From assembly GCA_021018995.1 (NCBI GenBank), contig CM037593.1, positions 17,946,088-18,010,087 of the forward strand: 64,000 nucleotides of DNA, read 5' to 3'. Of the stretch, positions 1 through 64,000 are shown in pieces; the first letter of the stretch is position 1; each line of letters opens with the position of its first letter. This DNA comes from Chloranthus sessilifolius. Taxonomy: Eukaryota; Streptophyta; Magnoliopsida; Chloranthales; Chloranthaceae. Position numbers and translations under genes: made by a program. The notes beneath the pieces were generated by a model. That model ran no database searches, was not told where the DNA came from, and worked only from the letters and a program-made list of their open reading frames with translations.

Positions 1-470
1 CTAAATTTTCATCCATGTTACAAGATATGACATCCTGGGCGAAACCGATACATAACATCGATAAGTATCTGTTTTTCAGCATATCGATCCTTATCGGTTC
101 TGATACTTCTCGGTCCTCCAGTTCGGTATCGGTATCGCTTGATACAGGTTCGTATCGGTTTACGCCGAGACTTTGGATTTTTTTTTCACAAGGGCCGATA
201 TGTATCTGTATCGGCCAATTCATATCGGTCATCCATGGACCGATACCAATACCGAGTCTTACACCTCGATCCCAAACGATTAACGCTTCATTTAAGTTGA
301 GGCCAAGGATCAAATTTTCGGCTGAAACGCATCAGGTACGAATCCTATCAAAACGAAATCCCAAAATTTTCAATCAAAAATCACGGCCTTCAAATTCTTG
401 ACTGATAATTTGAAGTTATCGGCCGATAATTTGCTAATTATCAAATTATCGACCGAGAATTTTGGGTTTA

Positions 471-476
471 AAAAAA

Positions 477-521
<45 letters not shown>

Positions 522-705
522 GGGCACCAAAATATCGGCCGACATTTCTTCCAGTATTTTCGATCGAAATCTTGAATTTTCGGTGAAAATACCATATTCG
601 ATTTCAGTCCCAACCAATATTTCGGTGCCCAATGATTCTTTTTTTTTTTAACCCAAAATTATCAGCCTTCAAATTATCGGCCGATAATTTGGTTTTAAAA
701 AATAA

Positions 706-750
<45 letters not shown>
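471..750. repeat. Poly-A and (AT)n / (TA)n microsatellites
   Basis: A run of A at about 471-494 passes directly into (AT)n up to about 521. A second (TA)n tract runs from about 711 to 750. Both lie just before a TGGGCACCGAAA-like stretch in the repeat unit, so they probably expanded from the same ancestral A/T-rich spot. Confidence 0.9.
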
Positions 751-753
<3 letters not shown>

Positions 754-1731
754 TGGCACCGAAAGTTCGCCTTGGCCTACAATATTTCGGCTGAAATTTC
801 GTTCGGGATTTTCGGCCCAAATCCTGAAATTTTAGTGGCGTTCGAAATCGATTCGTTTCCGCTGAAATATTAGGATTTCGGCCGAAATTTTGATCTATGT
901 TATGAGGTATGGCATCCTTCGCGATACTGATACATAGCAGCGATACGTATCGATTTTTCAACAAACCAATGCATATCAGTTCTGATACTTCCCGATTCTC
1001 CAACTCCGCATCGGTATTGGCTGATAAGGGCCCGTATTAGCCGATACGTATTAGGCTCGGCTGATACATTTCGGGTTCGGCCGATTCTTATTGGTCCTCC
1101 ATAGACCGATACCCGATACCAAATTTAACACCTTGATCCCAAACGATAAAGACTTCATTTTACTTGGGGTCATGGATCAAAATTTCGGCCGAAACGCTTC
1201 GGTTTCGAACCCCACCGAAATGAAATCCTGAAATTTTCAGTCAAAAATCACGGCCTTCAAATTCTCGACCGATAATTTAAAGTTATCAGCTGAAATTTCG
1301 ACCTGGCCCACAAGATTTTGGTCGAAATTTTAATCCATACTCTAAGGTATGACATCTTGTGCGATACTAATACATAACGACGATACGTATCATCTTTTCA
1401 ACAAACTTATACGTATCAGTTCTAATACTCTGCGGTCCCCCAACAAGGTATTGGTATCCGTATCGGTTGATACGAGTCCGTATCGATCGATTTGTATTGG
1501 GTATCAACCGATACATATCAGTCTGCGCTGAGACCTTGTGTTTTTTTTTTTTTTTTTTAAAAGGCCGAATTTCACACCTTCATCCAAAACGATAGACTTC
1601 ATTTTAGTTGGGGTCTTGGATCAAAATTTCGGCTGAAACTCATCGGTTTCAAACCCTACTGAAATGAAATCCCAAAATTTTTGGTCAAAAATTGCGGCCT
1701 TCAAATTCTCGACAGAAAATTTGAAGTAATT

Positions 1732-1872
1732 CACTACAAAAAATAAAACTATTAGCGGCAGTTTTTTTAATAAAAAACTGCCGCTACACTACAAAAAACT
1801 GCCGCTACAAAAATGCTAGCGGCAGTTTTTTATTAAAAAAAACTGCCGCTAATAGTCTTATTTTTTGTAGTG
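1732..1872. mobile_element. CACTA-type MITE, 141 bp, TSD ATT
   Basis: The element starts CACTACAAAAAATAA and ends TTATTTTTTGTAGTG, so its termini are inverted repeats opening with the CACTA signature of the En/Spm superfamily. It is flanked by a 3-bp duplication ATT (1729-1731 and 1873-1875), the size expected for CACTA elements. Internally it carries several inverted copies of AGCGGCAGTTTTT / AAAACTGCCGCT, so the whole element can fold into a long hairpin. It has no coding capacity and is non-autonomous. It interrupts the third TATCGG-rich unit. Confidence 0.88.
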
Positions 1873-2169
1873 ATTGGCCAATAATTTGCTAATCACCAAT
1901 AATTATCGGCTAATATTTTGAAGGCGGATAATTTTGGGTTTTATAACAAAACAAAAAAATGTATGGGCACCGAAACTTTGACTTGACCCATCACTTTCGT
2001 TTAGAATTTTTGGCCGAAATCCCGAAAATTTGGTGAAAATATCGGATTCGGTTCCAACCAAAACCAAAATTTTCACCGAGATATTAGTGCCGAATGATTT
2101 TTTTGTTAAATACAAAAAATATTTTTAAAATTTATATTGTAACGGTTTATTCTACAAATAAACAGCTCT

Positions 2170-2199
2170 CACGTGCATTGCACGTGCATGGTCCACTAG
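2170..2199 (+). other. Candidate Helitron 3' terminus
   Basis: A perfect 7-bp hairpin, CACGTGC-ATT-GCACGTG, ends nine bases before CTAG followed by T. Helitrons end in CTRR preceded by a short GC-rich hairpin and insert between A and T, so this fits. I could not find a matching 5' TC end in the window, so the upstream extent is unknown; the TATCGG block may be its cargo. Confidence 0.5.
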
Positions 2200-2220
2200 T
2201 ATATATATATATAGAAAAGG

Positions 2221-2335
2221 CACCCAAAATATTGTTTCGATGCACCTAAAATATTGAAAAGGCCACATCCATAACACCCAAAATATTATTTCACGTAGAA
2301 CTCCGCGTGACACCCAAAATATTGTTTCCATACCG
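2221..2335. repeat. Short CACCCAAAATATT repeats
   Basis: CACCCAAAATATT or a one-base variant occurs four times within about 110 bp, at irregular spacing, next to an (AT)n tract. There is no coding signal. Confidence 0.6.
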
Positions 2336-2396
2336 AGTGGAGCGAGTATACATTCAAGAAATATTCATTTGTTACCCCATTCACCACCAAATTTGA

Positions 2397-2813
2397 ATGC
2401 CTCGACTACCTACACGAATTACCCACATCCATAACACCAACACTTAACTGGAGTTGGAAATTCGATCCCCTCCTACAGATTTGGCGGAAAGAATCCCAAT
2501 ATTGCCACAGGGAACAGCTGACTTGAACTACAGAAAATACTGGGTCATGGACAGAAATCCTGATAGAGTGCCAAATATTTGCATCTGTTACTACCAAAGA
2601 GAAGAGCCGCGAACCACTGGTATCTATCTAGAGCTGGAGAAGATCAAATATTGTTCGGATATAAGGCTGATATTTGAGGAAAGAGAGTTGAAGATCGATT
2701 GTTGTCCAAGAAAATTTTCTGATCAAATCAGCTTCTTTGCTTTTCTAATTTTCCCTTATTTTTTTCTCCTAGACTTCCATGAATTCTCATCTGGTTTTCA
2801 GTGTTTGGTCTAA
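2397..2813 (+). pseudogene. Unidentified ORF, copy 1, broken by an in-frame stop
   Basis: This is the counterpart of the 135-codon ORF at 13380-13787. The shared start ATG is at 2397, but an in-frame stop lies at about codon 17, so the longest surviving frame begins at 2454 and gives 119 residues. The best-preserved part includes the motif PDRVPNICICYY and then EEPRTTGIYLELEKI, nearly identical in the two copies. The C-terminal stretch is hydrophobic (FFAFLIFPYFFLL) and may be read-through of non-coding DNA. I do not recognise the family. Conservation of the middle part may only reflect the recent age of the duplication. Confidence 0.45.
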
Positions 2814-2994
2814 TTTTGTTTAGAGATTTGGGTTTTTGATTTTCTGATGCTCTTCCATATTTCTTCAAACACTTGGCAAAGGGCTTTGCTTGGATCATGG
2901 TTCAAAAGCACCAAAAGTCGAGTTTCTCGACTGGTCCAATTAACTCGGAAGATTCCCATAACTCAGCTTTGAAATTTAGCTAAAAAGGGTACCA

Positions 2995-3835
2995 TTATTA
3001 GGAGATTTTTTCATTTACCTAGTAAGATATATCGTATTTATACTCGCTCCCCCTCCGCCGTATTTCACCTATTTACATTGCGGTCCCTTACAGTGACGAA
3101 TCAAGTGTTGACTATTCCAAAACTAAACTTTGACTGCTCGAAATCAGATGATGGAGATCATTTTCACCATACATTTCTACCCAATGAATCTTGAGATCAT
3201 GGGTCTACCATCAGATGGTCAGATTTTGATTTACATGAAAACATATTGAAAAGTGATCCAAGAACCTTGTTGATGTACACTCGCGATCATGATCACTTTT
3301 TATATTATCTACCGCATGTAAATCAAAATATGACCATATGATGGTAGACTCATGATCTCAAGATCAAGGTATCAAATATTGGTCCTTTAAAAAAAAAAAG
3401 GTATCAAATATTGGCCGATACTGATATGTATCAGTTTTTCGGCAAACCGATACGTATCGATATCCAACTCGGTATTGGTATGAGCCAATATGTGCCCTTG
3501 TCGGCCTATGTATTTTAAAAAAAAAATAGACCGATGCATATCGGTTTGGCCAATTCGTATTGGTACCGATACCCGATACCGATATTGATTTTATTACCCC
3601 GTTCAAGATTCATTGGGTAGAAAATTATGGTGAAAAATAATCTCCATTATCTAATTCCAAGTAGTCAAAGTTTAGTTTTATGATAGTCAATGATTGATTT
3701 GTCATTGTAGGGGGTAAAATGTAAAGAAAACATAAAAGTAGGGACCTCATTGTAAATAGGTGAAACCCGGAGAGCAGAGTGTAAATACGACATATCTTAG
3801 AAAGGTAAATGCAAACATCCCCATTTTAACACCCT
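2995..3835. mobile_element. Foldback element with about 260-bp arms
   Basis: Positions 3000-3260 are the inverted complement of 3286-3830. The outer ends share a tract reading roughly CATTTACCT-N-TAAGATAT-TCGTATTTA and the inner ends share TTTACATG / CATGTAAATC. The right arm is split by the 238-bp insert at 3365-3602. A relic of the right arm alone survives in copy 2 at about 13885-14165, so the left arm was lost there or gained here. No ORF belongs to it. I could not identify a clean target-site duplication, so its superfamily is open. Confidence 0.7.
3365..3602 (+). mobile_element. TATCGG-family insert flanked by TCAAGAT
   Basis: The right foldback arm is interrupted here, and TCAAGAT occurs on both sides (3358-3364 and 3603-3609). 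The uninterrupted left arm shows the empty site, so this is an insertion of about 238 bp with a 7-bp duplication. The insert has the TATCGG / GATACGTATCG vocabulary of positions 1-2115 and two internal A-runs. It gives direct evidence that this repeat family moves, though I cannot assign a mechanism. Confidence 0.65.
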
Positions 3836-5090
3836 ATGAAGCAACTGTTACCTCACCTCATATCTTTTTGGCCGACATGCATTGACCACCTATAAATCAG
3901 ACAATGGAAATGATTTTTAGTCTCAATCTTCCGCACAATCGGGTCTTGAGGTCATGGTTTTTAGTCTCAATCTTTCATTAAATGGTCAATTTTCTATCCC
4001 ATGTGACATACATCTCAGTAAGTGATCATAAACTCATGTGGTACATGTCACGCTTAAACATGATTTTAGGGTTAGTTTTTTGGAATGTGTGCCTTATAGA
4101 ATCAAAATCTAATCGTCTGATGGTATGCTCATGATCTAAGAATTTATTGGGGTAGATTGGTGCAAAAAATGATCTCTATAGTCTAATTTAAAGGCGATCA
4201 ATGCATGCCGACCGGAAAAGATGGGTGATGTCACAGTTTCATGGCGTGTAAATAATGGTCGGACAATGTTATATAGTGGACAATTTTTAGAGACAGGCAG
4301 TTTATGTGGTGCGACGTGACTTGCTGCACACATAGTAGGGCCCAAGCACTACAGCCACTCACGTCACACCACATAATTTGTATCTATAAATAAAAGAAAA
4401 AAGTTATGAATTGTAAGGGAAAAATATATTGATAAAGGGACAATGGCTAACGTTGACATCATCACCCACCGAGGGTTTGTCGCAACTGTCGGGCGCCTTG
4501 TGTTCTTGAAATACAAAAAAAAAAATAAAAAAAAATAAAAGAATAAAAGGTCAGCATCCTCTTTCGCGCTGCACGTACATCTCACGTGCAACCCGCTAGG
4601 TTTTTTGTTGTTAAAAAGATAGCCGGAGAAGAATTTCATTAAAACAATTACCAAAAGCATTTTACTGAACGGTTTCTTATTCTCTTTGTTTAATTTACAG
4701 GGATTATGTCATCAGAAAATGGCGCCATCTAAGAAGTAGCAGTTTTTGGAACTCTTGAATGCCGCAGTGAAGACCTTTTAATTTCGGGTAACAAGATGAT
4801 CGTTAATTAGATTAGTGGTCAGTATAAGATAAAAAAATTAGTTACGTACGTGTCATTGCTTATGTAGCCACCGTAAGGATTATAATATTTACAGTCGAGA
4901 CATGTCTCTCATAAGATAATATGAGATATATTACAAAGTACGTTGTTCTCATATTTAAAGACACGTATGATTATTAAGGGCGGTATGTTATCGAGGGTGG
5001 TATGTTATGGTGATATGCTAATATGGTGACCCTCACATGATAGACTCGAGCAGCGATTATGACATATGTCGTATTAGGAATAAAAGTAAT
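3836..5090. other. Non-coding part of duplication copy 1
   Basis: Intergenic or intronic-looking DNA shared with copy 2 (14165-14973 joined to 46713-47065 and 49304-49640). It includes poly-A rich tracts at 4508-4545 and a pyrimidine-rich tract ending TTTAATTTACAG at 4702 that resembles a plant 3' splice site and is kept in copy 2. The part from about 4890 to 5085 resembles E1 at about 11590-11790 (for example GATAGACTCGAGCAGCGA against GATAGGCTCGAGCAGCGA), so it looks like an older relic of that LTR family. No convincing coding frame. Confidence 0.55.
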
Positions 5091-5569
5091 AATGTACACC
5101 CATGCGATGTACAGACGCATGTGACGTTATAATATGTATGTTCATGCGATGAATTTTTCTATTGATAAGAAAAGAAAAAGAAAAAAAGCGAGTATTACTA
5201 TAACATCACTTTATGATATAGCCACCTCACTTAAATAAAGGAAAAATATGTTGATTTCTTTAAATCAGACGATAGAGATCATTTTTCATAATAGATCTTG
5301 AGATCATAAGCCTACTATCAAATAGTTAGATATTGATTCCACATGGCACACATCCCCAAAAGTGTGATCATAGCTTACCATCAAGCATGGTTCACGTTCA
5401 CTTTTTGAGTTGTGTGCGACATGGAGTCAACATCCGTATCTTCTATAGGCCCATAATTTGAAGATCTACTGTGAGAAAGATTGGGTGAGACGGTTGTAAC
5501 ATAAAGTAGTGGTAGTAACACGAGCCAAAAAAAAAAATTGGGTGTCTATTTTGATAGTTTTTTTTATGG

Positions 5570-6525
5570 GTACCTCCATTCGCTCAAGTTTTTTGTAGTG
5601 ATTACTTGCGTACAGAACATTTTCCATGTACAAATTTAATATGTCCATGATACTCTCGAATTTGTTGAGCGTTAAATTCTCGAATTTTTTTAAGGATGAA
5701 ATGTACATGGTATCTCTTTTATATGTCCACAGGAACCTTATCTTGAGACGTTCACATATTGCGATCCTCTGGTCCAACCATTAAAAGCAATCTCATTCTT
5801 ATATATATATACTTACAATTAGTTCCGTTCGGTCGGTTTTGGCTTGAAACTGAAACCAAACCGAACTTTCGGTTTTTCTTTTTGCCCAACCAAACCCAAA
5901 TCGGTACCCGTCCAAACTAGACCAAAACCGGCGATTCGGTTCGATTTGGTCGGTTCAACCCCAAAAATGCACAACCCTAGTTTGAAGGGGTTTCGATCGT
6001 AGGCACGTTTAGAGAACTTGTTGGCAAGAATAAAGGTACTCTTTTTGGGTTCTATTAAAATGGAAAAAGACTACTTGCACACGTGAGTTGTATCATTGCA
6101 CGTAATTCACAAAGAAAAACATTGTATTTTTGGGACCTTTGCTATGCGGAACACTAGGGCTGTGCATTTTCTGGGCCGAACCGAACCGCCGGTTTTAGTT
6201 CGGTTTGGCAAAAGAAAAACCAACAAGTTCGGTTTGATTTCGGTTTCCAAGCCTTCCCAAGCTGAAATTGACCGAACCGAACTGATTATAAGTAAGTATA
6301 TATATGTCCAAGAAGAATGAAACTGCTTTTAATGGTGGGACCAGAGGATTAAAATATGCTGATGTCTCAAGATAAGGTTCTTGTGGGCATATAAAAGGGA
6401 TACGTGCTTGTACATCTTATCCTTAAAAAATTCGGGAATTTAAGGCTCAACAAATTCAAGAATATTATGGACATATTAAATTCGTGCATGAAAAACGTTC
6501 TGTGTGCAAGTAATTAATGGTTCCT
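5570..6525. repeat. Large inverted repeat, about 215-bp arms
   Basis: Arm 1 (about 5575-5805) and arm 2 (about 6312-6525) are reverse complements at roughly 85 percent by eye. Shared words include GCTTTTAATGG, GGACCAGAGGAT, CTCAAGATAAGGTTC, GCTCAACAAATTC and TATGGACATATTAAATT. The 500-bp centre holds GGTTCGGTTTGG low-complexity DNA and an isolated tract around 6000-6165. Copy 2 of the duplication lacks the whole region. It could be a decayed foldback transposon or two opposed copies of one repeat. A transcript would form a long, imperfect hairpin. Confidence 0.65.
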
Positions 6526-6712
6526 TAAATTTAATCAACCCAAGCTAAATAGAACTTATAGGAAAACCAAAACCGACCGAACCAAACCGAAACCAAATTG
6601 AATCAGTTGGACGGTTTGGTTTGGTTTGAACATTTAAAAACCGATTAGAGCCGATTTGGTTTGTGATTTTGGTCCAAAACCGATCAAACCGAACTGAATA
6701 CACCTCTACGGA
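5820..6712. repeat. Low-complexity GGTTCGGTTTGG tracts
   Basis: Three tracts (about 5825-5965, 6170-6290 and 6555-6705) are built from imperfect copies of GGTTCGGTTTGGTC or its complement. Tracts like this are common in plant intergenic DNA. The in-frame peptides they give are repetitive and are not genes. Confidence 0.75.
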
Positions 6713-7990
6713 ACACCATGCATCTAAGCCATGTGATTTGAAGGCCCATGAGTTAAAGATATGTGGTGAGCATGAAACACGGTCTGTATCATCTGATTCA
6801 ACTAAGTGAAATCTCATATTTGACTCAATGGTTGACTGTGTTGAATCACATGATCGAGATCATGTTTGATGCCAATCTTTTGGCACCAAAGATCTTCACA
6901 TTATAGCCTTCAATTTATATGCCTTAGATGGCGTTCCCTGTGGCTTAGGTACCAAAAATACCAAGCCTTTCTTTTTAAATTGGGAAAAATTCTAAATCTC
7001 CCCCCTTTAACATCTAATAAATCCTTGTACTCAAAACTTAGTTATCTAAATATCCCTAACTCTAAAAATCTCTTTTAATACTAAAACTATCCAAATCATG
7101 TACAAGGAAAAATAAAGAAAAAAAAAATCAAGAACCCTAAGAAGGGCTTCCAAACGGTGCCATGATCAAAATGCGATCAGCCCGCGTTTGGATAATTTTT
7201 TTCATTTTCTTCTTAAAAAAAACATGATTTTACATTTTAAATGTAATATTTACTATTTTTTCATGAGATTAGAAAATATTTATTTTTACGCAGTTTTTAT
7301 TATTTTTTCTCAATTTTTTTACAATTTTGGTATTTTTACTAAATTTTTAATATTTTTTCATGTTTTTTGTGTGAAAAAAAATAATATGAATTTTTACTTT
7401 TTTTAAATTTTAATTTTTACTGGCATAGTTACGCCTCCAACCCATCTTCTACAATCTTTTCCCTTTTGAGAGGAATTTTGATATTAAGTTGAATGTTTAT
7501 GTTTGATGGGGCATTTAGATAACTAAGTCTTTAAGTACTGAAGTTTTACCAAAGAAGTATTAACTCATATGGTACACTCCCTCAATGTGAGGGAGTAATG
7601 TGAGGGAGTAGGTCATGAGTTTGATTCTCGTAAGTATTATGAGCTAGTGTAGAGTGACCAAGTTACTGACCATTAAGTTTACCGCAATATCATATAAACA
7701 AAATTCATCCTAAGATGACATGGAAAAATTATTGACACCATATGATTAAGAGACAAGAAAAAAAAATGGTTGCTTATAGTCTCTTAATTGCATGATAGAG
7801 TTGTTTTTTTATGCAATTTTAGGGCTGAATCCGATCTATATGATTGCATCGGAAATGACAAAAAAATGATACCATGTGTGCAGAATCAATTCAGGCTCAT
7901 TCTCTTCTAAAGAAAATTGGAAGAACAAATCTTCCTTGTTGAAATGTTATATCTCTGATTTTAAAATTCTAAGTGGAATCTTCTAAGTAG
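6713..7990. other. Intergenic DNA with repeat relics
   Basis: No gene found. Positions about 6840-6960 resemble 53410-53525 (shared words CCAATCTTTTG, AAGATCTT, ATAGCCTT, AGATGG), marking a dispersed repeat. Positions 7190-7420 are a T/A-rich low-complexity tract. At about 7600-7630 GGTCATGAGTTTGATTCTC resembles a pol III B box of a tRNA-derived SINE, but I cannot show an A box or tail. From about 7635 the sequence matches copy 2 at 49650 and is then cut by E1. Confidence 0.45.
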
Positions 7991-8218
7991 TTGTTATGAC
8001 CCGGGTTTTTAAAACCCAAATCTCATGGCCTTAGATGAGGTGGGCCACAAAAATGGTGTGCACACTCCATACCCTATTACAACTTGCTTATTATATGCAA
8101 AGAAGAGAAATTTTAAATTAGGTGCTGGCACTTGATTTCTTATTGGCAACTAAATTTTAGAGAGAGAAACATTCCTTTTAAGACTCTTGCTCCAATTAAC
8201 AATTCAACGGGCCCTTTC

Positions 8219-8480
8219 GGACTTTACTTTCCAACCCCCCCCCCCCCCTCCCCTCTCTCTCCTTATAAACCCCAAGACCCAAGCAACAGCCCAAGCAAAA
8301 AATTAAAACTTTCAAGACCCCTCTCTCTCTCTCTCTCTCTCTCTCTACCTAGTGAGACCCCCAAGCAGTAGACCCCAATTACTCCTGTTTCATTCTCTCT
8401 CTCTCTCTCTCTCTCTATACCCACCGACCCACTTAATTGTAGCAGTCAACGTCTCTCTCAAGACCTCTCTTGTCCTCAAG

Positions 8481-8514
<34 letters not shown>

Positions 8515-8691
8515 CCCCATCCTCTCTCCTCTCTCTACAATAGCGGCCACCCTCTTTTAATTGTAGCAGCCATCGTGTTTCGTCTTTCTCTCTTCCTCTC
8601 TCTCTCACAGTTAGCCCAATAGCTCAAGCCCCAACTAATATCCTCTTTCTCTCTTACCGGTAAGCCAAGCAACCTATCATTCTCTCTCTAT

Positions 8692-8770
<79 letters not shown>

Positions 8771-8870
8771 CGTTAACCCACTAACCTAAGCAGATATACA
8801 AACCTCTCTCTTTTGCCTCTCTCTCTTCAACACTCTCCCTCTCTCTATATATAAATATATATTTTCCCGT
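8219..8870. repeat. Dense C-run, (CT)n, (CA)n and (TA)n microsatellites inside E1
   Basis: A C-run at about 8237-8249 is followed by (CT)n tracts at about 8320-8345, 8394-8416 and 8479-8500, then (CA)n into (TA)n from about 8693 to 8767. E1' keeps only eroded purine tracts at about 45480-45640, so the expansions are specific to this copy or were lost in the other. Frames here encode serine-leucine runs and are not genes. Confidence 0.9.
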
Positions 8871-11208
8871 CTCCTTCCAAGCCACACCACAAGATCTATC
8901 ATCTCCTTGAAGACTTGAACGACCACCATCATCATCGCATCGTCTCTAACTTGCAATCATTCTTCGCAACCCAAGCCCCGCTAATGCCACCGTTACACAT
9001 GGAACAATGCCACCACCAAACACATGATCGAATCGACACACACAAGCAACAATACTTACTTGCCTAGCGAATCCGAAGCAACGAGCGGAAGAGCCTTGGT
9101 TCAACTCAATCCAATGCGTTGGAGTCGATCTACACTAGTCCGAGCCGATCGATCTGAATCAACCGAATCTTCGCGAAATCAACACGATCATGCTACAACA
9201 GGTAGGTTTCCTTTCGATTCCATTTCGATCTATTTTGTGGCCTTTATAAATCGACCTTGTTCGATTGACAAGAACTTTAAAAATCAGGTTTTTATGAGTT
9301 TTGACATGTTTCAAGAGGCCATAAAAGTCAAAAGACTGACCCGATGGCCAAACCCTCTGATCCCGAGGTAGGGTACCTAGTACCCTTCAATTTTTGTTTG
9401 AAAGCGATTCGGTGAATAAGCCAATATGGGCCTCGAAACTAGGGTCAAAGACCCCCAGCCGCCGTAGTGCACAATACTGCACACATGAAACATCACACAA
9501 GCTGTTTGTGTTTTTGGACCAGGGTATAAGGTCAAGGTTTAACCTTCTCGATCTCAGATCCATGGAACTTCTAGGTAAAATATCAGGAGGGAGGCCCTCC
9601 ATACTCTCTGATGTACTACCTATGTAACGGTTCAAATAACCTTTTATCATATTTAATATACTATTTTTTGAGCCTCCAAAACTAGTAAAATTTTTTAACA
9701 CTAGCAGAAATTTTATTCCTGTTACTTTTTACACTACATACATGTGATAAAGTGGGGCAATTCGACCACATAAATCAAGAGATCCTGACCTTATCAGTTT
9801 TTGGTCAAAGAGTAGACCCCATATACATTCTAATCGACTTCCAATCCGACGGTTTAGATTCTAATAAATAGTTTATTAAATCATTCATTACATGCAATAA
9901 AAATAGAAATAATATACATAAATTTATATACTATTCTCAACACTTAGAATAAGTTATGTACCAATTTTTTATATAAATCTATATATACATAGATTAAATG
10001 ATTCACTTTGACCCTGTGTATTAAATAAACCTTGGACCCATGGGTCAACTCTCATGAATCAAATTAACGACCCTCTAACCATTTATCAAATCGGTGGTCA
10101 GATTTTCATCACAGTGAACATATTGCAGTTTTTGTGTCACCTAAAGAGGTACACTTGCACACTTAAAAATACTGCACTTCCATGTGGAATCTAAGTTAGG
10201 GTGTAAATTGATCCCATTAGATCTCGGGTTTAGGGTTAAATTTAGCCAAGGTCTATCAAGATGAACACCCCTTAATTTTCAGCCCTCTTCTCATCCAATA
10301 GAGGAAATTGTATAAAATGATTTCTATCCAGATTCAGGGACTGTTCAATATTTACTAAAAATCAATGCCCTTAAGAATATAAAAAAATGGTCACTCTCAT
10401 AACTGATTTATTTAAATTCTTAAGATGCACCTTAAATATCGTATAAGCCTTGATGAAATTGAATCATTCAAGACCCCCAAACATCGGTAAAGTTCATGAG
10501 TCTTGTGGGCCCGTCTAGTCTATGGACCCTTAATGAGCTCGTATATCCAATGTAGTTAAACGCGCGTTTTGAGAAATCGTGAACTAATCTTCAAGAAATG
10601 GCCCAAACCTAACTCCTAAAATTTAGAATAACTTGTTAGATGTATATTTTGCTTACACCATGAAAGTGTAGACACTTCGATAATCGTGTTTAACATGATC
10701 TTGACCTGAATCGATGACTTTCTAGATAAGGGTCTAAATGACCAAATCAAGGGTCGAAACTTCGAGAGACCAAAATATCCTATACCCTGAATATATCTTA
10801 AAGTTTAGATCGATCTAAATTAGATTACATATACCATGAAAATCGTATAACAAGGATCCGACGGTCGAAACTTGTTTGAGTCATACCAGAGTCAATTCTT
10901 AGCCAAATTTTACAAATGACCAACCCGTTTTCATCAGATCAACAAGATTTATCTGATGAGACTATTTTAGCATCACTTTGTGATATGTATTATAGTACTC
11001 ACGTATCTTCGTTATAGATCGCCTTCTTCTCTCTCTTAATGATGAGCAAGGCGCCCGAATTATGAATAATAGTTAGATATTTTCTTATTATATGTTTAAT
11101 TGGTATTGTGTGACATTTATCACTTAAAAATACGTTAGGGTATATGTATGATAAGAAAAATTAATAAGATACGACACACGATTTTTAAGCCTTCGTCACG
11201 GTGGGATT

Positions 11209-11358
11209 TTTTTCACGATCACGTGAAACTTGAAATGTTGACATCCATGTACGGATGCAACCCCTCTATGCTAGTATAGGATGTCACACGAAGTACATTC
11301 AGGTTACTAAGGAACCCGTCCCTTGGAAAGCGTGGTTTGTAAAGCCTATCGCAACGTG
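11209..11358 (+). repeat. Module shared by E1, E1' and the Tekay 3' untranslated region
   Basis: This block (CATGTACGGATGCAACC, then GAAGTACATTCAGGTTACTA, then AAAGCGTGGTTTGTAAAGCC) is matched in reverse at 42966-43125 in E1' and at 23166-23325 in the Tekay element. All three are in the same sense relative to their elements. It is non-coding in each. Confidence 0.75.
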
Positions 11359-12478
11359 ACTCATTTAAATTAAGTTTAAGAAATGATAGAATATGAATAT
11401 GCTAAGCTACGAAATATTAAGAAAGTGAGGGCTTAAGCCCATACAAATATGAAATCGGGGCGGGGACTTACGCCCATAATCGAATAATGTTATGATATAT
11501 TAATATACGCTGTGGAGGCCAACTAAACATGAATTAAGCTTCTACACGTGCCATATCTTGCGTGCCATCACAAGATTCAATGCCTGCAGTCAAGACGGGT
11601 CTTAAGGACAATAAGATACGACAGTGTCTCAATTTAAGAGGACACTGATTTTTATACGCGCAACCTGATCGGGCTGGATGATGGTTTATGTTATGATATG
11701 GAGGTTAGGTGGTTATCTATATGTGGACCTCACGTGATAGGCTCGAGCAGCGATCCTAACACAGATCGTTTAAATAAGATAAGTAAGATACGAAGTACGT
11801 TGTGTATGCGTATGAAGTAATAATAAGACTTTTGATATGCTACGTAAATTAAGTTGGCAAGACAAGTAAGAAAAACAATAAACATTAGAAGCATCATATG
11901 TGTTGCATTCAGTTACGTCCTTTCAATTTTATTATTACGAAATATTTATAAGTACTTTCATTATGTTGTTTAAATAGAATTGTAAGAGTTTCACTTTCAT
12001 TTACAAGGTTGCACCCATGATCACTCGAGTAGATTGTGGTGGATCGGTTGTACAACGCAATGAGTTTACGTGACTGAGTAAACTCACCCCACCAAAAATT
12101 AACACTTGTAGGTGAAGATATTAACTACATTGCCCCAGTGGACTTGATGCATTAGTAGATTATGGAGTTTATGAGGGTGACGAAGTAGATGACCAGATAG
12201 ACTATGTCAGGTATGTGTTAAATTTTTTAAAAGGACTTTTTAGTAGACGGTCGTGCCTTAATTTATGACCATTTTGTATGATGGACTCAAAATTCAATGT
12301 AAGCTTATTGAAGAAAATGTTTAATGTGAGATAAAAATTTGATTCACGATTTTTGGGAGCTTAATTTTATGTAAGATTTAGTAAGATACGTATGTCCGAT
12401 TATCACCTTAACAAACGTGTGGGGTCATGACACGGGATTCTAGGCCCTTGAGATCAGGTAGGATTCTGGGTCGTGACA

Positions 12479-13304
12479 GTAGTGTTACTAATATTTTACT
12501 TTCAATTTCCAAACTTCTTTTGCAAGGTACTATTGATTTTTGTTAAGATTTCAACAGAATTATACGATAGACCAGAAATTTAGCAAGGCTAAGTACAGAC
12601 TGAGCTTCGCAAATACTTTCGGTATGGGATCATTTCAGAAAAAATTGAAAAAGTTACTCGAAAATTTTCAGGGAGGACAAAAAAAATTATATATATTATA
12701 TTAAATATTCATAAAAATCTTATTTATTATTTAAAAATAGATGAACATACAAAATTCATTAATTTTTGCAAAATTTTGTTAATTCCGCCTAAATTAATAA
12801 AAGGGATAATTAGAGAAACATATCTCAAAAACAAACTTTTTAGCAAAAAAGACCTGACCTCAAACATTTTAGAAAAATGGGGTTTTCATGGATTTTGGAA
12901 CTTGAGAAAACCGTGAAAGCACTGTTTAAAAAAAAAACCATGCTTTTACTGTTTTCTAAAGTTTCAAAACCCGTGAAAGCACCATTTTTCTAAAGTGTTT
13001 GAGGTCGGATCTTTTTTGCTAAAAAATTTGTTTTTAACGCATTATTTTCTGAAGTGCCCTTAATGAAATTTTTGGAAAAAAGTACCAAAATTTCCTTGAA
13101 AGTTTCGTCAAACCCCTGTTACAATGAATTTCGGAGAAATTTGTAGGTGCAAACAAGATGATCCGACGTTACCCAAGGCGGCTGCCGCGTGGACTAATTC
13201 TATATTTCTTTCAACCATTTCCAACTTTGTAAGCTTCCGAGTAAATATAACTTGTAATCTATATTATATTATGTTATCTTCCAAATATTTTTGAGCTAAT
13301 TAAA
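12479..13304. other. End of duplication copy 1 and junction to copy 2
   Basis: Positions 12479-13175 continue the sequence cut by E1 and match 49855-50300, apart from the MITE. From about 13176 the match stops. The next 130 bp form the junction to copy 2, whose ORF region begins near 13336. A 29-bp repeat of AATTTGAATGCCTCGAC lies at 13348-13390. No gene. Confidence 0.55.
12799..13059. mobile_element. MITE, 261 bp, TSD TTAAT, empty site present
   Basis: The two halves are reverse complements (shared words AAAAACAAA, TTTTTTAGCAAAAAAGA, GACCTCAAACA, TTTAGAAAAATGG, CGTGAAAGCA). The outer ends read GGGATAATTAGAGAA and, inverted, GGGCACTTCAGAAAA. TTAAT flanks both ends (12794-12798, 13060-13064). 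The duplicate at about 50163-50190 reads straight through with a single TTAAT, an empty site. The size fits a Harbinger- or hAT-like MITE, but the family is not settled. Confidence 0.8.
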
Positions 13305-13379
13305 TCCAATAAATATTCTTGTTCCTACATCTCCACCATTCACCACCAAATTTGAATGCCTCGACCTGTAAAAATTTGA

Positions 13380-13787
13380 ATGCCTCGACTACCTACACGA
13401 ATTACCCACATCCATAACACCTCAAACACGAAATTGGAGTTGCAAATTCGATCCCCTCCTACATATTTAGCGGAAAGAATCCCAATATCGCCACAGGCAA
13501 CAGCTGAGTTGAGGTACAGAGATTACTGGGTCATGGACTCAAATCCTGATAGAGTGCCAAATATTTGCATCTGTTACTACGACGGAGAAGAGCCGCGAAC
13601 CACTGGTATCTATCTAGAGCTGGAGAAGATCAAATATTGTTCGGATATAAGGCTGATATTTGAGGAAAGAGTCTTGAAGATCGATTATTGTCCAAGAAAA
13701 TTTTCTGATCAAATCAGGTTCTTTGCTTTTCTTATTCTTTCTTTTTTTCTCCTAGTCTTCAATGAATTCTCGTCTGGTTTTCAGTGA
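13380..13787 (+). CDS. Unidentified ORF, 135 codons, copy 2
   Basis: An uninterrupted frame starts at ATG 13380, in the sequence TTGAATGCCTCGAC, also found in copy 1. It encodes a basic N-terminus (MPRLPTRITH), a middle part with PDRVPNICICYYDGEEPR and TTGIYLELEKI, and a hydrophobic C-terminus after CPRKFSDQIRF. Copy 1 (2397-2813) has the same frame with an early stop and several amino-acid changes. No signal peptide is clear and I do not recognise a domain. The last 30 residues may be an artefact of reading past a splice site. It could be an exon of a lost gene or a chance ORF kept by recent duplication. Confidence 0.4.
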   Translation: MPRLPTRITHIHNTSNTKLELQIRSPPTYLAERIPISPQATAELRYRDYWVMDSNPDRVPNICICYYDGEEPRTTGIYLELEKIKYCSDIRLIFEERVLKIDYCPRKFSDQIRFFAFLILSFFLLVFNEFSSGFQ

Positions 13788-14164
13788 CTGGTCTAATTTG
13801 GTTTAGAGATTGGGTTTTTGATTTTCTGATGCTCTTCCATATCTCTTCAAACACTTGGGCTTTGCATCTTTTACTCACGATCATGATCACACGATCATGA
13901 TCACTTTTTGTATTATCTGCCACATTTAAATCCAAAATCTCAAGATTCATGGGTAGAACATTAGTGAAAAATAATCTCTATCTTCTGATTTCAGGTAAAT
14001 CAAAGTTTAGTTTTATAATAGTCAATGGTTGATTAATCACTCTTAGGGGCCAAAATGCAAACTAAACACAAAAGCAGGGACTGCAGTGTAAATAGGTAAA
14101 ACCCGAGGGCCGGAGTGTAAATACGACATATCTTAGGAGGGTAAATGCAAATATCCCCATTATT

Positions 14165-14973
14165 AACACCCTATGAACCTGTTACCTCACCCCATACTTT
14201 CAACTGGCATGCATTGACCGCCTATGAATCAGACAATGGAGATGGTTTTTAGTCTCAATCTTCCACACAATCGGATCTTGAGATCATGGATGTTCCATTT
14301 GATGGTCAATTTTCTATCCCATGTGACATACAATGGAGATGGTTTTTAGTCTCAATCTTCCACACAATTGGATCTTGAGATCATGGGCGTTCCATTAGAT
14401 GGTCAATTTTCTATCCCATGTGACATACAATCTTATAAAGTGATCCTAAAGTCATTTGGCACGCTTCTCGCTCAGACATGATTTTAAGGTTACTTTTTGG
14501 AATGTGTGCCTCATGGAATCAAAATCTAATCGTCTGATGATACACCCATGATCTAAAGATCCATTGGGGTAGATTGGTGCAAAAATAATCTCCATAGTCT
14601 AATTCAAAGGTGGTCAATGCATGCGGGCGGGAGAAGATGGGTGAGGTCACAGTTTCATGGTGCGAAAATAATGGTCGGACAATGTTATACAGTGGACAAT
14701 TTTTGTAGACAATTTTGCAGGCAGCTTATGTGGCGCTGTGTGATTGGCTACACACATAGTGGGGCCCAAGAACTGGAGCGCCACATAAGCTATCTGCAAA
14801 ATTGTTTATAAAAAATTAGGCACCGTTTATAATTTTCCAATAATGGTTACCATTTCATTTTAAAATATATTTATGATAACAAATAAAATAGAAATAAAAT
14901 AAAAAGGTTAAGACTTTTAAGGGAAAAATGTATTTATCAAGGGACAATCGCTAACGTTAGCATGCTCACCCAC
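14165..14973. other. Non-coding part of duplication copy 2, up to the E1' insertion
   Basis: Matches 3830-4470 of copy 1 and stops at CCCAC (14969-14973), the target-site duplication of E1'. The same sequence resumes at 46713. The stretch around 14690-14815 has inverted matches (GCAGCTTATGTGGCGC and GCGCCACATAAGC), a small hairpin. No gene. Confidence 0.6.
14233..14426. repeat. 97-bp tandem duplication
   Basis: The segment starting ACAATGGAGATGG at 14233 is repeated from 14330 with few differences. Copy 1 (near 3900) has only one full unit, so this duplication arose after the two segmental copies separated. Confidence 0.85.
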
Positions 14974-15286
14974 TGTCACGACCCAGAATCCTAGCCGATC
15001 TCAAGGGCCTAGGCTCCCAAATATCGTGAACCAAAATTTCTTTTCACATTAAAAATTTCCTCTATTAAGTTTACCTTGAATTTGGAATCCACGACACTAA
15101 ATGACAATAAATAAAAGTACGATCAACTACTAGAAAATCTTTTCAAATATTTAATATATACCTGATGTCGTCTAACTGGTCCTCTATAACATTACCATCA
15201 TAAACCGCATAGTCTACTAGCACATCAAATCCATCAAGCAGTGTAGTCCATATCTTCACCTGCAGCTGTTAGTTTTGGAAGGGGGG
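14974..15286 (-). mobile_element. E1' left fragment (sibling of E1, reversed)
   Basis: Starts TGTCACGACCCAGAATCC, the reverse complement of the end of E1, and follows E1 in reverse down to about 12095. It is cut at a G-run by solo LTR SL2 and resumes at 42226 with GTGAGTTTACTCAGTCACG, exactly where E1 would continue. CCCAC precedes it (14969-14973). Confidence 0.8.
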
Positions 15287-16799
15287 TATAATATCCTGAA
15301 ATTTTGAGCATTAAGCAGTGACCTCGGGATCGGTCCCCGACTGGTTGTAGGGTTGACAAAGTGATGGTCAAACAGTGGACTCATGAAGGGGTGAACTGAT
15401 GTGATGTAAATTTGACCTAAGTGTAGTGTATAGTGTGAGTTAGTGGTCATGTACACCTATCTCTGGTGTATGTGTTTAACACACAAGCTAGAAAGATGAT
15501 AAAATGGTTTTAATAAACCTGTTTGCCTTATTTTAGTTGGTGAGAGAGAGTTAAGAAGAGAGAGAGAAAAACCAAGAGGAGTTATTGAGCTAGGATTTAA
15601 TACAAATCAAGAGGAAATAGAGCATTGAATGTTGGATTTAACGCAAGAGGTGCCGTTGAAGCGAAAAGCTGGAACCCTAGCCATCAAACCCAACAAATCA
15701 ATCATTTAAGGGATTTATTGAGGTAAGTTTTATTAGATTTCAATACATAAAGATTTGATGAGTTTAATTCAGTCAAGCATAGTTAGAATGATAGTTTAAA
15801 TACTTAGAAAAAGGAAGAAAATAGAAAAGAAATGGATTTGGGAAGAACAGCCCGAAAGGGGGCTGAATCTGGCCAAATCGATTAATTGAAATCGAGGTTC
15901 GATTAATCGATTTTGGTCTATAAGTTGAAAAGTCAGGGATGCTTGATTTCGATTAATCGATTTGGAAATCGATAAATCGATGTTGAAGGTCGATTAATCG
16001 ATTTAGAAATTGACTAATCGACTGGGTACCTCCAGTGGCTGGAGAAACAAGACTTGGGGAAATCGACTAATCGAGTTGGGAAATCGATTAATCGATTTTG
16101 GATTTCGATTAATCGATTTGGAATTGACTAATCGATTTCGGACATCGACCACTCGATTTGAGAATCGACTTTACTATGTTAAGGATTTCGATTAATCGAT
16201 TTGGGATCGATTAATCGATTTTGGATCTCGATTAATTGATTTTGGGAATCGATTAATCGATTTGGGTTTCGATTAATCGATTTTGGGAATCGATTAATCA
16301 ATTTTGGCAGTTTCACTTGACTTTCTAGTTTGACCTCGAGATTCATGGAGGGTCTAGGACCTTCTTTATTACATCTTTAGTGATGTATTGCATGTGTGGT
16401 GATATACCATAGGTGGTACGTATGAAAGCAAGTACAAGGAGCCGCGTGAGACCTTGAGGCTTGGACCTTCGGAGACCTGAGGTAGGGAACACCTTGAACA
16501 TGTACTTTAATTGCAAGAGCATGTATGTAGTGATATAGAACTCAAACTGAAAATATTTTAACTGTGTAAATCTTTGTAAAAAGGGTGCGTGTGTGACACC
16601 AAGAAAGTGATAAAGGCATCTGTGTGATGCGAGTAACTGAGACCAAGTAATCAAATGAGAATGGGACTTCCCTAGGGATGAGAAAGTGATAAAGGCATCA
16701 GTGTGATGCAAGTAAATTAGACATCTCAGGGATATAAATAAGATTGAATAACTACTGTTAAAGCCTAACTGATATAAGATAGCACGTTACACGATGAAT
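15287..16799 (+). mobile_element. SL2: solo LTR, left part
   Basis: Starts TATAATATCCTGAAATTTTG, a mutated form of the TGTAACATCCCG-type start of many plant gypsy LTRs. GGGGG precedes it (15282-15286) and follows its far end (42221-42225). It contains the CGATTAATCG array (15900-16300) and is interrupted at 16800 by the Athila element. The right part is 40324-42220. Set apart from its insertions, SL2 is about 2.5 kb with no gag or pol of its own. Confidence 0.7.
15900..16300. repeat. Phased palindrome array CGATTAATCG, 20-21 bp period
   Basis: About sixteen exact or near copies of CGATTAATCG begin at 15900, 15950, 15970, 15991, 16011, 16064, 16085, 16106, 16126, 16146, 16166, 16189, 16208, 16229, 16250, 16270 and 16291. 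Except at two larger gaps (15900-15950 and 16011-16064), the steps are 19-23 bp, mostly 20 or 21. Several are extended palindromes (ATCGATTAATCGAT). Many variants fit C-to-T or G-to-A change at the CG pairs. Confidence 0.85.
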
Positions 16800-18146
16800 T
16801 GGTCGATTTTAAGTTTAACCCTTGCAAGTGCACAAGATCTATTGTAACACGGTAAGAACAGGGGTGTCGAATCCACAGGAAAACATGAAATTGTCTAATC
16901 CTTTCAGAGACTTTAAAACACCCAAAGAAGTACCAAGGGAGAAATTCAATTTACCACACAAGTACCACACGATTCTCAATGCAATAAAAGAAAACTAATC
17001 AATCTAGGCCAGAATAAATTATGATAAAGAAGAAAAATAACAGTTTATGAATTGATCAAGGAGTTAGCTAACCATCGATTCGTAACTTTTCTACCATTCA
17101 ATCTCACAAATTTATTTTAAGTCAAAACACCATTATTTATTAGGAAAATAAATGAATCGCGAAGAACGCAACTATGGATCCGGCATACCCTATCTAAAAA
17201 CTATGACTCAGCCTATCATTACGGTATGAGTCATGTAAAAAGGATAACATATCTCAAGATCCTAAGTCACGACAATGATAAATCAATCATTCCACAGCCT
17301 AGATCGGCCTGCAGGAGCAGATCTAGATGGAGTGCTTCTTTTACGGTCATTGATAACCACGATCAATGACTGTAAACGAAGACTCGATAATATTCAACCA
17401 AGAACATACTTATAACCGAATGATTCAATGACAAAATCATGAAATTGTAGAAACAATAATAGAACAATTACTTATCTCCGGTTCGCTTCCTCCTTGAGCA
17501 AATGACTTTAGCCGCTCATCCTCGGTATACAAACCCGTTGTAGATCCGAAGACATTATTTTAATAATGCTCTTTTATTTATCACAAAATCTCCTTATAAT
17601 GCTTTTGTTCCTAGGTACAATCTATGCTCTTACAATTATAAAAGAGAATTAAAAAGAACCTAATATAATCTACTGAGAAGAAGAAGAACCAAGAAGAACC
17701 CTCTCAAAATAGATTCAAAAAAGGCCCCCCTACACTAATTCGTAGCTTCCTTTTTATAGGGTCGAGCAAACCCTATCCCTAATAGCCTCAATCGATTGAG
17801 AATAAAATCTCAATCGATTGACTTTGAATTCGAAATAAGAGAGGGCAAACTTGCCTTCTCCTGTCAATCGATTGACACTTATTCCTCAATCGATTGACAT
17901 CCAGGGATAGATTCTCCACTCTCTTGGTGGATGTTGAGTTGCTTCACGGGTTTCGATGCTTCTTTTGACCTTTTTGTCCATAGCCCTTGTGTAGTCTTTA
18001 ATTACATTCTTTTATGCTCTTTAATAATCCAACGGTCAGAAACACCTGTAATCATTAAAACCTCATAACAACCATCAGATGCTTTCATCAGTTAGCTAAA
18101 TATAGGAAATAGAGTGCGAAATATAGTCACATTTCGACACTGAGCA
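16800..18146 (-). repeat. Athila 3' LTR
   Basis: Matches 38986-40323 almost throughout. On the minus strand it begins TGCTCAGTGTCGAAATGTG next to the polypurine tract and ends AAATCGACCA. It carries two palindrome twins (17788/17810 and 17864/17886). Relative to the other LTR it has a single-copy tract near 17710-17740 (GATTCAAAAAAGGCCCCCC) that the other lacks. Confidence 0.9.
17788..17897. repeat. Palindrome twins in the 3' LTR
   Basis: TCAATCGATTGA occurs at 17788 and 17810, and again at 17864 and 17886. Both pairs have a start-to-start distance of exactly 22 bp. The equivalents in the 5' LTR are at 39959/39981 (first base pair changed to TTAATCGATTGA) and 40035/40057. Confidence 0.9.
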
Positions 18147-18165
18147 CACCCCCAAACCTAAACTT
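18147..18165 (-). other. Athila polypurine tract
   Basis: On the minus strand TTTAGGTTTGGGGGTG directly precedes the 3' LTR. It has the form and place of a plus-strand primer, and the second Athila-type element has AAGTTTGGGGGTG in the same place (63451-63463). Confidence 0.85.
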
Positions 18166-20597
18166 TGCTAGTCCTCGAGCAAAGAGAATGAAAAATATGT
18201 TAAAACAACTACAACTATCATCCTAAACAAAATTAAATTTCACTTTCACAGGGAGCACGATTGCATTTAGCCTATGCAACAAGCCTTTAAACCCCTAGGT
18301 GATCCCTAGTGGAGAAGTTTTGTCTCCTGAAGGTTTTCAGGGAAGGTACCTACAAACTTCAAAGCTTATGAATTTCCTAATTTTTAGTCATGCCCTTGCA
18401 TGGTTAATTATCCGTGAATTCTTATAAAATGCTACTGTCCATGCTTATTTTTGTAATGCTCAATCAATTCAAAATCAATTCAGTTCATTTTTTTTCCAAT
18501 GCTTACAATTCATGCCCATAGTTCTATGCACTTATCACTGCTAAAGTTCTGCTATCTGAGAATAAGTTTGAACTAGGAATCTTTAGATTCCACGTCTAGA
18601 CTCGATTCTCACCACAGGTATGTACTCTAAATGAAATCGCTCCTGATAAATAGTTTTATTTTTCACTCATATGTGAGATTGGAATTATAACACCAATTAG
18701 AAAAATTCTCACATGTTATAAGAAAGACAGTGTACCAAAGAATTTAACGAGAAATCTCACTGAACAGATATTTGTATTTTAAACATGCATATACCAAGCG
18801 CCATAGATATTGTATAATCATTCTCCACACGACATTTACCATTCATGATTGGATCAAAAAGGCCTTTTCTAAGGTTGTAATGGGGCTTGGGTGAAGGTTG
18901 AGAAAGGAAGGAAAAATTGGATTCAAATTTCTCTGAGAAATTGGTAAAAGAGACAGAATTGATTTTATGATATTTCTCGAATTCTTTAGAACCTTTTCTC
19001 TTCATTACACTTTTCTCCTTTTTATTTTTATTTTTATTTTTATTTTTAACACCACTTTCAAATATTTCTCTACCTTTTACACTAAACTGACTTTTCTTTT
19101 TCTCTCTCCCTTTTATGTTTTTTCGCTATATATTTCTTTCAGTACCTTTGCCACATCTCTCTATTTCCTTCCTTGGTCTCATCCCTAATTTCTCAGAGAT
19201 AAAAGGGTAAGGCTTTTTCAACTGGTGTGAAGTTTGGTTAATATAGCTTACAAGGAATAATTAAGGCAAACTCTTTCAGTCAAGGCTCAAAAAGGGGTAC
19301 AACAAGATAAATTCATATAAGGTGGGGCATTTTGGGCACGAACGAGCCAATAATGGCCTTAGATCATTTCTTTTCACGATGGTAATGATGCCTATTTGCC
19401 TTGAGTTTTTACACAATGATTTCTAGTGCAATGGTATAACACACATGAAATCAATAAATCAAAGATAGAGTATACGAGATTTCAACAAATTAAGCAAGAA
19501 ATTCAAAGATACTTCGAATTTATTTCAGCACTCATCAAGAACGAGGACAAAGTTCCAAAGCTCACTGGGTTTTAGTCTTTCTTTGAGATCTTCGAATTCC
19601 AAGTTATATACTTAATTCTCAGATTTGAAATTAAAGCAAAGTGATAGTACAAGATTTTTCAGACATATATCATGAACATCATTATTCAATCTTCAACTTT
19701 ATGAGCATTCATAAAACAATCATGGCATGATAACAAATTTTTTTTTAAGGAATTTTCGGTTATCAACAATTTAAAATTATGAATAAAATTCGAAATTCAT
19801 AAGTTTAGTGGTCATTAGTCGATCGATTGAGACAATGGTCTCAATCGATTGACTGATACAAATTTCCAATGGGCTAATGGGCATCAGTTGATCGATTGAG
19901 ACAATGGTCTCAATCAATTGACTGATATACTTTTAAGATCCGGAAAACAGCCCCCTTTTTTTGTTGTTTTTGTTTTATTTATTTATTTATTTTTTATCAC
20001 AAGTTAATCGAAAATACCCCCCCAAACCTGAACTGATCAATGTCCTCATTGGCTTTGATGGTTAGAAAGTATGGGAGACCCTCCCAAACCTGTTTACTGC
20101 AATCGAGGACCATGAAAGCAAACCAAGTGAAAGGTATTGTGATCAAAAGTGTAAAACACAAAGATATAACTAAACTAAACTTTATTTAAACTGGTGCAAA
20201 TTATTACACTGATTGAAAATTTAGAGAAAAATAACCTAGTCGAAAACAAATTTAATAATAACCTAAACTAAAATATGAAAATCAAATAACAATTAAAAGG
20301 ACTCCTAAAACTATACCCTAAAGCTAACAGCCCTAATCCCTTCAATCATCCATGATGGATCTCTCTTCCTTCGACTTCGGAAATGCGTAATTCCACATCT
20401 CCTCCAAGATGCCGCCCTCGCGTGGTGATGAAAAGGGCGCTTGTGGTGGAGAAGATGGTGGGGTAGGATTCAATTCCGCCCATAAGGAAGTCGGAATCAA
20501 GTGCAACGCCAGGGTGTTGACGACTTTAATGGAGTGTGTAAACTCGAGGGGGCTGCGGGATCTGATAGGAGGTCAAGATCAATAACTTCCCGCGTGG
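18166..20597 (-). other. Athila untranslated region before the 3' LTR, distal part
   Basis: No gene is supported. The first 190 bp next to the polypurine tract are shared with the second Athila-type element (see 63300-63450). A (TTTTA)n tract lies at about 19016-19050. Two palindrome twins lie at 19819/19841 and 19888/19910. The region is cut by the Tekay insertion after ACAAA (20598-20602) and continues at 29766. Confidence 0.65.
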
Positions 20598-20602
20598 ACA
20601 AA

Positions 20603-23034
20603 TGTGACGACCCGACTTTTCCAATCCCTCAGGTATAGGAAAGGCCGGTTCGCCAACCTATCGAATAAACGATAAGCCGGACAAACAGGGCACATATCAG
20701 AGTAAAGCGTAATAAATATCCATAGCTAAAATAAATGCGGAAACAATTAAAAGTAAAGAACCACCGATGATGGCCGACCATCATCGAAACATGGCTCATA
20801 ACAGAAATCAACGTCAAATATAAAACTATGATATCCAACTAAAATGGGCCCACAAAATCAAGTCTACTCTCACCACAAATAAGAAAATCAGTAAGTTCTA
20901 TACTGGGAAACACTCCTCAGGAGGAACCTCAAGCTCTTCCTCAGGCACGTAGTCAGGATCAGTCTCATAGCCCTGAATAGCCACGTCAGTACCTGAACCT
21001 GTGACGTATAGTCGGAGTGAGCTAACCAACAAAGCTCAGTAGAAGAAAGACATCTACGGCATTTTACTTTAACTAACATATTTTTAAAACAAATATCGGA
21101 ATATAGCTTGTCAAACATATAAGCAGATAATAAACTGAATTTAGGTGCGGAAATCCTATGTAAGATTTATTTCTAAATGTGTGAAAACAGTTTCAAGAAC
21201 AGATGCAGTGTTTCAGTGTCTTAGTTTCTCTAACTTCTATATGCAACGTTCAGTAATTCATGACTTAATCCTCAACTTAAAATACCTCCCGAGTAAACTA
21301 TATCTCGAGAGCAGGAATATAGCCGATGGGAACCCCTACCTACCATCGTCGTTCATGAACCCTTTTTCAGGATGCAACAAGCCCCTGCGTAATGAGGGAA
21401 ACTTGTGCCAGGAAGTTGTTCAGGAATTTTTAAGGAGTCGTTCAGGTCAATCATAAAACAAATGCAGATACTAATATAAATCAGATGCAAGTCTCTTATA
21501 CATAGTTCAGATTCTTGATTTCAGATTTTCAGAGCTTAAGCAGATTCAGATTTCAGGATTCAGGTAGATTTAGATTTTCAGTCATTCATATCAATTTCAG
21601 TTTACAGATGTGATTTCAATGGCATATGTAAGTTCAAAGATTTTAATTCAAAATATCCATGCGAATTAAAATAAAATACTGTAAAGATGAGATTCTCCTA
21701 CCAAAACTCGGAGTAATGCGAAGTCAAGCAAAGTTCTATTGATGGCCTCTCGCCCTCAATCTACATCACAATATACGTTCATGCATTAAAATTAACTCTA
21801 ATTACTAATAATATAGACCTATTTAAGTGTTTCCTCAAAAACAAGTCAAAACAGGCAAGTTGCGCCAATCCTAGAATTTGATGTAACATTCTCATATATT
21901 TTTGACCATCAAGACGATTGATCCATGAGTTGGTCAAAACATGAAAGTTGTAGATTTTTCTATTAGCTTTCCAACGCAAAAAGCATCGTCTCAATCAGAG
22001 TTTGGGATAAAAGGTTATGACTAAAATACTAAGGCAATGTCGGAGTTCGGTGATACCTCGCTCGAGCGATGATAATAGCTCGCTCGAGCAATTTGATGTA
22101 ACATTCTCATATATTTTTGACCATCAAGATGATTGGTCCATGAGTTGGTCAAAACATGAAAGTTGTGGATTTTTCTATTAGCTTTCTAACGCAAAAAGAA
22201 TCGCCTCAATCGGAGTTCGGGACAAAAAGTTATGACTAAAATACCAAGGCAATGTTGAAGTTCGGTGATACCTCGCTCGAGCGATGATAATAGCTCGCTC
22301 GAGCGAGCTACAGCGACGCGATTTCGCTGGTTTTCACCCGAATCGAAACCCATACATCCCAAAGTAAAACCCATGGCTAATCTAATGATTTTAATCAAAA
22401 GTTTAATTAAAACGTACCTTTAATCTGAGGATTCCTAGATTAGAAATGAGTCACGCGAATGGAGCTTCAGAACGAAACCGACGGGTTTCCTCAACGATTC
22501 GCGCCGCGATCGATCCCACGAGTTCACAGAGACAACTCCAACACGCCCTCAATGATCTCAACCTCTCCCAATAGCCAACTACGAATCCCAGGTTGATTCA
22601 AGTTCGTTATAAGGTTTAAGTGTTTTCAACAAAGAGGGTTCTAGAGAAGGAGGTTTTCTAAACCGATCTCCTACGATGATTGAAGAAGACAGAAGACGGA
22701 GTTTCACACGGTTGGGTAACTATCCTCTCTTAACAAAACCTAGTATAATACGGGAATGCAATTCCTTTTTATAATAGGATTGCTCACAAAGTAAAACACA
22801 CACACACATCTTATGTATTATACACTTCTAATTTTAAAACTCAAGTCCGGTGTTGAGCGGCTACACCGAGGTCGGTGCACAACTTTTGCACGAGGGTCCA
22901 AATGGGCTCTAAATTAAAATCTGTCCGTACAATCACATCTAGATAAAAATCCAAAACAAATGGTGACGTCGGTTGCCGAGCCAAATACACACACAGGGTC
23001 AGTCTAACTCGGGTTCAAAATACGGGTCTTTACA
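20603..23034 (-). repeat. Tekay 3' LTR, 2432 bp
   Basis: Matches 28638-29760 at both ends but has 1.3 kb in the middle (about 21640-22945) that the other LTR lacks. It holds a 215-bp tandem duplication (21876-22090 and 22091-22305), and each unit ends in a TCGCTCGAGCGA twin. The reading frames, for example 21145-21456 on the plus strand, are antisense frames within the LTR and not genes. Confidence 0.92.
22058..22306. repeat. TCGCTCGAGCGA palindrome twins
   Basis: TCGCTCGAGCGA at 22058 is followed at 22080 by TCGCTCGAGCAA. At 22273 and 22295 both members are perfect. Both pairs are 22 bp apart with the spacer TGATAATAGC, the same 12-10-12 layout as the TCAATCGATTGA twins in the surrounding Athila. 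Confidence 0.9.
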
Positions 23035-23050
23035 TTCTACCCTCCTTAGG
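23035..23050 (-). other. Tekay polypurine tract
   Basis: On the minus strand CCTAAGGAGGGTAGAA abuts the TGTAAAGACC start of the 3' LTR, as expected for the plus-strand primer of a Ty3/gypsy element. Confidence 0.85.
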
Positions 23051-23696
23051 AATTTTCGTCCTCGAAAATGTACGGATAGCTAAACCGAACTGCGGTAAGT
23101 CCTTATCCTAACACCAGTATAAAGCAAAATCGAAACACTCTAAAGTCAAAGAACTTTGATCGCGATGCGGTAGGCTTCACTAAGCACGCTTTCAAGGGTC
23201 GGGATCCGTAGTAACCTGGATGTACTGCGTGTGGCATCCCATACTGCCATAGAGGATTGCATCCGTACATGGATGCATACCTTTCCAAGTGTCACGTGCC
23301 TGGAAATATACTTCACCATGACACAAACCTAGCACACACACCTACCTCACCCTTTTGGTAATTATTTGAGCAGAAATTTCAGATGTCAGAATCGAACACT
23401 TATTCAAAAGCATGATCACATGCCTGGTAACATGTTCTAACCGATGACACGGGTTCCAACAGACATACGGTTCTAACCGAGAATGAATAAATATGACATT
23501 TAAGATTTTATTGTGTAATCGTTATAGATATATATGTAAAGCATCGATATTATGAACCAATTTAACATTGAAGACTTTGAAGAAATTCTCTCTTTTTTTT
23601 TTTTTTTTTTTTTTTAAAGAAATAAATTCAAGAATTTAAAGGTACGTATGGTTTTCTTACATAATTATAGTTTACAATATACCTTCACTCGAAAAG
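23051..23696 (-). other. Tekay untranslated region before the polypurine tract
   Basis: No gene. Positions 23166-23325 are the module shared with E1 and E1'. A run of T lies at about 23593-23615. The short minus-strand frame at 23103-23288 lies in this shared block and has no independent support. Confidence 0.6.
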
Positions 23697-24146
23697 TTAT
23701 GGAAATTGCTCGTGAATCTCCGCTTCACGCTCCCATGTGGCTTCCTCTGAAGAATGGTTCCGCCACTTCACGAGTACTAAGGGAATGCTCTTTGTCCGTA
23801 AGATTTGTTCTTTATGATCCAAGATTCGTATCGGTTCCTCAACCAAGGATAGGTCTTGTTGGAGCTCAATGGGCTGGTAGTCCAATACGTGAGTCGGGTC
23901 CTTAACATATCTTCGTAACATGGACACATGAAACACGTTGTGCATTTCCGATAGCTGCGGTGGCAAGGCTACTCGATAGGCAACCTCGCCGACTCGGCCC
24001 AATACCTCGAAAGGTCCAACATAGCGCGGACTCAGCTTCCCACGCTTCCCAAAACACATCACGCCTTTTGTAGGAGAAATTTTGACAAATATATTATCTC
24101 CCACCTTAAACTCAACATAGTTTCTTTTCAGATCAGCGTAGCTCTT
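23697..24146 (-). pseudogene. pol: Integrase C-terminus with chromodomain
   Basis: The 135-codon open part begins at 24104 and continues the integrase after a stop (TAG) at about 24147. It has the GKLSPRYVGPFEVLGRVG block of the gypsy integrase C-terminus, then MHNVFHVSMLRRY and, at about residues 88-135, a chromodomain with LVKWRNHSSEEATWE. The two aromatic positions W and W are kept. In active elements this domain binds modified histone tails and biases integration to heterochromatin. The stop separating it from the catalytic core means no full-length product is made from this copy. Confidence 0.85.
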
Positions 24147-25139
24147 CTAACGACTTTGAGCAATGCGTAGTCTCTCACGGATTAATCGAACTGTCTCGGT
24201 TGTATTCTCCACGATCTCGGGACCTAAAATGAGTTTCTCACCCACTTCTTCCCAATTAAGCGGAGACCTGCACCGTCGTCCATACAAAGCTTCGTAGGGT
24301 GCCATGCCGATGCTAGCCTGGTAACTGTTATTGTAGGCGAACTCGATCAGCGGTAAATGTTGGTCCCATGACCCCTGAAAATCCAACATGCAAGCACGTA
24401 ACATATCTTCTATAATCTGATTCACCCTCTCAGTCTGCCCATCGGTCTGAGGATGGAATGCTGTACTATAATCGAGCCTAGAGCCCATTCCTTCTTGAAA
24501 TCGTTGCCAAAACTGAGATGTGTACATCGGGTCTCTATCGGATACAATACTGACCGGTATATCATGCAGCCTAACTATCTCCTTGATGTATAATTCTGCG
24601 AGCTTGTTGGCGATATACGACGTATTATAAGGAAGGAAGTGTGCGGACTTAGTCAATCGATCCACAATGACCCAGATGGCATTGTATTTTCTTAATGTTC
24701 TTAGCAATCCCAAAATAAAGTCCATAGAAATGGCCTCCCATTTCCACTCAGGTATCGGTAGTGGTTGCAACAGTCCTGCCGGATTTCGATGATCCACCTT
24801 TACTTGCTGACACACAAGACATCTCGAGACATACACAGCGACATCTTTCTTTAAACCTCTCCACCAGAAGCTTTTCTTTAAGTCCTGATACATCTTGGTA
24901 CTGCCAGGGTGAATAGCGTACATAGACTTATGAGCCTCTTCCAAAATAGTGTCCCGAAGCTCAGTACTAGTTGGTACGCATACCCGGTTTCTAAACAACA
25001 AAGTGTCATCATCTTTGATAGAAAAATCTATTTTGCTTCCCCCAATCACATCCCGTCTGATAGCCATAAGTTCATCATCCGTCATCTGAAGTCTGCGAAT
25101 GTTCTCATAGAGGGTGGAACGAATCACCAGTGTAGCCAT
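24147..25139 (-). pseudogene. pol: Integrase catalytic region
   Basis: A 330-codon open frame. An HHCC zinc-binding region lies near residues 50-115 (HKSMYAIHPG, then CLVCQQVK). The catalytic core follows with D in MDFI, D in VSDRDPMYTS and E in GQTERVNQII, so the DDE triad is present, then the EFAYNNSYQASIGMAPYEALYGRR block typical of chromoviruses. It overlaps the RNase H frame in a different phase, a sign of a frameshift at about 25105-25139, and ends at a stop just before the chromodomain part. Confidence 0.88.
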
Positions 25140-25668
25140 TAACGCCTTTTGAACCTTTTACGTCAAATCTCATGCTACTTAGAGCCATATCTTCCAATAG
25201 ATGCCATCTTCGCACCCTTGCGGTGAGATGTGATAACTGAGCAGAGAACTTCCGACTTAACGCATCTGCCACTACGTTTGTTTTCCCGGGGTGGTACTGG
25301 ATGGTACAATCATAATCTTTCAAGAACTCCATCCATCGACGCTGTCTCATATTCAACTCCTTTTGTGAGAAGAGATACTTGAGGCTCTTATGATCGGTAA
25401 ATATATCGAAGGTCTCCCCATAAAGGTAATGCCTCCAGATCTTCAGAGCAAAAATCACTGCTGTCAACTCAAGATCATGCGTCGGGTAATTCTTCTCAAT
25501 GTCTTTTAGCTGTCTAGACCCATAAGCAATGACTCTCTCATTCTGGTTAAGCACACAACCTAAACCCCCATATGATGCATCATCAGATATCGCAAAGCCT
25601 CCCCGCTCGATGGTATAGCAGTAATCGCGAGTCAATCGTTTCTTGAGTTCCCCGAAAACTTTGCTCAC
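25105..25668 (-). pseudogene. pol: RNase H domain of the Tekay polyprotein
   Basis: A 187-codon frame with [13 protein letters not shown], the [21 protein letters not shown] block and [11 protein letters not shown], which carry the catalytic D, E and D of the reverse-transcriptase-type RNase H, then VVADALSRK. The stretch between it and the reverse transcriptase (25669-25887) is frameshifted and has stops, though fragments such as SFLG and KIESL can be read there. The last 40 residues are already out of the usual frame. Confidence 0.85.
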
Positions 25669-25887
25669 ACCGCTCGTCTAATCAAATTTAGTATTCTTCT
25701 TCGTAAGTTGTGTAAGAGGACGATATCTTGGAGAAGCCCTCCACAAACCTTACCTTCAGTATCACCCAAACCGAGGAAACTACGAACCTCATAACGGTCT
25801 TTGGTCATTCCCAATTCATCAACGACTCAATCTTTCTTTGGGTCAAGCTGTATGTCTAGGTCTCAGAGATAACATGGCCTAGGAAAC

Positions 25888-26880
25888 TTACCTGCTCAAG
25901 CCAAAACTCACACTAAGTTTTGCGTATAACTGATGGTCTCTAAGGGTTTGTAGAGCCACTCGCAGATGTTGCTCATGTTCTTCTCGCGTCTTTGAATAGA
26001 TGAGGATGTCATCTACAAAAACTACTACAGACTTGTCCAAATGTGACTTGAATATCCGGTTCATCAAGTCCATAAATGACGCGGGTGCGTTTGTCAACCC
26101 AAATGGCATGACCAAGAACTCGTAGTGCCCATATCGGGTTCTGAACGCTTTCTTCTGAATGTCTTCAGACTTAACTTTCAACTGATGGTAGCCTGACCTC
26201 AAGTCGAAGAACCTTGCTCCTTGTAACTGATCGAACAGATCATCAATTCTTGAAAGTGGATAACGGTTCTTAATTGTCAACTTATTTAGCTGGCGGTAAT
26301 CGATGCAAAGCCGCATTGAACCGTCTTTCTTCTTTACAAATAGAATCGGTGCTCCCCAGGGTGACACACTCGGTCTGATAAAGCCCTTATCTAGCAGTTC
26401 CTGAAGCTGCTCCTTCAACTCTTTCAATTCTGCAGGCGCCATTCGATACGGAGTTTTTGATACTGGTTCAGTACCCGACACTAACTCAATCGCAAACTCA
26501 ATCTCCCTGTCAGGTGGTAATCCAGGTAGATCTTCAGGAAAAACATCTGAATACTCGCAAGCAATCGTAATATCTACAATATTTTTCTTCTCCTCCTTAT
26601 GATCTTGCAAGTAGGCCAGATAACCACAACAACCGTTCCTCATCATACGGTCTGCTCGAATGGCAGAGATAAACGGTATCACACAAGATTTGACTCTGCA
26701 AAATCGAAAAGATTTTCTCTTCGGCGGGCGGAATGTTACAATCTTTCGAACACAATCCACGCTCGCATGGTAAGTAGATAACCAATCCATCCCTAGTATC
26801 ACGTCGAACCCTTCCATGCTCAAAATGATCAAATCAGCCCTTTGTTTGTGGTCTTGATCATCACAATCAGCGATTGACAC
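25888..26880 (-). pseudogene. pol: Protease C-terminus and reverse transcriptase
   Basis: A 330-codon frame. Residues about 20-45 hold [14 protein letters not shown], the C-terminal half of the retroviral-type aspartic protease. The protease N-terminus with its active-site D lies upstream (about 26890-27030) and is frameshifted. Residues about 130-330 are the reverse transcriptase: [34 protein letters not shown] and the catalytic [11 protein letters not shown] are all present. It breaks off after [10 protein letters not shown], just before the thumb. Two short frames nested here are shadows. Confidence 0.88.
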
Positions 26881-27180
26881 ATGATATCGGTGCTCACCGA
26901 GTTAGGTTGCTAGAATTGACGCCAAGATGAAATCAGGGGCCTTGGGAATGATTCCCAACTTTTGAGCGAACAATAGAGTAATAAAAGAATGTGTAGACCG
27001 GGTCTATCAACACTCAACCGGTTTTGCTTACATCGCTCCCCCGATGCATAAAAAGGGTACCTTAGTTTAGACAAGCGTTTCAATTAAAAGTTTCTAAGCA
27101 TGTGTGTTCATCCATAACTTATTAACAAAATTTATTAAATATCAAGCAATTATATATAACACATAAAATAAGAAGACATC

Positions 27181-28183
27181 TCAACTTTTAATAATACCTT
27201 GGATCACGTCGTTTGATGTTTCGGCTTCTTGAGCCATCACGACATAAGCTCGACCTTGAGCAGGTGGGTCGGTAGAAGTCGAACTAGTTCTTCCCTTGTC
27301 CTCCTGAGGATAATCCTTAACCATGTGTCCGATTGCGCCACACCGGAAACACGCTCTAGTGTTCCTCTTGCAATCCTCGGTCTTGTGTGGTTTCCCTATA
27401 GGCACCTTAGCGCATCAAACAAAAGATGGTGCACGAGAGGATCCTTGTGCCACTGAAGCTCCACTAGCATTAGAACCCGCTGGTCGTACGGATTGCAGAG
27501 GTGATGATGCTGCCAATCTCTGATAAGGGAATTGAAGTCTAAAATGTTGGTCTAGAAAATGCAAAGTTGAATAAGGTTCATCTTTGGCGGCTTTGTAAAC
27601 TTGGCCCTCTTATTTTCATAAGTACTTGGCCCTTATATACAACCCTGTCCTTGTTCGGCTAACTGCTTCTCAAAAACCGCTTTTGAATTTCTTCCTCTGC
27701 TATGAGGGCCTTTGACAGTACTCCTCCATATGTTTCCATTTCCCACATAGCCACACTCTCCTGTATACTCGGCCTAAGACCCAGCTGAAATTTTCTGGCC
27801 TTCATCATATCGGTGGCCACATGTTGAGGGTCAAACCTTGAAAGTCGCGTGAACTCATCTCCATACTCACGCCTTGACATTGTCCCTACTTGATTTCGAT
27901 GAAGGAACTTCCATCTGATGCCTAACGATCTTGGGAAAGTACTGATCGTTGAACGCCTCGATAAACTCAGCCCATGTCCAAGGAGTATTGGGAAACTCCT
28001 GCTCCCGGTGTCTAGCCACGGACTTCCACCATGGTCCAGCTTATCCATCCAGTTTGAAGGTTGCCCATCTAACCTTCTCGACATCCAGTGCCTTTGAAGC
28101 ACCTCGAAGATCTCTTCCATCTCATCCAACCAACCTTCAGCTTCCATCGAGTCGGTCTGTCCAGAAATATTTGGAGGTCTCAT
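27181..28183 (-). pseudogene. gag: Gag of the Tekay element
   Basis: The upstream part (27659-28183) contains a retrotransposon gag domain: MEAEGWLDEMEEIFEVLQ at its start and GDEFTRLSRFDPQHVATDM further on, with a frameshifted stretch of about 75 residues between. The downstream part (27181-27405) holds the zinc knuckle CFRCGAIGHMVKDYP, in which the last cysteine of CX2CX4HX4C has become tyrosine. The two are in different frames with stops between (27406-27658). Gag would package the RNA into a virus-like particle; this copy cannot. Confidence 0.82.
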
Positions 28184-28616
28184 CCTCCTGAATTTGGCAA
28201 ATCCTGATGATTGTTGTTGTTGTCGGAATCACTCGCTTCTTTGGGCGATTCGATCTGTTGAGCCATAGATGCGGTCTGCTGAGCAATGTTGGTGGCTAGA
28301 CTTTCCAACACTTGTTCCATTCTTTCACCCTGACCTCTATCAACTCCGGCTCCTATAGGGCTGCATTAGAACGGATCTGAAGGCAACTCCCTTGATGTAC
28401 CGACACCTTCAGAATGTCCTCTAAAGGCACCGTCTACCTCGCCTCTGCCTCTAAATCTTGGGGCCCATCTTGATGATCATTGTGAACACCACAACATCGA
28501 TCAACATTGATTGTAAAGACAATCACAAGCAGACTAGTGATTGGACCTAACGACATGACTCGATGCTGCGAATCAGCGGGTCACGGGGTTCTCATGGGTC
28601 CTTAGAGAATCTAAAA
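28184..28616 (-). other. Tekay leader and gag N-terminal region
   Basis: No continuous frame. Glutamine-rich antisense words (TGTTGTTGTTGT at about 28211) and eroded gag-like fragments suggest the broken gag N-terminus, followed by the untranslated leader up to the primer site. Confidence 0.5.
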
Positions 28617-28634
28617 CCATGTCTCTCGATACCA
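28617..28634 (-). other. Tekay primer binding site, initiator-Met type
   Basis: On the minus strand, four bases after the end of the 5' LTR (28638), TGGTATCGAGAGACATGG begins. The first seven bases match the TGGTATCAGAG site complementary to plant initiator tRNA-Met; the remainder has drifted. Confidence 0.75.
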
Positions 28635-28637
28635 ACC

Positions 28638-29760
28638 TGTGGCGACCCGACTTTTCAATCCCTCGGTATAGGAAAGGCGGTTAAGCCAACCTATCGAATA
28701 AACGATAAGCCGGACAAACAAGGCACATATCAGAGTAAAGCGTAATAAATATCCATAGCTAAAATAAATGCGAAAGCAATTAAAAGTAAAGAACCACCGA
28801 TGATGGCCGACCATCATCGAAACATGGCTCATAACAGAAATCAACGTCAAATATAAAACTATGATATCCAACTAAAATGGACCCACAAAATCAAGTTTAC
28901 TCTCACCACAAATAAGAAAATCAGTAAGTTCTATACTGGGAAAAACTCCTCCGGAGGAACCTCAAGCTCTTCCTCAGGCACGTAGTCAGGATCAGTCTCA
29001 CGATACGAATAGCCGCGTCGATTACTGAACACATATAGTCGGAGTGAGCTAACCAACAAAGCTCAGTAGAAGAAAGACATTTACGGCATTTTACTTTAAC
29101 TAACATGGTTTCAAAACAAATATCGGAATATAGCTTGTCAAACATATAAGCAGATAATAAACTGAATTTAGGTGCGAAAGTCATATGTAAGATTTATTTC
29201 TAAATGTGTGAAAACAGTTTCAAGAACAGATGCAGTGTTTCAGTGTCTTAGTTTCTCTAACTTCTATATGCAAAGTTCAGTAATTCATGACTTAATCCTC
29301 AACTTAAAATACCTCCCGAGTAAACTATATCTCGAGAGCAGGAATATAGCCGATGGGAACCCCTACCTACCATTGTCGTTCATGAACCCTTTTTCAGGAT
29401 GCAACAAGCCCTTGCGTAATGAGGGAAACTTATGCCAGGAAATTATTCAGGAATTTTTGAGGGGTCGTTCAGGTCAATCATAAAACAAATGCAGATACTA
29501 ATATAAATCAGATGCAAGTCTCTTATACATAGTTTAGGTTCTTGATTTCAGATTTTCAGAGCTTAAGCAGATTCAGGTTTCAGGATTCAGGTAGATTTAG
29601 ATTTTCAGTCATCCATATCAATTTCAGTTTACAGATGTGATTTCAATGGCATATGCAAGTTCAAAGATTTTAAAATCCAAAACAAATGGTGACGTCGGTT
29701 GCCGAGCCGAATACACACACAGGGCCAGTCTAACTCGGGTTCAAAATACGGGTCTTTACA
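28638..29760 (-). repeat. Tekay 5' LTR, internally deleted, 1123 bp
   Basis: The ends match the 3' LTR, but about 1.3 kb is missing at about 29670, joining TTCAAAGATTTTAA to AATCCAAAACAAATGG across a short A/T match. The deletion removed the palindrome twins and probably regulatory sequence. Confidence 0.92.
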
Positions 29761-29765
29761 ACAAA

Positions 29766-30533
29766 TCTAGAGGTTCCCGTGGCAGTTCTCGACGTAGTCG
29801 TTTACGTGCCGGTTCCATTAACCTCTTGACGACAGATCAGGTGCAGTACTTGATAAGCGCCATAACTAAAGCTCGAAGAAGGAATAATATTTTGACTATT
29901 GGAAGGGACTACTCTAAGAGGAGAGTATAAATAGAGAAAACCTTCTAAGTTCGGACTTCTAGGACTCATAGAAACTTTTAACCTAAGGACTCTAAGAATG
30001 GTTCAAATCTTAATTTTCGGATTGGGAGATGTAACTTTCCGGAATTATACATCAGTCAATAGATTGACATTTTAGTGTCAATCGATTGACACAAGATACC
30101 AAGGGAACCTTCTGGTGCACGGCTCAAATTCAATTCCCAAAACAATTTCTTTTGAGAAACTTTCTGTTTCTGACTTAGTTAGACAGTTTTGCCCATGGAG
30201 AAGTCAATCGATTGAGAATTATTCCTCAATCGATTGACTAATTGGAGTTGTTTTTTTTTTGTTTTTTTTTTTTTTTGAAACAAATGAGAACTTAAAGTTC
30301 TCAAGCGATTGAGAGTTGTATCTCAATCGATTGACTGATACACTATATATCAATCTGAGAATGAATAGAAAAAGTAACACACTAAAAACAGTCCGATTTC
30401 ATTGATTTTCAAGATTTGATTACAACGATATGATCTAAATATCAACTAAAAGATAAACTAAACAAACTATGATTAATCAAAACTAAAAACACAAAACACT
30501 TAAAAACACCAATCACTAAACACTAACAAACAA
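29766..30533 (-). other. Athila untranslated region between third ORF and Tekay insertion
   Basis: Continues 20597 after the insertion. It holds palindrome twins at 30056/30078, 30204/30226 and 30301/30323 and T-runs at about 30250-30275. A short plus-strand frame (29637-29930) spans the insertion junction and is an artefact. Confidence 0.65.
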
Positions 30534-31701
30534 TCACTGATTATCATCATCATCATCATCAAATTCAGGGTCTCCCTCCTCATCCATCGCCGCTCGCGCT
30601 CCTGCGATGAATCCGCCGGCACGCCCAGGGAATGATTCCTGGGCCATCCGTATGAGAAGTGAAGTTTGAAAATGTGATCGTCGATCAAGACCTCCCATAG
30701 TGGTACTCAGCCCATCCATCCGTGCCTCGAGGTGAGCGACTGCTGTCTCAGCATTAAAATCAGGGACCTCTTCGGGAAGAGGTCGTCTAACACCGCTACG
30801 TTGGCATTGTGTGTGGTTTGGTCGGAGAGGAGGAGGGACCTCATCGACGTCAATAGGAGGTGGCGTCACACGCAGAATAGCCTTGATGCTCTTGTCCCAA
30901 ACGTTGGTACCGTAGTGATAAAATTGCATCACTCATCTCTTCATCATCGTAAATCGGGCACCCAAGTTGGTCCAAGAGATGCATCACGTAGTGCGGGAAG
31001 TGAAGAAGAATAGCCTCTCGCTTCTTCGGTGCAGTGGTGGTTGCGATGTCCTGGTGACACCGATACATCTCCTCGAGCATTAAATCGGGCACATCAAACC
31101 ACGTATTCGTGTGTGCCTCATATAGTTCCATCACCCTATTCTTTGTCCTCTCGCTCTTCGTGCCATGCAGTAACAGATTGTTTGACATAACGATGTCCCA
31201 AAACAGGATATCCATTGGTAGGACGGCTCTCCTAGTGGCTAAATCGGACCCGCGGCGTCCTCCACACATATCGTTGATCATGTCATTCTGACTACGATCA
31301 ATAGCCGGATTGATGGGGTGGTTCAATGGGCAAACCACGAAGAAGTTGAAAGCTCGTGCGAGATCGGCCGCATGCAGGTTATATCGCCAATTATCAATCT
31401 TGATGCTAATGAATGGCGAACCCATTGGCGAGAGTGGTGCAGGTACCCACTCCATTTTCTGGTAAAACAGGCGAATGATACGCAGAGAGACATCAATAGG
31501 TGGAGGGGCGAGCAACATTTCTAAGTGCAGAGCTTCGATGAATTTGATCGAACGGACGCATTTCGCGATGCGACGATATTTAGCGAGATCGAAGAAATTC
31601 TCCATTTGAAATTGGCGATCGACATACTCATCATTGGGAATGCGCATAGGATTGTTCGCGGGATGAGGTGGTCGGAACATCGGTGGGCCAGGCGCTGCCA
31701 T
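30534..31701 (-). pseudogene. Athila third ORF (env-like position)
   Basis: Read on the minus strand from ATG at 31701 (MAAPGPPMFRPPHP), the frame runs about 280 codons to 30850 and then continues in another frame from 30932 to 30534, so one frameshift lies at about 30850-30930. The C-terminus ends in an acidic tail (EFDDDDDDNQ). The piece VSLRIIRLFYQKM is matched by VSPRLVRLFYKNM in the second Athila-type element, showing they are the same ORF. It lies after integrase, where Athila elements have an extra ORF often called env-like. I see no signal peptide or clear membrane span, so the function is unknown. A longer frame from 31806 adds residues with no conserved match. Confidence 0.75.
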
Positions 31702-31802
31702 TTGATCGCGTACGATGAGAATAAAGATAAAGATTAAAGCTCGGATTGGAGGGGATTCGAAGTGAAGGGGACCACGGGTGTCCCCATTATATAATTTGAA
31801 TG

Positions 31803-32303
31803 TCAATCGATTAAGGATGGATCCTCAATCGATTGAAAACGGTTGGCCTCCACACGTTGCGAGAATTTGAAAAGACACCAGGCATGCTGATGCGACGTGG
31901 TACAATCCACTCATCCACGCTTAATGTCAATCAATTGACACTGTGATGTCAATTGATTGAGAATGACCTTTTCGCGAAAAGTCGCGCCGCTTAGGTGCCT
32001 TGGGAATAGATGGAGTAAATAGGCAATCATGTCAATCGATTGAGAGGTTGGTCTCAATCGATTGACATAAACATGCCCTGAAAGCTAGCTGCAATCGACA
32101 AGATGTGTCGATTGGTGCTCCAAATTCTGAAAATCTGTCATAAATTCGAGGTGATGTCAATCGATTGACATTATTATCTCAATCGATTGATAGAAGAAGG
32201 GGGAAGATGATGATGATTGAACATCAATCGATTGACAGGGTAAGTGTCAATCGATTGAGAAAAGAATGTCAATCGATTGACTGATTGTCAGTCAATCGAT
32301 TGA
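31803..32303. repeat. Palindrome twins between integrase and third ORF
   Basis: TCAATCGATTGA or near variants start at 31803/31825, 31927/31949, 32032/32054, 32157/32179 and, as a run of four, 32224, 32247, 32269 and 32292. Steps within pairs are 22 bp, and in the run 23, 22 and 23. No gene is in this 500-bp stretch. Confidence 0.9.
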
Positions 32304-32407
32304 AAAAGATTCTTCTCCAATACAAACACATTCAAATAAGGAAACATACTGGGTTGCCTCCCAGGAAGCGCTGAGTTTAAATGTCGACAGCTCGACCACT
32401 TCATTGT

Positions 32408-33600
32408 TCAATATTTCGGGTCACTGAGGTCGATTGCCTCAATCCTCATCTGGGTCATTGGTTCAAACATTGATTTGAGTCGTTGCCCATTGTCTTTAAG
32501 AATTCGATTGTCTGTAAGGCTTCTAATTTCAATCACACCATGCACGATAGTGGAGACGACATGAAATGGCCCTTCCCACCGCGATTTCAATTTCTCCGGA
32601 TGAAGCTTAAGTATGGAGTTGAACAGCCAAACTTTTTGCCTAATGTAAAATTCTTTCCGCAAAATTGACTGATCGTGCAACTTTTTGTATCTTTCCTTAT
32701 ACATCTTCGAATTCTCATACGCATCGTAGCGAAGCTCTTCTAATTCATTCAGCTAAAGGCGTCGATTGGATCCTGCCTCTTTCATATCGAAATTAAATCG
32801 TTTTATAGCCCAGAATGCCTTATGCTCCAATTCCACTGGGAGGTGACATGTCTTCCCATAGACAATTCGAAACGGCGACATTCCAATCAGGGTCTTGAAT
32901 GCTATGCGATATGCCCAAAGAGCAACAGATAGGCGATTCGACCAATCTCTTCTATCCGGTCGTACCGTCTTCTCCAAAAGTTTTTTGATTTCCCGATTGG
33001 ACACTTCCACTTGACCACTAGTCTGTGGGTGATACAACGTTGCCACCTTATGGGTAACATCGTATTTCTTCATTAAAGTGGAAAAATGACTGTGGCAGAA
33101 GTGCGAATCGCCATCACTAATGATTGCTCGTGGAATCCCGAATCTGTTAAAGACATTTTCTTTCAAAAATTTGATCACGACCTTGTGGTCATTCGAGCGG
33201 GTTGCCACAGCTTCTATCCATTTGGAAACATATTCAACAGCTACTAGAATATATGAATACCCGAACGATGGGGAAAAGGACCCATGAAGTCGATCCCCCA
33301 TACATCGAAAATTTCCACAATCAGAATCGGGTTCAGTGGCATCATATTTCGTCGTGAAATATTTTCAAGCTGTTGACATCATTGGCATTCTTTACAGAAT
33401 TTGGCAGCATCCCGAAAGATGGAGGGCCAATAGAATCCGCTTTGAAGAATCTTGTGTGCAGTCTTTTATCCTCCGAAATGGCCTCCATAGGCCCCAGCAT
33501 GGCAGAAGTTAATGACACTCAATTGTTCTTCTTCAGGCACACATCTTCTAATGACTTGGTCAGAACAGAATTTAAATAATTATGGTTCATACCAAAAATA
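32408..33600 (-). pseudogene. pol: Athila integrase
   Basis: The HHCC region is readable at about 33360-33500 but contains stops. The main frame (32753-33301, 182 codons) carries [14 protein letters not shown] and [20 protein letters not shown], holding the second D and the E of the DDE triad; the first D lies at the frameshifted start near 33290. The C-terminal frame (32408-32704) has RKEFYIRQKVWLFNS and KLKSRWEGPF. There is no chromodomain, as expected for Athila. Stops at 32752 and upstream separate the parts. Confidence 0.85.
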
Positions 33601-33609
33601 GTATTTTAT

Positions 33610-34263
33610 TTAAGAGAAAAATAGATTTTTATCATTTTTACCCCATTGCGTAGGGATTCTTCCAGTTACCAGATAATTCACAATATTAGAGAACCAAGGA
33701 ACTTTTGTAGCGGGTGCACCTATTGCCATCAATTGTTCATCTGGGAAAGTATTACGGATAGTCTCAGATACCAATGATTCTTTAGGCAAAATTCTTGACA
33801 AATGATTAGTCACAACATTTTTGACCCCCTTTTTATCTTTGATCTCAAAATTGAACTCTTGGAGGAGTAAGATCCATCGGATCAACCTTGATTTGGTGTC
33901 CTTTTTCGCTAGCAGGTATTTCAATGCAGAGTGGTCTGAAAAGACCACTATTTTTTATCCAAGCAGATAGGAGCGGAATTTATCCAATGCATACACCATA
34001 GCTAGCAATTCCTTTTCGGTGGTGGTGTAATTCAGTTGGGCATCAATCAGCGTCTTACTAGCATAATAGATCACATGAGGCATTTTGTTTACCCTTTGTC
34101 CTAAGACTGCTCCAATAGTATAGTTAGACGCATCGCACATAAGTTCAAAAGGTAGAGAATAATCCGGTGGTTGGATTATTGGTGCATTTGATAGTAGCTC
34201 ACGCAATTTCAGGATTGCTTTCATGTAATCCTCATCAAAGTAAAAAAAAAACATCTTTTCCAA
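33610..34263 (-). pseudogene. pol: Athila RNase H
   Basis: Two adjacent frames. The first (33955-34263) has MCDASNYTIGAVLGQ and TTEKELLAMVYALDKFRSYL with the first D and the E of RNase H. The second (33610-33948) starts at MVFSDHSALKYLLAKKD with the next D and continues to NVVTNHLSRI. A stop (TTTTTTATCC region near 33950) divides them. In the family this part degrades RNA in the RNA-DNA hybrid during reverse transcription. Confidence 0.85.
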
Positions 34264-35208
34264 GCAAGGTGCACAATGGTTTAGCTACCTTGCTAAAATC
34301 TTTGATGAATCGTCGGTAAAATCCAGCATGACCTAAAAATGATCGGATTTGACGAATATTTCTTGGTGGAGGCAGATTAGCGATTAAGTCGACTTTTGCC
34401 TTGTCAACTTCAATTCCTTTTTTCGAAATGATATGCCCCAACACAATTCCTTGTCGGACAATGATATGGCTCTTCTCCCAGCTAAGAACAAGTTTGGATT
34501 CTACACAACGTTGCAACACTTGTGCAAGATGATTTAGACATGATTCAAACGTCTTCCAGAAAACTGAGAAATCATCCATGAATACTTCGATGAACTTGTC
34601 AATCATATCCGAAAATATGGCTAATATACATCGTTGAAAAGTAACCGGAGCATTACATAGGCCGAATGGCATCCTGCGATATGCAAAAGTACCATAAGGG
34701 CACGTGAATGTTGTTTTCTCTTGATCTGCAGGAAATACAGGCACTTGATTGTAGTCCGAATGTCCATCGAGAAACAGTAAAACTCCTGCCTAGCTAACTT
34801 CTCAAGAATTTGATCAATGAATGGAAGACGAAAATGATCTTTTCTGATAGCCGTGTTCAATTTTTGATAATCGATGCACACGAGCCACCCCGTAGTTTCA
34901 TGGTTGGGTACCAATTCTCCCTCGGTAGTCTCTTTCACAGTGATCCCAGACTTTTTCGAAACAATTTGAACTGGACTTACCCATTCACTATCAGAGATGG
35001 GATAGATGATTCCAGCATCGAGTAGTTTAATAATTTTCTTTAAAATGACTTCTTTCATATTCGGGTTAAGTCGCCTCTGTGGTTCTCTCGATGGTATACT
35101 ATCATCTTCCAGATGTATCTTGTGCATACAAACTAATGGATCAATCCCTTTCAGATCAGCTAAGGCCCATCCGATGGCATTTTTATGATTTTTGAGCACT
35201 TTTAACAA
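34235..35208 (-). pseudogene. pol: Athila reverse transcriptase
   Basis: The upstream frame (34621-35208) begins with NHKNAIGWALADLKGI and contains SEWVSPVQIVSKKSG and the fingers region. After a frameshift near 34740 the second frame (34235-34744) has CPYGTFAYRRMPFGLCNAP and the catalytic VFMDDFSVF, then KKGIEVDKAKVDLIANLPPP and the connection. The YXDD-type box reads MDD with F before it, as often in Athila. The frame overlaps the RNase H frame in another phase at 34235-34263. Confidence 0.87.
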
Positions 35209-35217
35209 TTCATTCTC

Positions 35218-36174
35218 TTATTTTTTAGATAATGTCGATGAGATAATTATCGGAAGCGTTTCCTCACGTCCCAGAAAAGCATACTTGAGTGATTCAGGCA
35301 GCTGCTTTAACTCGACGGTTGGTGGCTGCTCGATTGATGGCGTCAGCTCATCCTTCACCTCGACAGGCAATGGTTCCACTGTAATCTCAATTTTACATGA
35401 CGTATCACCATCAGTTGATGAAATCGTCCTCTTCTCTTCTGACTGTTTTTGTGCAGATCCTGGCTCCTCATAGATGGCTAACAAAGCAGTTTCGAATTCT
35501 TCGTTGGTAAGCATTGATGTTAAAGCTTCATCCACTACTTCGTCCACCTGATCAATGTTGAAACAATCAACCTCACCCTCATTAGAAAAATGGTTTATTG
35601 CATGAAAGATATTGAGTTTAACTTTCATGTTTCCAAAAGAGACATCCATGACTCATGTTCGACAATTGATGCAGGCATTTGCGGTCGCGTGAAATGGACG
35701 CCCAAGAATGATTGAGACTTGATTGATAGATTTAACTAGAGGTTCCATGTCCAACACAACAAAGTCCACTGGGAAAATAAATTTGTCTATTCCAACCAAA
35801 GCATCCTCGATAATACCCCTAGGTCTTCTTTCTGACCTATCAGCAAGTTGCAGTGTAACTGTCGTGGGTTTCAATTTGCTCAGTCCTAATTTCTCGTACA
35901 CTGAGTAGGAGATCAGATTGACACTTGCCCCCAAATCCAGTAACGCCTTTCCAATTGGTTGCCCACCAATGACACATGGAACAGTTGGGACTCTAGGGTC
36001 CTTAAGTTTTCGTGAGGCATTCGATTGCAGTATCGAACTAACTTGATTTGTCAGGAACACTTTCTTTGAAACATGAGTACGTATTTTTCTTTTTCGAGTG
36101 CATAGATCTTTGAAAAATTTTGCGTACTCAGGGACTTGCTTGATTGTTTCAAGTAATGAGAGATTTATCTTCAC
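35218..36174 (-). pseudogene. pol: Athila protease and linker
   Basis: The frame 35653-36174 (173 codons) contains ALLDLGASVNLISYSVYEKL, the active-site region of the aspartic protease, with D-L-G in place of D-S/T-G as is usual for Athila and Tat elements, then QVSIILGRPFHATANA. A stop at about 35650 is followed by an acidic linker frame (35218-35649) that ends with LPESLKYAFLG, a conserved stretch just ahead of reverse transcriptase in this lineage. Confidence 0.83.
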
Positions 36175-37822
36175 TTATTTGAATGTTTCGAAGATTTCTT
36201 CCATTTTTGACGCTCTCTTCCCCATTCTAGATGGAGGTGTTAGGCACTCAGAGAATGGTGCCTTTGGGGTGTAGCAACGAGGTTCATTCTCTGATTCTTC
36301 TTCCGGTACTGGTTGGACAATTTGAGGATCTTCTTTTTCTTTTTCTTTATCTAGTCCTTTGCTTTTTATTACTTCTTTTTCTTCTTCCTTGTGCGGTTCT
36401 ACTGGCATTTCCACCTGATTATCAATCGCTCTCCCACTTCTCAGCACTGTAACAACTTTCAACTATTGACTGTTTGATGGCCCTTCATCAGATGATGCTT
36501 GGCCTCGAGGATTGTTGATAGGTTGGCTAGGAAGCCTACCTTCCTCTTGTTGACTCAACTGATTCGTCAATTGGCTAAATTGGTCCATCATCATCTGCTG
36601 AAAAGCTTGTATATTTCGCATAATCTTTTCCTCCAAATCAGAATCTTTCGATGCGGTGGTCTGAGATTGATTAAAATTCTGATTTTTTCGATATTCAGAA
36701 TTTGGATGATAATAAGGAGAGTTATGTTGGAAATTAGAATTCTGTTGTGGACGAAAGTTCTGTTGTCCACTCATTACGTTGGATCTGTACTGCTGGTTCA
36801 CCTGTTCAGTTTGGTTTTATCCTCCCCATCCTAAGTTGGGGTGATTTTTTCATTCCGGATTGTAGGTGTTTGAGTACATGTTCCTACCCTACCGCTGATA
36901 CGATTGAGTCAGATTCACCTGCTCTTGAGGAGTAGGTTCATCAGGAAAGAATGACAAGGTAGTTGGACAATCGTTAGCTATGTGACCTGGGTGGTCACAG
37001 ATTGAACAAGCGGTGGGGTTGCTGGGACTTTTAGCTTGTTTAGTTGCAGCTAACAGCATGTTCATTTGCTTGGACAACATGTCAACCTTTGTTGAAAGAT
37101 CTGAGGTGTTGTTATTGAATCAAATAGTCCATCTCTGGTTAACACATATGATTTAGTTGCCACATCCAAATTAGTTTGCCCCAGAGTCGCATTTTGTATT
37201 GAGATTTGATACAGCTTTTCAGACAATGCCCACAATTCATTTGCCTCCTTCGTGGCACACGATCCTCCACAAGATGCATCAACCATGCATCTCTCTTCTG
37301 GAATTAGTCCATTGTAAAAATTTTGGACCTGTTGCCACCTTGGCAGTTGATGATTTGGATAACTCTTAATCAATTCCTTAAAGCGTTCTCAACATTCATG
37401 AAATGTTTCTGTAGGTTGTTGGGAAAAGAACTGGATCTTCTGACGCAACTCAATGGTTTTGGTCATGAGAAAATATTTTTTTAGAGTGCCTTATCTCTTA
37501 AAGAGAAAGGAAAGAGTCGTAGCTTAGCTATCTCGTCAGTGACATTATGCACTCGAAACATTTTAGACACTGCAATGAACTCATTCAAATGAACATGTGG
37601 ATTCTCGTTTGACAATCCATGATAAATCGGTAACATTTGAATCATTGCGGATATGAATTCATAATGGTTCCCTGGGATGGGGGCATGCATGATACTATCT
37701 TGATCCTTGTAAAAATCAGGATCATTATAATATTTCAATGTTCTTGGGCCCTCATCATGATTATTGTTTCTATTATTTCCATTATTATTGTTCTGATTAT
37801 TCCCATTCCTTTGATCTGCCAT
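36175..37822 (-). pseudogene. gag: Athila gag
   Basis: Starts at ATG 37822 with an asparagine-rich N-terminus (NNQNNNNGNNRNNNH). The gag core follows: NENPHVHLNEFIAVSKMF and LRLFPFSLRDKA at about residues 75-112. The frame then breaks; a second frame (37062-37373) has LPRWQQVQNFYNGL, and a third (36889-37080) carries an intact zinc knuckle CSICDHPGHIANDC. A glutamine/asparagine-rich part (36463-36801) and an acidic, lysine-rich part with LRSGRAID (36175-36462) complete it. At least three frameshifts or stops are present. Confidence 0.85.
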
Positions 37823-38962
37823 AGTCTCAGTATGATGATACTAATTCCTTTGGATTCTGCGATTCTCTCTACAAGATCGTTCGATCTCAAGATTAAACGG
37901 TTGCAGATGTGGGTGATGAGAATGAGTAAAGCTCATGCACCAACACTCACAAAAAGGGTTGATGATTTCACAACAAACCACAAGTATCAACTTCAATCGA
38001 TTGAAGTAATGCACACCACAAAATTACCCAACAAGGACTTTATCAATCAATCGATTGAAGCAGTGGTCTCAATCGATTGATAATCAAAAGTCAAACTGAG
38101 TCAGCACAAATTTTTCAGCTTAGAAGGCAAGTAGTAGCGGTTAGGTCAATCGATTGACAGATAAATGTCAATCGATTGAAACACTTCCACTTATTTTCAT
38201 AGTGACTAATATTTAAGCTTCAATCTATTGACAGAAATTTTCAATCGATTGATTTCTATGATGAATATTCGCCAGTATCAGAAGAATAGAGTTTTTTTTT
38301 TTTTTAGTTTCAAAAATGAAAATTAAATTCGAAAATTGAGATTTTAAAATTTAAATTTCAAAATTTGATAGTAGAAATTTAAAATCCAAAAGTTGAAAAT
38401 TAAAAGCAAGATTTAAATTTCAAAATTTAAAACCTAAAGTAATCCCACACAATCCTACAAAATCTTACCTAAAAGAGAAAAAGAAGGAAAAGAATAAAAG
38501 ATTCCTATAAATTCTAACACAAGAGTCCACAAAAGTCAATAACTAGAATTTAGAAAATTCTATAAAATCTTTCTAAAAGAGGAAGATAAGAAAACGGGTC
38601 TCCTACAAGATCTAAAATAAGAAATCCTAAAAATCTCAACTTCCTAAAAAAAAAACTCCACAAAATCTTATCCAATGATAACAAAATAAAAAAAATAAAT
38701 CAGATTTTACAATTTATAGATCAAAATTGTTAATTCCAAATTTTAAAAGTCAAAATTTAAACCTTAAAATTCAATATTCGAAATTAACTATTCGGATTTC
38801 ACACAAAACAGTCGATCGATTGATGCTTTCGGCTCAATCGATTGACAATTCAACACTCAATAGTCCAGAGCATAATCGATCGATTGAGGAACAAATCTCA
38901 ATCGATTGACTGTCAAATAAATGCACAAATCTCTTTCCGAATTAATCAAAATTTTGCTGATT
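37823..38962 (-). other. Athila 5' leader with palindromes
   Basis: About 1.1 kb between primer site and gag ATG without a coding frame. It contains a single TCAATCGATTGA at 37993, twins at 38047/38069, 38146/38168, 38220/38241 (one base shorter), 38812/38834 and 38876/38898, and an A-rich middle part (38290-38800). Confidence 0.75.
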
Positions 38963-38979
38963 CTCCGGCAACGGCGTCA
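38963..38979 (-). other. Athila primer binding site, tRNA-Asp type
   Basis: On the minus strand the sequence TGACGCCGTTGCCGGAG follows the 5' LTR after six bases. It matches the complement of the 3' end of plant tRNA-Asp (TGGCGCCGTTGCCGGGG) at 15 of 17 positions. Confidence 0.88.
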
Positions 38980-38985
38980 AAAACT

Positions 38986-40323
38986 TGGTCGATTTTAAGT
39001 TTAACCCTTGCAAGTGCACAAGATCTATTGTAACACGATAAGAACAGGGGTGTCGAACCCACAGGGAAATGTGAAATTTGTCTAATCCTTTCAGAGACTT
39101 TAAAACACCCAAAAGAAGTACCAAGGGAGAAATTCAATTTACCACACAAGTACCACACGATTCTCAATGCAATAAAAGAAAACTAATCAATCTAGGCCGG
39201 AACAAATTGTGATAAAGAAGAAAAATGACAGTTTATGAATTGATCAAGGAGTTAGCTAACCATTGATTCGTAACTTTCCTACCATTCAATCTCACAAATT
39301 TATTTTAAGTCAAAACACCATCATTTATTAGGAAAACAAATGAATCGCGAAAAACGCAACTATGGATCCGGCATACCCTATCGAAAAACTATGACTCAGC
39401 CTATCATTACGGTATGAGTCATGTAAAAAGGATAGCATATCTCAAGATCCTAAGTCACGACAATGATAAATCAATCATTCCGCAACCTAGATCGGCCTGC
39501 AAGAACAGATCTAGATGGAGTGCTTCTTTTACGATCGTTGATAACCACGATCAATGACTGTAAACGAAGACTCGATAATATTCAACCAAGCACACACTTA
39601 TAACCGAATAATTCAATGACAAAACCATGAAATTGTAGAAACAATAATAGAATAGTTACTTATCTCCGGTTCGCTTCCTCTTTGAGCAAATAACTTTAGC
39701 CGCTCATCCTCGGTATACAAACCCGTTATAGATCCGAAGACATCATTTTAACAATGCTCTTTTATTTATCACAAAATCTCCTTACAATGCTTTTATTCCT
39801 AGGTATAATCTATGCTCTCACAATTATAAAAGAGAATTAAGAAGAACCTAATACAATCTACTGAGAAGAAGAAGAACCAAGAAGAACCCTCTCAAAATAG
39901 CTACACTAATTCATAGCTTCCTTTTTATAGGGTCGAGCAAACCCTATCCCTAATAGCCTTAATCGATTGAGAATAAAATCTTAATCGATTGACTTTGAAT
40001 TTGAAATAAGAGAGGGCAAACTTGTCTTCTCCTGTCAATCGATTGACACTTATTCCTCAATCGATTGACATCCAAGGGTAGATTCTCCACTCTCTTGGTG
40101 GATGTTGAGTTGCTTCACAGATATCAATGCTTCTTTTGACCTTTTTGTCCATAACCCTTGTGTAGTCTTTAATTACTTTCTTTTATGCTCTTTAATGATT
40201 CAACGGTCAGAAACACCTATAATCATTAAAACCTCATAACAACCATCAGATGCTTTCATCAGACAGCTAAATATAGAAAATAGAGTGCGAAATATAGTCA
40301 CATTTCAGCACTGATTATGAACA
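38986..40323 (-). repeat. Athila 5' LTR
   Basis: Partner of 16800-18146. On the minus strand its start reads TGTTCATAATCAGTGCTG against TGCTCAGTGTCG in the 3' LTR, a six-base length difference right at the terminus. It ends AAATCGACCA before the primer site. The exact right border (about 40310-40323) is uncertain because there is no clean duplication. Confidence 0.85.
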
Positions 40324-42220
40324 ATTATATGTAAAACACATGCTATTTTTATTATTTGAGATTTGATTAGAATACCCCACCGACGTGGCGGGATACCCAC
40401 GACTGACACGGCAGGATATCCGTGACCGGTACGGCTGCCAATCCATACACCAGTACGGAGGTCTATCCGTACACAGTAAGCACATCCCAGGGATATTGAG
40501 ATAAGATTTAATCTCGCCGCCTATTGAGAAAGGAGCTTGGGTAGTATTCCTAGGGAATACATATAACAACTGTCTATTTAGGCGACGATGGTGGGTATTC
40601 CATCGGGGCTCGATGCTATATTATTCAAGGATTACTTAAGTTGAAGATTTAAGTTTTGCTTTAGGCCTGTTCAGATAAATTAACAGTAAAGTGAAACATG
40701 CAAACTACCAGTAAATTTAAATGCAAATTCTCATCTTTTAAACTATTTTTTTAACAAGTGCATAGATACGTCATGCTTAGAATATCATGGAATATATGTG
40801 AGATTTTGACTTATATGTTCATTGGGTTGTTCTCTATTGAGCTAGGATGTAGCTCACCCTTTAGACTATAAGTCGCAGGTCCATTATTAGCAGCGGCTGG
40901 GGCTTCGGGAGACGTAGATCTGGGTGATTCGGATTAAGTGCTTGGGGACGAGGTGGAGCCTCCTGTGACGGGGCCAAGACTTGAGCTTGTAGCATGGTGC
41001 ACGTGGCACGACATGTGGTGCCAGGAGGGCACGCGACATGGGGCCAAGTAGGCCCGGCGACGTGGTCGCGCTGCGAGGACGCGACATGGTCGCATGAGGG
41101 TACGACGCGGAGCGTCATGGTCGCGACACGGACGCGACATAGCCAAGGTGGGCTAGCGATGCATGAGGCGTTGCGGTATGTCAAACCTATAGGTTTGAGG
41201 TTCTCCTGCCATTCTGGCTGAATGACTGTTTTACCCTTATATAGGGGAAGGGAGCTTGAGAGCTATTCCCCTTTTGCAGAGGGCCTTGCGTTGCGGGCGC
41301 AAGTGTCTCCTAAACTGAAAAGGTGGGCCGGGGCGTCGGCCTTAGCGATGCCGTGTGGAACCCGAGGGAGGTTGATGTATGGCCCCGGACTACGCGTCGC
41401 GGTGCATACGGTTGGGCAACCTCGCGAGACAACACCAAGGCGCTGTGTGGGACTCAGTTGAGCACGACAACATGTGGGCTAAGGACGTATGTGTGCTAGT
41501 AATTTGGAACGCACATGAAGGCAAGCTGCGTGGGACTCAGTGGGGCACGCGAGTGCTAGGCACAAGGCTATGGGCTTGGTTCGGCAGGCGAGCGAGGTAC
41601 TAGTGCAGTGCACAGGGTGAAACAGAGGTAACCATGTTGGGAGGAGTTCCCGTCCTCTAGTAATTAGTATCGGTGATGTGCGAGATGGGTTGGCTTCGTT
41701 GCCTGTGATGGCGAAAAGCTGCCAGCTGTGAGTTAATAGCGTCGAAGGGCGCCCTCGCGGCGATTATTATCGAGTAAATTTGACCTAATGAGCGTCGTTA
41801 GAGTGTCGCCGGAAGTGCGACCCCGTGACACTCCTCCCGAGGACTTATTCTAGGAGACTCTGCTGTGTACTTTGATAGAGAGTTAGTTTTGAGAGCAGAT
41901 TGTACGGCTTGGTATGTCAAACCTTTATTTTGATAAACCATATAATTAGATAGATATAATTCTTTTGGGCGAACCATCTGGGGTGATTTGTTTATCACCG
42001 ATGGTCCGGATCGGTTCTCTGTTTATGCAGTGGCATGAAAGTAGAACTGTCTTTTGTATGTGCTAGGTGAGCATATTGATTGTTTTGCTTTATGCAGTTA
42101 ATTGCTTTACCTTTTTAGTATTACTTGTTATACTAGTGCTTCGTACATAGCCTTGGGGCATGGTCTGGAAGATCGTGCTGATGGCATGAGTTTCGGGGAG
42201 TCGAAATTCGGGCTGTCACA
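40324..42220 (+). mobile_element. SL2: solo LTR, right part
   Basis: Continues 16799 after the Athila. It contains tracts such as GAGCTAGGATGTAGCTCACCC and ends TCGAAATTCGGGCTGTCACA, typical for the 3' end of plant gypsy LTRs. GGGGG follows (42221-42225) and matches the duplication at 15282-15286. A smaller solo LTR is inserted at 40964-41830. Confidence 0.7.
40964..41830 (+). mobile_element. GC-rich solo LTR, 867 bp, in SL2
   Basis: Starts TGTGACGGGGCC and ends GACCCCGTGACA. CTCC (or CTCCT if the border is one base in) flanks it on both sides. A related, longer copy with a primer site lies at 57902-58919, which supports the LTR reading and the plus orientation. The first 180 bp are rich in GCGACATGGTCGC-like inverted words, and its GC content is far above that of its neighbours. 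The overlapping frames on both strands here are by-products of GC-rich repeats. Confidence 0.72.
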
Positions 42221-42225
42221 GGGGG

Positions 42226-45200
42226 TGAGTTTACTCAGTCACGTAAACTCAGTGGGTTATACAACCGATCCACCACAATCTACCCGGGTGATCGTGGGTG
42301 TAATCTTGTGAGTAGAAGTGAAACCCTTACAAATATACATATAACTAACATAAAGAAATATCTTATACACATTCCCTATCAATTAAGCTGAAAGAATGTA
42401 ACAAGTTTCAATGCATATGATGCTTCTAATGTTTATTACTTTTTTTATTTGTCTTGTCAACTTAACTTACGTGATATATCGAAAGTTTTATTATTAATTC
42501 ATACGCCTACATAACGTACTTCATATCTTACTTATCTTACGTATACGACCTGTGCTAGGGCTGTTGCTCAAACCTATCACGCGAGGTCCACGTATAGATA
42601 ATCACCTAACCTCCATATCATATCGTAAACCAACATCCAACCCGATAAGGTTGCGCACATGAAAATCAGTGTCCCCTTACAGCGAAGCACTGTCATATCA
42701 TATTGTCCTTAAGATCCGTCTTGGCTGCAGACGTTGTATCCTTACGGTGGCTCGTAAGGTATGACACGTGTAGAAACTTAATTTATGTTTAGCTGGCCTT
42801 CACAGCGTGCCTTAACATATCTTATCATTATTTGATTCTGGGCTTAGGTTCCCGCCCCAATTTCATATTTGCGTGAGCTTAAGTCCCCACTTTCTTAACA
42901 TCTCGTAGTTTAGCATATTCATATTTCATTTTCTTTTTCTTAAACTTAATTGGAATGGGCCACAGTGCAATAGGCTTCACAAACCACGCTTTCCAAAGGA
43001 TGGGTTCCGTAGTAACTTGGATGTACTTCGTGTGGCATCCCATACTACCATAAAGGGTTACATCCGTATATGGACGCTAATATTCTAAGTTCTACGTGAC
43101 CATGAAAGAAACTCCATTGTGACGAAGGCTTATAAGTCATGTGTCATACCTGATTCCTTTTTAACCTATCATATACATGCCCTAACGTATCATTTAAGTG
43201 ATAGATATTACACAATGTAAATAAAGCATATTATTAGAAAGCATCCAACCACAAGAGAACTAACATTACTTGTAATTCGGACACCTCGCTCATCATTAAG
43301 CGAGAAAAGAAGGTGACTTATGATGAAGGTACCTGAATTCTAAAATATGTAACTCAAAGTGATGTTACACTGACCTTATCAGATAGATCTTGTCAATATG
43401 ATGAAAACAGACTAGTCGTTCACGTGATTCCGATGAGATTTAGTTTCGGTATGACTGAATCACTTATAGACCATCGAATATTCGATACACGTATTCTATG
43501 GTAAGCGTGATCGAGTTTAGAACGATCAAATCCTATCGATATCATCAGTGTAATAGGTATTCGGTTTCCCATGATTTACACTAATGATTTGATCATTTAT
43601 ACCATTAACTGAACGATCACTCATTCCTGATTGAAATCATCCCATTGATGATCATCGACGTACCACATGCTTCATAGCATGGATGGATAATACATTTGAT
43701 GAGTCCATTGAGACTTAGAACGTGGGTTGGGCCCATCCTTGAGGATTGGTCCTCGATTTCTCAAAATGTGTGTTTGACTACGTTGGATGTATGAGCTCAT
43801 TAAGGGTCCATAGACTAGACGGGCCCAAGGTTCAGATTCCATCAATGCTTAAACTAAATTTGAGGCGCACTTTAAAAGTTTAAATAAACTGATTATAGAA
43901 CATCGGATTTGGTAACCGTATAGTGTCCAAGAAAATGAGAAGGGTTTTTATTCGGATCCCTCATTGGTTTGACTCATTTTGAGGTCTAACAGAGGGTCAA
44001 AGTGACCCTTTTTCTAGATTCTTAAGGGCATTGATTTTATTGAACAATCCTTATATCTAGATGGAAATCCTTTCATACAATTTCCTCCGTTGGATGAGAA
44101 GATGGCCGAAATTAAAGGGTGTTCATCTTGATGGACGTTGGTTAAATTTGACTCAAAATCCGAGATCTAATAGGGTCAATTTACACCCCTGACTTAAGTG
44201 CCACATGGAAGTGCAGTATTTTTAAGTGTGCAAGCACACCTCTTTAGGTGACACAAAAATCGCAATATGTTCACTGTGATGAAAATCTGACCACTGGTTT
44301 GATAGATGTTCAGATGATCGTTAATTTGATTATGGGTGTCAGCCCGTGGGTCCAAGGTTTATTTAATACACAGGGTCAAGTTGACCATTTAATCTAGGTA
44401 TATATAGATTTATATAAAAATCTGGAACATAAATTATTCTAAGTGTTGGGAGCAGTATATAAATTATATATATTTCCTATTTTTATAACATGTAAAGAAT
44501 AATTTAATAAACTATTTATTGGAATCTAAACCGTCGGATTGGAAGTTGGTCAGAATGTACGTGGGGTCTACTCTTTGACTAACAGTTGATAAGGTTAAAA
44601 TCTCTAGATTTATGTGATCAAAGTGCCCTCCTTGATCACATGTATGTATTTTAACAAATAAGAGGAATCAAATTTCTGCGAGTGTAAATTTTCACTGGTT
44701 TTGGGGCACCGAAAATAGTATATTAAACGTGATAAAAGGTGATTTGAACCGTTAGATAGGTAGTACATCAGAGAGTATGGAAAGTCTCCCTACTGATATT
44801 TTACCAACCAGGTTCATGGGTCTGAGATCGGGAAGGTCAAACCATGACCTTTACCCTGGTCCAAAACATGTGTGTTGTTGCATCTGTGCAATATTGTGCA
44901 TTGCTGTGGCTGGGGGTCTTTGACCCCAGTTTCGAGGCCCATAAGGCTTATTCGCCGAATCACTTTCAAATGTAAAATGAAGGGTACTGGGTACCCTACA
45001 TTGGGGTCAGAGGGTTTTACCATCGGGTTAGCCCTCTGACTTTTATGGCCTCTTGAAGCGTGTCGAAACTCATAAAAACCTGATTTTTAAGGTTTTTGTC
45101 AATCGAACGAGATCGATTAACGTTTATAGAGGCAACAAAATAGATCGGAGTGGAATCAGAAGAAAACTCACCTGTTGTAGCGTGATCGTGTCGATTTCGC

Positions 45201-46712
45201 AAAGATTTGGTTGATTTGGATCGATGGGCTCCGACTAGTGTAAATTGACTCCAACTTGTCGGATTGAGTTGAAGCAAGACTCTTCCGCTCGTTGCTTTAG
45301 ATTCGCTACATAAGTATTGTTGCTTGCATGTGTCAATTCGATCGTGTGTTTGGTGGTGACATTGTTTAGTGTGTAATAGCAGTATTGGCAGAGCGTTTTT
45401 ATGATGTTAATGGTGTCTGAGGGAGTGGCTCTTACGATGGGTCTTCTTAGAGGATGGGGATGGCTGATGTTGGGTTAGAGGTGAGACAGAGAGAGCGAGA
45501 GAGAGATAGAGGACATGAGAGCCGGTTTAATAGTAGCAATTGGCTGTTGCTTGGGTATACGGTGAGGGTATGAGAAAGGGTCCAAGAGAGACATAGAGAA
45601 GGAAGGGGATATATAGAGAGAGAGTGAGAGAGTGAGTCCGGTTGGGCTATTCTGCCAATAATAATAAAAAAAAAAAAAAAAGAAAAAGAAAGGCAAGAGT
45701 CGTATTGGGGGCGACTTCCTTCTAAACTAAGCAGAGGTGCTATGTGACGTTTGGAGGACTGGTTTTATAAGTAGGGAGGACTGGTTTGGGTATTGGGCGC
45801 TCAACCGAGCCTCTATGGTGCCATTATCTATGACCCTACACTCATTTATGACTACTCAAATATGCACGCTTTTTAACTTTAGCTTGTTTATATAAATGAT
45901 AAATATAACTCATGTGTTCCCTCACTTGACATATAAAGTGTGTATGAGTGTATCTAGCACCACGCATAATTATATGTACACCTATAATTTTATATATTAT
46001 ATATATTTAAAATGGTCCAAATAAAGTCTTGGGTTTAGGTTTTGGTTCGGGCTCGAGTTCGGTTTTGTAATTTTGAGATTCTGGTTTTTCAGTCGGGCTC
46101 GTGTATATGGTCGTGTGCAACAAGTACATGTACACAGGTGTTCAAGTTTAGATTCAGTGTGCCGATGTGCGTACACCCAAATTCAAATTAACTTATTATT
46201 TTATTTATTTATTTATATTTTACTAAAAAGGGTGGTCTAGGGTGTGTGTGTTAGACATAAACACCATGCTCTATTAGATGGAGAAGGATATGGTTGGGAC
46301 TTGAGTAGCTTGGGAAGGGTGCCAATACTAATCCATCATGACACCCATATCTAACACCACATACAAATATATAATATATTTGAAGATTGAGTATGCCACA
46401 TGACATATTCTAATAAATCCCAGATAGTTGGGTCTTTTCATTTAGAGTGAGAAAATGCCTAGAGAGAGAAAGAGAGTTTGAAATGACAATAAAATCTTAC
46501 CACAAATTAGAATCTTAAATGGAGTATACTTGCTAAGTAGAGAGAGAGAAAGAGAAAGGAAGGAAAATCGGTGCCAGCAACATCAAAATTCTAAATTAAA
46601 ACTCTTTCTTTTTTCTTTTGAGTAAGTTAAGGTTGTGTAGTACCCGTATTGGACTCCGTGCTCCACCCCATCTATTGCCGTTAGATGGGTTACAAAAGCT
46701 CAGGTCATAACA
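42226..46712 (-). mobile_element. E1' right part (sibling of E1, reversed)
   Basis: Follows E1 in reverse from about 12088 down toward its start, and ends GGTCATAACA, the complement of the TGTTATGACC start of E1. CCCAC follows (46713-46717) and equals 14969-14973. With the left part it makes a 4.8-kb solo LTR. The shared module lies at 42966-43125. Purine microsatellites at 45480-45640 correspond to the CT tracts of E1. The stretch 45700-46700 is more diverged, with A-runs and (GA)n at about 46440-46560. No gene. Confidence 0.75.
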
Positions 46713-47065
46713 CCCACCGATGGTTTTTTGCAACTGTCGGGCGACTTGTGTTATTGAAATATATAAAAAAAAAATGATAAAAAAAGTCGGCATCCTCTTT
46801 CGCTCGCAACCCACTAGGTTTTTTTTTTGTTTTTGTTTAATAACGAAAGAAGTATTTCATTAAAACATTTACCAAAAGCATTTTATTAACTTGTTTCCCT
46901 ATTCTCTTTGTTTAATTTACAGGAGTTATGGTCATCAGATAAAGGGGTCGGTGACTTCTAGAATCTAGACTTCACAAAATGGTGTCATCTAAGAAGTAGC
47001 ACTGAACTCTGAACTCTTGAATGTAGCAGCGAAGGCTTTTTAATTTTGGGTAAGAAGATGATCTC
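46713..47065. other. Duplication copy 2, segment between E1' and SL3
   Basis: Matches 4465-4795 of copy 1 in order, including TTTAATTTACAGG, a candidate 3' splice site, and ATCTAAGAAGTAGCA. It ends at ATCTC (47061-47065), the duplication flanking SL3. No open frame of note. Confidence 0.65.
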
Positions 47066-47683
47066 TGTTATGATTTGAATTTTATGACTCTGATATACTT
47101 AAAATATGTATATGTGCTTAATATCATATTCGCCACATACCTTGACTTTTCAAAATGTTTTATCTAAAAATATATGTTATGATTTTTCAAGCTCTTATAT
47201 TTAATTTCGTCATTAATGGGCACAAGTTATGTGGTAGCCTATCGGTTAAAGGCTTTAAGTTATAGATAAGAGGTCTAGAGATAGAGTCGTCAAAAACTTT
47301 AGAGACTTTAGAGGAGAAATTCTAGATCTATCTTCCTAGAACCTTTCTTTTGAAAGAGCGGCGATATGTTGATGTATATTCTCAAGCGGCCTTCGCCTCC
47401 TTCTAGAATCATCATCATTATAGGGATCTTAATCTAATCGTGGTGATAAGACCGATCTAAGTATGGAGAAATCATGCTTTCCATTAAACTTAAAATATTA
47501 TTTTTTTTAATAAATTTTTATATAAATTAGTGATTTTATTTCATAGATAATGATGAAATGATTAAATGAATGCATGCTATGATTAATAGATTTTTTAATA
47601 TTAATGATGTTGAGTTAAAAAGAAGTCCGATTAAATTTCACCATGTGATTTGATGTATTTTGAGGCGTGCTCACGGATTGAAA

Positions 47684-48005
47684 TCAATTGATTGATTCTG
47701 GGAAATCAATTGATTGAGTCTGAGATAAATAAAATGGTTTGAGAATGCACAGATTGAAGTCAATCGATTGATTATGTAAAATCAATCGATTGAGTTTGTA
47801 CAAGAATGCTTTAGTTACCCACTGATAGAAATCAATAGATTGAGTTTGAGGTAGAATGCATTAATTACTCCCTGATAGAAATCAATAGATTGATCATGGG
47901 AAAATAATAGATTGATTATTTATGTCAATCGATTGATTTAGGAAAATCAATAGATTAATTTTGGGGAAAATCAATAGATTGATTCTGAAAAAATTGACCG
48001 ATTGA
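47684..48005. repeat. TCAATYGATTGA palindrome twins in SL3
   Basis: Starts at 47684/47706, 47760/47782, 47882/47904 and 47925/47947, each pair exactly 22 bp apart, followed by looser copies at 47971 and 47994. Members include TCAATTGATTGA, TCAATCGATTGA and TCAATAGATTGA. The spacers begin with T and end with A, so they extend the pairing inward. Confidence 0.88.
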
Positions 48006-48295
48006 ATTTAAGCAGATAAATGTTTTAAAAAAAAAAAAACTCATCGAACGAAATCAATCAATCGATTATGGGAATTCAATCGATCGATTCTGAACGGTCA
48101 GATTTTACATTCAGTTAGTTTCACAAAAAGGTGTGGTTAAATGTTAATGTTTATATGCCATATTTATATTCATATGCTCGTCAATGTGCACTTAAATGCC
48201 CATGTATTATGAACATATTCTTATGCACTTTACATATTTCATGATGATGTATACAATGCATAATCAAAACAAGAAAAATGTCAAGCCATGACCTA

Positions 48296-48660
48296 CAAGC
48301 ATTAGACCCAACATCTTGTATATGATGGAGTCTAAGAAGGTATTAGACCCAACATCTTATATTTGATGGAGTCTAACTAAACACGATTAAGGAGCATTAG
48401 ACCTAACATCTTATACATGATGGAGTCTAAGAAGGTATTAGACTCAACATCTTGTGTAAGATGGGGTCTAACTGAACAAGAGTATGATGAGCATGATTAA
48501 GCCCAACGTCTTGAGCGGGGCGGAGTTTGACATGTAATAAATGATATGATTCATTAGACCCAACATCTTGAGCATGACAGAGTCTAACTAAACAAGTGAT
48601 AAGCATGATTAAGACCCAACGTCTTGAGCGGGGCAGAGTCTAACGTGCATTAAATGACAA
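48296..48660 (+). repeat. Minisatellite with TTAGACCCAACATCTT core
   Basis: Seven imperfect units begin near 48299, 48341, 48389, 48435, 48497, 48552 and 48609. Each has a core TTAGACCCAACATCTTG, a short variable part, then a GGAGTCTAA-like end. The core and end are themselves imperfectly inverted (TTAGAC / GTCTAA). Unit lengths vary from about 42 to 62 bp. Confidence 0.82.
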
Positions 48661-48701
48661 AAAAAGATCAAATTAAAAGAAATGATGCATTCATATAATA
48701 T

Positions 48702-48703
<2 letters not shown>

Positions 48704-48742
<39 letters not shown>
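48704..48742. repeat. (AT)n microsatellite
   Basis: About nineteen AT units within SL3. Confidence 0.92.
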
Positions 48743-48747
<5 letters not shown>

Positions 48748-49303
48748 GTTCAGTACATTTCAGCCTATTGAGATTATATATGCCACATGCACATACACAT
48801 GACATATACCGAAATGTTTATATGACTATGACTGATATATTATGCTTCAATGGATTGCATGTCTGGTCCATACAAGTGTAAACTTACACCCCTTATTGAT
48901 GTGAGTGACTAGATGAGACAAGTGTCGCCGATGACAATGTATGAGTCTATGGTGATGAGACGACACATGGTGCTCAGGAAACTGGACTGAATGACGATGA
49001 TGGCTTCGTGGCCTAATTAGCTATTTTTCTTTCTAGTTATTATTAGTGATTTTAAATAAATGAGATATTGATAAGTTAGTATTTTATCAAAACTGTTTAA
49101 GCTTTAATCATGTTGGACTTGTTATTGGAATAAGAATATTATTATGAGTTTTATTTTGATTGATTAATATTTTAAAAAAATTTTATCTTTCGTTGTTTAA
49201 GATGCTTGTATCGCCTTGTTATATTTCTATAATTCACGATACGAAAATACGGTCTAAGATCTTACAATCAAGAGGTTGTGAGATCTAGGGCCGCTACAAT
49301 CTC

Positions 49304-50300
49304 CTTCGTTAATTAGACTAGTGGCCAGTATAAGATTAAGAAATTAAGTACATATATATCGTTCATTACGTAGTCATCGTAAAGATTATAACATCTAAAG
49401 TTGAGACGGGTCTCTTATAAGACAGTATGAGATATATTACGAAGTACGCCGTTCTCACCTTTAGAGACACATATGCTTATGCCTGATCACCCTAGAGACT
49501 GAATGAAATGTATGATATGATTATATTGTATTATGTTATTAAGGGCGGTACGTTAACGATGGCAATATGTTTTGATAGTATGCTACTATAGTGGCCCTCA
49601 CATGATAGACTCGAACAGCAACTTTGACTCATGCCGTAGTAGGAATTGATATTATGAGCTAACATAGAGTGAACAAAAATGGTACCATGTTTTTGCTTTG
49701 TCTCCTCTTGCTAGGCTACTTCGCTATTTCTTGTTGCCCCAGATTACTTCAGAAAATTGGTACTAAAAATGTATATGATCTGGATCGATGGAAGAACAAA
49801 TCTTCCTTGTTGAAATGTTATATCTCAGATTTTAAAATTCTACGTGGAAGCTTCTACGTAGTGTTACTTAATTTTGATATTCGGTTTCCAAACTTCTTTC
49901 TCAAGGTACTATTTATTTTATTTTTGTTAAGATTTCAACAGAATATACGATAGACCAGGAATTTAGCAAGGCTGAGTACAAACTGAGCTTCGCATATACT
50001 TTTACTATGGGGTCATTTCTGAAAAAGTTTTGGGGGTCATTTAATGAATATTTTGGGGGAGGACAAAAAAAATTATATAAATTATATTTAATATTCATAA
50101 AAATTATATTTATTATTTAAAATGGATGAACATAAAAAAATAATTTATTTTTGACAAAATTTTATTAATTCCGCCGAATTTAATGAAATTTTGGTGATTT
50201 ATGAGAAATTACCAAAATTTCGCTGAAAGTTTCGTCCAACCCATCTTATGATGAATTTTGGAGAAATTTGTCACTATAGAAGGTGCAAACAAGACGACCC
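49304..50300. other. Duplication copy 2, last segment
   Basis: Matches 4800-5090, then 7635-7991 and 12479-13175 of copy 1, skipping E1, its 2.5-kb extra stretch and the MITE. A 94-codon plus-strand frame (49669-49953) begins with a hydrophobic run (MFLLCLLLLGYFAI) but copy 1 does not keep it, so I do not call it a gene. Confidence 0.6.
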
Positions 50301-50994
50301 AACGCTTGACTTGAAAACCCGACCAAACTCAATAAAATCCGCTATTTTAATTCCTTTTACATAAAAAAATATCGGATCAGCTTGACACAAATACCTGAGC
50401 CGACTTGATTTCCTGGCTGACCCAAACCGAAGGACGGCTGAATGTCTCTTGGCCAATCTGACCTGCTAGGTCAAGTTTCTGTGCTTGACCCAATAAATTA
50501 TTGTGCCGGGTATCGGGTCGACCTGCCCCATTGACAACCCTAAGCATATAATCACAAATAGGGATGCCAACGGGCTGGGCCATGCTTGGCCCTACCCCGG
50601 CCCTAGGCCGGCCGCCAAGGGCAGGCCAATAAGTATTCAGCCCAAGCCCGGTCCTAAGGCAGGCTGGTTGCGGGCTATTTTTCTCTTTTGAAATATTTTT
50701 ATACATATTTATTTTATTTAGAGAAATACTCTTTCTTTTTTGAAATAATTTTTTTTTGAGAAAAGTTAATTATCAATCTAATTTTGATATATCCAATGAT
50801 AGTATTTTAGAAACCATATATATATATAGACATCGGAACCCTACATTAGTGATGTAGCGTTAAAAGCTATAACTAATGTAGCGTTAAATGCTACCTTACT
50901 GTAATTTGGGTGACACGCAGCTCCTAATCCAAAGATTGGATGCCGAGGTAACATGTACAAAGTTAATCGGCCCCATCTCCAAAAAGAGAAAATA
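50301..50994. other. Intergenic DNA after the duplication
   Basis: GGGTCGACCTG- and GGCCCTAGGCC-like low-complexity words dominate 50390-50670. At 50845-50915 GTAGCGTTAAA is repeated directly, 38 bp apart, in a small inverted context, a possible MITE relic. No gene. Confidence 0.5.
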
Positions 50995-51003
50995 AAAGAT
51001 GCA

Positions 51004-51850
51004 TTATACCTGCTGTCCAAATTGTGATCAAAGTTGGAAAAAATTTCAGTGGACTAAATTAATAGGTGGAGGCCAAACTTTGATCACTTATTTGAATGGC
51101 AAAAATTGGGTTTGTCTTGGGATCACTTGTCACGTAGAGTGTTTAAATCGGATCTATCTGTTTCAATGCGCCAAAGTCGCTTAACAAATAAAATATCGTT
51201 AAAAGATTTTAGAGAAATGATACTCATTCCACCATCATCTTTATTTCTACATAATAGCCGCCAATCCACCAGATGAATTATGAGTTGTCAATATCGCACT
51301 CCCATAGGAAGTCCCTCTGAAGCTTCTGAAGTCTTTGGATCACCCAAGCAAGGCATCTGAAGTGTGACATATAATAAATCGGTAGAGCCGATAGAGTGGA
51401 CTTGATGAGAGTAATTCTGTCGACAAAAGAGAGATATTTGCCTTTCCACCCATCCAATCTCTTCTCTGTGCACTCGATAATAAGGAGCCACAGGTTTTTC
51501 CGCTGGCAACCACGCCCTATAGGCCAACCAAGATAGGAGAAAGGAAGAGTGTATGTCTTGCAACCAAATATAGAGGCGAAACGACAAACCTCAAAATTGG
51601 GAATACCCACCCCAATCAAGCTAGATTTATTGATATTAATTTTAAGCTCAGATGCCGTATCGAAACATATAAGAGTGGATCTCAAACTACATAGAGATTC
51701 TTCTTGTCTGTCGTCGATAAATATAATAGTGTCATCCGCATATTGAAGATTGGTTATTTCATTGCTGCCCCTGTTTATTTTAAAACCATGAAAAGTACCT
51801 ATTGCAGCTGCTTTAGAGATTATCGTAGACAATTCTTTTGCCACGATCAA
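51004..51850 (-). pseudogene. LINE reverse transcriptase, C-terminal half
   Basis: The frame 51278-51850 (190 codons) has NLQYADDTIIFI with the catalytic YADD box, then LNINKSSLIGVG-like and LGWPIGRG motifs and RLDGWKGKYLSFVDRITLIKS. After a frameshift near 51265 the protein continues as DWRLLCRNKDDGGMS and LKSFNDILFVKRLWR down to about 51140, then stops accumulate. One-letter changes and at least three breaks make this a dead copy. Confidence 0.84.
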
Positions 51851-52450
51851 GAATAGAAATGGCGAAAGAGGGTCGCCTTATCTGAGACCTTGTTCAATAT
51901 GAAAAAACCCTTCCACTACACCATTAACTAGAATTGATAACCAAATAGAGGAGAGACAACCTTTGATCCATCTTCTTCAAGTGTCTCTGAAATTCATCCT
52001 TTCCATAATATTATCTAAAAAGCCCCAATCAACTTTATCATAAGCCTTCTCAAGATCCACTTTAAGGATAAGGCCTCGACGCTTCTTCTTGTGATAAGTA
52101 TCGATAAGCTCGTGTACGATGAGAGTCCCGTCTATAATTTGACGGTCCTTTAAAAAGGTAGACTGAGAATTAGATATAATTTCAAGGAGCACTATCTTGA
52201 GATGATTGGCCGAAGTGTTAGCCAAAATCTTGTAAAGCCCATTGAGAAGACTAATAGGCCGAAAATCCTGCACATCGCTGATTTCCGACTTGATGACTAA
52301 TTTTATCTCGCGACTGATGACTCCCTGAGAAAAGAATTTCAAAAAAACCTTCATAATGTCATCTTTAATAGTATCCCAACTCTTTTAAAAAACACAATCA
52401 GAAAGCCATATGGGACTGGGGCTTTATCCCCACAAAGATCAAAGACAACA
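51851..52450 (-). pseudogene. LINE reverse transcriptase, N-terminal half
   Basis: The expected KAPGPDGF motif is readable near 52400-52430 as KAPVPYGF, with the key G and D changed. The frame 51977-52354 contains DFRPISLLNGLYKILA and LILKVDLEKAYDKVDW, the latter holding the catalytic D of motif A. The following GLRQGDPLSP motif near 51880 is present but the Q codon has become a stop. Confidence 0.84.
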
Positions 52451-52690
52451 ACTTTAACTTCTTCCTTCGAGAAACCTTTCTCTAACTCCAATCTATTTGC
52501 GGAGGAAATAGTCGGAAGAATAATGTTAGTAAGCTTAGGTCTCGACCACCCCTCATTTTTTAATGGATTTCAGAAATGATCGACCAAAACCAAAGCAATA
52601 TCTTCATGGGATTCAAGGTATTCCCCATCCTTGCGTTAATGGGGAATGAGATTTCTCCGCCTTTTATTCGAAGCCAACGATTGAAAATAT

Positions 52691-53179
52691 TTAGAATTTC
52701 AGTCCCCAACCCGTCACCCATTTGTCCCTAGAATTTTGATGCCAATATACCTCCTCCTTTCTAAGGACCCCGTTCAATTCATGCGTAAGTATGATCCAAA
52801 TCTCTTTCTCGTCAACTGAAAGAGGCATAGATTCCTCCTTAACGTCTAACTCTTTAATTTTAGAAAGCAGGTCCCCTTTCAGAGTAAATATGTTTCTAAA
52901 GACCTTGTCGTTCCATTTCACAAGGGCTCGCCTGGTGGCCCTTACTTTCTCCATAAAATTTTTACCAACCCTTCCTTGCCCATACACCGAAGTCCAAGGC
53001 TTCTTGATCACGTTATGAACAGTAGCCTCTTCAAACCACATGAGTTGAAACCTGAATGGCTTTGGCTTCGAGATAGTAGAGCGTGAAGAAAGAACAAGGG
53101 GGTAATGATCTGAAGTTGGCCGAGCAAGGACTTCTACTATGAAATCAGACAAAACACTATCCCAATTATGTGACACCAA
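52691..53179 (-). pseudogene. LINE endonuclease end and linker
   Basis: A 162-codon frame with TSDHYPLVLSS, the conserved SDH motif of the apurinic-type endonuclease, and PFRFQLMWFEE, typical of plant L1 proteins. The residues just before it (53180-53215) continue the match in another frame, so a frameshift lies at the start. The linker continues to the reverse transcriptase through a broken stretch at 52380-52690. Confidence 0.82.
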
Positions 53180-53215
53180 AATTTGTCAAGTTTCGAAAGA
53201 CAAGGAATATCCTAA

Positions 53216-54125
53216 AAACTATTTGTATCAACCCATACATATTGGTATGAATCTGTTGATGCATACCAATGTATTGTCCAAAACCAATATGTAGCGTCGG
53301 ATATGTATTAGTTTTGGAGCTAGCTAAAATGTATAGGAAAACAAAGATTTTGTACCTTGCCTGTGATTTAATGCAGTCAAAGGCCATTATCTGATTAAAC
53401 AGTTGACTACAGTGAATCATATAATAAAAATGGTGTTTCCAGCCAATCTTTTGCTACTAAGATCTTTAGATCATAGCCTTTAAGTCAGACAGCTCAGATG
53501 GTATTTTCACATGACACAAGTCCCCAAAATATTAGGTCTTCCTTTTAGACTATGTGCAAGGGCCAACTTATGGTGTGCAAGTAAGGCACAGGTCCCTACT
53601 TTTTTAGTTGATCATCTAATTTTGTTTTGAAATTGGGATTTCGATGACCGATTAAAAAGAGACAAAAATGGGTTTTCGATCTTTTGATAATTGGAGGATA
53701 ATTCAAAAAATGGATTCTCTTTCAAATCCCTTTTCCGTGCTCTGTGGAATGGCATTTCTCACCAGTTTATCTTCATATACTTCATGTTCAACCTCTTCTT
53801 TTCCATTTTCCAAATTCTTGTTGTTAATGACAAGATTTCATGACTAGATCCCATATCATCTGTTATAATACCAACTTATATTGTCCCTTTATTTTATTTT
53901 TCAGACCATAAAGATGGGTAAGAAAAAGAATCCATGTCATTTTGAAACTTATATCATTCGATTCAAATAGAAATGAGTTTAAATTAGGGGTCTAAATTGG
54001 CCAGGCTTGAGCCCAGCCCGACCCAACTCAGCTCAAAATGGGCAGGGTATAGTTAAGGTAGGTAGGCCCGATATATACATGGGCTGGCCTGCCCAGACCA
54101 ATTAGTAAACTGGACAATGTATGGG
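53216..54125. other. Intergenic DNA between LINE and second Athila-type element
   Basis: Positions 53220-53330 have TATTGGTATGAATC-type words related to the TATCGG repeats. Positions 53410-53525 match 6840-6960. Positions 54000-54110 are GGGCTGGCC-type low complexity. No gene. Confidence 0.5.
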
Positions 54126-55612
54126 TGATCATTCGCAGAATTAACCATTTTACAACCCTTAACTTAGCGATGCTAAGACTTAGTTTGCTACTAATAATTT
54201 GATGATATGCAGATATTAAAGATAACCAATAAAAGAGAGCCATAATGTTAATCTTTGTCAAAGTGAACCCAAAAGAGTAATAAGAAGACGATTGAGCGTA
54301 AAAGATAATTCACCACCTACTGAAAAATGGAAAATCGTGTTTTACGATTTTGCAGACGATCGAATGTTACTACTAAAAGCTGTAGAAAATTATAATTTGC
54401 GATTTTCTAGAGAAAGAGAATGATGTAGAAGAAAAATGATGAATCGTAATTCAAAGAATCGTCTAATGAGAAAGCTATGAAAGATAGGAAATCGTGATTT
54501 ACGATTTTCTAAAGAAAGAGAAGAACAGAGATAATCATAATCTACGATTATGATAATAGAAGCTTTCTTGCTGCTGTTGCTATTACTGATCACGTGAGAA
54601 TATTTACCGCCATATACAGAATTAGAAGAACTCTTAAATTAGAAGTTTTGTTGATCACAGATCTAAGAGATTGATGAAGAAGAATCTTAAGAGGACTCTG
54701 CTACTAAAATAAAGGAGCAATTCAGAAGTGCATCAACTAAAGGAAGGAAAGAGGAATAAAATTAGAAGTAGAATTATAGTAGGATAGTTTAATTTATTTT
54801 ATTAGAATTAAAAGTCTTGTAAACCAACTTCTTATGATCTATAAATAAGAGAACCCGGTGTAGGAATAAATCATCGAAGAAATTTTCAACTTCAATTGAC
54901 GACTGAGGTTGAGTTTTCTTCCGATCAAAATTAGAGTAGATTTTTATTGCTTTATAGATTAGATATCCAAGGTTTCTCAAGAGCAATTGACAATTGCTAT
55001 TGGGTGCAAAAGATTAGTTTAGATATCTGTAGCTTCTCAGAAGCAATTGACGACTGCGGTTGAGGGGTGAAAGATATAATTTTACTTTGCTTTCTAGTTT
55101 AGATTTTATTTTCTTTTATTTCCTGCTTTGTAAACATCTTCAGATTTTAATTTGAATTGACGACTCAGGTTGAAGTTTGAAGATTAGTGTAATGGTTTTT
55201 ATTTTTCCATCTTCAATTTTCTAAATTTTTTTTTACGCCCAAGTTTTAAGTTGTTGATTAGATTGAATCTATATTGATAGGATTTTAGTATTGATTGACG
55301 ACAAATTCTAGGAAACTTGATATATAGTGTAACGATACTATTCAATTTTATAAATATCTGATAGCAAAAGATTGTGATTGACGACCATAATCTGAAATTT
55401 GAAGATTAGGATTTATTTTCTGCAAATTTAGATTAATAACAAATTCTTTTTTCATATTTCTCCAGTAGTTTAGGATCTTAAAAGATAAGTATAAGTTTTT
55501 AGAAAAATTGAATTAATATTTATTAAATCGATCTCTGTGGGAATGATCCTCTGCTAATACTATGATTTCTATTGTGCACTTAATTACATACACATATAAG
55601 TAGTCCCAATCA
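54126..55612 (+). repeat. 5' LTR of the second Athila-type element
   Basis: Starts TGATCATTCGCAGAATTAACC and ends CCCAATCA before AGTTTTTGGCGC. The 3' LTR from 63464 matches. Inverted words of the kind AAATCGTGATTTACGATTT recur at about 54330, 54390, 54490 and 54532, and ATTGACGAC recurs at about 54895, 55047, 55158, 55295 and 55376. Confidence 0.88.
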
Positions 55613-55618
55613 AGTTTT

Positions 55619-55635
55619 TGGCGCTGCTGCCGAAG
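55619..55635 (+). other. Primer binding site, tRNA-Asp type
   Basis: TGGCGCTGCTGCCGAAG begins six bases after the LTR end and matches the tRNA-Asp site TGGCGCCGTTGCCGGGG at 13 of 17 positions. The first Athila has the same layout. Confidence 0.82.
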
Positions 55636-55990
55636 ATCAGCGCTTTAGTATATTAATTTAAGAAAATAAGTATTTATCTTTCTCTTTTTATATTTCTTAA
55701 AATTTTTTATTTTCTTTGATCACTTCTTAATCTTTCGCAGGTTTATTCAGAACGTCGAATTAGAGTTTCAACTTCCCCTGATCATAGAAGCTCGAAGCTC
55801 AGATTTATTTTCTCTTCCTGCTTGCTAAAATAAAAATTAAATAAAATTAAATATGCCAAAAATAGAGTTTTCTTTTTTGCAACACACCTGATCTTGAACT
55901 CTAGATTTCTTCGAGTGTGATCCAGAAATTGAAAGGACTCTCTGACGAAATTTGGCATCAAACCGAATTCTCACAAGAGAATCCTTACCA

Positions 55991-57309
55991 ATGGCTGACG
56001 ATTTGTTAATGCAGGCACATTTTAGTCCCATAGCTTTGATCGAGCCCTCTTGTATAGTTATACCAGAGGTGCTTGCGAGTTAAAATTACGAAATCAAGCT
56101 CCATATACTTCAATTTGTACTAACCTTTTATGGGCTTGATCGAGAAGATCCCTACCAGCATCTAAGGGACTTCATAGAACTTTGCATAGTATTACAATTA
56201 TTGACTACCAATAAAGAGGTCGTAAAGCTATGTTTGTTCCCATTCTCTCTTAAGGATAGGGTGAAGGCATGGTTAATTTCATTACCTGCCAGAAGTATTA
56301 CCACATGGGAGGAATTACAGTCCAAGTTCTTGGGCGAGACCTTCCAATTGGTAAAACTAACCAAATTCATCAGACAATTTAAGACTTCAGGCAAAAGCCA
56401 AGAGAATTATTTCATGAGAGCTGAGAATGGATGAAGGATCTGTTACGAAAGTATCCTGATCATGAGGTACCAAATTGGTCGATAGCGCAAAGCTTCTACT
56501 AAGGGTTGACTGAGACCAACTAGTCTACAGTCGATGTCGTAAGTGGAGGAGCCTTTATAGCTCAGAATGGCCAGCAGTCTTAGAATTTATTCGAGAAACT
56601 AGCCAATAATCCAAAGCAGAAACATACTATACTTAGATCTGATCCAGATGTCACTTGCCACACTCCTCTCGCGAGGGGTGGACTTTATGATATCAGTGAG
56701 GATAAAGTAAAGAAGGAGAAGGACATGAGTGAGAAAATTTTGACTCTTGAATATCAAATTATGACATTAATGACAGTCAAATCTAGCACTCCGGGCAGCT
56801 CTTTGACAAGCTACTCTAATAGCCAAACTCACAATTTTACTGAAAACCCAGTTGCGCCGCCATACCAGGAGGTAGTGGAAAATGAAAAAGTATTGGAACC
56901 CGTCATAGAGGAACCATCCTAGATTCAATTTCGGTTCCACGAGAGGAGCTCAACTAGCACCAACAGCTGTGCAGCCCATATTTCCCCAGACTCAAATTTT
57001 TCATCAAAGATCTCAATTATCGATCACACAACCCCAATTTGGACCACAGAGCAATGCACCTAATGCCACAATTTTTTAAATCCTCCGAAGTTTGCAGCAA
57101 CAGTTGCATCAACATTTGAAAGACTTACACCAGCTTGCTCAATTCTCCTAAGTACTAAATTCACACACGCAGTCCATTTCGAAGCTGGAAAGCCAAATAG
57201 GCCAGCAAGCTTCTCAAGTGGCCAAAAGGGAAAGTGATCAATTGCCTACGCAACTAGTAAATAATCCTAGAGGACAAGTATTCCTAGGGGAGACATCGCC
57301 TCCCCAAAA
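55991..57309 (+). pseudogene. gag: Gag of the second Athila-type element
   Basis: From ATG 55991 (MADDLLMQAHFSP) the frame reaches an in-frame stop after about 30 codons. The core continues with YGLDREDPYQHLRDFIELC, LFPFSLKDRVKAWLISLPA and ITTWEELQSKFLGETF, the retrotransposon gag domain. Stops follow at about 56430 and 56516. Later parts keep NPRGQVFLGE near the C-terminus (about 57270), which matches the NNPRGQ stretch of the first Athila gag. I see no zinc knuckle. Confidence 0.8.
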
Positions 57310-57829
57310 TTAAATATAAAAAACCTCATGGATTGTTGAGCTACCAACTTATCCGTAGCACCAATTGTAAATTATGTAAATTATTTTTTTTCCTTTTTAA
57401 GTTTAGGTATTATAATATGACCTAAATCGTTGGAAAATGATAAATTGTAATTCATACCTACTGTATATTATAACAATCGTATGGATTTATGATTGATCGT
57501 CATTGTATTTTTTTTAGAAGCGCAGCGATTGCGATTCTTATTCACTAAAGGATAGAATCAACCTACGATTATAGGTGAAAACTCATGTGATGACTGGCTT
57601 AGCAAGTCGTCACTGAAAATATAACCTACATATTCGTAAAAAGGATATGTCGGTTTCATTTTCAAAACCTTTCAAAATTTCCCCTCCCACCTTCCCTCTC
57701 TTTTTCAAATCACCTGTAATCTTAACCGTTCTTCCACCCAACCCAACCGTTTATTTTTCTAAAAATCCCTTGCTTCTTCTGTTCCGTTCAGGGAACCTTA
57801 CGAGCATTCTATATCAGAGAAAATTCTAA
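57310..57829 (+). other. Gap where pol would lie
   Basis: About 520 bp with AATCGT-type words (57425-57560) like those in the LTR, and no reverse-transcriptase or integrase remnant that I can see. The plus-strand frame at 57647-57829 is serine/proline-rich and unsupported. Confidence 0.6.
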
Positions 57830-60800
57830 AGATACAACTGAGAAAGAACTTGTGTCTGTCCCTAAAAAGGGGCCCAAATTAGATAAAGGTAAAAGGCTAG
57901 CTATGACGGGGCCAACACTCGAGCTTGTAGCATGGTGCCTGGGGCACGCGATGTGGTGCCAAGAAGGGTACATGACGTCTTTGGCGCTTAGACGGCACGA
58001 CATGTGATGCCAGGAGAGCACGTGACATGGGGCCAAGAGGGCCTTGCGATGTGGTCGCACTGCGAGGACGCAACACGACTACATGGGGGGGTAAGATGCG
58101 GGAGTGACACGGTCGCGACACAGACGCGACAGGGGCAAGTTGGGCTAGCGATGCGAAGGCATTGCGAATGTCAAACCAAGGGGTTTGACGTTCTCCTGCC
58201 ATTCTCGCCGAATGACTGTTTTACCCTTCTATGTGAGAGAGGAGCTGGAGAGTTACCTTCCACCCACACGGGACCTTGCGTTGTTAGAGGGGGCGCAAGT
58301 GTCTCCTAGGCCTGAAAGGGTGGGCCTAGGACATCGACGTAATGATGCCGTGTGGCACCCAAGGTGAGGTTGAAGTATGGCCTCGGACTACGCATCGTGG
58401 TGCATACGGCTAGGCAACCTCGCGAGAACACTTGAGCGCTGTATGGGACTCAGTAGAGCACACCAACACAAGGGCTGCGTGGGACTTCGTTGAGCATGAC
58501 AGCATGAGTAGGCACAAGACTATGGGCTTGGTTCGGTATATGAGCTAGACATGACGGTATGGGAAGCTGCATGCCAATACTGTTGCGAAGCGAGGTGCTA
58601 GTGTAGTGCACAGGGTGAAGCTTGAGCAGGCCAAGTATGGAACAATGGTGCAATCAAGCGTGTCGCAAGGAACATGATACATAGGTGGTTGGCCACGAAA
58701 CAGAGGTAACCACGAGGGAGAGTTCTCGTCCTCTAGGCGGGTGGTATTAGAGTTGATGAGTAGATTGGTTGGCTTTGTTGATGCGGTAGTGAGGCACCGC
58801 GCAGGTTGATGGCGCGTTGCAGGACGATCCCGTGACTGTTGGTATCAGAGATGGTGACCTAGCGCATCGGGCGCTAGGTTCCGCACGGGTTGAGGTTGCT
58901 GAAGAGCGACCCCGTGACACAGCGTCCTCTGCTACACCAGCAGATAAACTCCCTTCTTCACTGAAACATCATATCGTGGGAGCTGAAATTGCAGTAGACA
59001 TTGAGTCTTTAGAAAAATTGGAAATGGGAGGAGAAGCTATTAAATATTTTAAGGATGTCGGGCTGAACAATTTCTTAGAGCTAGGAGTCACACCAGTCTC
59101 TCCTAGATTGGTGAGGCTGTTTTATAAAAATATGACCAAAAGCAGCCAAGGGCCATCCCCAATTCTCTCCACGAGTATTGATTGACTTTCGATCAAGATT
59201 ACAAAGGAAATGGTCACCAGGGTGATGCATGCACCCCTAGAATTACCACAATTGTCACATGATAACCCAGAGGCCAACCTTTTAAGGATGCCATTAGAGA
59301 CCCTCTCTAATTTTTTCCAAATGGCAACATAACTATTAGGAAAACCTCCACGGGATAGGTCCTTTTTCCTTCGAAAGGACCTGAAAGCAAGGACTTTATC
59401 ACTTCACTTCTTTGGTGTACTCATTCATAAGACTATTCACCCCACGGGGCATGGAACACAGAGAAGGGCACTTTTTACCAAGGCATTGTACTTGATGGTG
59501 AATCACTATTGGTTCAATGTGCCCTCTTACCTTTTTAAAGTAATCATAACCGTGAGGGAGAAATTGAGTCAAGAAAAATACCAAACGAAGAAGTTAAACC
59601 TGTCATTTGGAGGCCTTATTACGAATCTACTGATGAATGTAAGGTATAGTATAGACCCTAAGGAAAAAGCTTTACCGAGACCAGAGGAAGGCTTAACAAT
59701 CCCAACCTATAGGAGAACTTTAGGTGCCAAAAAAAAAAAGAAAATCCCACTTACTCCTCGCACCAAAAGTACCCCCTCTGTTCCACAAGTCTCACAAATT
59801 CATGAGGAAAGAGAAGAGACTGCCATAGAGCAGCAAGCAGAAATCGTAGCCCGAGAAGAAGTAGTAATGGAATAAGGTGTGAGTACTTCTCCACCTCATG
59901 AGAGAGCAGAGATCAGCTCTCCAGTATCAGAAAGAATAATCAAGTTAAGAGTCCCAGTTGTAGACCAAGCCAGTCTGTATGACCCTGCTTTGGACTCACC
60001 AGTAGGGCCTGCTATGCCCCCTTCAACAGAGGCAGACACACTGCCAACCATCATAGAAGCAGACCCTGTGGGCCCAAATTTTAAGAGACCAAAAGAAATT
60101 CCTTCCACAATTGATCAACAGACTACGGGAATCACTACTTCTAGCCATACCCCTGTACCAGCAGAACTTGTTGCTCAGCCTATAATTCCAGCCAATACAG
60201 AGCAAACCCTCATAATTCAAGCTGTTGAAGAAGAACCAAACTCTGAGTTACCAAGAGGGAGTTTTACAAAATTATTAAATGAAGAAGAAGCACCCCCTGA
60301 GGATCCTCCAGTCACTACCACATCAATCCACGAGTTAGAAAGGAGATTGAGGGCAGTAGAGCAATGACAACTCAGACATGAACCAAATTTATTGCCACTA
60401 CCAGACGTACTAAGAAGGGTGAGAAAACTAGAATAATGGATCTCTTTAAATGCCCCACCTGTGATGCAACTGCCAAGTATAGTAAGAAAGTGGATGGGGG
60501 ACTTTCAAAGTCTAAAGCAAAGAGTCTCTGATACCACCTTGACAGCTCAAGAGCGAGCATAAATAATGGACAACTTGCGATGAAAAGCTGTACAAGATCA
60601 AGGTATGAGATGGGCAGCAGAAACAAAGAAGAGAGTCTAAGATGCCACTTCAACCCTTCAAACACAGATTAGCTAGCTACAAGTAGAGAATAGAATCATG
60701 AGCGAAAAACAACAAGCTTAGGAAGAAGAAAAAAAGGCGTATGAAGAAAACATGGGAGCTATACTTGAACAGTCTGGAAGTTTAATAGTACTCCTCGACG

Positions 60801-61305
60801 ATGCAGAAACTGTTAGAGAAAAAGCCCTTAAGGACTACCAGAAAATACTCCATCAACAACTAAGTGAGAAGAATCATTTACTGACTATAGCTGAAGGGAA
60901 AATAACGCAACTATAAGAAGATAGAGAGTCCTTAAGCTCAGTCAATGATAGACAGAAGAAAATAATTGATTCACAAACAAAGAAGTAATTGCCACATTAG
61001 CAAAGGAACAAGCCAAGTCAGAAAAACTGAGAACAGATATTCAACTAAAATCTGCCGTAATTAAGAAGCTAACTACGGATCTCAAAGCTAAAGAAAAGGC
61101 TAATAAAGAGAAACAACGCTCGGAAGAAACTTCTTGTCCAATGTTTATGGAAAAGGCAAATATAGATGAAGCTGAATTAGCAGCACATGGGAGCTCACCG
61201 ATAAAAAAAGATAAAGAAGGTTATTCAACAGATGAAGTGTCAGATTGGGAAGATGACCCCACCACTTCTATCCTTGTACCATATCCTACATCATCAAGTG
61301 AGTAA
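57830..61305 (+). pseudogene. Third ORF of the second Athila-type element
   Basis: The start is unclear; a readable stretch ahead of the insertion has KELVSVPKKGPKLDKGK (about 57840-57890). After it, from about 58925, comes PADKLPSSLKHHIVG and PVSPRLVRLFYKNM, matching the first Athila third ORF. Frames 59486-59875 and 59879-60367 continue it, separated by single stops. The middle is proline-, serine- and glutamate-rich. The part from about 60660 to 61130 is a heptad-like, lysine- and glutamate-rich coiled coil. It ends near 61305 after SILVPYPTSSSE. At least six stops are present. Biochemical function is unknown. Confidence 0.72.
57902..58919 (+). mobile_element. Small LTR element with internal deletion, in the third ORF
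   Basis: Starts TATGACGGGGCC, a changed form of the TGTGACGGGGCC start at 40964. The 5' LTR ends near 58837 with CCCGTGACT, and at 58840 TGGTATCAGAGATGG matches the initiator-Met primer site. Only about 50 bp later a second LTR end (CCGCACGGGTTGAGG to GACCCCGTGACA) closes the element, so nearly the whole internal region and most of the 3' LTR are gone. It splits the third ORF of its host. The flanks (CTAGC and CAGCG) are not a clear duplication. Confidence 0.7.
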
Positions 61306-63450
61306 AAATATTACAGAACATTACAAACCTTACAGGTATGAACCCATTAGATTTTTCCTAAGTTTACACTCTTTTATATATTTTTTACTTTACTGCTTCT
61401 TGTAAATATTCAGTAATATATGAAATTTTTTTTTTGACTAATTGACTAACTTTCAATTTTTTTACTAACAGTGTGATTGTTACTAACATTATTATTATTG
61501 ATACTCCAAGAATAACCCGCAGATATTTTCTCTCAAGTTTGGGGGAGAGTATATATCTGTTAACTTATTTTTTCAATAAATAATTAGTATATCAATAATT
61601 TTAGAAAATAATTTTTAATATCCCTTATTTTTGTGCCAATAAGGGCATTGTCCGATTTAAGTTTTGGGGGGGGGGGGGATACACAATTTCTGTATATAAT
61701 AGTAGTTTTATTAATATAGCAGTTAGTTTTAGTTTTCTTTTGTGTAATTTTTTTTTTAAATTGTTCAGTACTAGAAATTATGATAAAAAAAATATTACAA
61801 ATCTTGAAAAACTTACGATTTATTATAATAGAAGTTTAACAATTAGAATTTAGAACAATACAATTTATGCTTAGCTCATTGAACACTGTATTAGAATAGA
61901 TGCTTGAAACAATAGATTGATCTAAATTGCAAAAATTTAGACTATAGTTTCAAAATTATAAACGAGTGAGATTTTGAGCTATATTTCCTCTTTTATTCAG
62001 AGAGAGACTATTTCTATCAAATCAAAATTTCTTTAAACTTCTATACTGTAATCTCATATTGTTGAATTTAGAATCAAATTATTCTATGAATATGATAAAC
62101 TGATTTTTTATCTAGAACTATCTATTAGAAATATCAAAGCAATAAGGCATCTATACTAGTAAATCGTACAGATGATTTAAGGCCATCTTTTGTTTAAACC
62201 AGGGCCAAAAGGTCAAAATCTCAGAATATTTTATCCTTTGAACCCATATTAGAAGTCTAAACTGAATTTCTTTGTACAAAAAACTTGATAAACCTTTAAC
62301 CATATGTACTACCCAAAGCTCTCTATTTTTAACCCTTATAATTTCTGAAAATTTAGAATGTAAAAGCAGGAGGAGAAGAGGGAGTGAAAGGAGTAAAAAC
62401 AAAAACAAAGAAGAGGAAATTAGAAGAGAGGTACAACTGAAAAAAAAAAAAAAAGTACGGGTAAAAGAAGGGAAAAATCGTAAAAAAATAATTTTCATAA
62501 AGGAAAAATCATGATTTAGCCAAAAGTTTTCAAAAGAAGAAAAATCGTAAAGTGCAACTTTGCAATTGAAGAATTGGGATGTATTTAAAAGAATAATAAA
62601 GAAAAATGGGAAGAAGTTATCTAAGTCTTGGATACTTACTGCAGTAGAATAAAGAAGCCATAAAAAGATAGGAAACAGAAGAGCGGAATTCTCAGAAAAA
62701 CTTTAAATCTTTTTCTACCTTTCTTTGATACCTTCTGAAACCCAAAGCCCCATTACAAGCCGAAGAAAAAATCTTTTTGATTTACGATTTACAAAAGCAT
62801 AAGCCAAGTAGAGATATGAATAATAGATACTATGGATTGTACAGGGAATCATAGGAATAAGAAAGATTATCTTTTTCTATGAGATTTATAAGTTTTTGCA
62901 ATTATCTTTGACTGAATTCTTCTGAAAAATATACTGAGAGAACTCACAAAGTTTTGATATTTTTTTGAGAGTATGTCAATAGTGAGTTTTTGAAGAATAA
63001 ACTGTTCACTAATACATATACACTCTATGCTTACTATGAATTGAAATTGTTGGAGTTCTAATCAAAGATAATTATTGTAATAAAAAGTAAGGATAAATGA
63101 TTGGTAATTTTAGAAAATCATAACAAACTATGTATTAATCAATTTGATAATTTGACAATTTGGTAATTTAGTAACTTAGTTAATTTAATTAGTGAGTAAA
63201 ATTAGTTTAGCTTTTTAATTTTTTTTTTCTTTTAATCTTTGAAATATATTTTAAAAAATAAAAAATATTTGAAGTTTATAGGTAACTTCACTAAAAACCT
63301 TCAGGAGACTACAACTCCTCCACTAGGGATCACCTAAAGGTTTTAAAGGCTTGTTGCATTCTCTAAATGCAATCGTGATCCCTACGAAAGTAGCATTTAA
63401 TTTAAGTTATTAGTTTATATTTTCTTGTTTGCTAGGGACTAGCAAAACGT
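61306..63450 (+). other. Untranslated region before the polypurine tract
   Basis: A/T-rich, with a G-run at about 61668-61678 and poly-A at about 62440. AATCGT words recur near 62475 and 62545. The last 150 bp (63300-63450) are shared with the first Athila. Short frames at 62151-62514 are low-complexity Lys/Glu or Leu/Ser runs and are not genes. Confidence 0.6.
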
Positions 63451-63463
63451 AAGTTTGGGGGTG
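63300..63463 (+). other. Conserved block and polypurine tract
   Basis: Contains CCACTAGGGATCACCTA, GGCTTGTTGCAT, AAATGCAATCGTG and GACTAGCAAA, all also found in order next to the polypurine tract of the first Athila (minus strand, 18350 to 18147). AAGTTTGGGGGTG (63451-63463) abuts the 3' LTR. Confidence 0.8.
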
Positions 63464-64000
63464 TGATCATGCATAGAATATACCATTTTACAACCCTTAA
63501 CTTAGTGATGCTAGGACTTAGTTTGCTACTAATAAGTTGATGGTGTACAAATATTAAAGATAATCAGTAAAAGAGAGCCATAATGTTAATCTTTGTCAAA
63601 GTGAACCCAAAAGAGCAATAAGAAGACGATTAAGTATAAAAGATAATTCACCGCTTACTGAAGAATGAAAAATCATGTTTAATGATTTTGCAGACGATCA
63701 AGCATTACTACTAAAAGCTATAGAAAATCGTAATTTATAATTTTTCAGAGAAAGAGAATGATGCAGAAGAAAAATGATGAATTGTAATTCTAGAATCGTC
63801 TAATGAGAAAGTTATGAAAGATAGGAAATCGTGATTTACGATTTTATAAAGAAAGAGATAATCGTAATTTACGATTATGATAATTGAAGCTTTCCTATTG
63901 CTAATCACGTAAGAATTTCTACCGTCATATATAGAATTAGAAAAACTTTTAAATTAGAAGTTTAGCTGATCACGGATCTGAGAGATTGATGAAGAAGAAT
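63464..64000 (+). repeat. 3' LTR of the second Athila-type element, partial
   Basis: Starts TGATCATGCATAGAATATACC and follows 54126 onward with scattered substitutions and small gaps up to the window end. The remaining part lies outside. Confidence 0.88.

Follow-up and report, generated by a model that had tools for sequence, protein, structure and literature searches.

A 12-bp palindrome, TCAATCGATTGA (TCAAT-CG-ATTGA), recurs as twins at a near-constant step of 22 bp in the non-coding DNA of an Athila-type LTR retrotransposon. We propose, with a probability of roughly 55%, that the twins are cis-acting, double-stranded-DNA operators for a dimeric, probably host-encoded, sequence-specific factor. 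We infer that each palindrome would bind one dimer, and that two dimers spaced by 22 bp, or about two helical turns, would lie on one face of the helix, where their binding would be cooperative.

In the window (that is, the whole 64-kb stretch of DNA analysed), the palindrome has 31 exact copies, 28 of them within the Athila-type element, 49 sites at no more than one mismatch, and 62 sites at no more than two mismatches; its 10-bp core, CAATCGATTG, with a 2-bp centre, CG, likewise has 31 copies. The 20 pairs reported in the earlier note are all present, and the step is 22 bp in 17 of the 20, the others having steps of 23 bp (at 32224 and 32269) and 21 bp (at 38220). The sites at 32224 and 32269 are confirmed, but what had been described as two separate pairs is really one run of four palindromes (32224-32303, steps 23-22-23). 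Likewise, the 20 pairs correspond to about 17 independent ones, two LTR pairs being counted twice and the pairs at 19819 and 19888 having a common spacer. Among distances of 13-40 bp between sites at no more than one mismatch in the window, 19 of 22 are exactly 22 bp (17 in Athila, 2 in one solo-LTR-like insert). By comparison, 100 first-order Markov sequences gave a mean of 0.38 matches at no more than one mismatch and no 22-bp pair at no more than two mismatches.

The host element comprises the following features:

16799..18143, minus strand: 3' LTR, 94% identical to 38985-40314
38985..40314, minus strand: 5' LTR (LTR boundaries placed to within a few bases)
36175-37900: gag, with no palindrome site at no more than one mismatch
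32408..36174, minus strand: pol region in several frames, with protease, RT and integrase (Pfam) and RNase H (by eye); no twin
about 30853..31701, minus strand: ORF3 (env position), with a weak PF20167 match (20.3 bits against a cut-off of 45); frame broken afterwards
20603..29673, minus strand: nested Ty3/gypsy-type element with its own LTRs (95% identical); no site at no more than one mismatch; internal control

The minus-strand order of protease, RT and integrase core (Pfam), together with the LTR pair, fits an Athila-type Ty3/gypsy element; RNase H-like frames were read by eye at 33610-34284. The sequence ATGAA stands on either side of the element (16794-16798 and 40317-40321), and the two LTRs differ by 4.5% substitutions (1328 aligned columns). 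A tRNA-Asp-type primer site adjoining the 5' LTR is a feature of the Athila lineage, and the LTR here is followed by GTTTTTGACGCCGTTGCCGGAGAATC, which we take to have about two mismatches to tRNA-Asp. An additional ORF after pol, also an Athila feature, is present as ORF3, which is env by position alone. A PPT-like sequence, AGGTTTGGGGG, lies next to the LTR at 18149, with a second copy at 20019; an extra PPT in the linker is reported, in the available text, for Athila4 and Calypso (PMC2829016). Searches found no relative in the viral contig collection and no other copies of this Athila in the collections searched, and the analysis covers one copy of the family.

The twins, for which the sense strand is the minus strand, are as follows:

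Twin 1, 17788..17821: 3' LTR, U3; step 22; TATA-like 17752-17758 follows 29 bp downstream
Twin 2, 17864..17897: 3' LTR, U3; step 22
Twin 3, 19819..19852: 3' region; step 22
Twin 4, 19888..19921: 3' region; step 22; spacer as in twin 3, local duplicate
Twin 5, 30056..30089: downstream of ORF3; step 22
Twin 6, 30204..30237: downstream of ORF3; step 22
Twin 7, 30301..30334: downstream of ORF3; step 22; plus-strand (antisense) TATATAT 9 bp beyond
Twin 8, 31803..31836: pol-ORF3 linker; step 22; sense-strand TATATAA follows 9 bp downstream
Twin 9, 31927..31960: linker; step 22; the one twin in which both arms have changed in a complementary (Watson-Crick) way
Twin 10, 32032..32065: linker; step 22
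Twin 11, 32157..32190: linker; step 22
Twins 12 and 13, 32224..32303: linker; the run of four, all exact palindromes
Lone exact palindrome, 37993..38004: leader; no partner at 21-23 bp
Twin 14, 38047..38080: 5' leader; step 22
Twin 15, 38146..38179: 5' leader; step 22
Twin 16, 38220..38252: 5' leader; step 21
Twin 17, 38812..38845: 5' leader; step 22
Twin 18, 38876..38909: 5' leader; step 22
Twin 19, 39959..39992: 5' LTR, U3; step 22; TATA-like 39923-39929 follows 29 bp downstream
Twin 20, 40035..40068: 5' LTR, U3; step 22

Confinement to non-coding DNA, as the earlier note had claimed, is supported: all 40 Athila sites at no more than one mismatch lie outside gag, pol and ORF3, and at that threshold no site was found in ORF3, pol (32756-36174), gag or the nested element, or in the end of pol (32408-32755) or the ORF3 tail frame (30534-30852).

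Across 14 twins, the left arms are 92% and the right arms 99% identical, whereas spacers reach 39% and flanks 26%. These values bear out a fixed step with a mostly free spacer and support selection over simple tandem duplication, both of which had been proposed; nothing was seen in favour of the "replicating structure" proposed as well. The spacer is not free at its ends, which favour SA...TS and make the 34-bp unit roughly dyad-symmetric. The 40 arms contain 14 mismatches, compared with 10.8 expected from half of the LTR divergence; because this is near the prediction for drift since insertion, the arms were nearly perfect in the parent copy. Since the arms are near-identical and the spacers and flanks are not, we conclude that sequence and spacing are held and that the filler is not. 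A functionless mutational by-product, that is, a 34-bp cassette spread by slippage, template switching or gene conversion, with coding copies lost by selection, would account for the common spacer of twins 3 and 4 and for the array in a solo-LTR-like insert at 47066-49298, part of which is genuinely tandem (22-bp repeat unit, 95% match); we regard it as very improbable, the other spacers and flanks being near random and the arms almost perfect, so that copying alone is insufficient. For binding studies, the 34-bp twin provides a defined candidate site.

According to the operator reading, the U3 twins, directly upstream of the LTR TATA-like box, would be promoter-proximal activating sites; in both LTRs the closest twin is 29 bp upstream of CTATAAAAAGG. 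The linker cluster (31803-32303; seven twins before ORF3, counting the run of four as two) is followed, ahead of the ORF3 ATG (85-bp gap), by the candidate internal promoter:

31787..31793, minus strand: TATATAA

Cluster and box together would form an internal promoter for ORF3, and the leader and 3' twins, beside which no sense TATA-like box was found, could be additional enhancer or antisense-promoter sites. The closeness of twins to TATA-like sequences is statistically not strong: such a site lies no more than 40 bp downstream of a twin in 3 of 12 non-redundant cases (P = 0.16; sense strand alone, 2 of 4). Neighbouring twins exhibit no phasing (12 distances, periods 10.4-22, Rayleigh P 0.135 to 0.79). 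The succession of dense candidate operators, TATA-like box and ORF3 makes the question of ORF3 expression experimentally tractable, and bears on the expression of plant env-position ORFs and on the host factors that switch on Athila.

Related arrays occur in two other inserts in the window:

47684..48087: TCAATNGATTGA-like array with 22-bp steps, inside the solo-LTR-like insert 47066-49298 (TG..CA, ATCTC on either side)
15899..16307: TCGATTAATCGA array, nine exact copies with a step near 21 bp, in the solo-LTR-like insert 15287-16798 plus 40322-42220 (TA..CA, GGGGG on either side), in which the Athila sits inserted

The first insert has nine sites at no more than one mismatch, with two 22-bp steps and a third at no more than two mismatches, and matches the Athila non-coding parts only in short palindrome-bearing stretches, the longest being 69 bp. 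The pattern, which the earlier note had presented as a feature of Athila, therefore stands for Athila but is not exclusive to it; the same peak in unrelated host DNA had been named as grounds against the claim, and the two inserts supply such grounds in part. We read the related arrays as pointing to a shared trans-acting factor rather than an artefact; motif transfer between elements may have been their source. It is conceivable, and we advance it tentatively, that unrelated LTR retrotransposons of one plant genome (meaning Athila together with one or more further LTR families) independently adopted a fixed two-turn twin operator, with one host dimer-of-dimers factor driving the LTR promoters of these elements as well as an internal ORF3 promoter in Athila. 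We know of no earlier case of a strict two-turn twin in Ty3/gypsy, and the 22-bp step offers a sharp fingerprint for searching plant genomes and transcription-factor binding data.

In a bolder version of the shared-operator proposal, Athila's own ORF3 would read the twins as a self-mark against silencing. We consider it distinctly improbable that the element itself encodes the DNA-binding protein that reads the sites, be it ORF3 or a different product, in VANC-like self-recognition or as an anti-silencing mark. VANC21 targets, in the available text, are likewise a short motif repeated in non-coding DNA, with coding DNA spared, and VANC targets differ between VANDAL families; VANDALs, unlike Athila, are DNA transposons with an element-encoded reader and tandem repeats, and no twin palindrome is described in that text (PMC10398659). 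Consistent with a self-encoded reader, a second Athila-type element has an ORF3 of weak similarity (28% over 72 columns, E 0.006) and no TCAATCGATTGA site at no more than one mismatch. Its LTRs contain a dyad motif of their own, AATCGTAATTTACGATT, which also counts in favour of the operator reading. However, the otherwise unlike solo-LTR-like insert has the same 12-mer at the same step, which argues for a shared host factor, and ORF3 matches no Pfam DNA-binding domain, finds no homologue in the protein collection at E 0.001, and gave no usable fold prediction (pLDDT 36).

Pairing of the twin arms, over at least 12 bp around a short loop, in genomic RNA or as a cruciform, we consider unlikely, and the same holds for the roles put forward for such hairpins (RNA dimerisation, packaging or small-RNA precursors, for example). 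The expected stem-loop formed in all 11 twins folded, of 20 (MFE -16.4 to -27.5 kcal/mol, z -3.0 to -8.6), but stability is no test, two palindrome copies of any kind being able to fold. In favour of pairing, with 16 twin rows and 500 column shuffles, the observed covariation score was reached by 5 of 500, the paired cells by 6 of 500, and the two-sided changes (8 pairs) by 7 of 500. When whole twin halves were re-dealt, P was 0.015-0.05 for inner pairs 19-21, 0.017-0.11 for inner plus outer pairs, and 0.06-0.07 for arms alone. The inner spacer bases thus have a weak complementarity excess (P 0.015 to 0.05), as a hairpin predicts, but the outer flanks have none (P 0.14-0.43), and single-position tests gave P 0.09-0.54. 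In twin 31927 the changes in the two arms complement each other; it is, however, the only one of 10 twins with an imperfect arm to retain full Watson-Crick pairing (2 of 10 allowing G-U). The 5' LTR U3 twins lie upstream of the presumed transcription start, and the stems, at 12-19 bp, fall short of a typical Dicer-like substrate. In favour of hairpins, Sirevirus elements have strong predicted secondary structure that is linked, in the available text, to small RNAs (PMC10760457, citing Bousios 2016). A hairpin could form with loops other than 10 nt and with arms that differ from twin to twin, and the dimer-site reading is favoured because the consensus arms are self-palindromic and identical in all twins, neither of which a hairpin requires. 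Furthermore, of five pairs listed for the insert 47066-49298 (of which one was set in a poor register), a single pair is perfect in both respects, two tie, and two, at the same step, match better as direct copies than as complements (e.g. TCAATTGATTGA twice); the direct-copy pairs fit a DNA-reading factor better because a hairpin tolerates them less.

The twins closely parallel the repeated motifs (RMs) of Sireviruses, the nearest precedent for the operator reading. According to the available text, Sirevirus RMs are palindromes with 8-32 near-identical copies per element, which cluster ahead of the TATA box in the LTR and, in the linker, ahead of env, where an internal env promoter has been proposed without conclusive identification (Bousios et al., 2010, PMC2829016). 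Athila likewise exceeds the RM minimum of at least eight near-identical palindromes, with its 28 exact copies, and has clusters upstream of the LTR TATA-like box and before ORF3 (env by position). The RM of Tnd-1, ACAATCGATTGT, has the 10-bp core in common with the Athila palindrome. A CGG-CCG core is found in 12 of the 13 RMs of Table 3 of PMC2829016, Tnd-1 being the exception; it is absent from the Athila core, AATCGATT, too. The differences are that Sireviruses are Ty1/copia elements, whereas the host element here is Ty3/gypsy, with integrase downstream of RT; that Athila has copies in the 5' leader and 3' region too; and that the strict 22-bp twin architecture is a feature of Athila, none being described for Sirevirus RMs in the available text of PMC2829016. 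Sirevirus RM clusters are also described there as defining CpG islands. Here, the linker has a CpG observed/expected ratio of 1.09 and the leader one of 1.04, compared with 0.79 in pol and 0.47 in gag; leaving out the CpGs within the palindromes lowers the linker and leader values to 0.76 and 0.65, respectively. The clusters are CpG-rich because the palindromes themselves supply CpGs.

HD-Zip homeodomain proteins bind CAAT(N)ATTG as dimers, the HD-Zip I/II site having a 1-bp centre and a total of 9 bp. The palindrome resembles such a site in its inverted CAAT/ATTG half-sites, but its centre is 2 bp (CAAT-CG-ATTG, 10 bp), unlike that of the 9-bp site. WRKY (TTGAC) and BEL/KNOX (TGACA) cores are likewise present in part of the extended sites.

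The twins, pairs of the 12-bp palindrome TCAATCGATTGA (arms) enclosing a spacer, lie in an element that appears to be of Athila type, to judge from the name given in the earlier note and from the element's layout: in sense order, LTR, primer site, leader, gag, pol, linker, ORF3, 3' region, polypurine tract (PPT) and 3' LTR. The primer site is putatively of tRNA-Asp type, with about two mismatches. The parts of the element are as follows:

16799-18143, minus strand: 3' LTR of the Athila-type element (LTR pair 94% identical by BLAST)
18149: PPT beside the 3' LTR, sense AGGTTTGGGGG
20019: extra PPT-like tract in the 3' region, sense AGGTTTGGGGG, identical to the tract at 18149
20603-29673: nested Ty3/gypsy-type element interrupting the Athila-type element, its own LTRs 95% identical
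31701-30853 (sense): ORF3, weak PF20167 match
end near 32408, minus strand: pol (protease, RT, integrase)
near 37822, minus strand: gag start ATG, read from frames
38985-40314, minus strand: 5' LTR of the Athila-type element, of the same LTR pair

The two LTRs differ by 4.5% substitutions (1328 aligned columns). The two identical PPT-like tracts are about 1.9 kb apart, the tract at 20019 being upstream of that at 18149; a second PPT is likewise stated for Athila4 and Calypso in the part of PMC2829016 covered here. Pfam coverage extended to 10 of 14 frames of at least 150 aa, plus 8 shorter or other frames; Rfam yielded no family in 15200-49400, and the RT piece has no relative in viral_contigs. 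All results on twins refer to this single copy of the element.

The earlier note had listed 20 pairs, 17 of them with a 22-bp start-to-start step, and had considered this spacing hard to attribute to chance; all 20 pairs are present, and the count of 17 is correct. The window holds 31 exact copies of TCAATCGATTGA and 49 at ≤1 mismatch, and the step is 22 bp in 19 of the 22 distances of 13-40 bp between sites at ≤1 mismatch. Sites at ≤1 mismatch average 0.38 per sequence in 100 first-order Markov simulations, which contain no 22-bp pair even at ≤2 mismatches; this rules out chance as the source of the twins. The avoidance of coding sequence also holds: all 40 element sites (≤1 mismatch) avoid gag, pol and ORF3, and the nested element as well. 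The block 32224-32303 consists of four consecutive palindromes with steps of 23, 22 and 23 bp, and 37993 is a solitary copy. A phase relation between adjacent twins was dropped, since neighbouring twins show no phasing (12 distances, Rayleigh P 0.135-0.79).

Identity among 14 of the 20 twins (leaving out the two 5' LTR twins, twin 19888 and the three non-22 twins) is 92% for left arms and 99% for right arms, vs. 39% for spacers and 26% for flanks. Spacers and flanks thus differ between twins, which rules out plain tandem duplication, a process that the earlier note had also thought inadequate. Spacer bias is limited to the ends, giving a 34-bp dyad whose flanking bases are biased too, G-TCAATCGATTGA-SA-N6-TS-TCAATCGATTGA-C. 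(The twin alignment has 16 rows, without the twins of the 5' LTR and the three whose step is not 22 bp, and with the middle pair 32247/32269; the pair listing has 19 pairs, without the 5' LTR twins and with the same middle pair; the column table uses 15.) The 40 arms carry 14 mismatches, vs. 10.8 predicted from half the LTR divergence, that is, from drift since insertion alone; therefore, nearly all twins of the inserting copy had arms close to perfect. The filler, unlike the arms, was already randomised when the element inserted. We read near-perfect arms with randomised filler as selection on sequence and spacing, in agreement with the selected structure proposed in the earlier note. That the twins are a by-product seems quite improbable. 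Imperfect arms are more frequent on the left (10 of 20) than on the right (3 of 20; Fisher P 0.04, LTR copies counted twice), and one left-arm variant, TCGATCGATTGA, recurs in twins 19819, 38812 and 38876 and may be ancestral.

Constant loop length, the same arm in every twin and self-palindromic arms favour a dimer on double-stranded DNA, and we estimate at roughly 55% the probability that the twins are a DNA operator for a dimeric, probably host, factor. Each palindrome would be read as double-stranded DNA by one dimer, and each twin by two dimers sitting on one helix face. The half-site resembles HD-Zip, WRKY and BEL/KNOX cores, each just in part, which is too little to point to one factor.

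The rather unlikely alternative that the twins act as hairpins has some complementarity in its favour. Inner spacer bases are weakly complementary (P 0.015-0.05), the corresponding values being P 0.017-0.11 for inner plus outer bases and P 0.06-0.07 for the arms alone; the covariation score is matched by 5 of 500 column shuffles, and of the ten imperfect twins one, 31927, is fully compensated. However, the outer flanks alone have no excess complementarity (P 0.14-0.43), and a hairpin requires arms that match each other, not a fixed loop, a shared arm sequence or self-palindromic arms. Stems formed in all 11 of the 20 twins that were folded, but stem formation is obligatory for such palindromes. 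Five pairs listed from a solo-LTR-like array (one in poor register) lean overall against hairpins: in two, direct repetition is closer than complementarity, in one both are perfect, and in two they are equal. Dicer-substrate hairpins were rejected, as the twin stems are too short for that role.

An operator for a dimeric factor might act on promoters, and some of the twins lie near TATA-like boxes. In both LTRs, 29 bp separate the end of the nearest U3 twin (inside the LTR) from CTATAAAAAGG downstream; in the linker, the pol-ORF3 interval, the last of seven twins stops 9 bp short of TATATAA, which in turn precedes the ORF3 ATG by 85 bp. Of 12 non-redundant TATA-like sites, counting both strands, 3 lie ≤40 bp downstream of a twin, a proximity that falls short of significance (P 0.16); the case for promoters is thus one of arrangement, not statistics. 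A plus-strand TATATAT at 30344-30350, 9 bp beyond twin 30301-30334, is a possible antisense promoter. Between linker twins, at 32092-32114, a split inverted repeat, CAATCGACA-CATCT-TGTCGATTG (sense), looks like twin half-sites moved apart. The linker and the leader have CpG observed/expected ratios of 1.09 and 1.04, gag has 0.47, and twin-bearing 18144-20602 just 0.58. After subtraction of the palindromes' own CpG, the linker (0.76) and leader (0.65) come near pol (0.79); the excess is supplied by the palindromes themselves, and CpG islands at the clusters were discarded as independent evidence.

The closest known parallel is the Sirevirus repeated motif (RM), which, in the part of PMC2829016 covered, resembles the twins in being palindromic, in comparable copy number and in forming clusters that precede the TATA box of the LTR and the env gene; the RM of Tnd-1, ACAATCGATTGT, has the same 10-bp core as the Athila palindrome. 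Sirevirus RMs belong to another superfamily, usually have a CGG-CCG core and, in that part of the source, are described with no fixed twin step. According to the covered part of PMC10760457, hairpins have raised methylation in several classes of feature, LTR elements among them; Bousios 2016 (Genome Research) is cited there on small RNAs in structured parts of Sireviruses, and Grandbastien 2015 on a Sirevirus LTR cis-regulatory region defined by palindromic motifs. The targets of the VANDAL transposon protein VANC are another parallel, but VANC is an element-encoded reader (PMC10398659, as far as covered); that the twins, too, are read by a protein of the element itself is improbable. ORF3 has no homologue at E 0.001 in the protein collection, and its predicted fold is uninformative (pLDDT 36). 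Internal promoters have a precedent in the accessory gene of maize Grande, which is antisense to gag-pol and has its own promoter (PMC7264820, as far as covered). Among the matches listed for the strings TCAATCGATTGA or CAATCGATTG, the one work on plant retrotransposons, to judge by title, is PMC2829016 (Tnd-1 motif), which is again foremost for AATCGATT with 'retrotransposon'. No description of 22-bp twins in Athila was found in the titles and abstract starts of the matches listed, nor in the covered parts of PMC2829016, PMC10760457, PMC10398659 and PMC7264820. The twin system is of interest because it is sharply testable.

In prokaryote genomes (257 billion bases), 23 stretches have two exact palindromes 0-30 bp apart, the step, from stretch lengths, being 22 bp in two (L016, L019) and 27 bp in nine. 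In Methylococcaceae and relatives (Methylomonas, Methylovulum), two TCAATCGATTGA copies span 39 bp in 9 of the 23 stretches (L006, L007, L009, L013, L014, L018, L020, L022, L023), which may represent a conserved hairpin of these bacteria. Viral_contigs contain no twin, either exact or with 0-30 bp between the palindromes.

Three further elements of the window bear on the twins:

47066-49298: solo-LTR-like insert 1, TG..CA, ATCTC flanks, array of TCAATNGATTGA-like sites at 22-bp steps
15287-16798 + 40322-42220: solo-LTR-like insert 2, TA start not TG, GGGGG flanks, nine copies of TCGATTAATCGA with a step of about 21 bp
54125 to beyond 64000, past the window end: second Athila-type element, gag-like piece (E 1e-11)

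The empty site of insert 1 is visible in a related copy near 4800. The Athila-type element sits inside insert 2 (about 3.4 kb), which itself sits in an older repeat with an empty site near 12090; nesting is three layers deep, or four counting 20603-29673. Array offsets are alike in both inserts (about 0.6-1.0 kb), and the inserts share one matching stretch of 40 bp. Insert 1 and the Athila non-coding parts share 11 short stretches (U3/leader, 1; linker, 8; 29761-30533, 2; 18144-20602, 0), those listed all carrying palindromes, the longest of 69 bp; the first part of insert 2 has no match to the four Athila stretches tested. Inserts and Athila therefore have little else in common, though transfer of a short motif between elements is possible. 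The second Athila-type element has no TCAATCGATTGA site at ≤1 mismatch; another dyad motif, about AATCGTAATTTACGATT, is repeated in its LTRs (54333-54549, 63726-63876), which hold 7 of the 11 window matches at ≤4 mismatches. Thus, palindromic LTR motifs recur in the window and differ between elements. The repeat region 1-3540 is rich in CpG palindromes, holding 14 of the 15 window matches to TATCGGCCGATA (≤2 mismatches) and 9 of the 12 to CGATACGTATCG.
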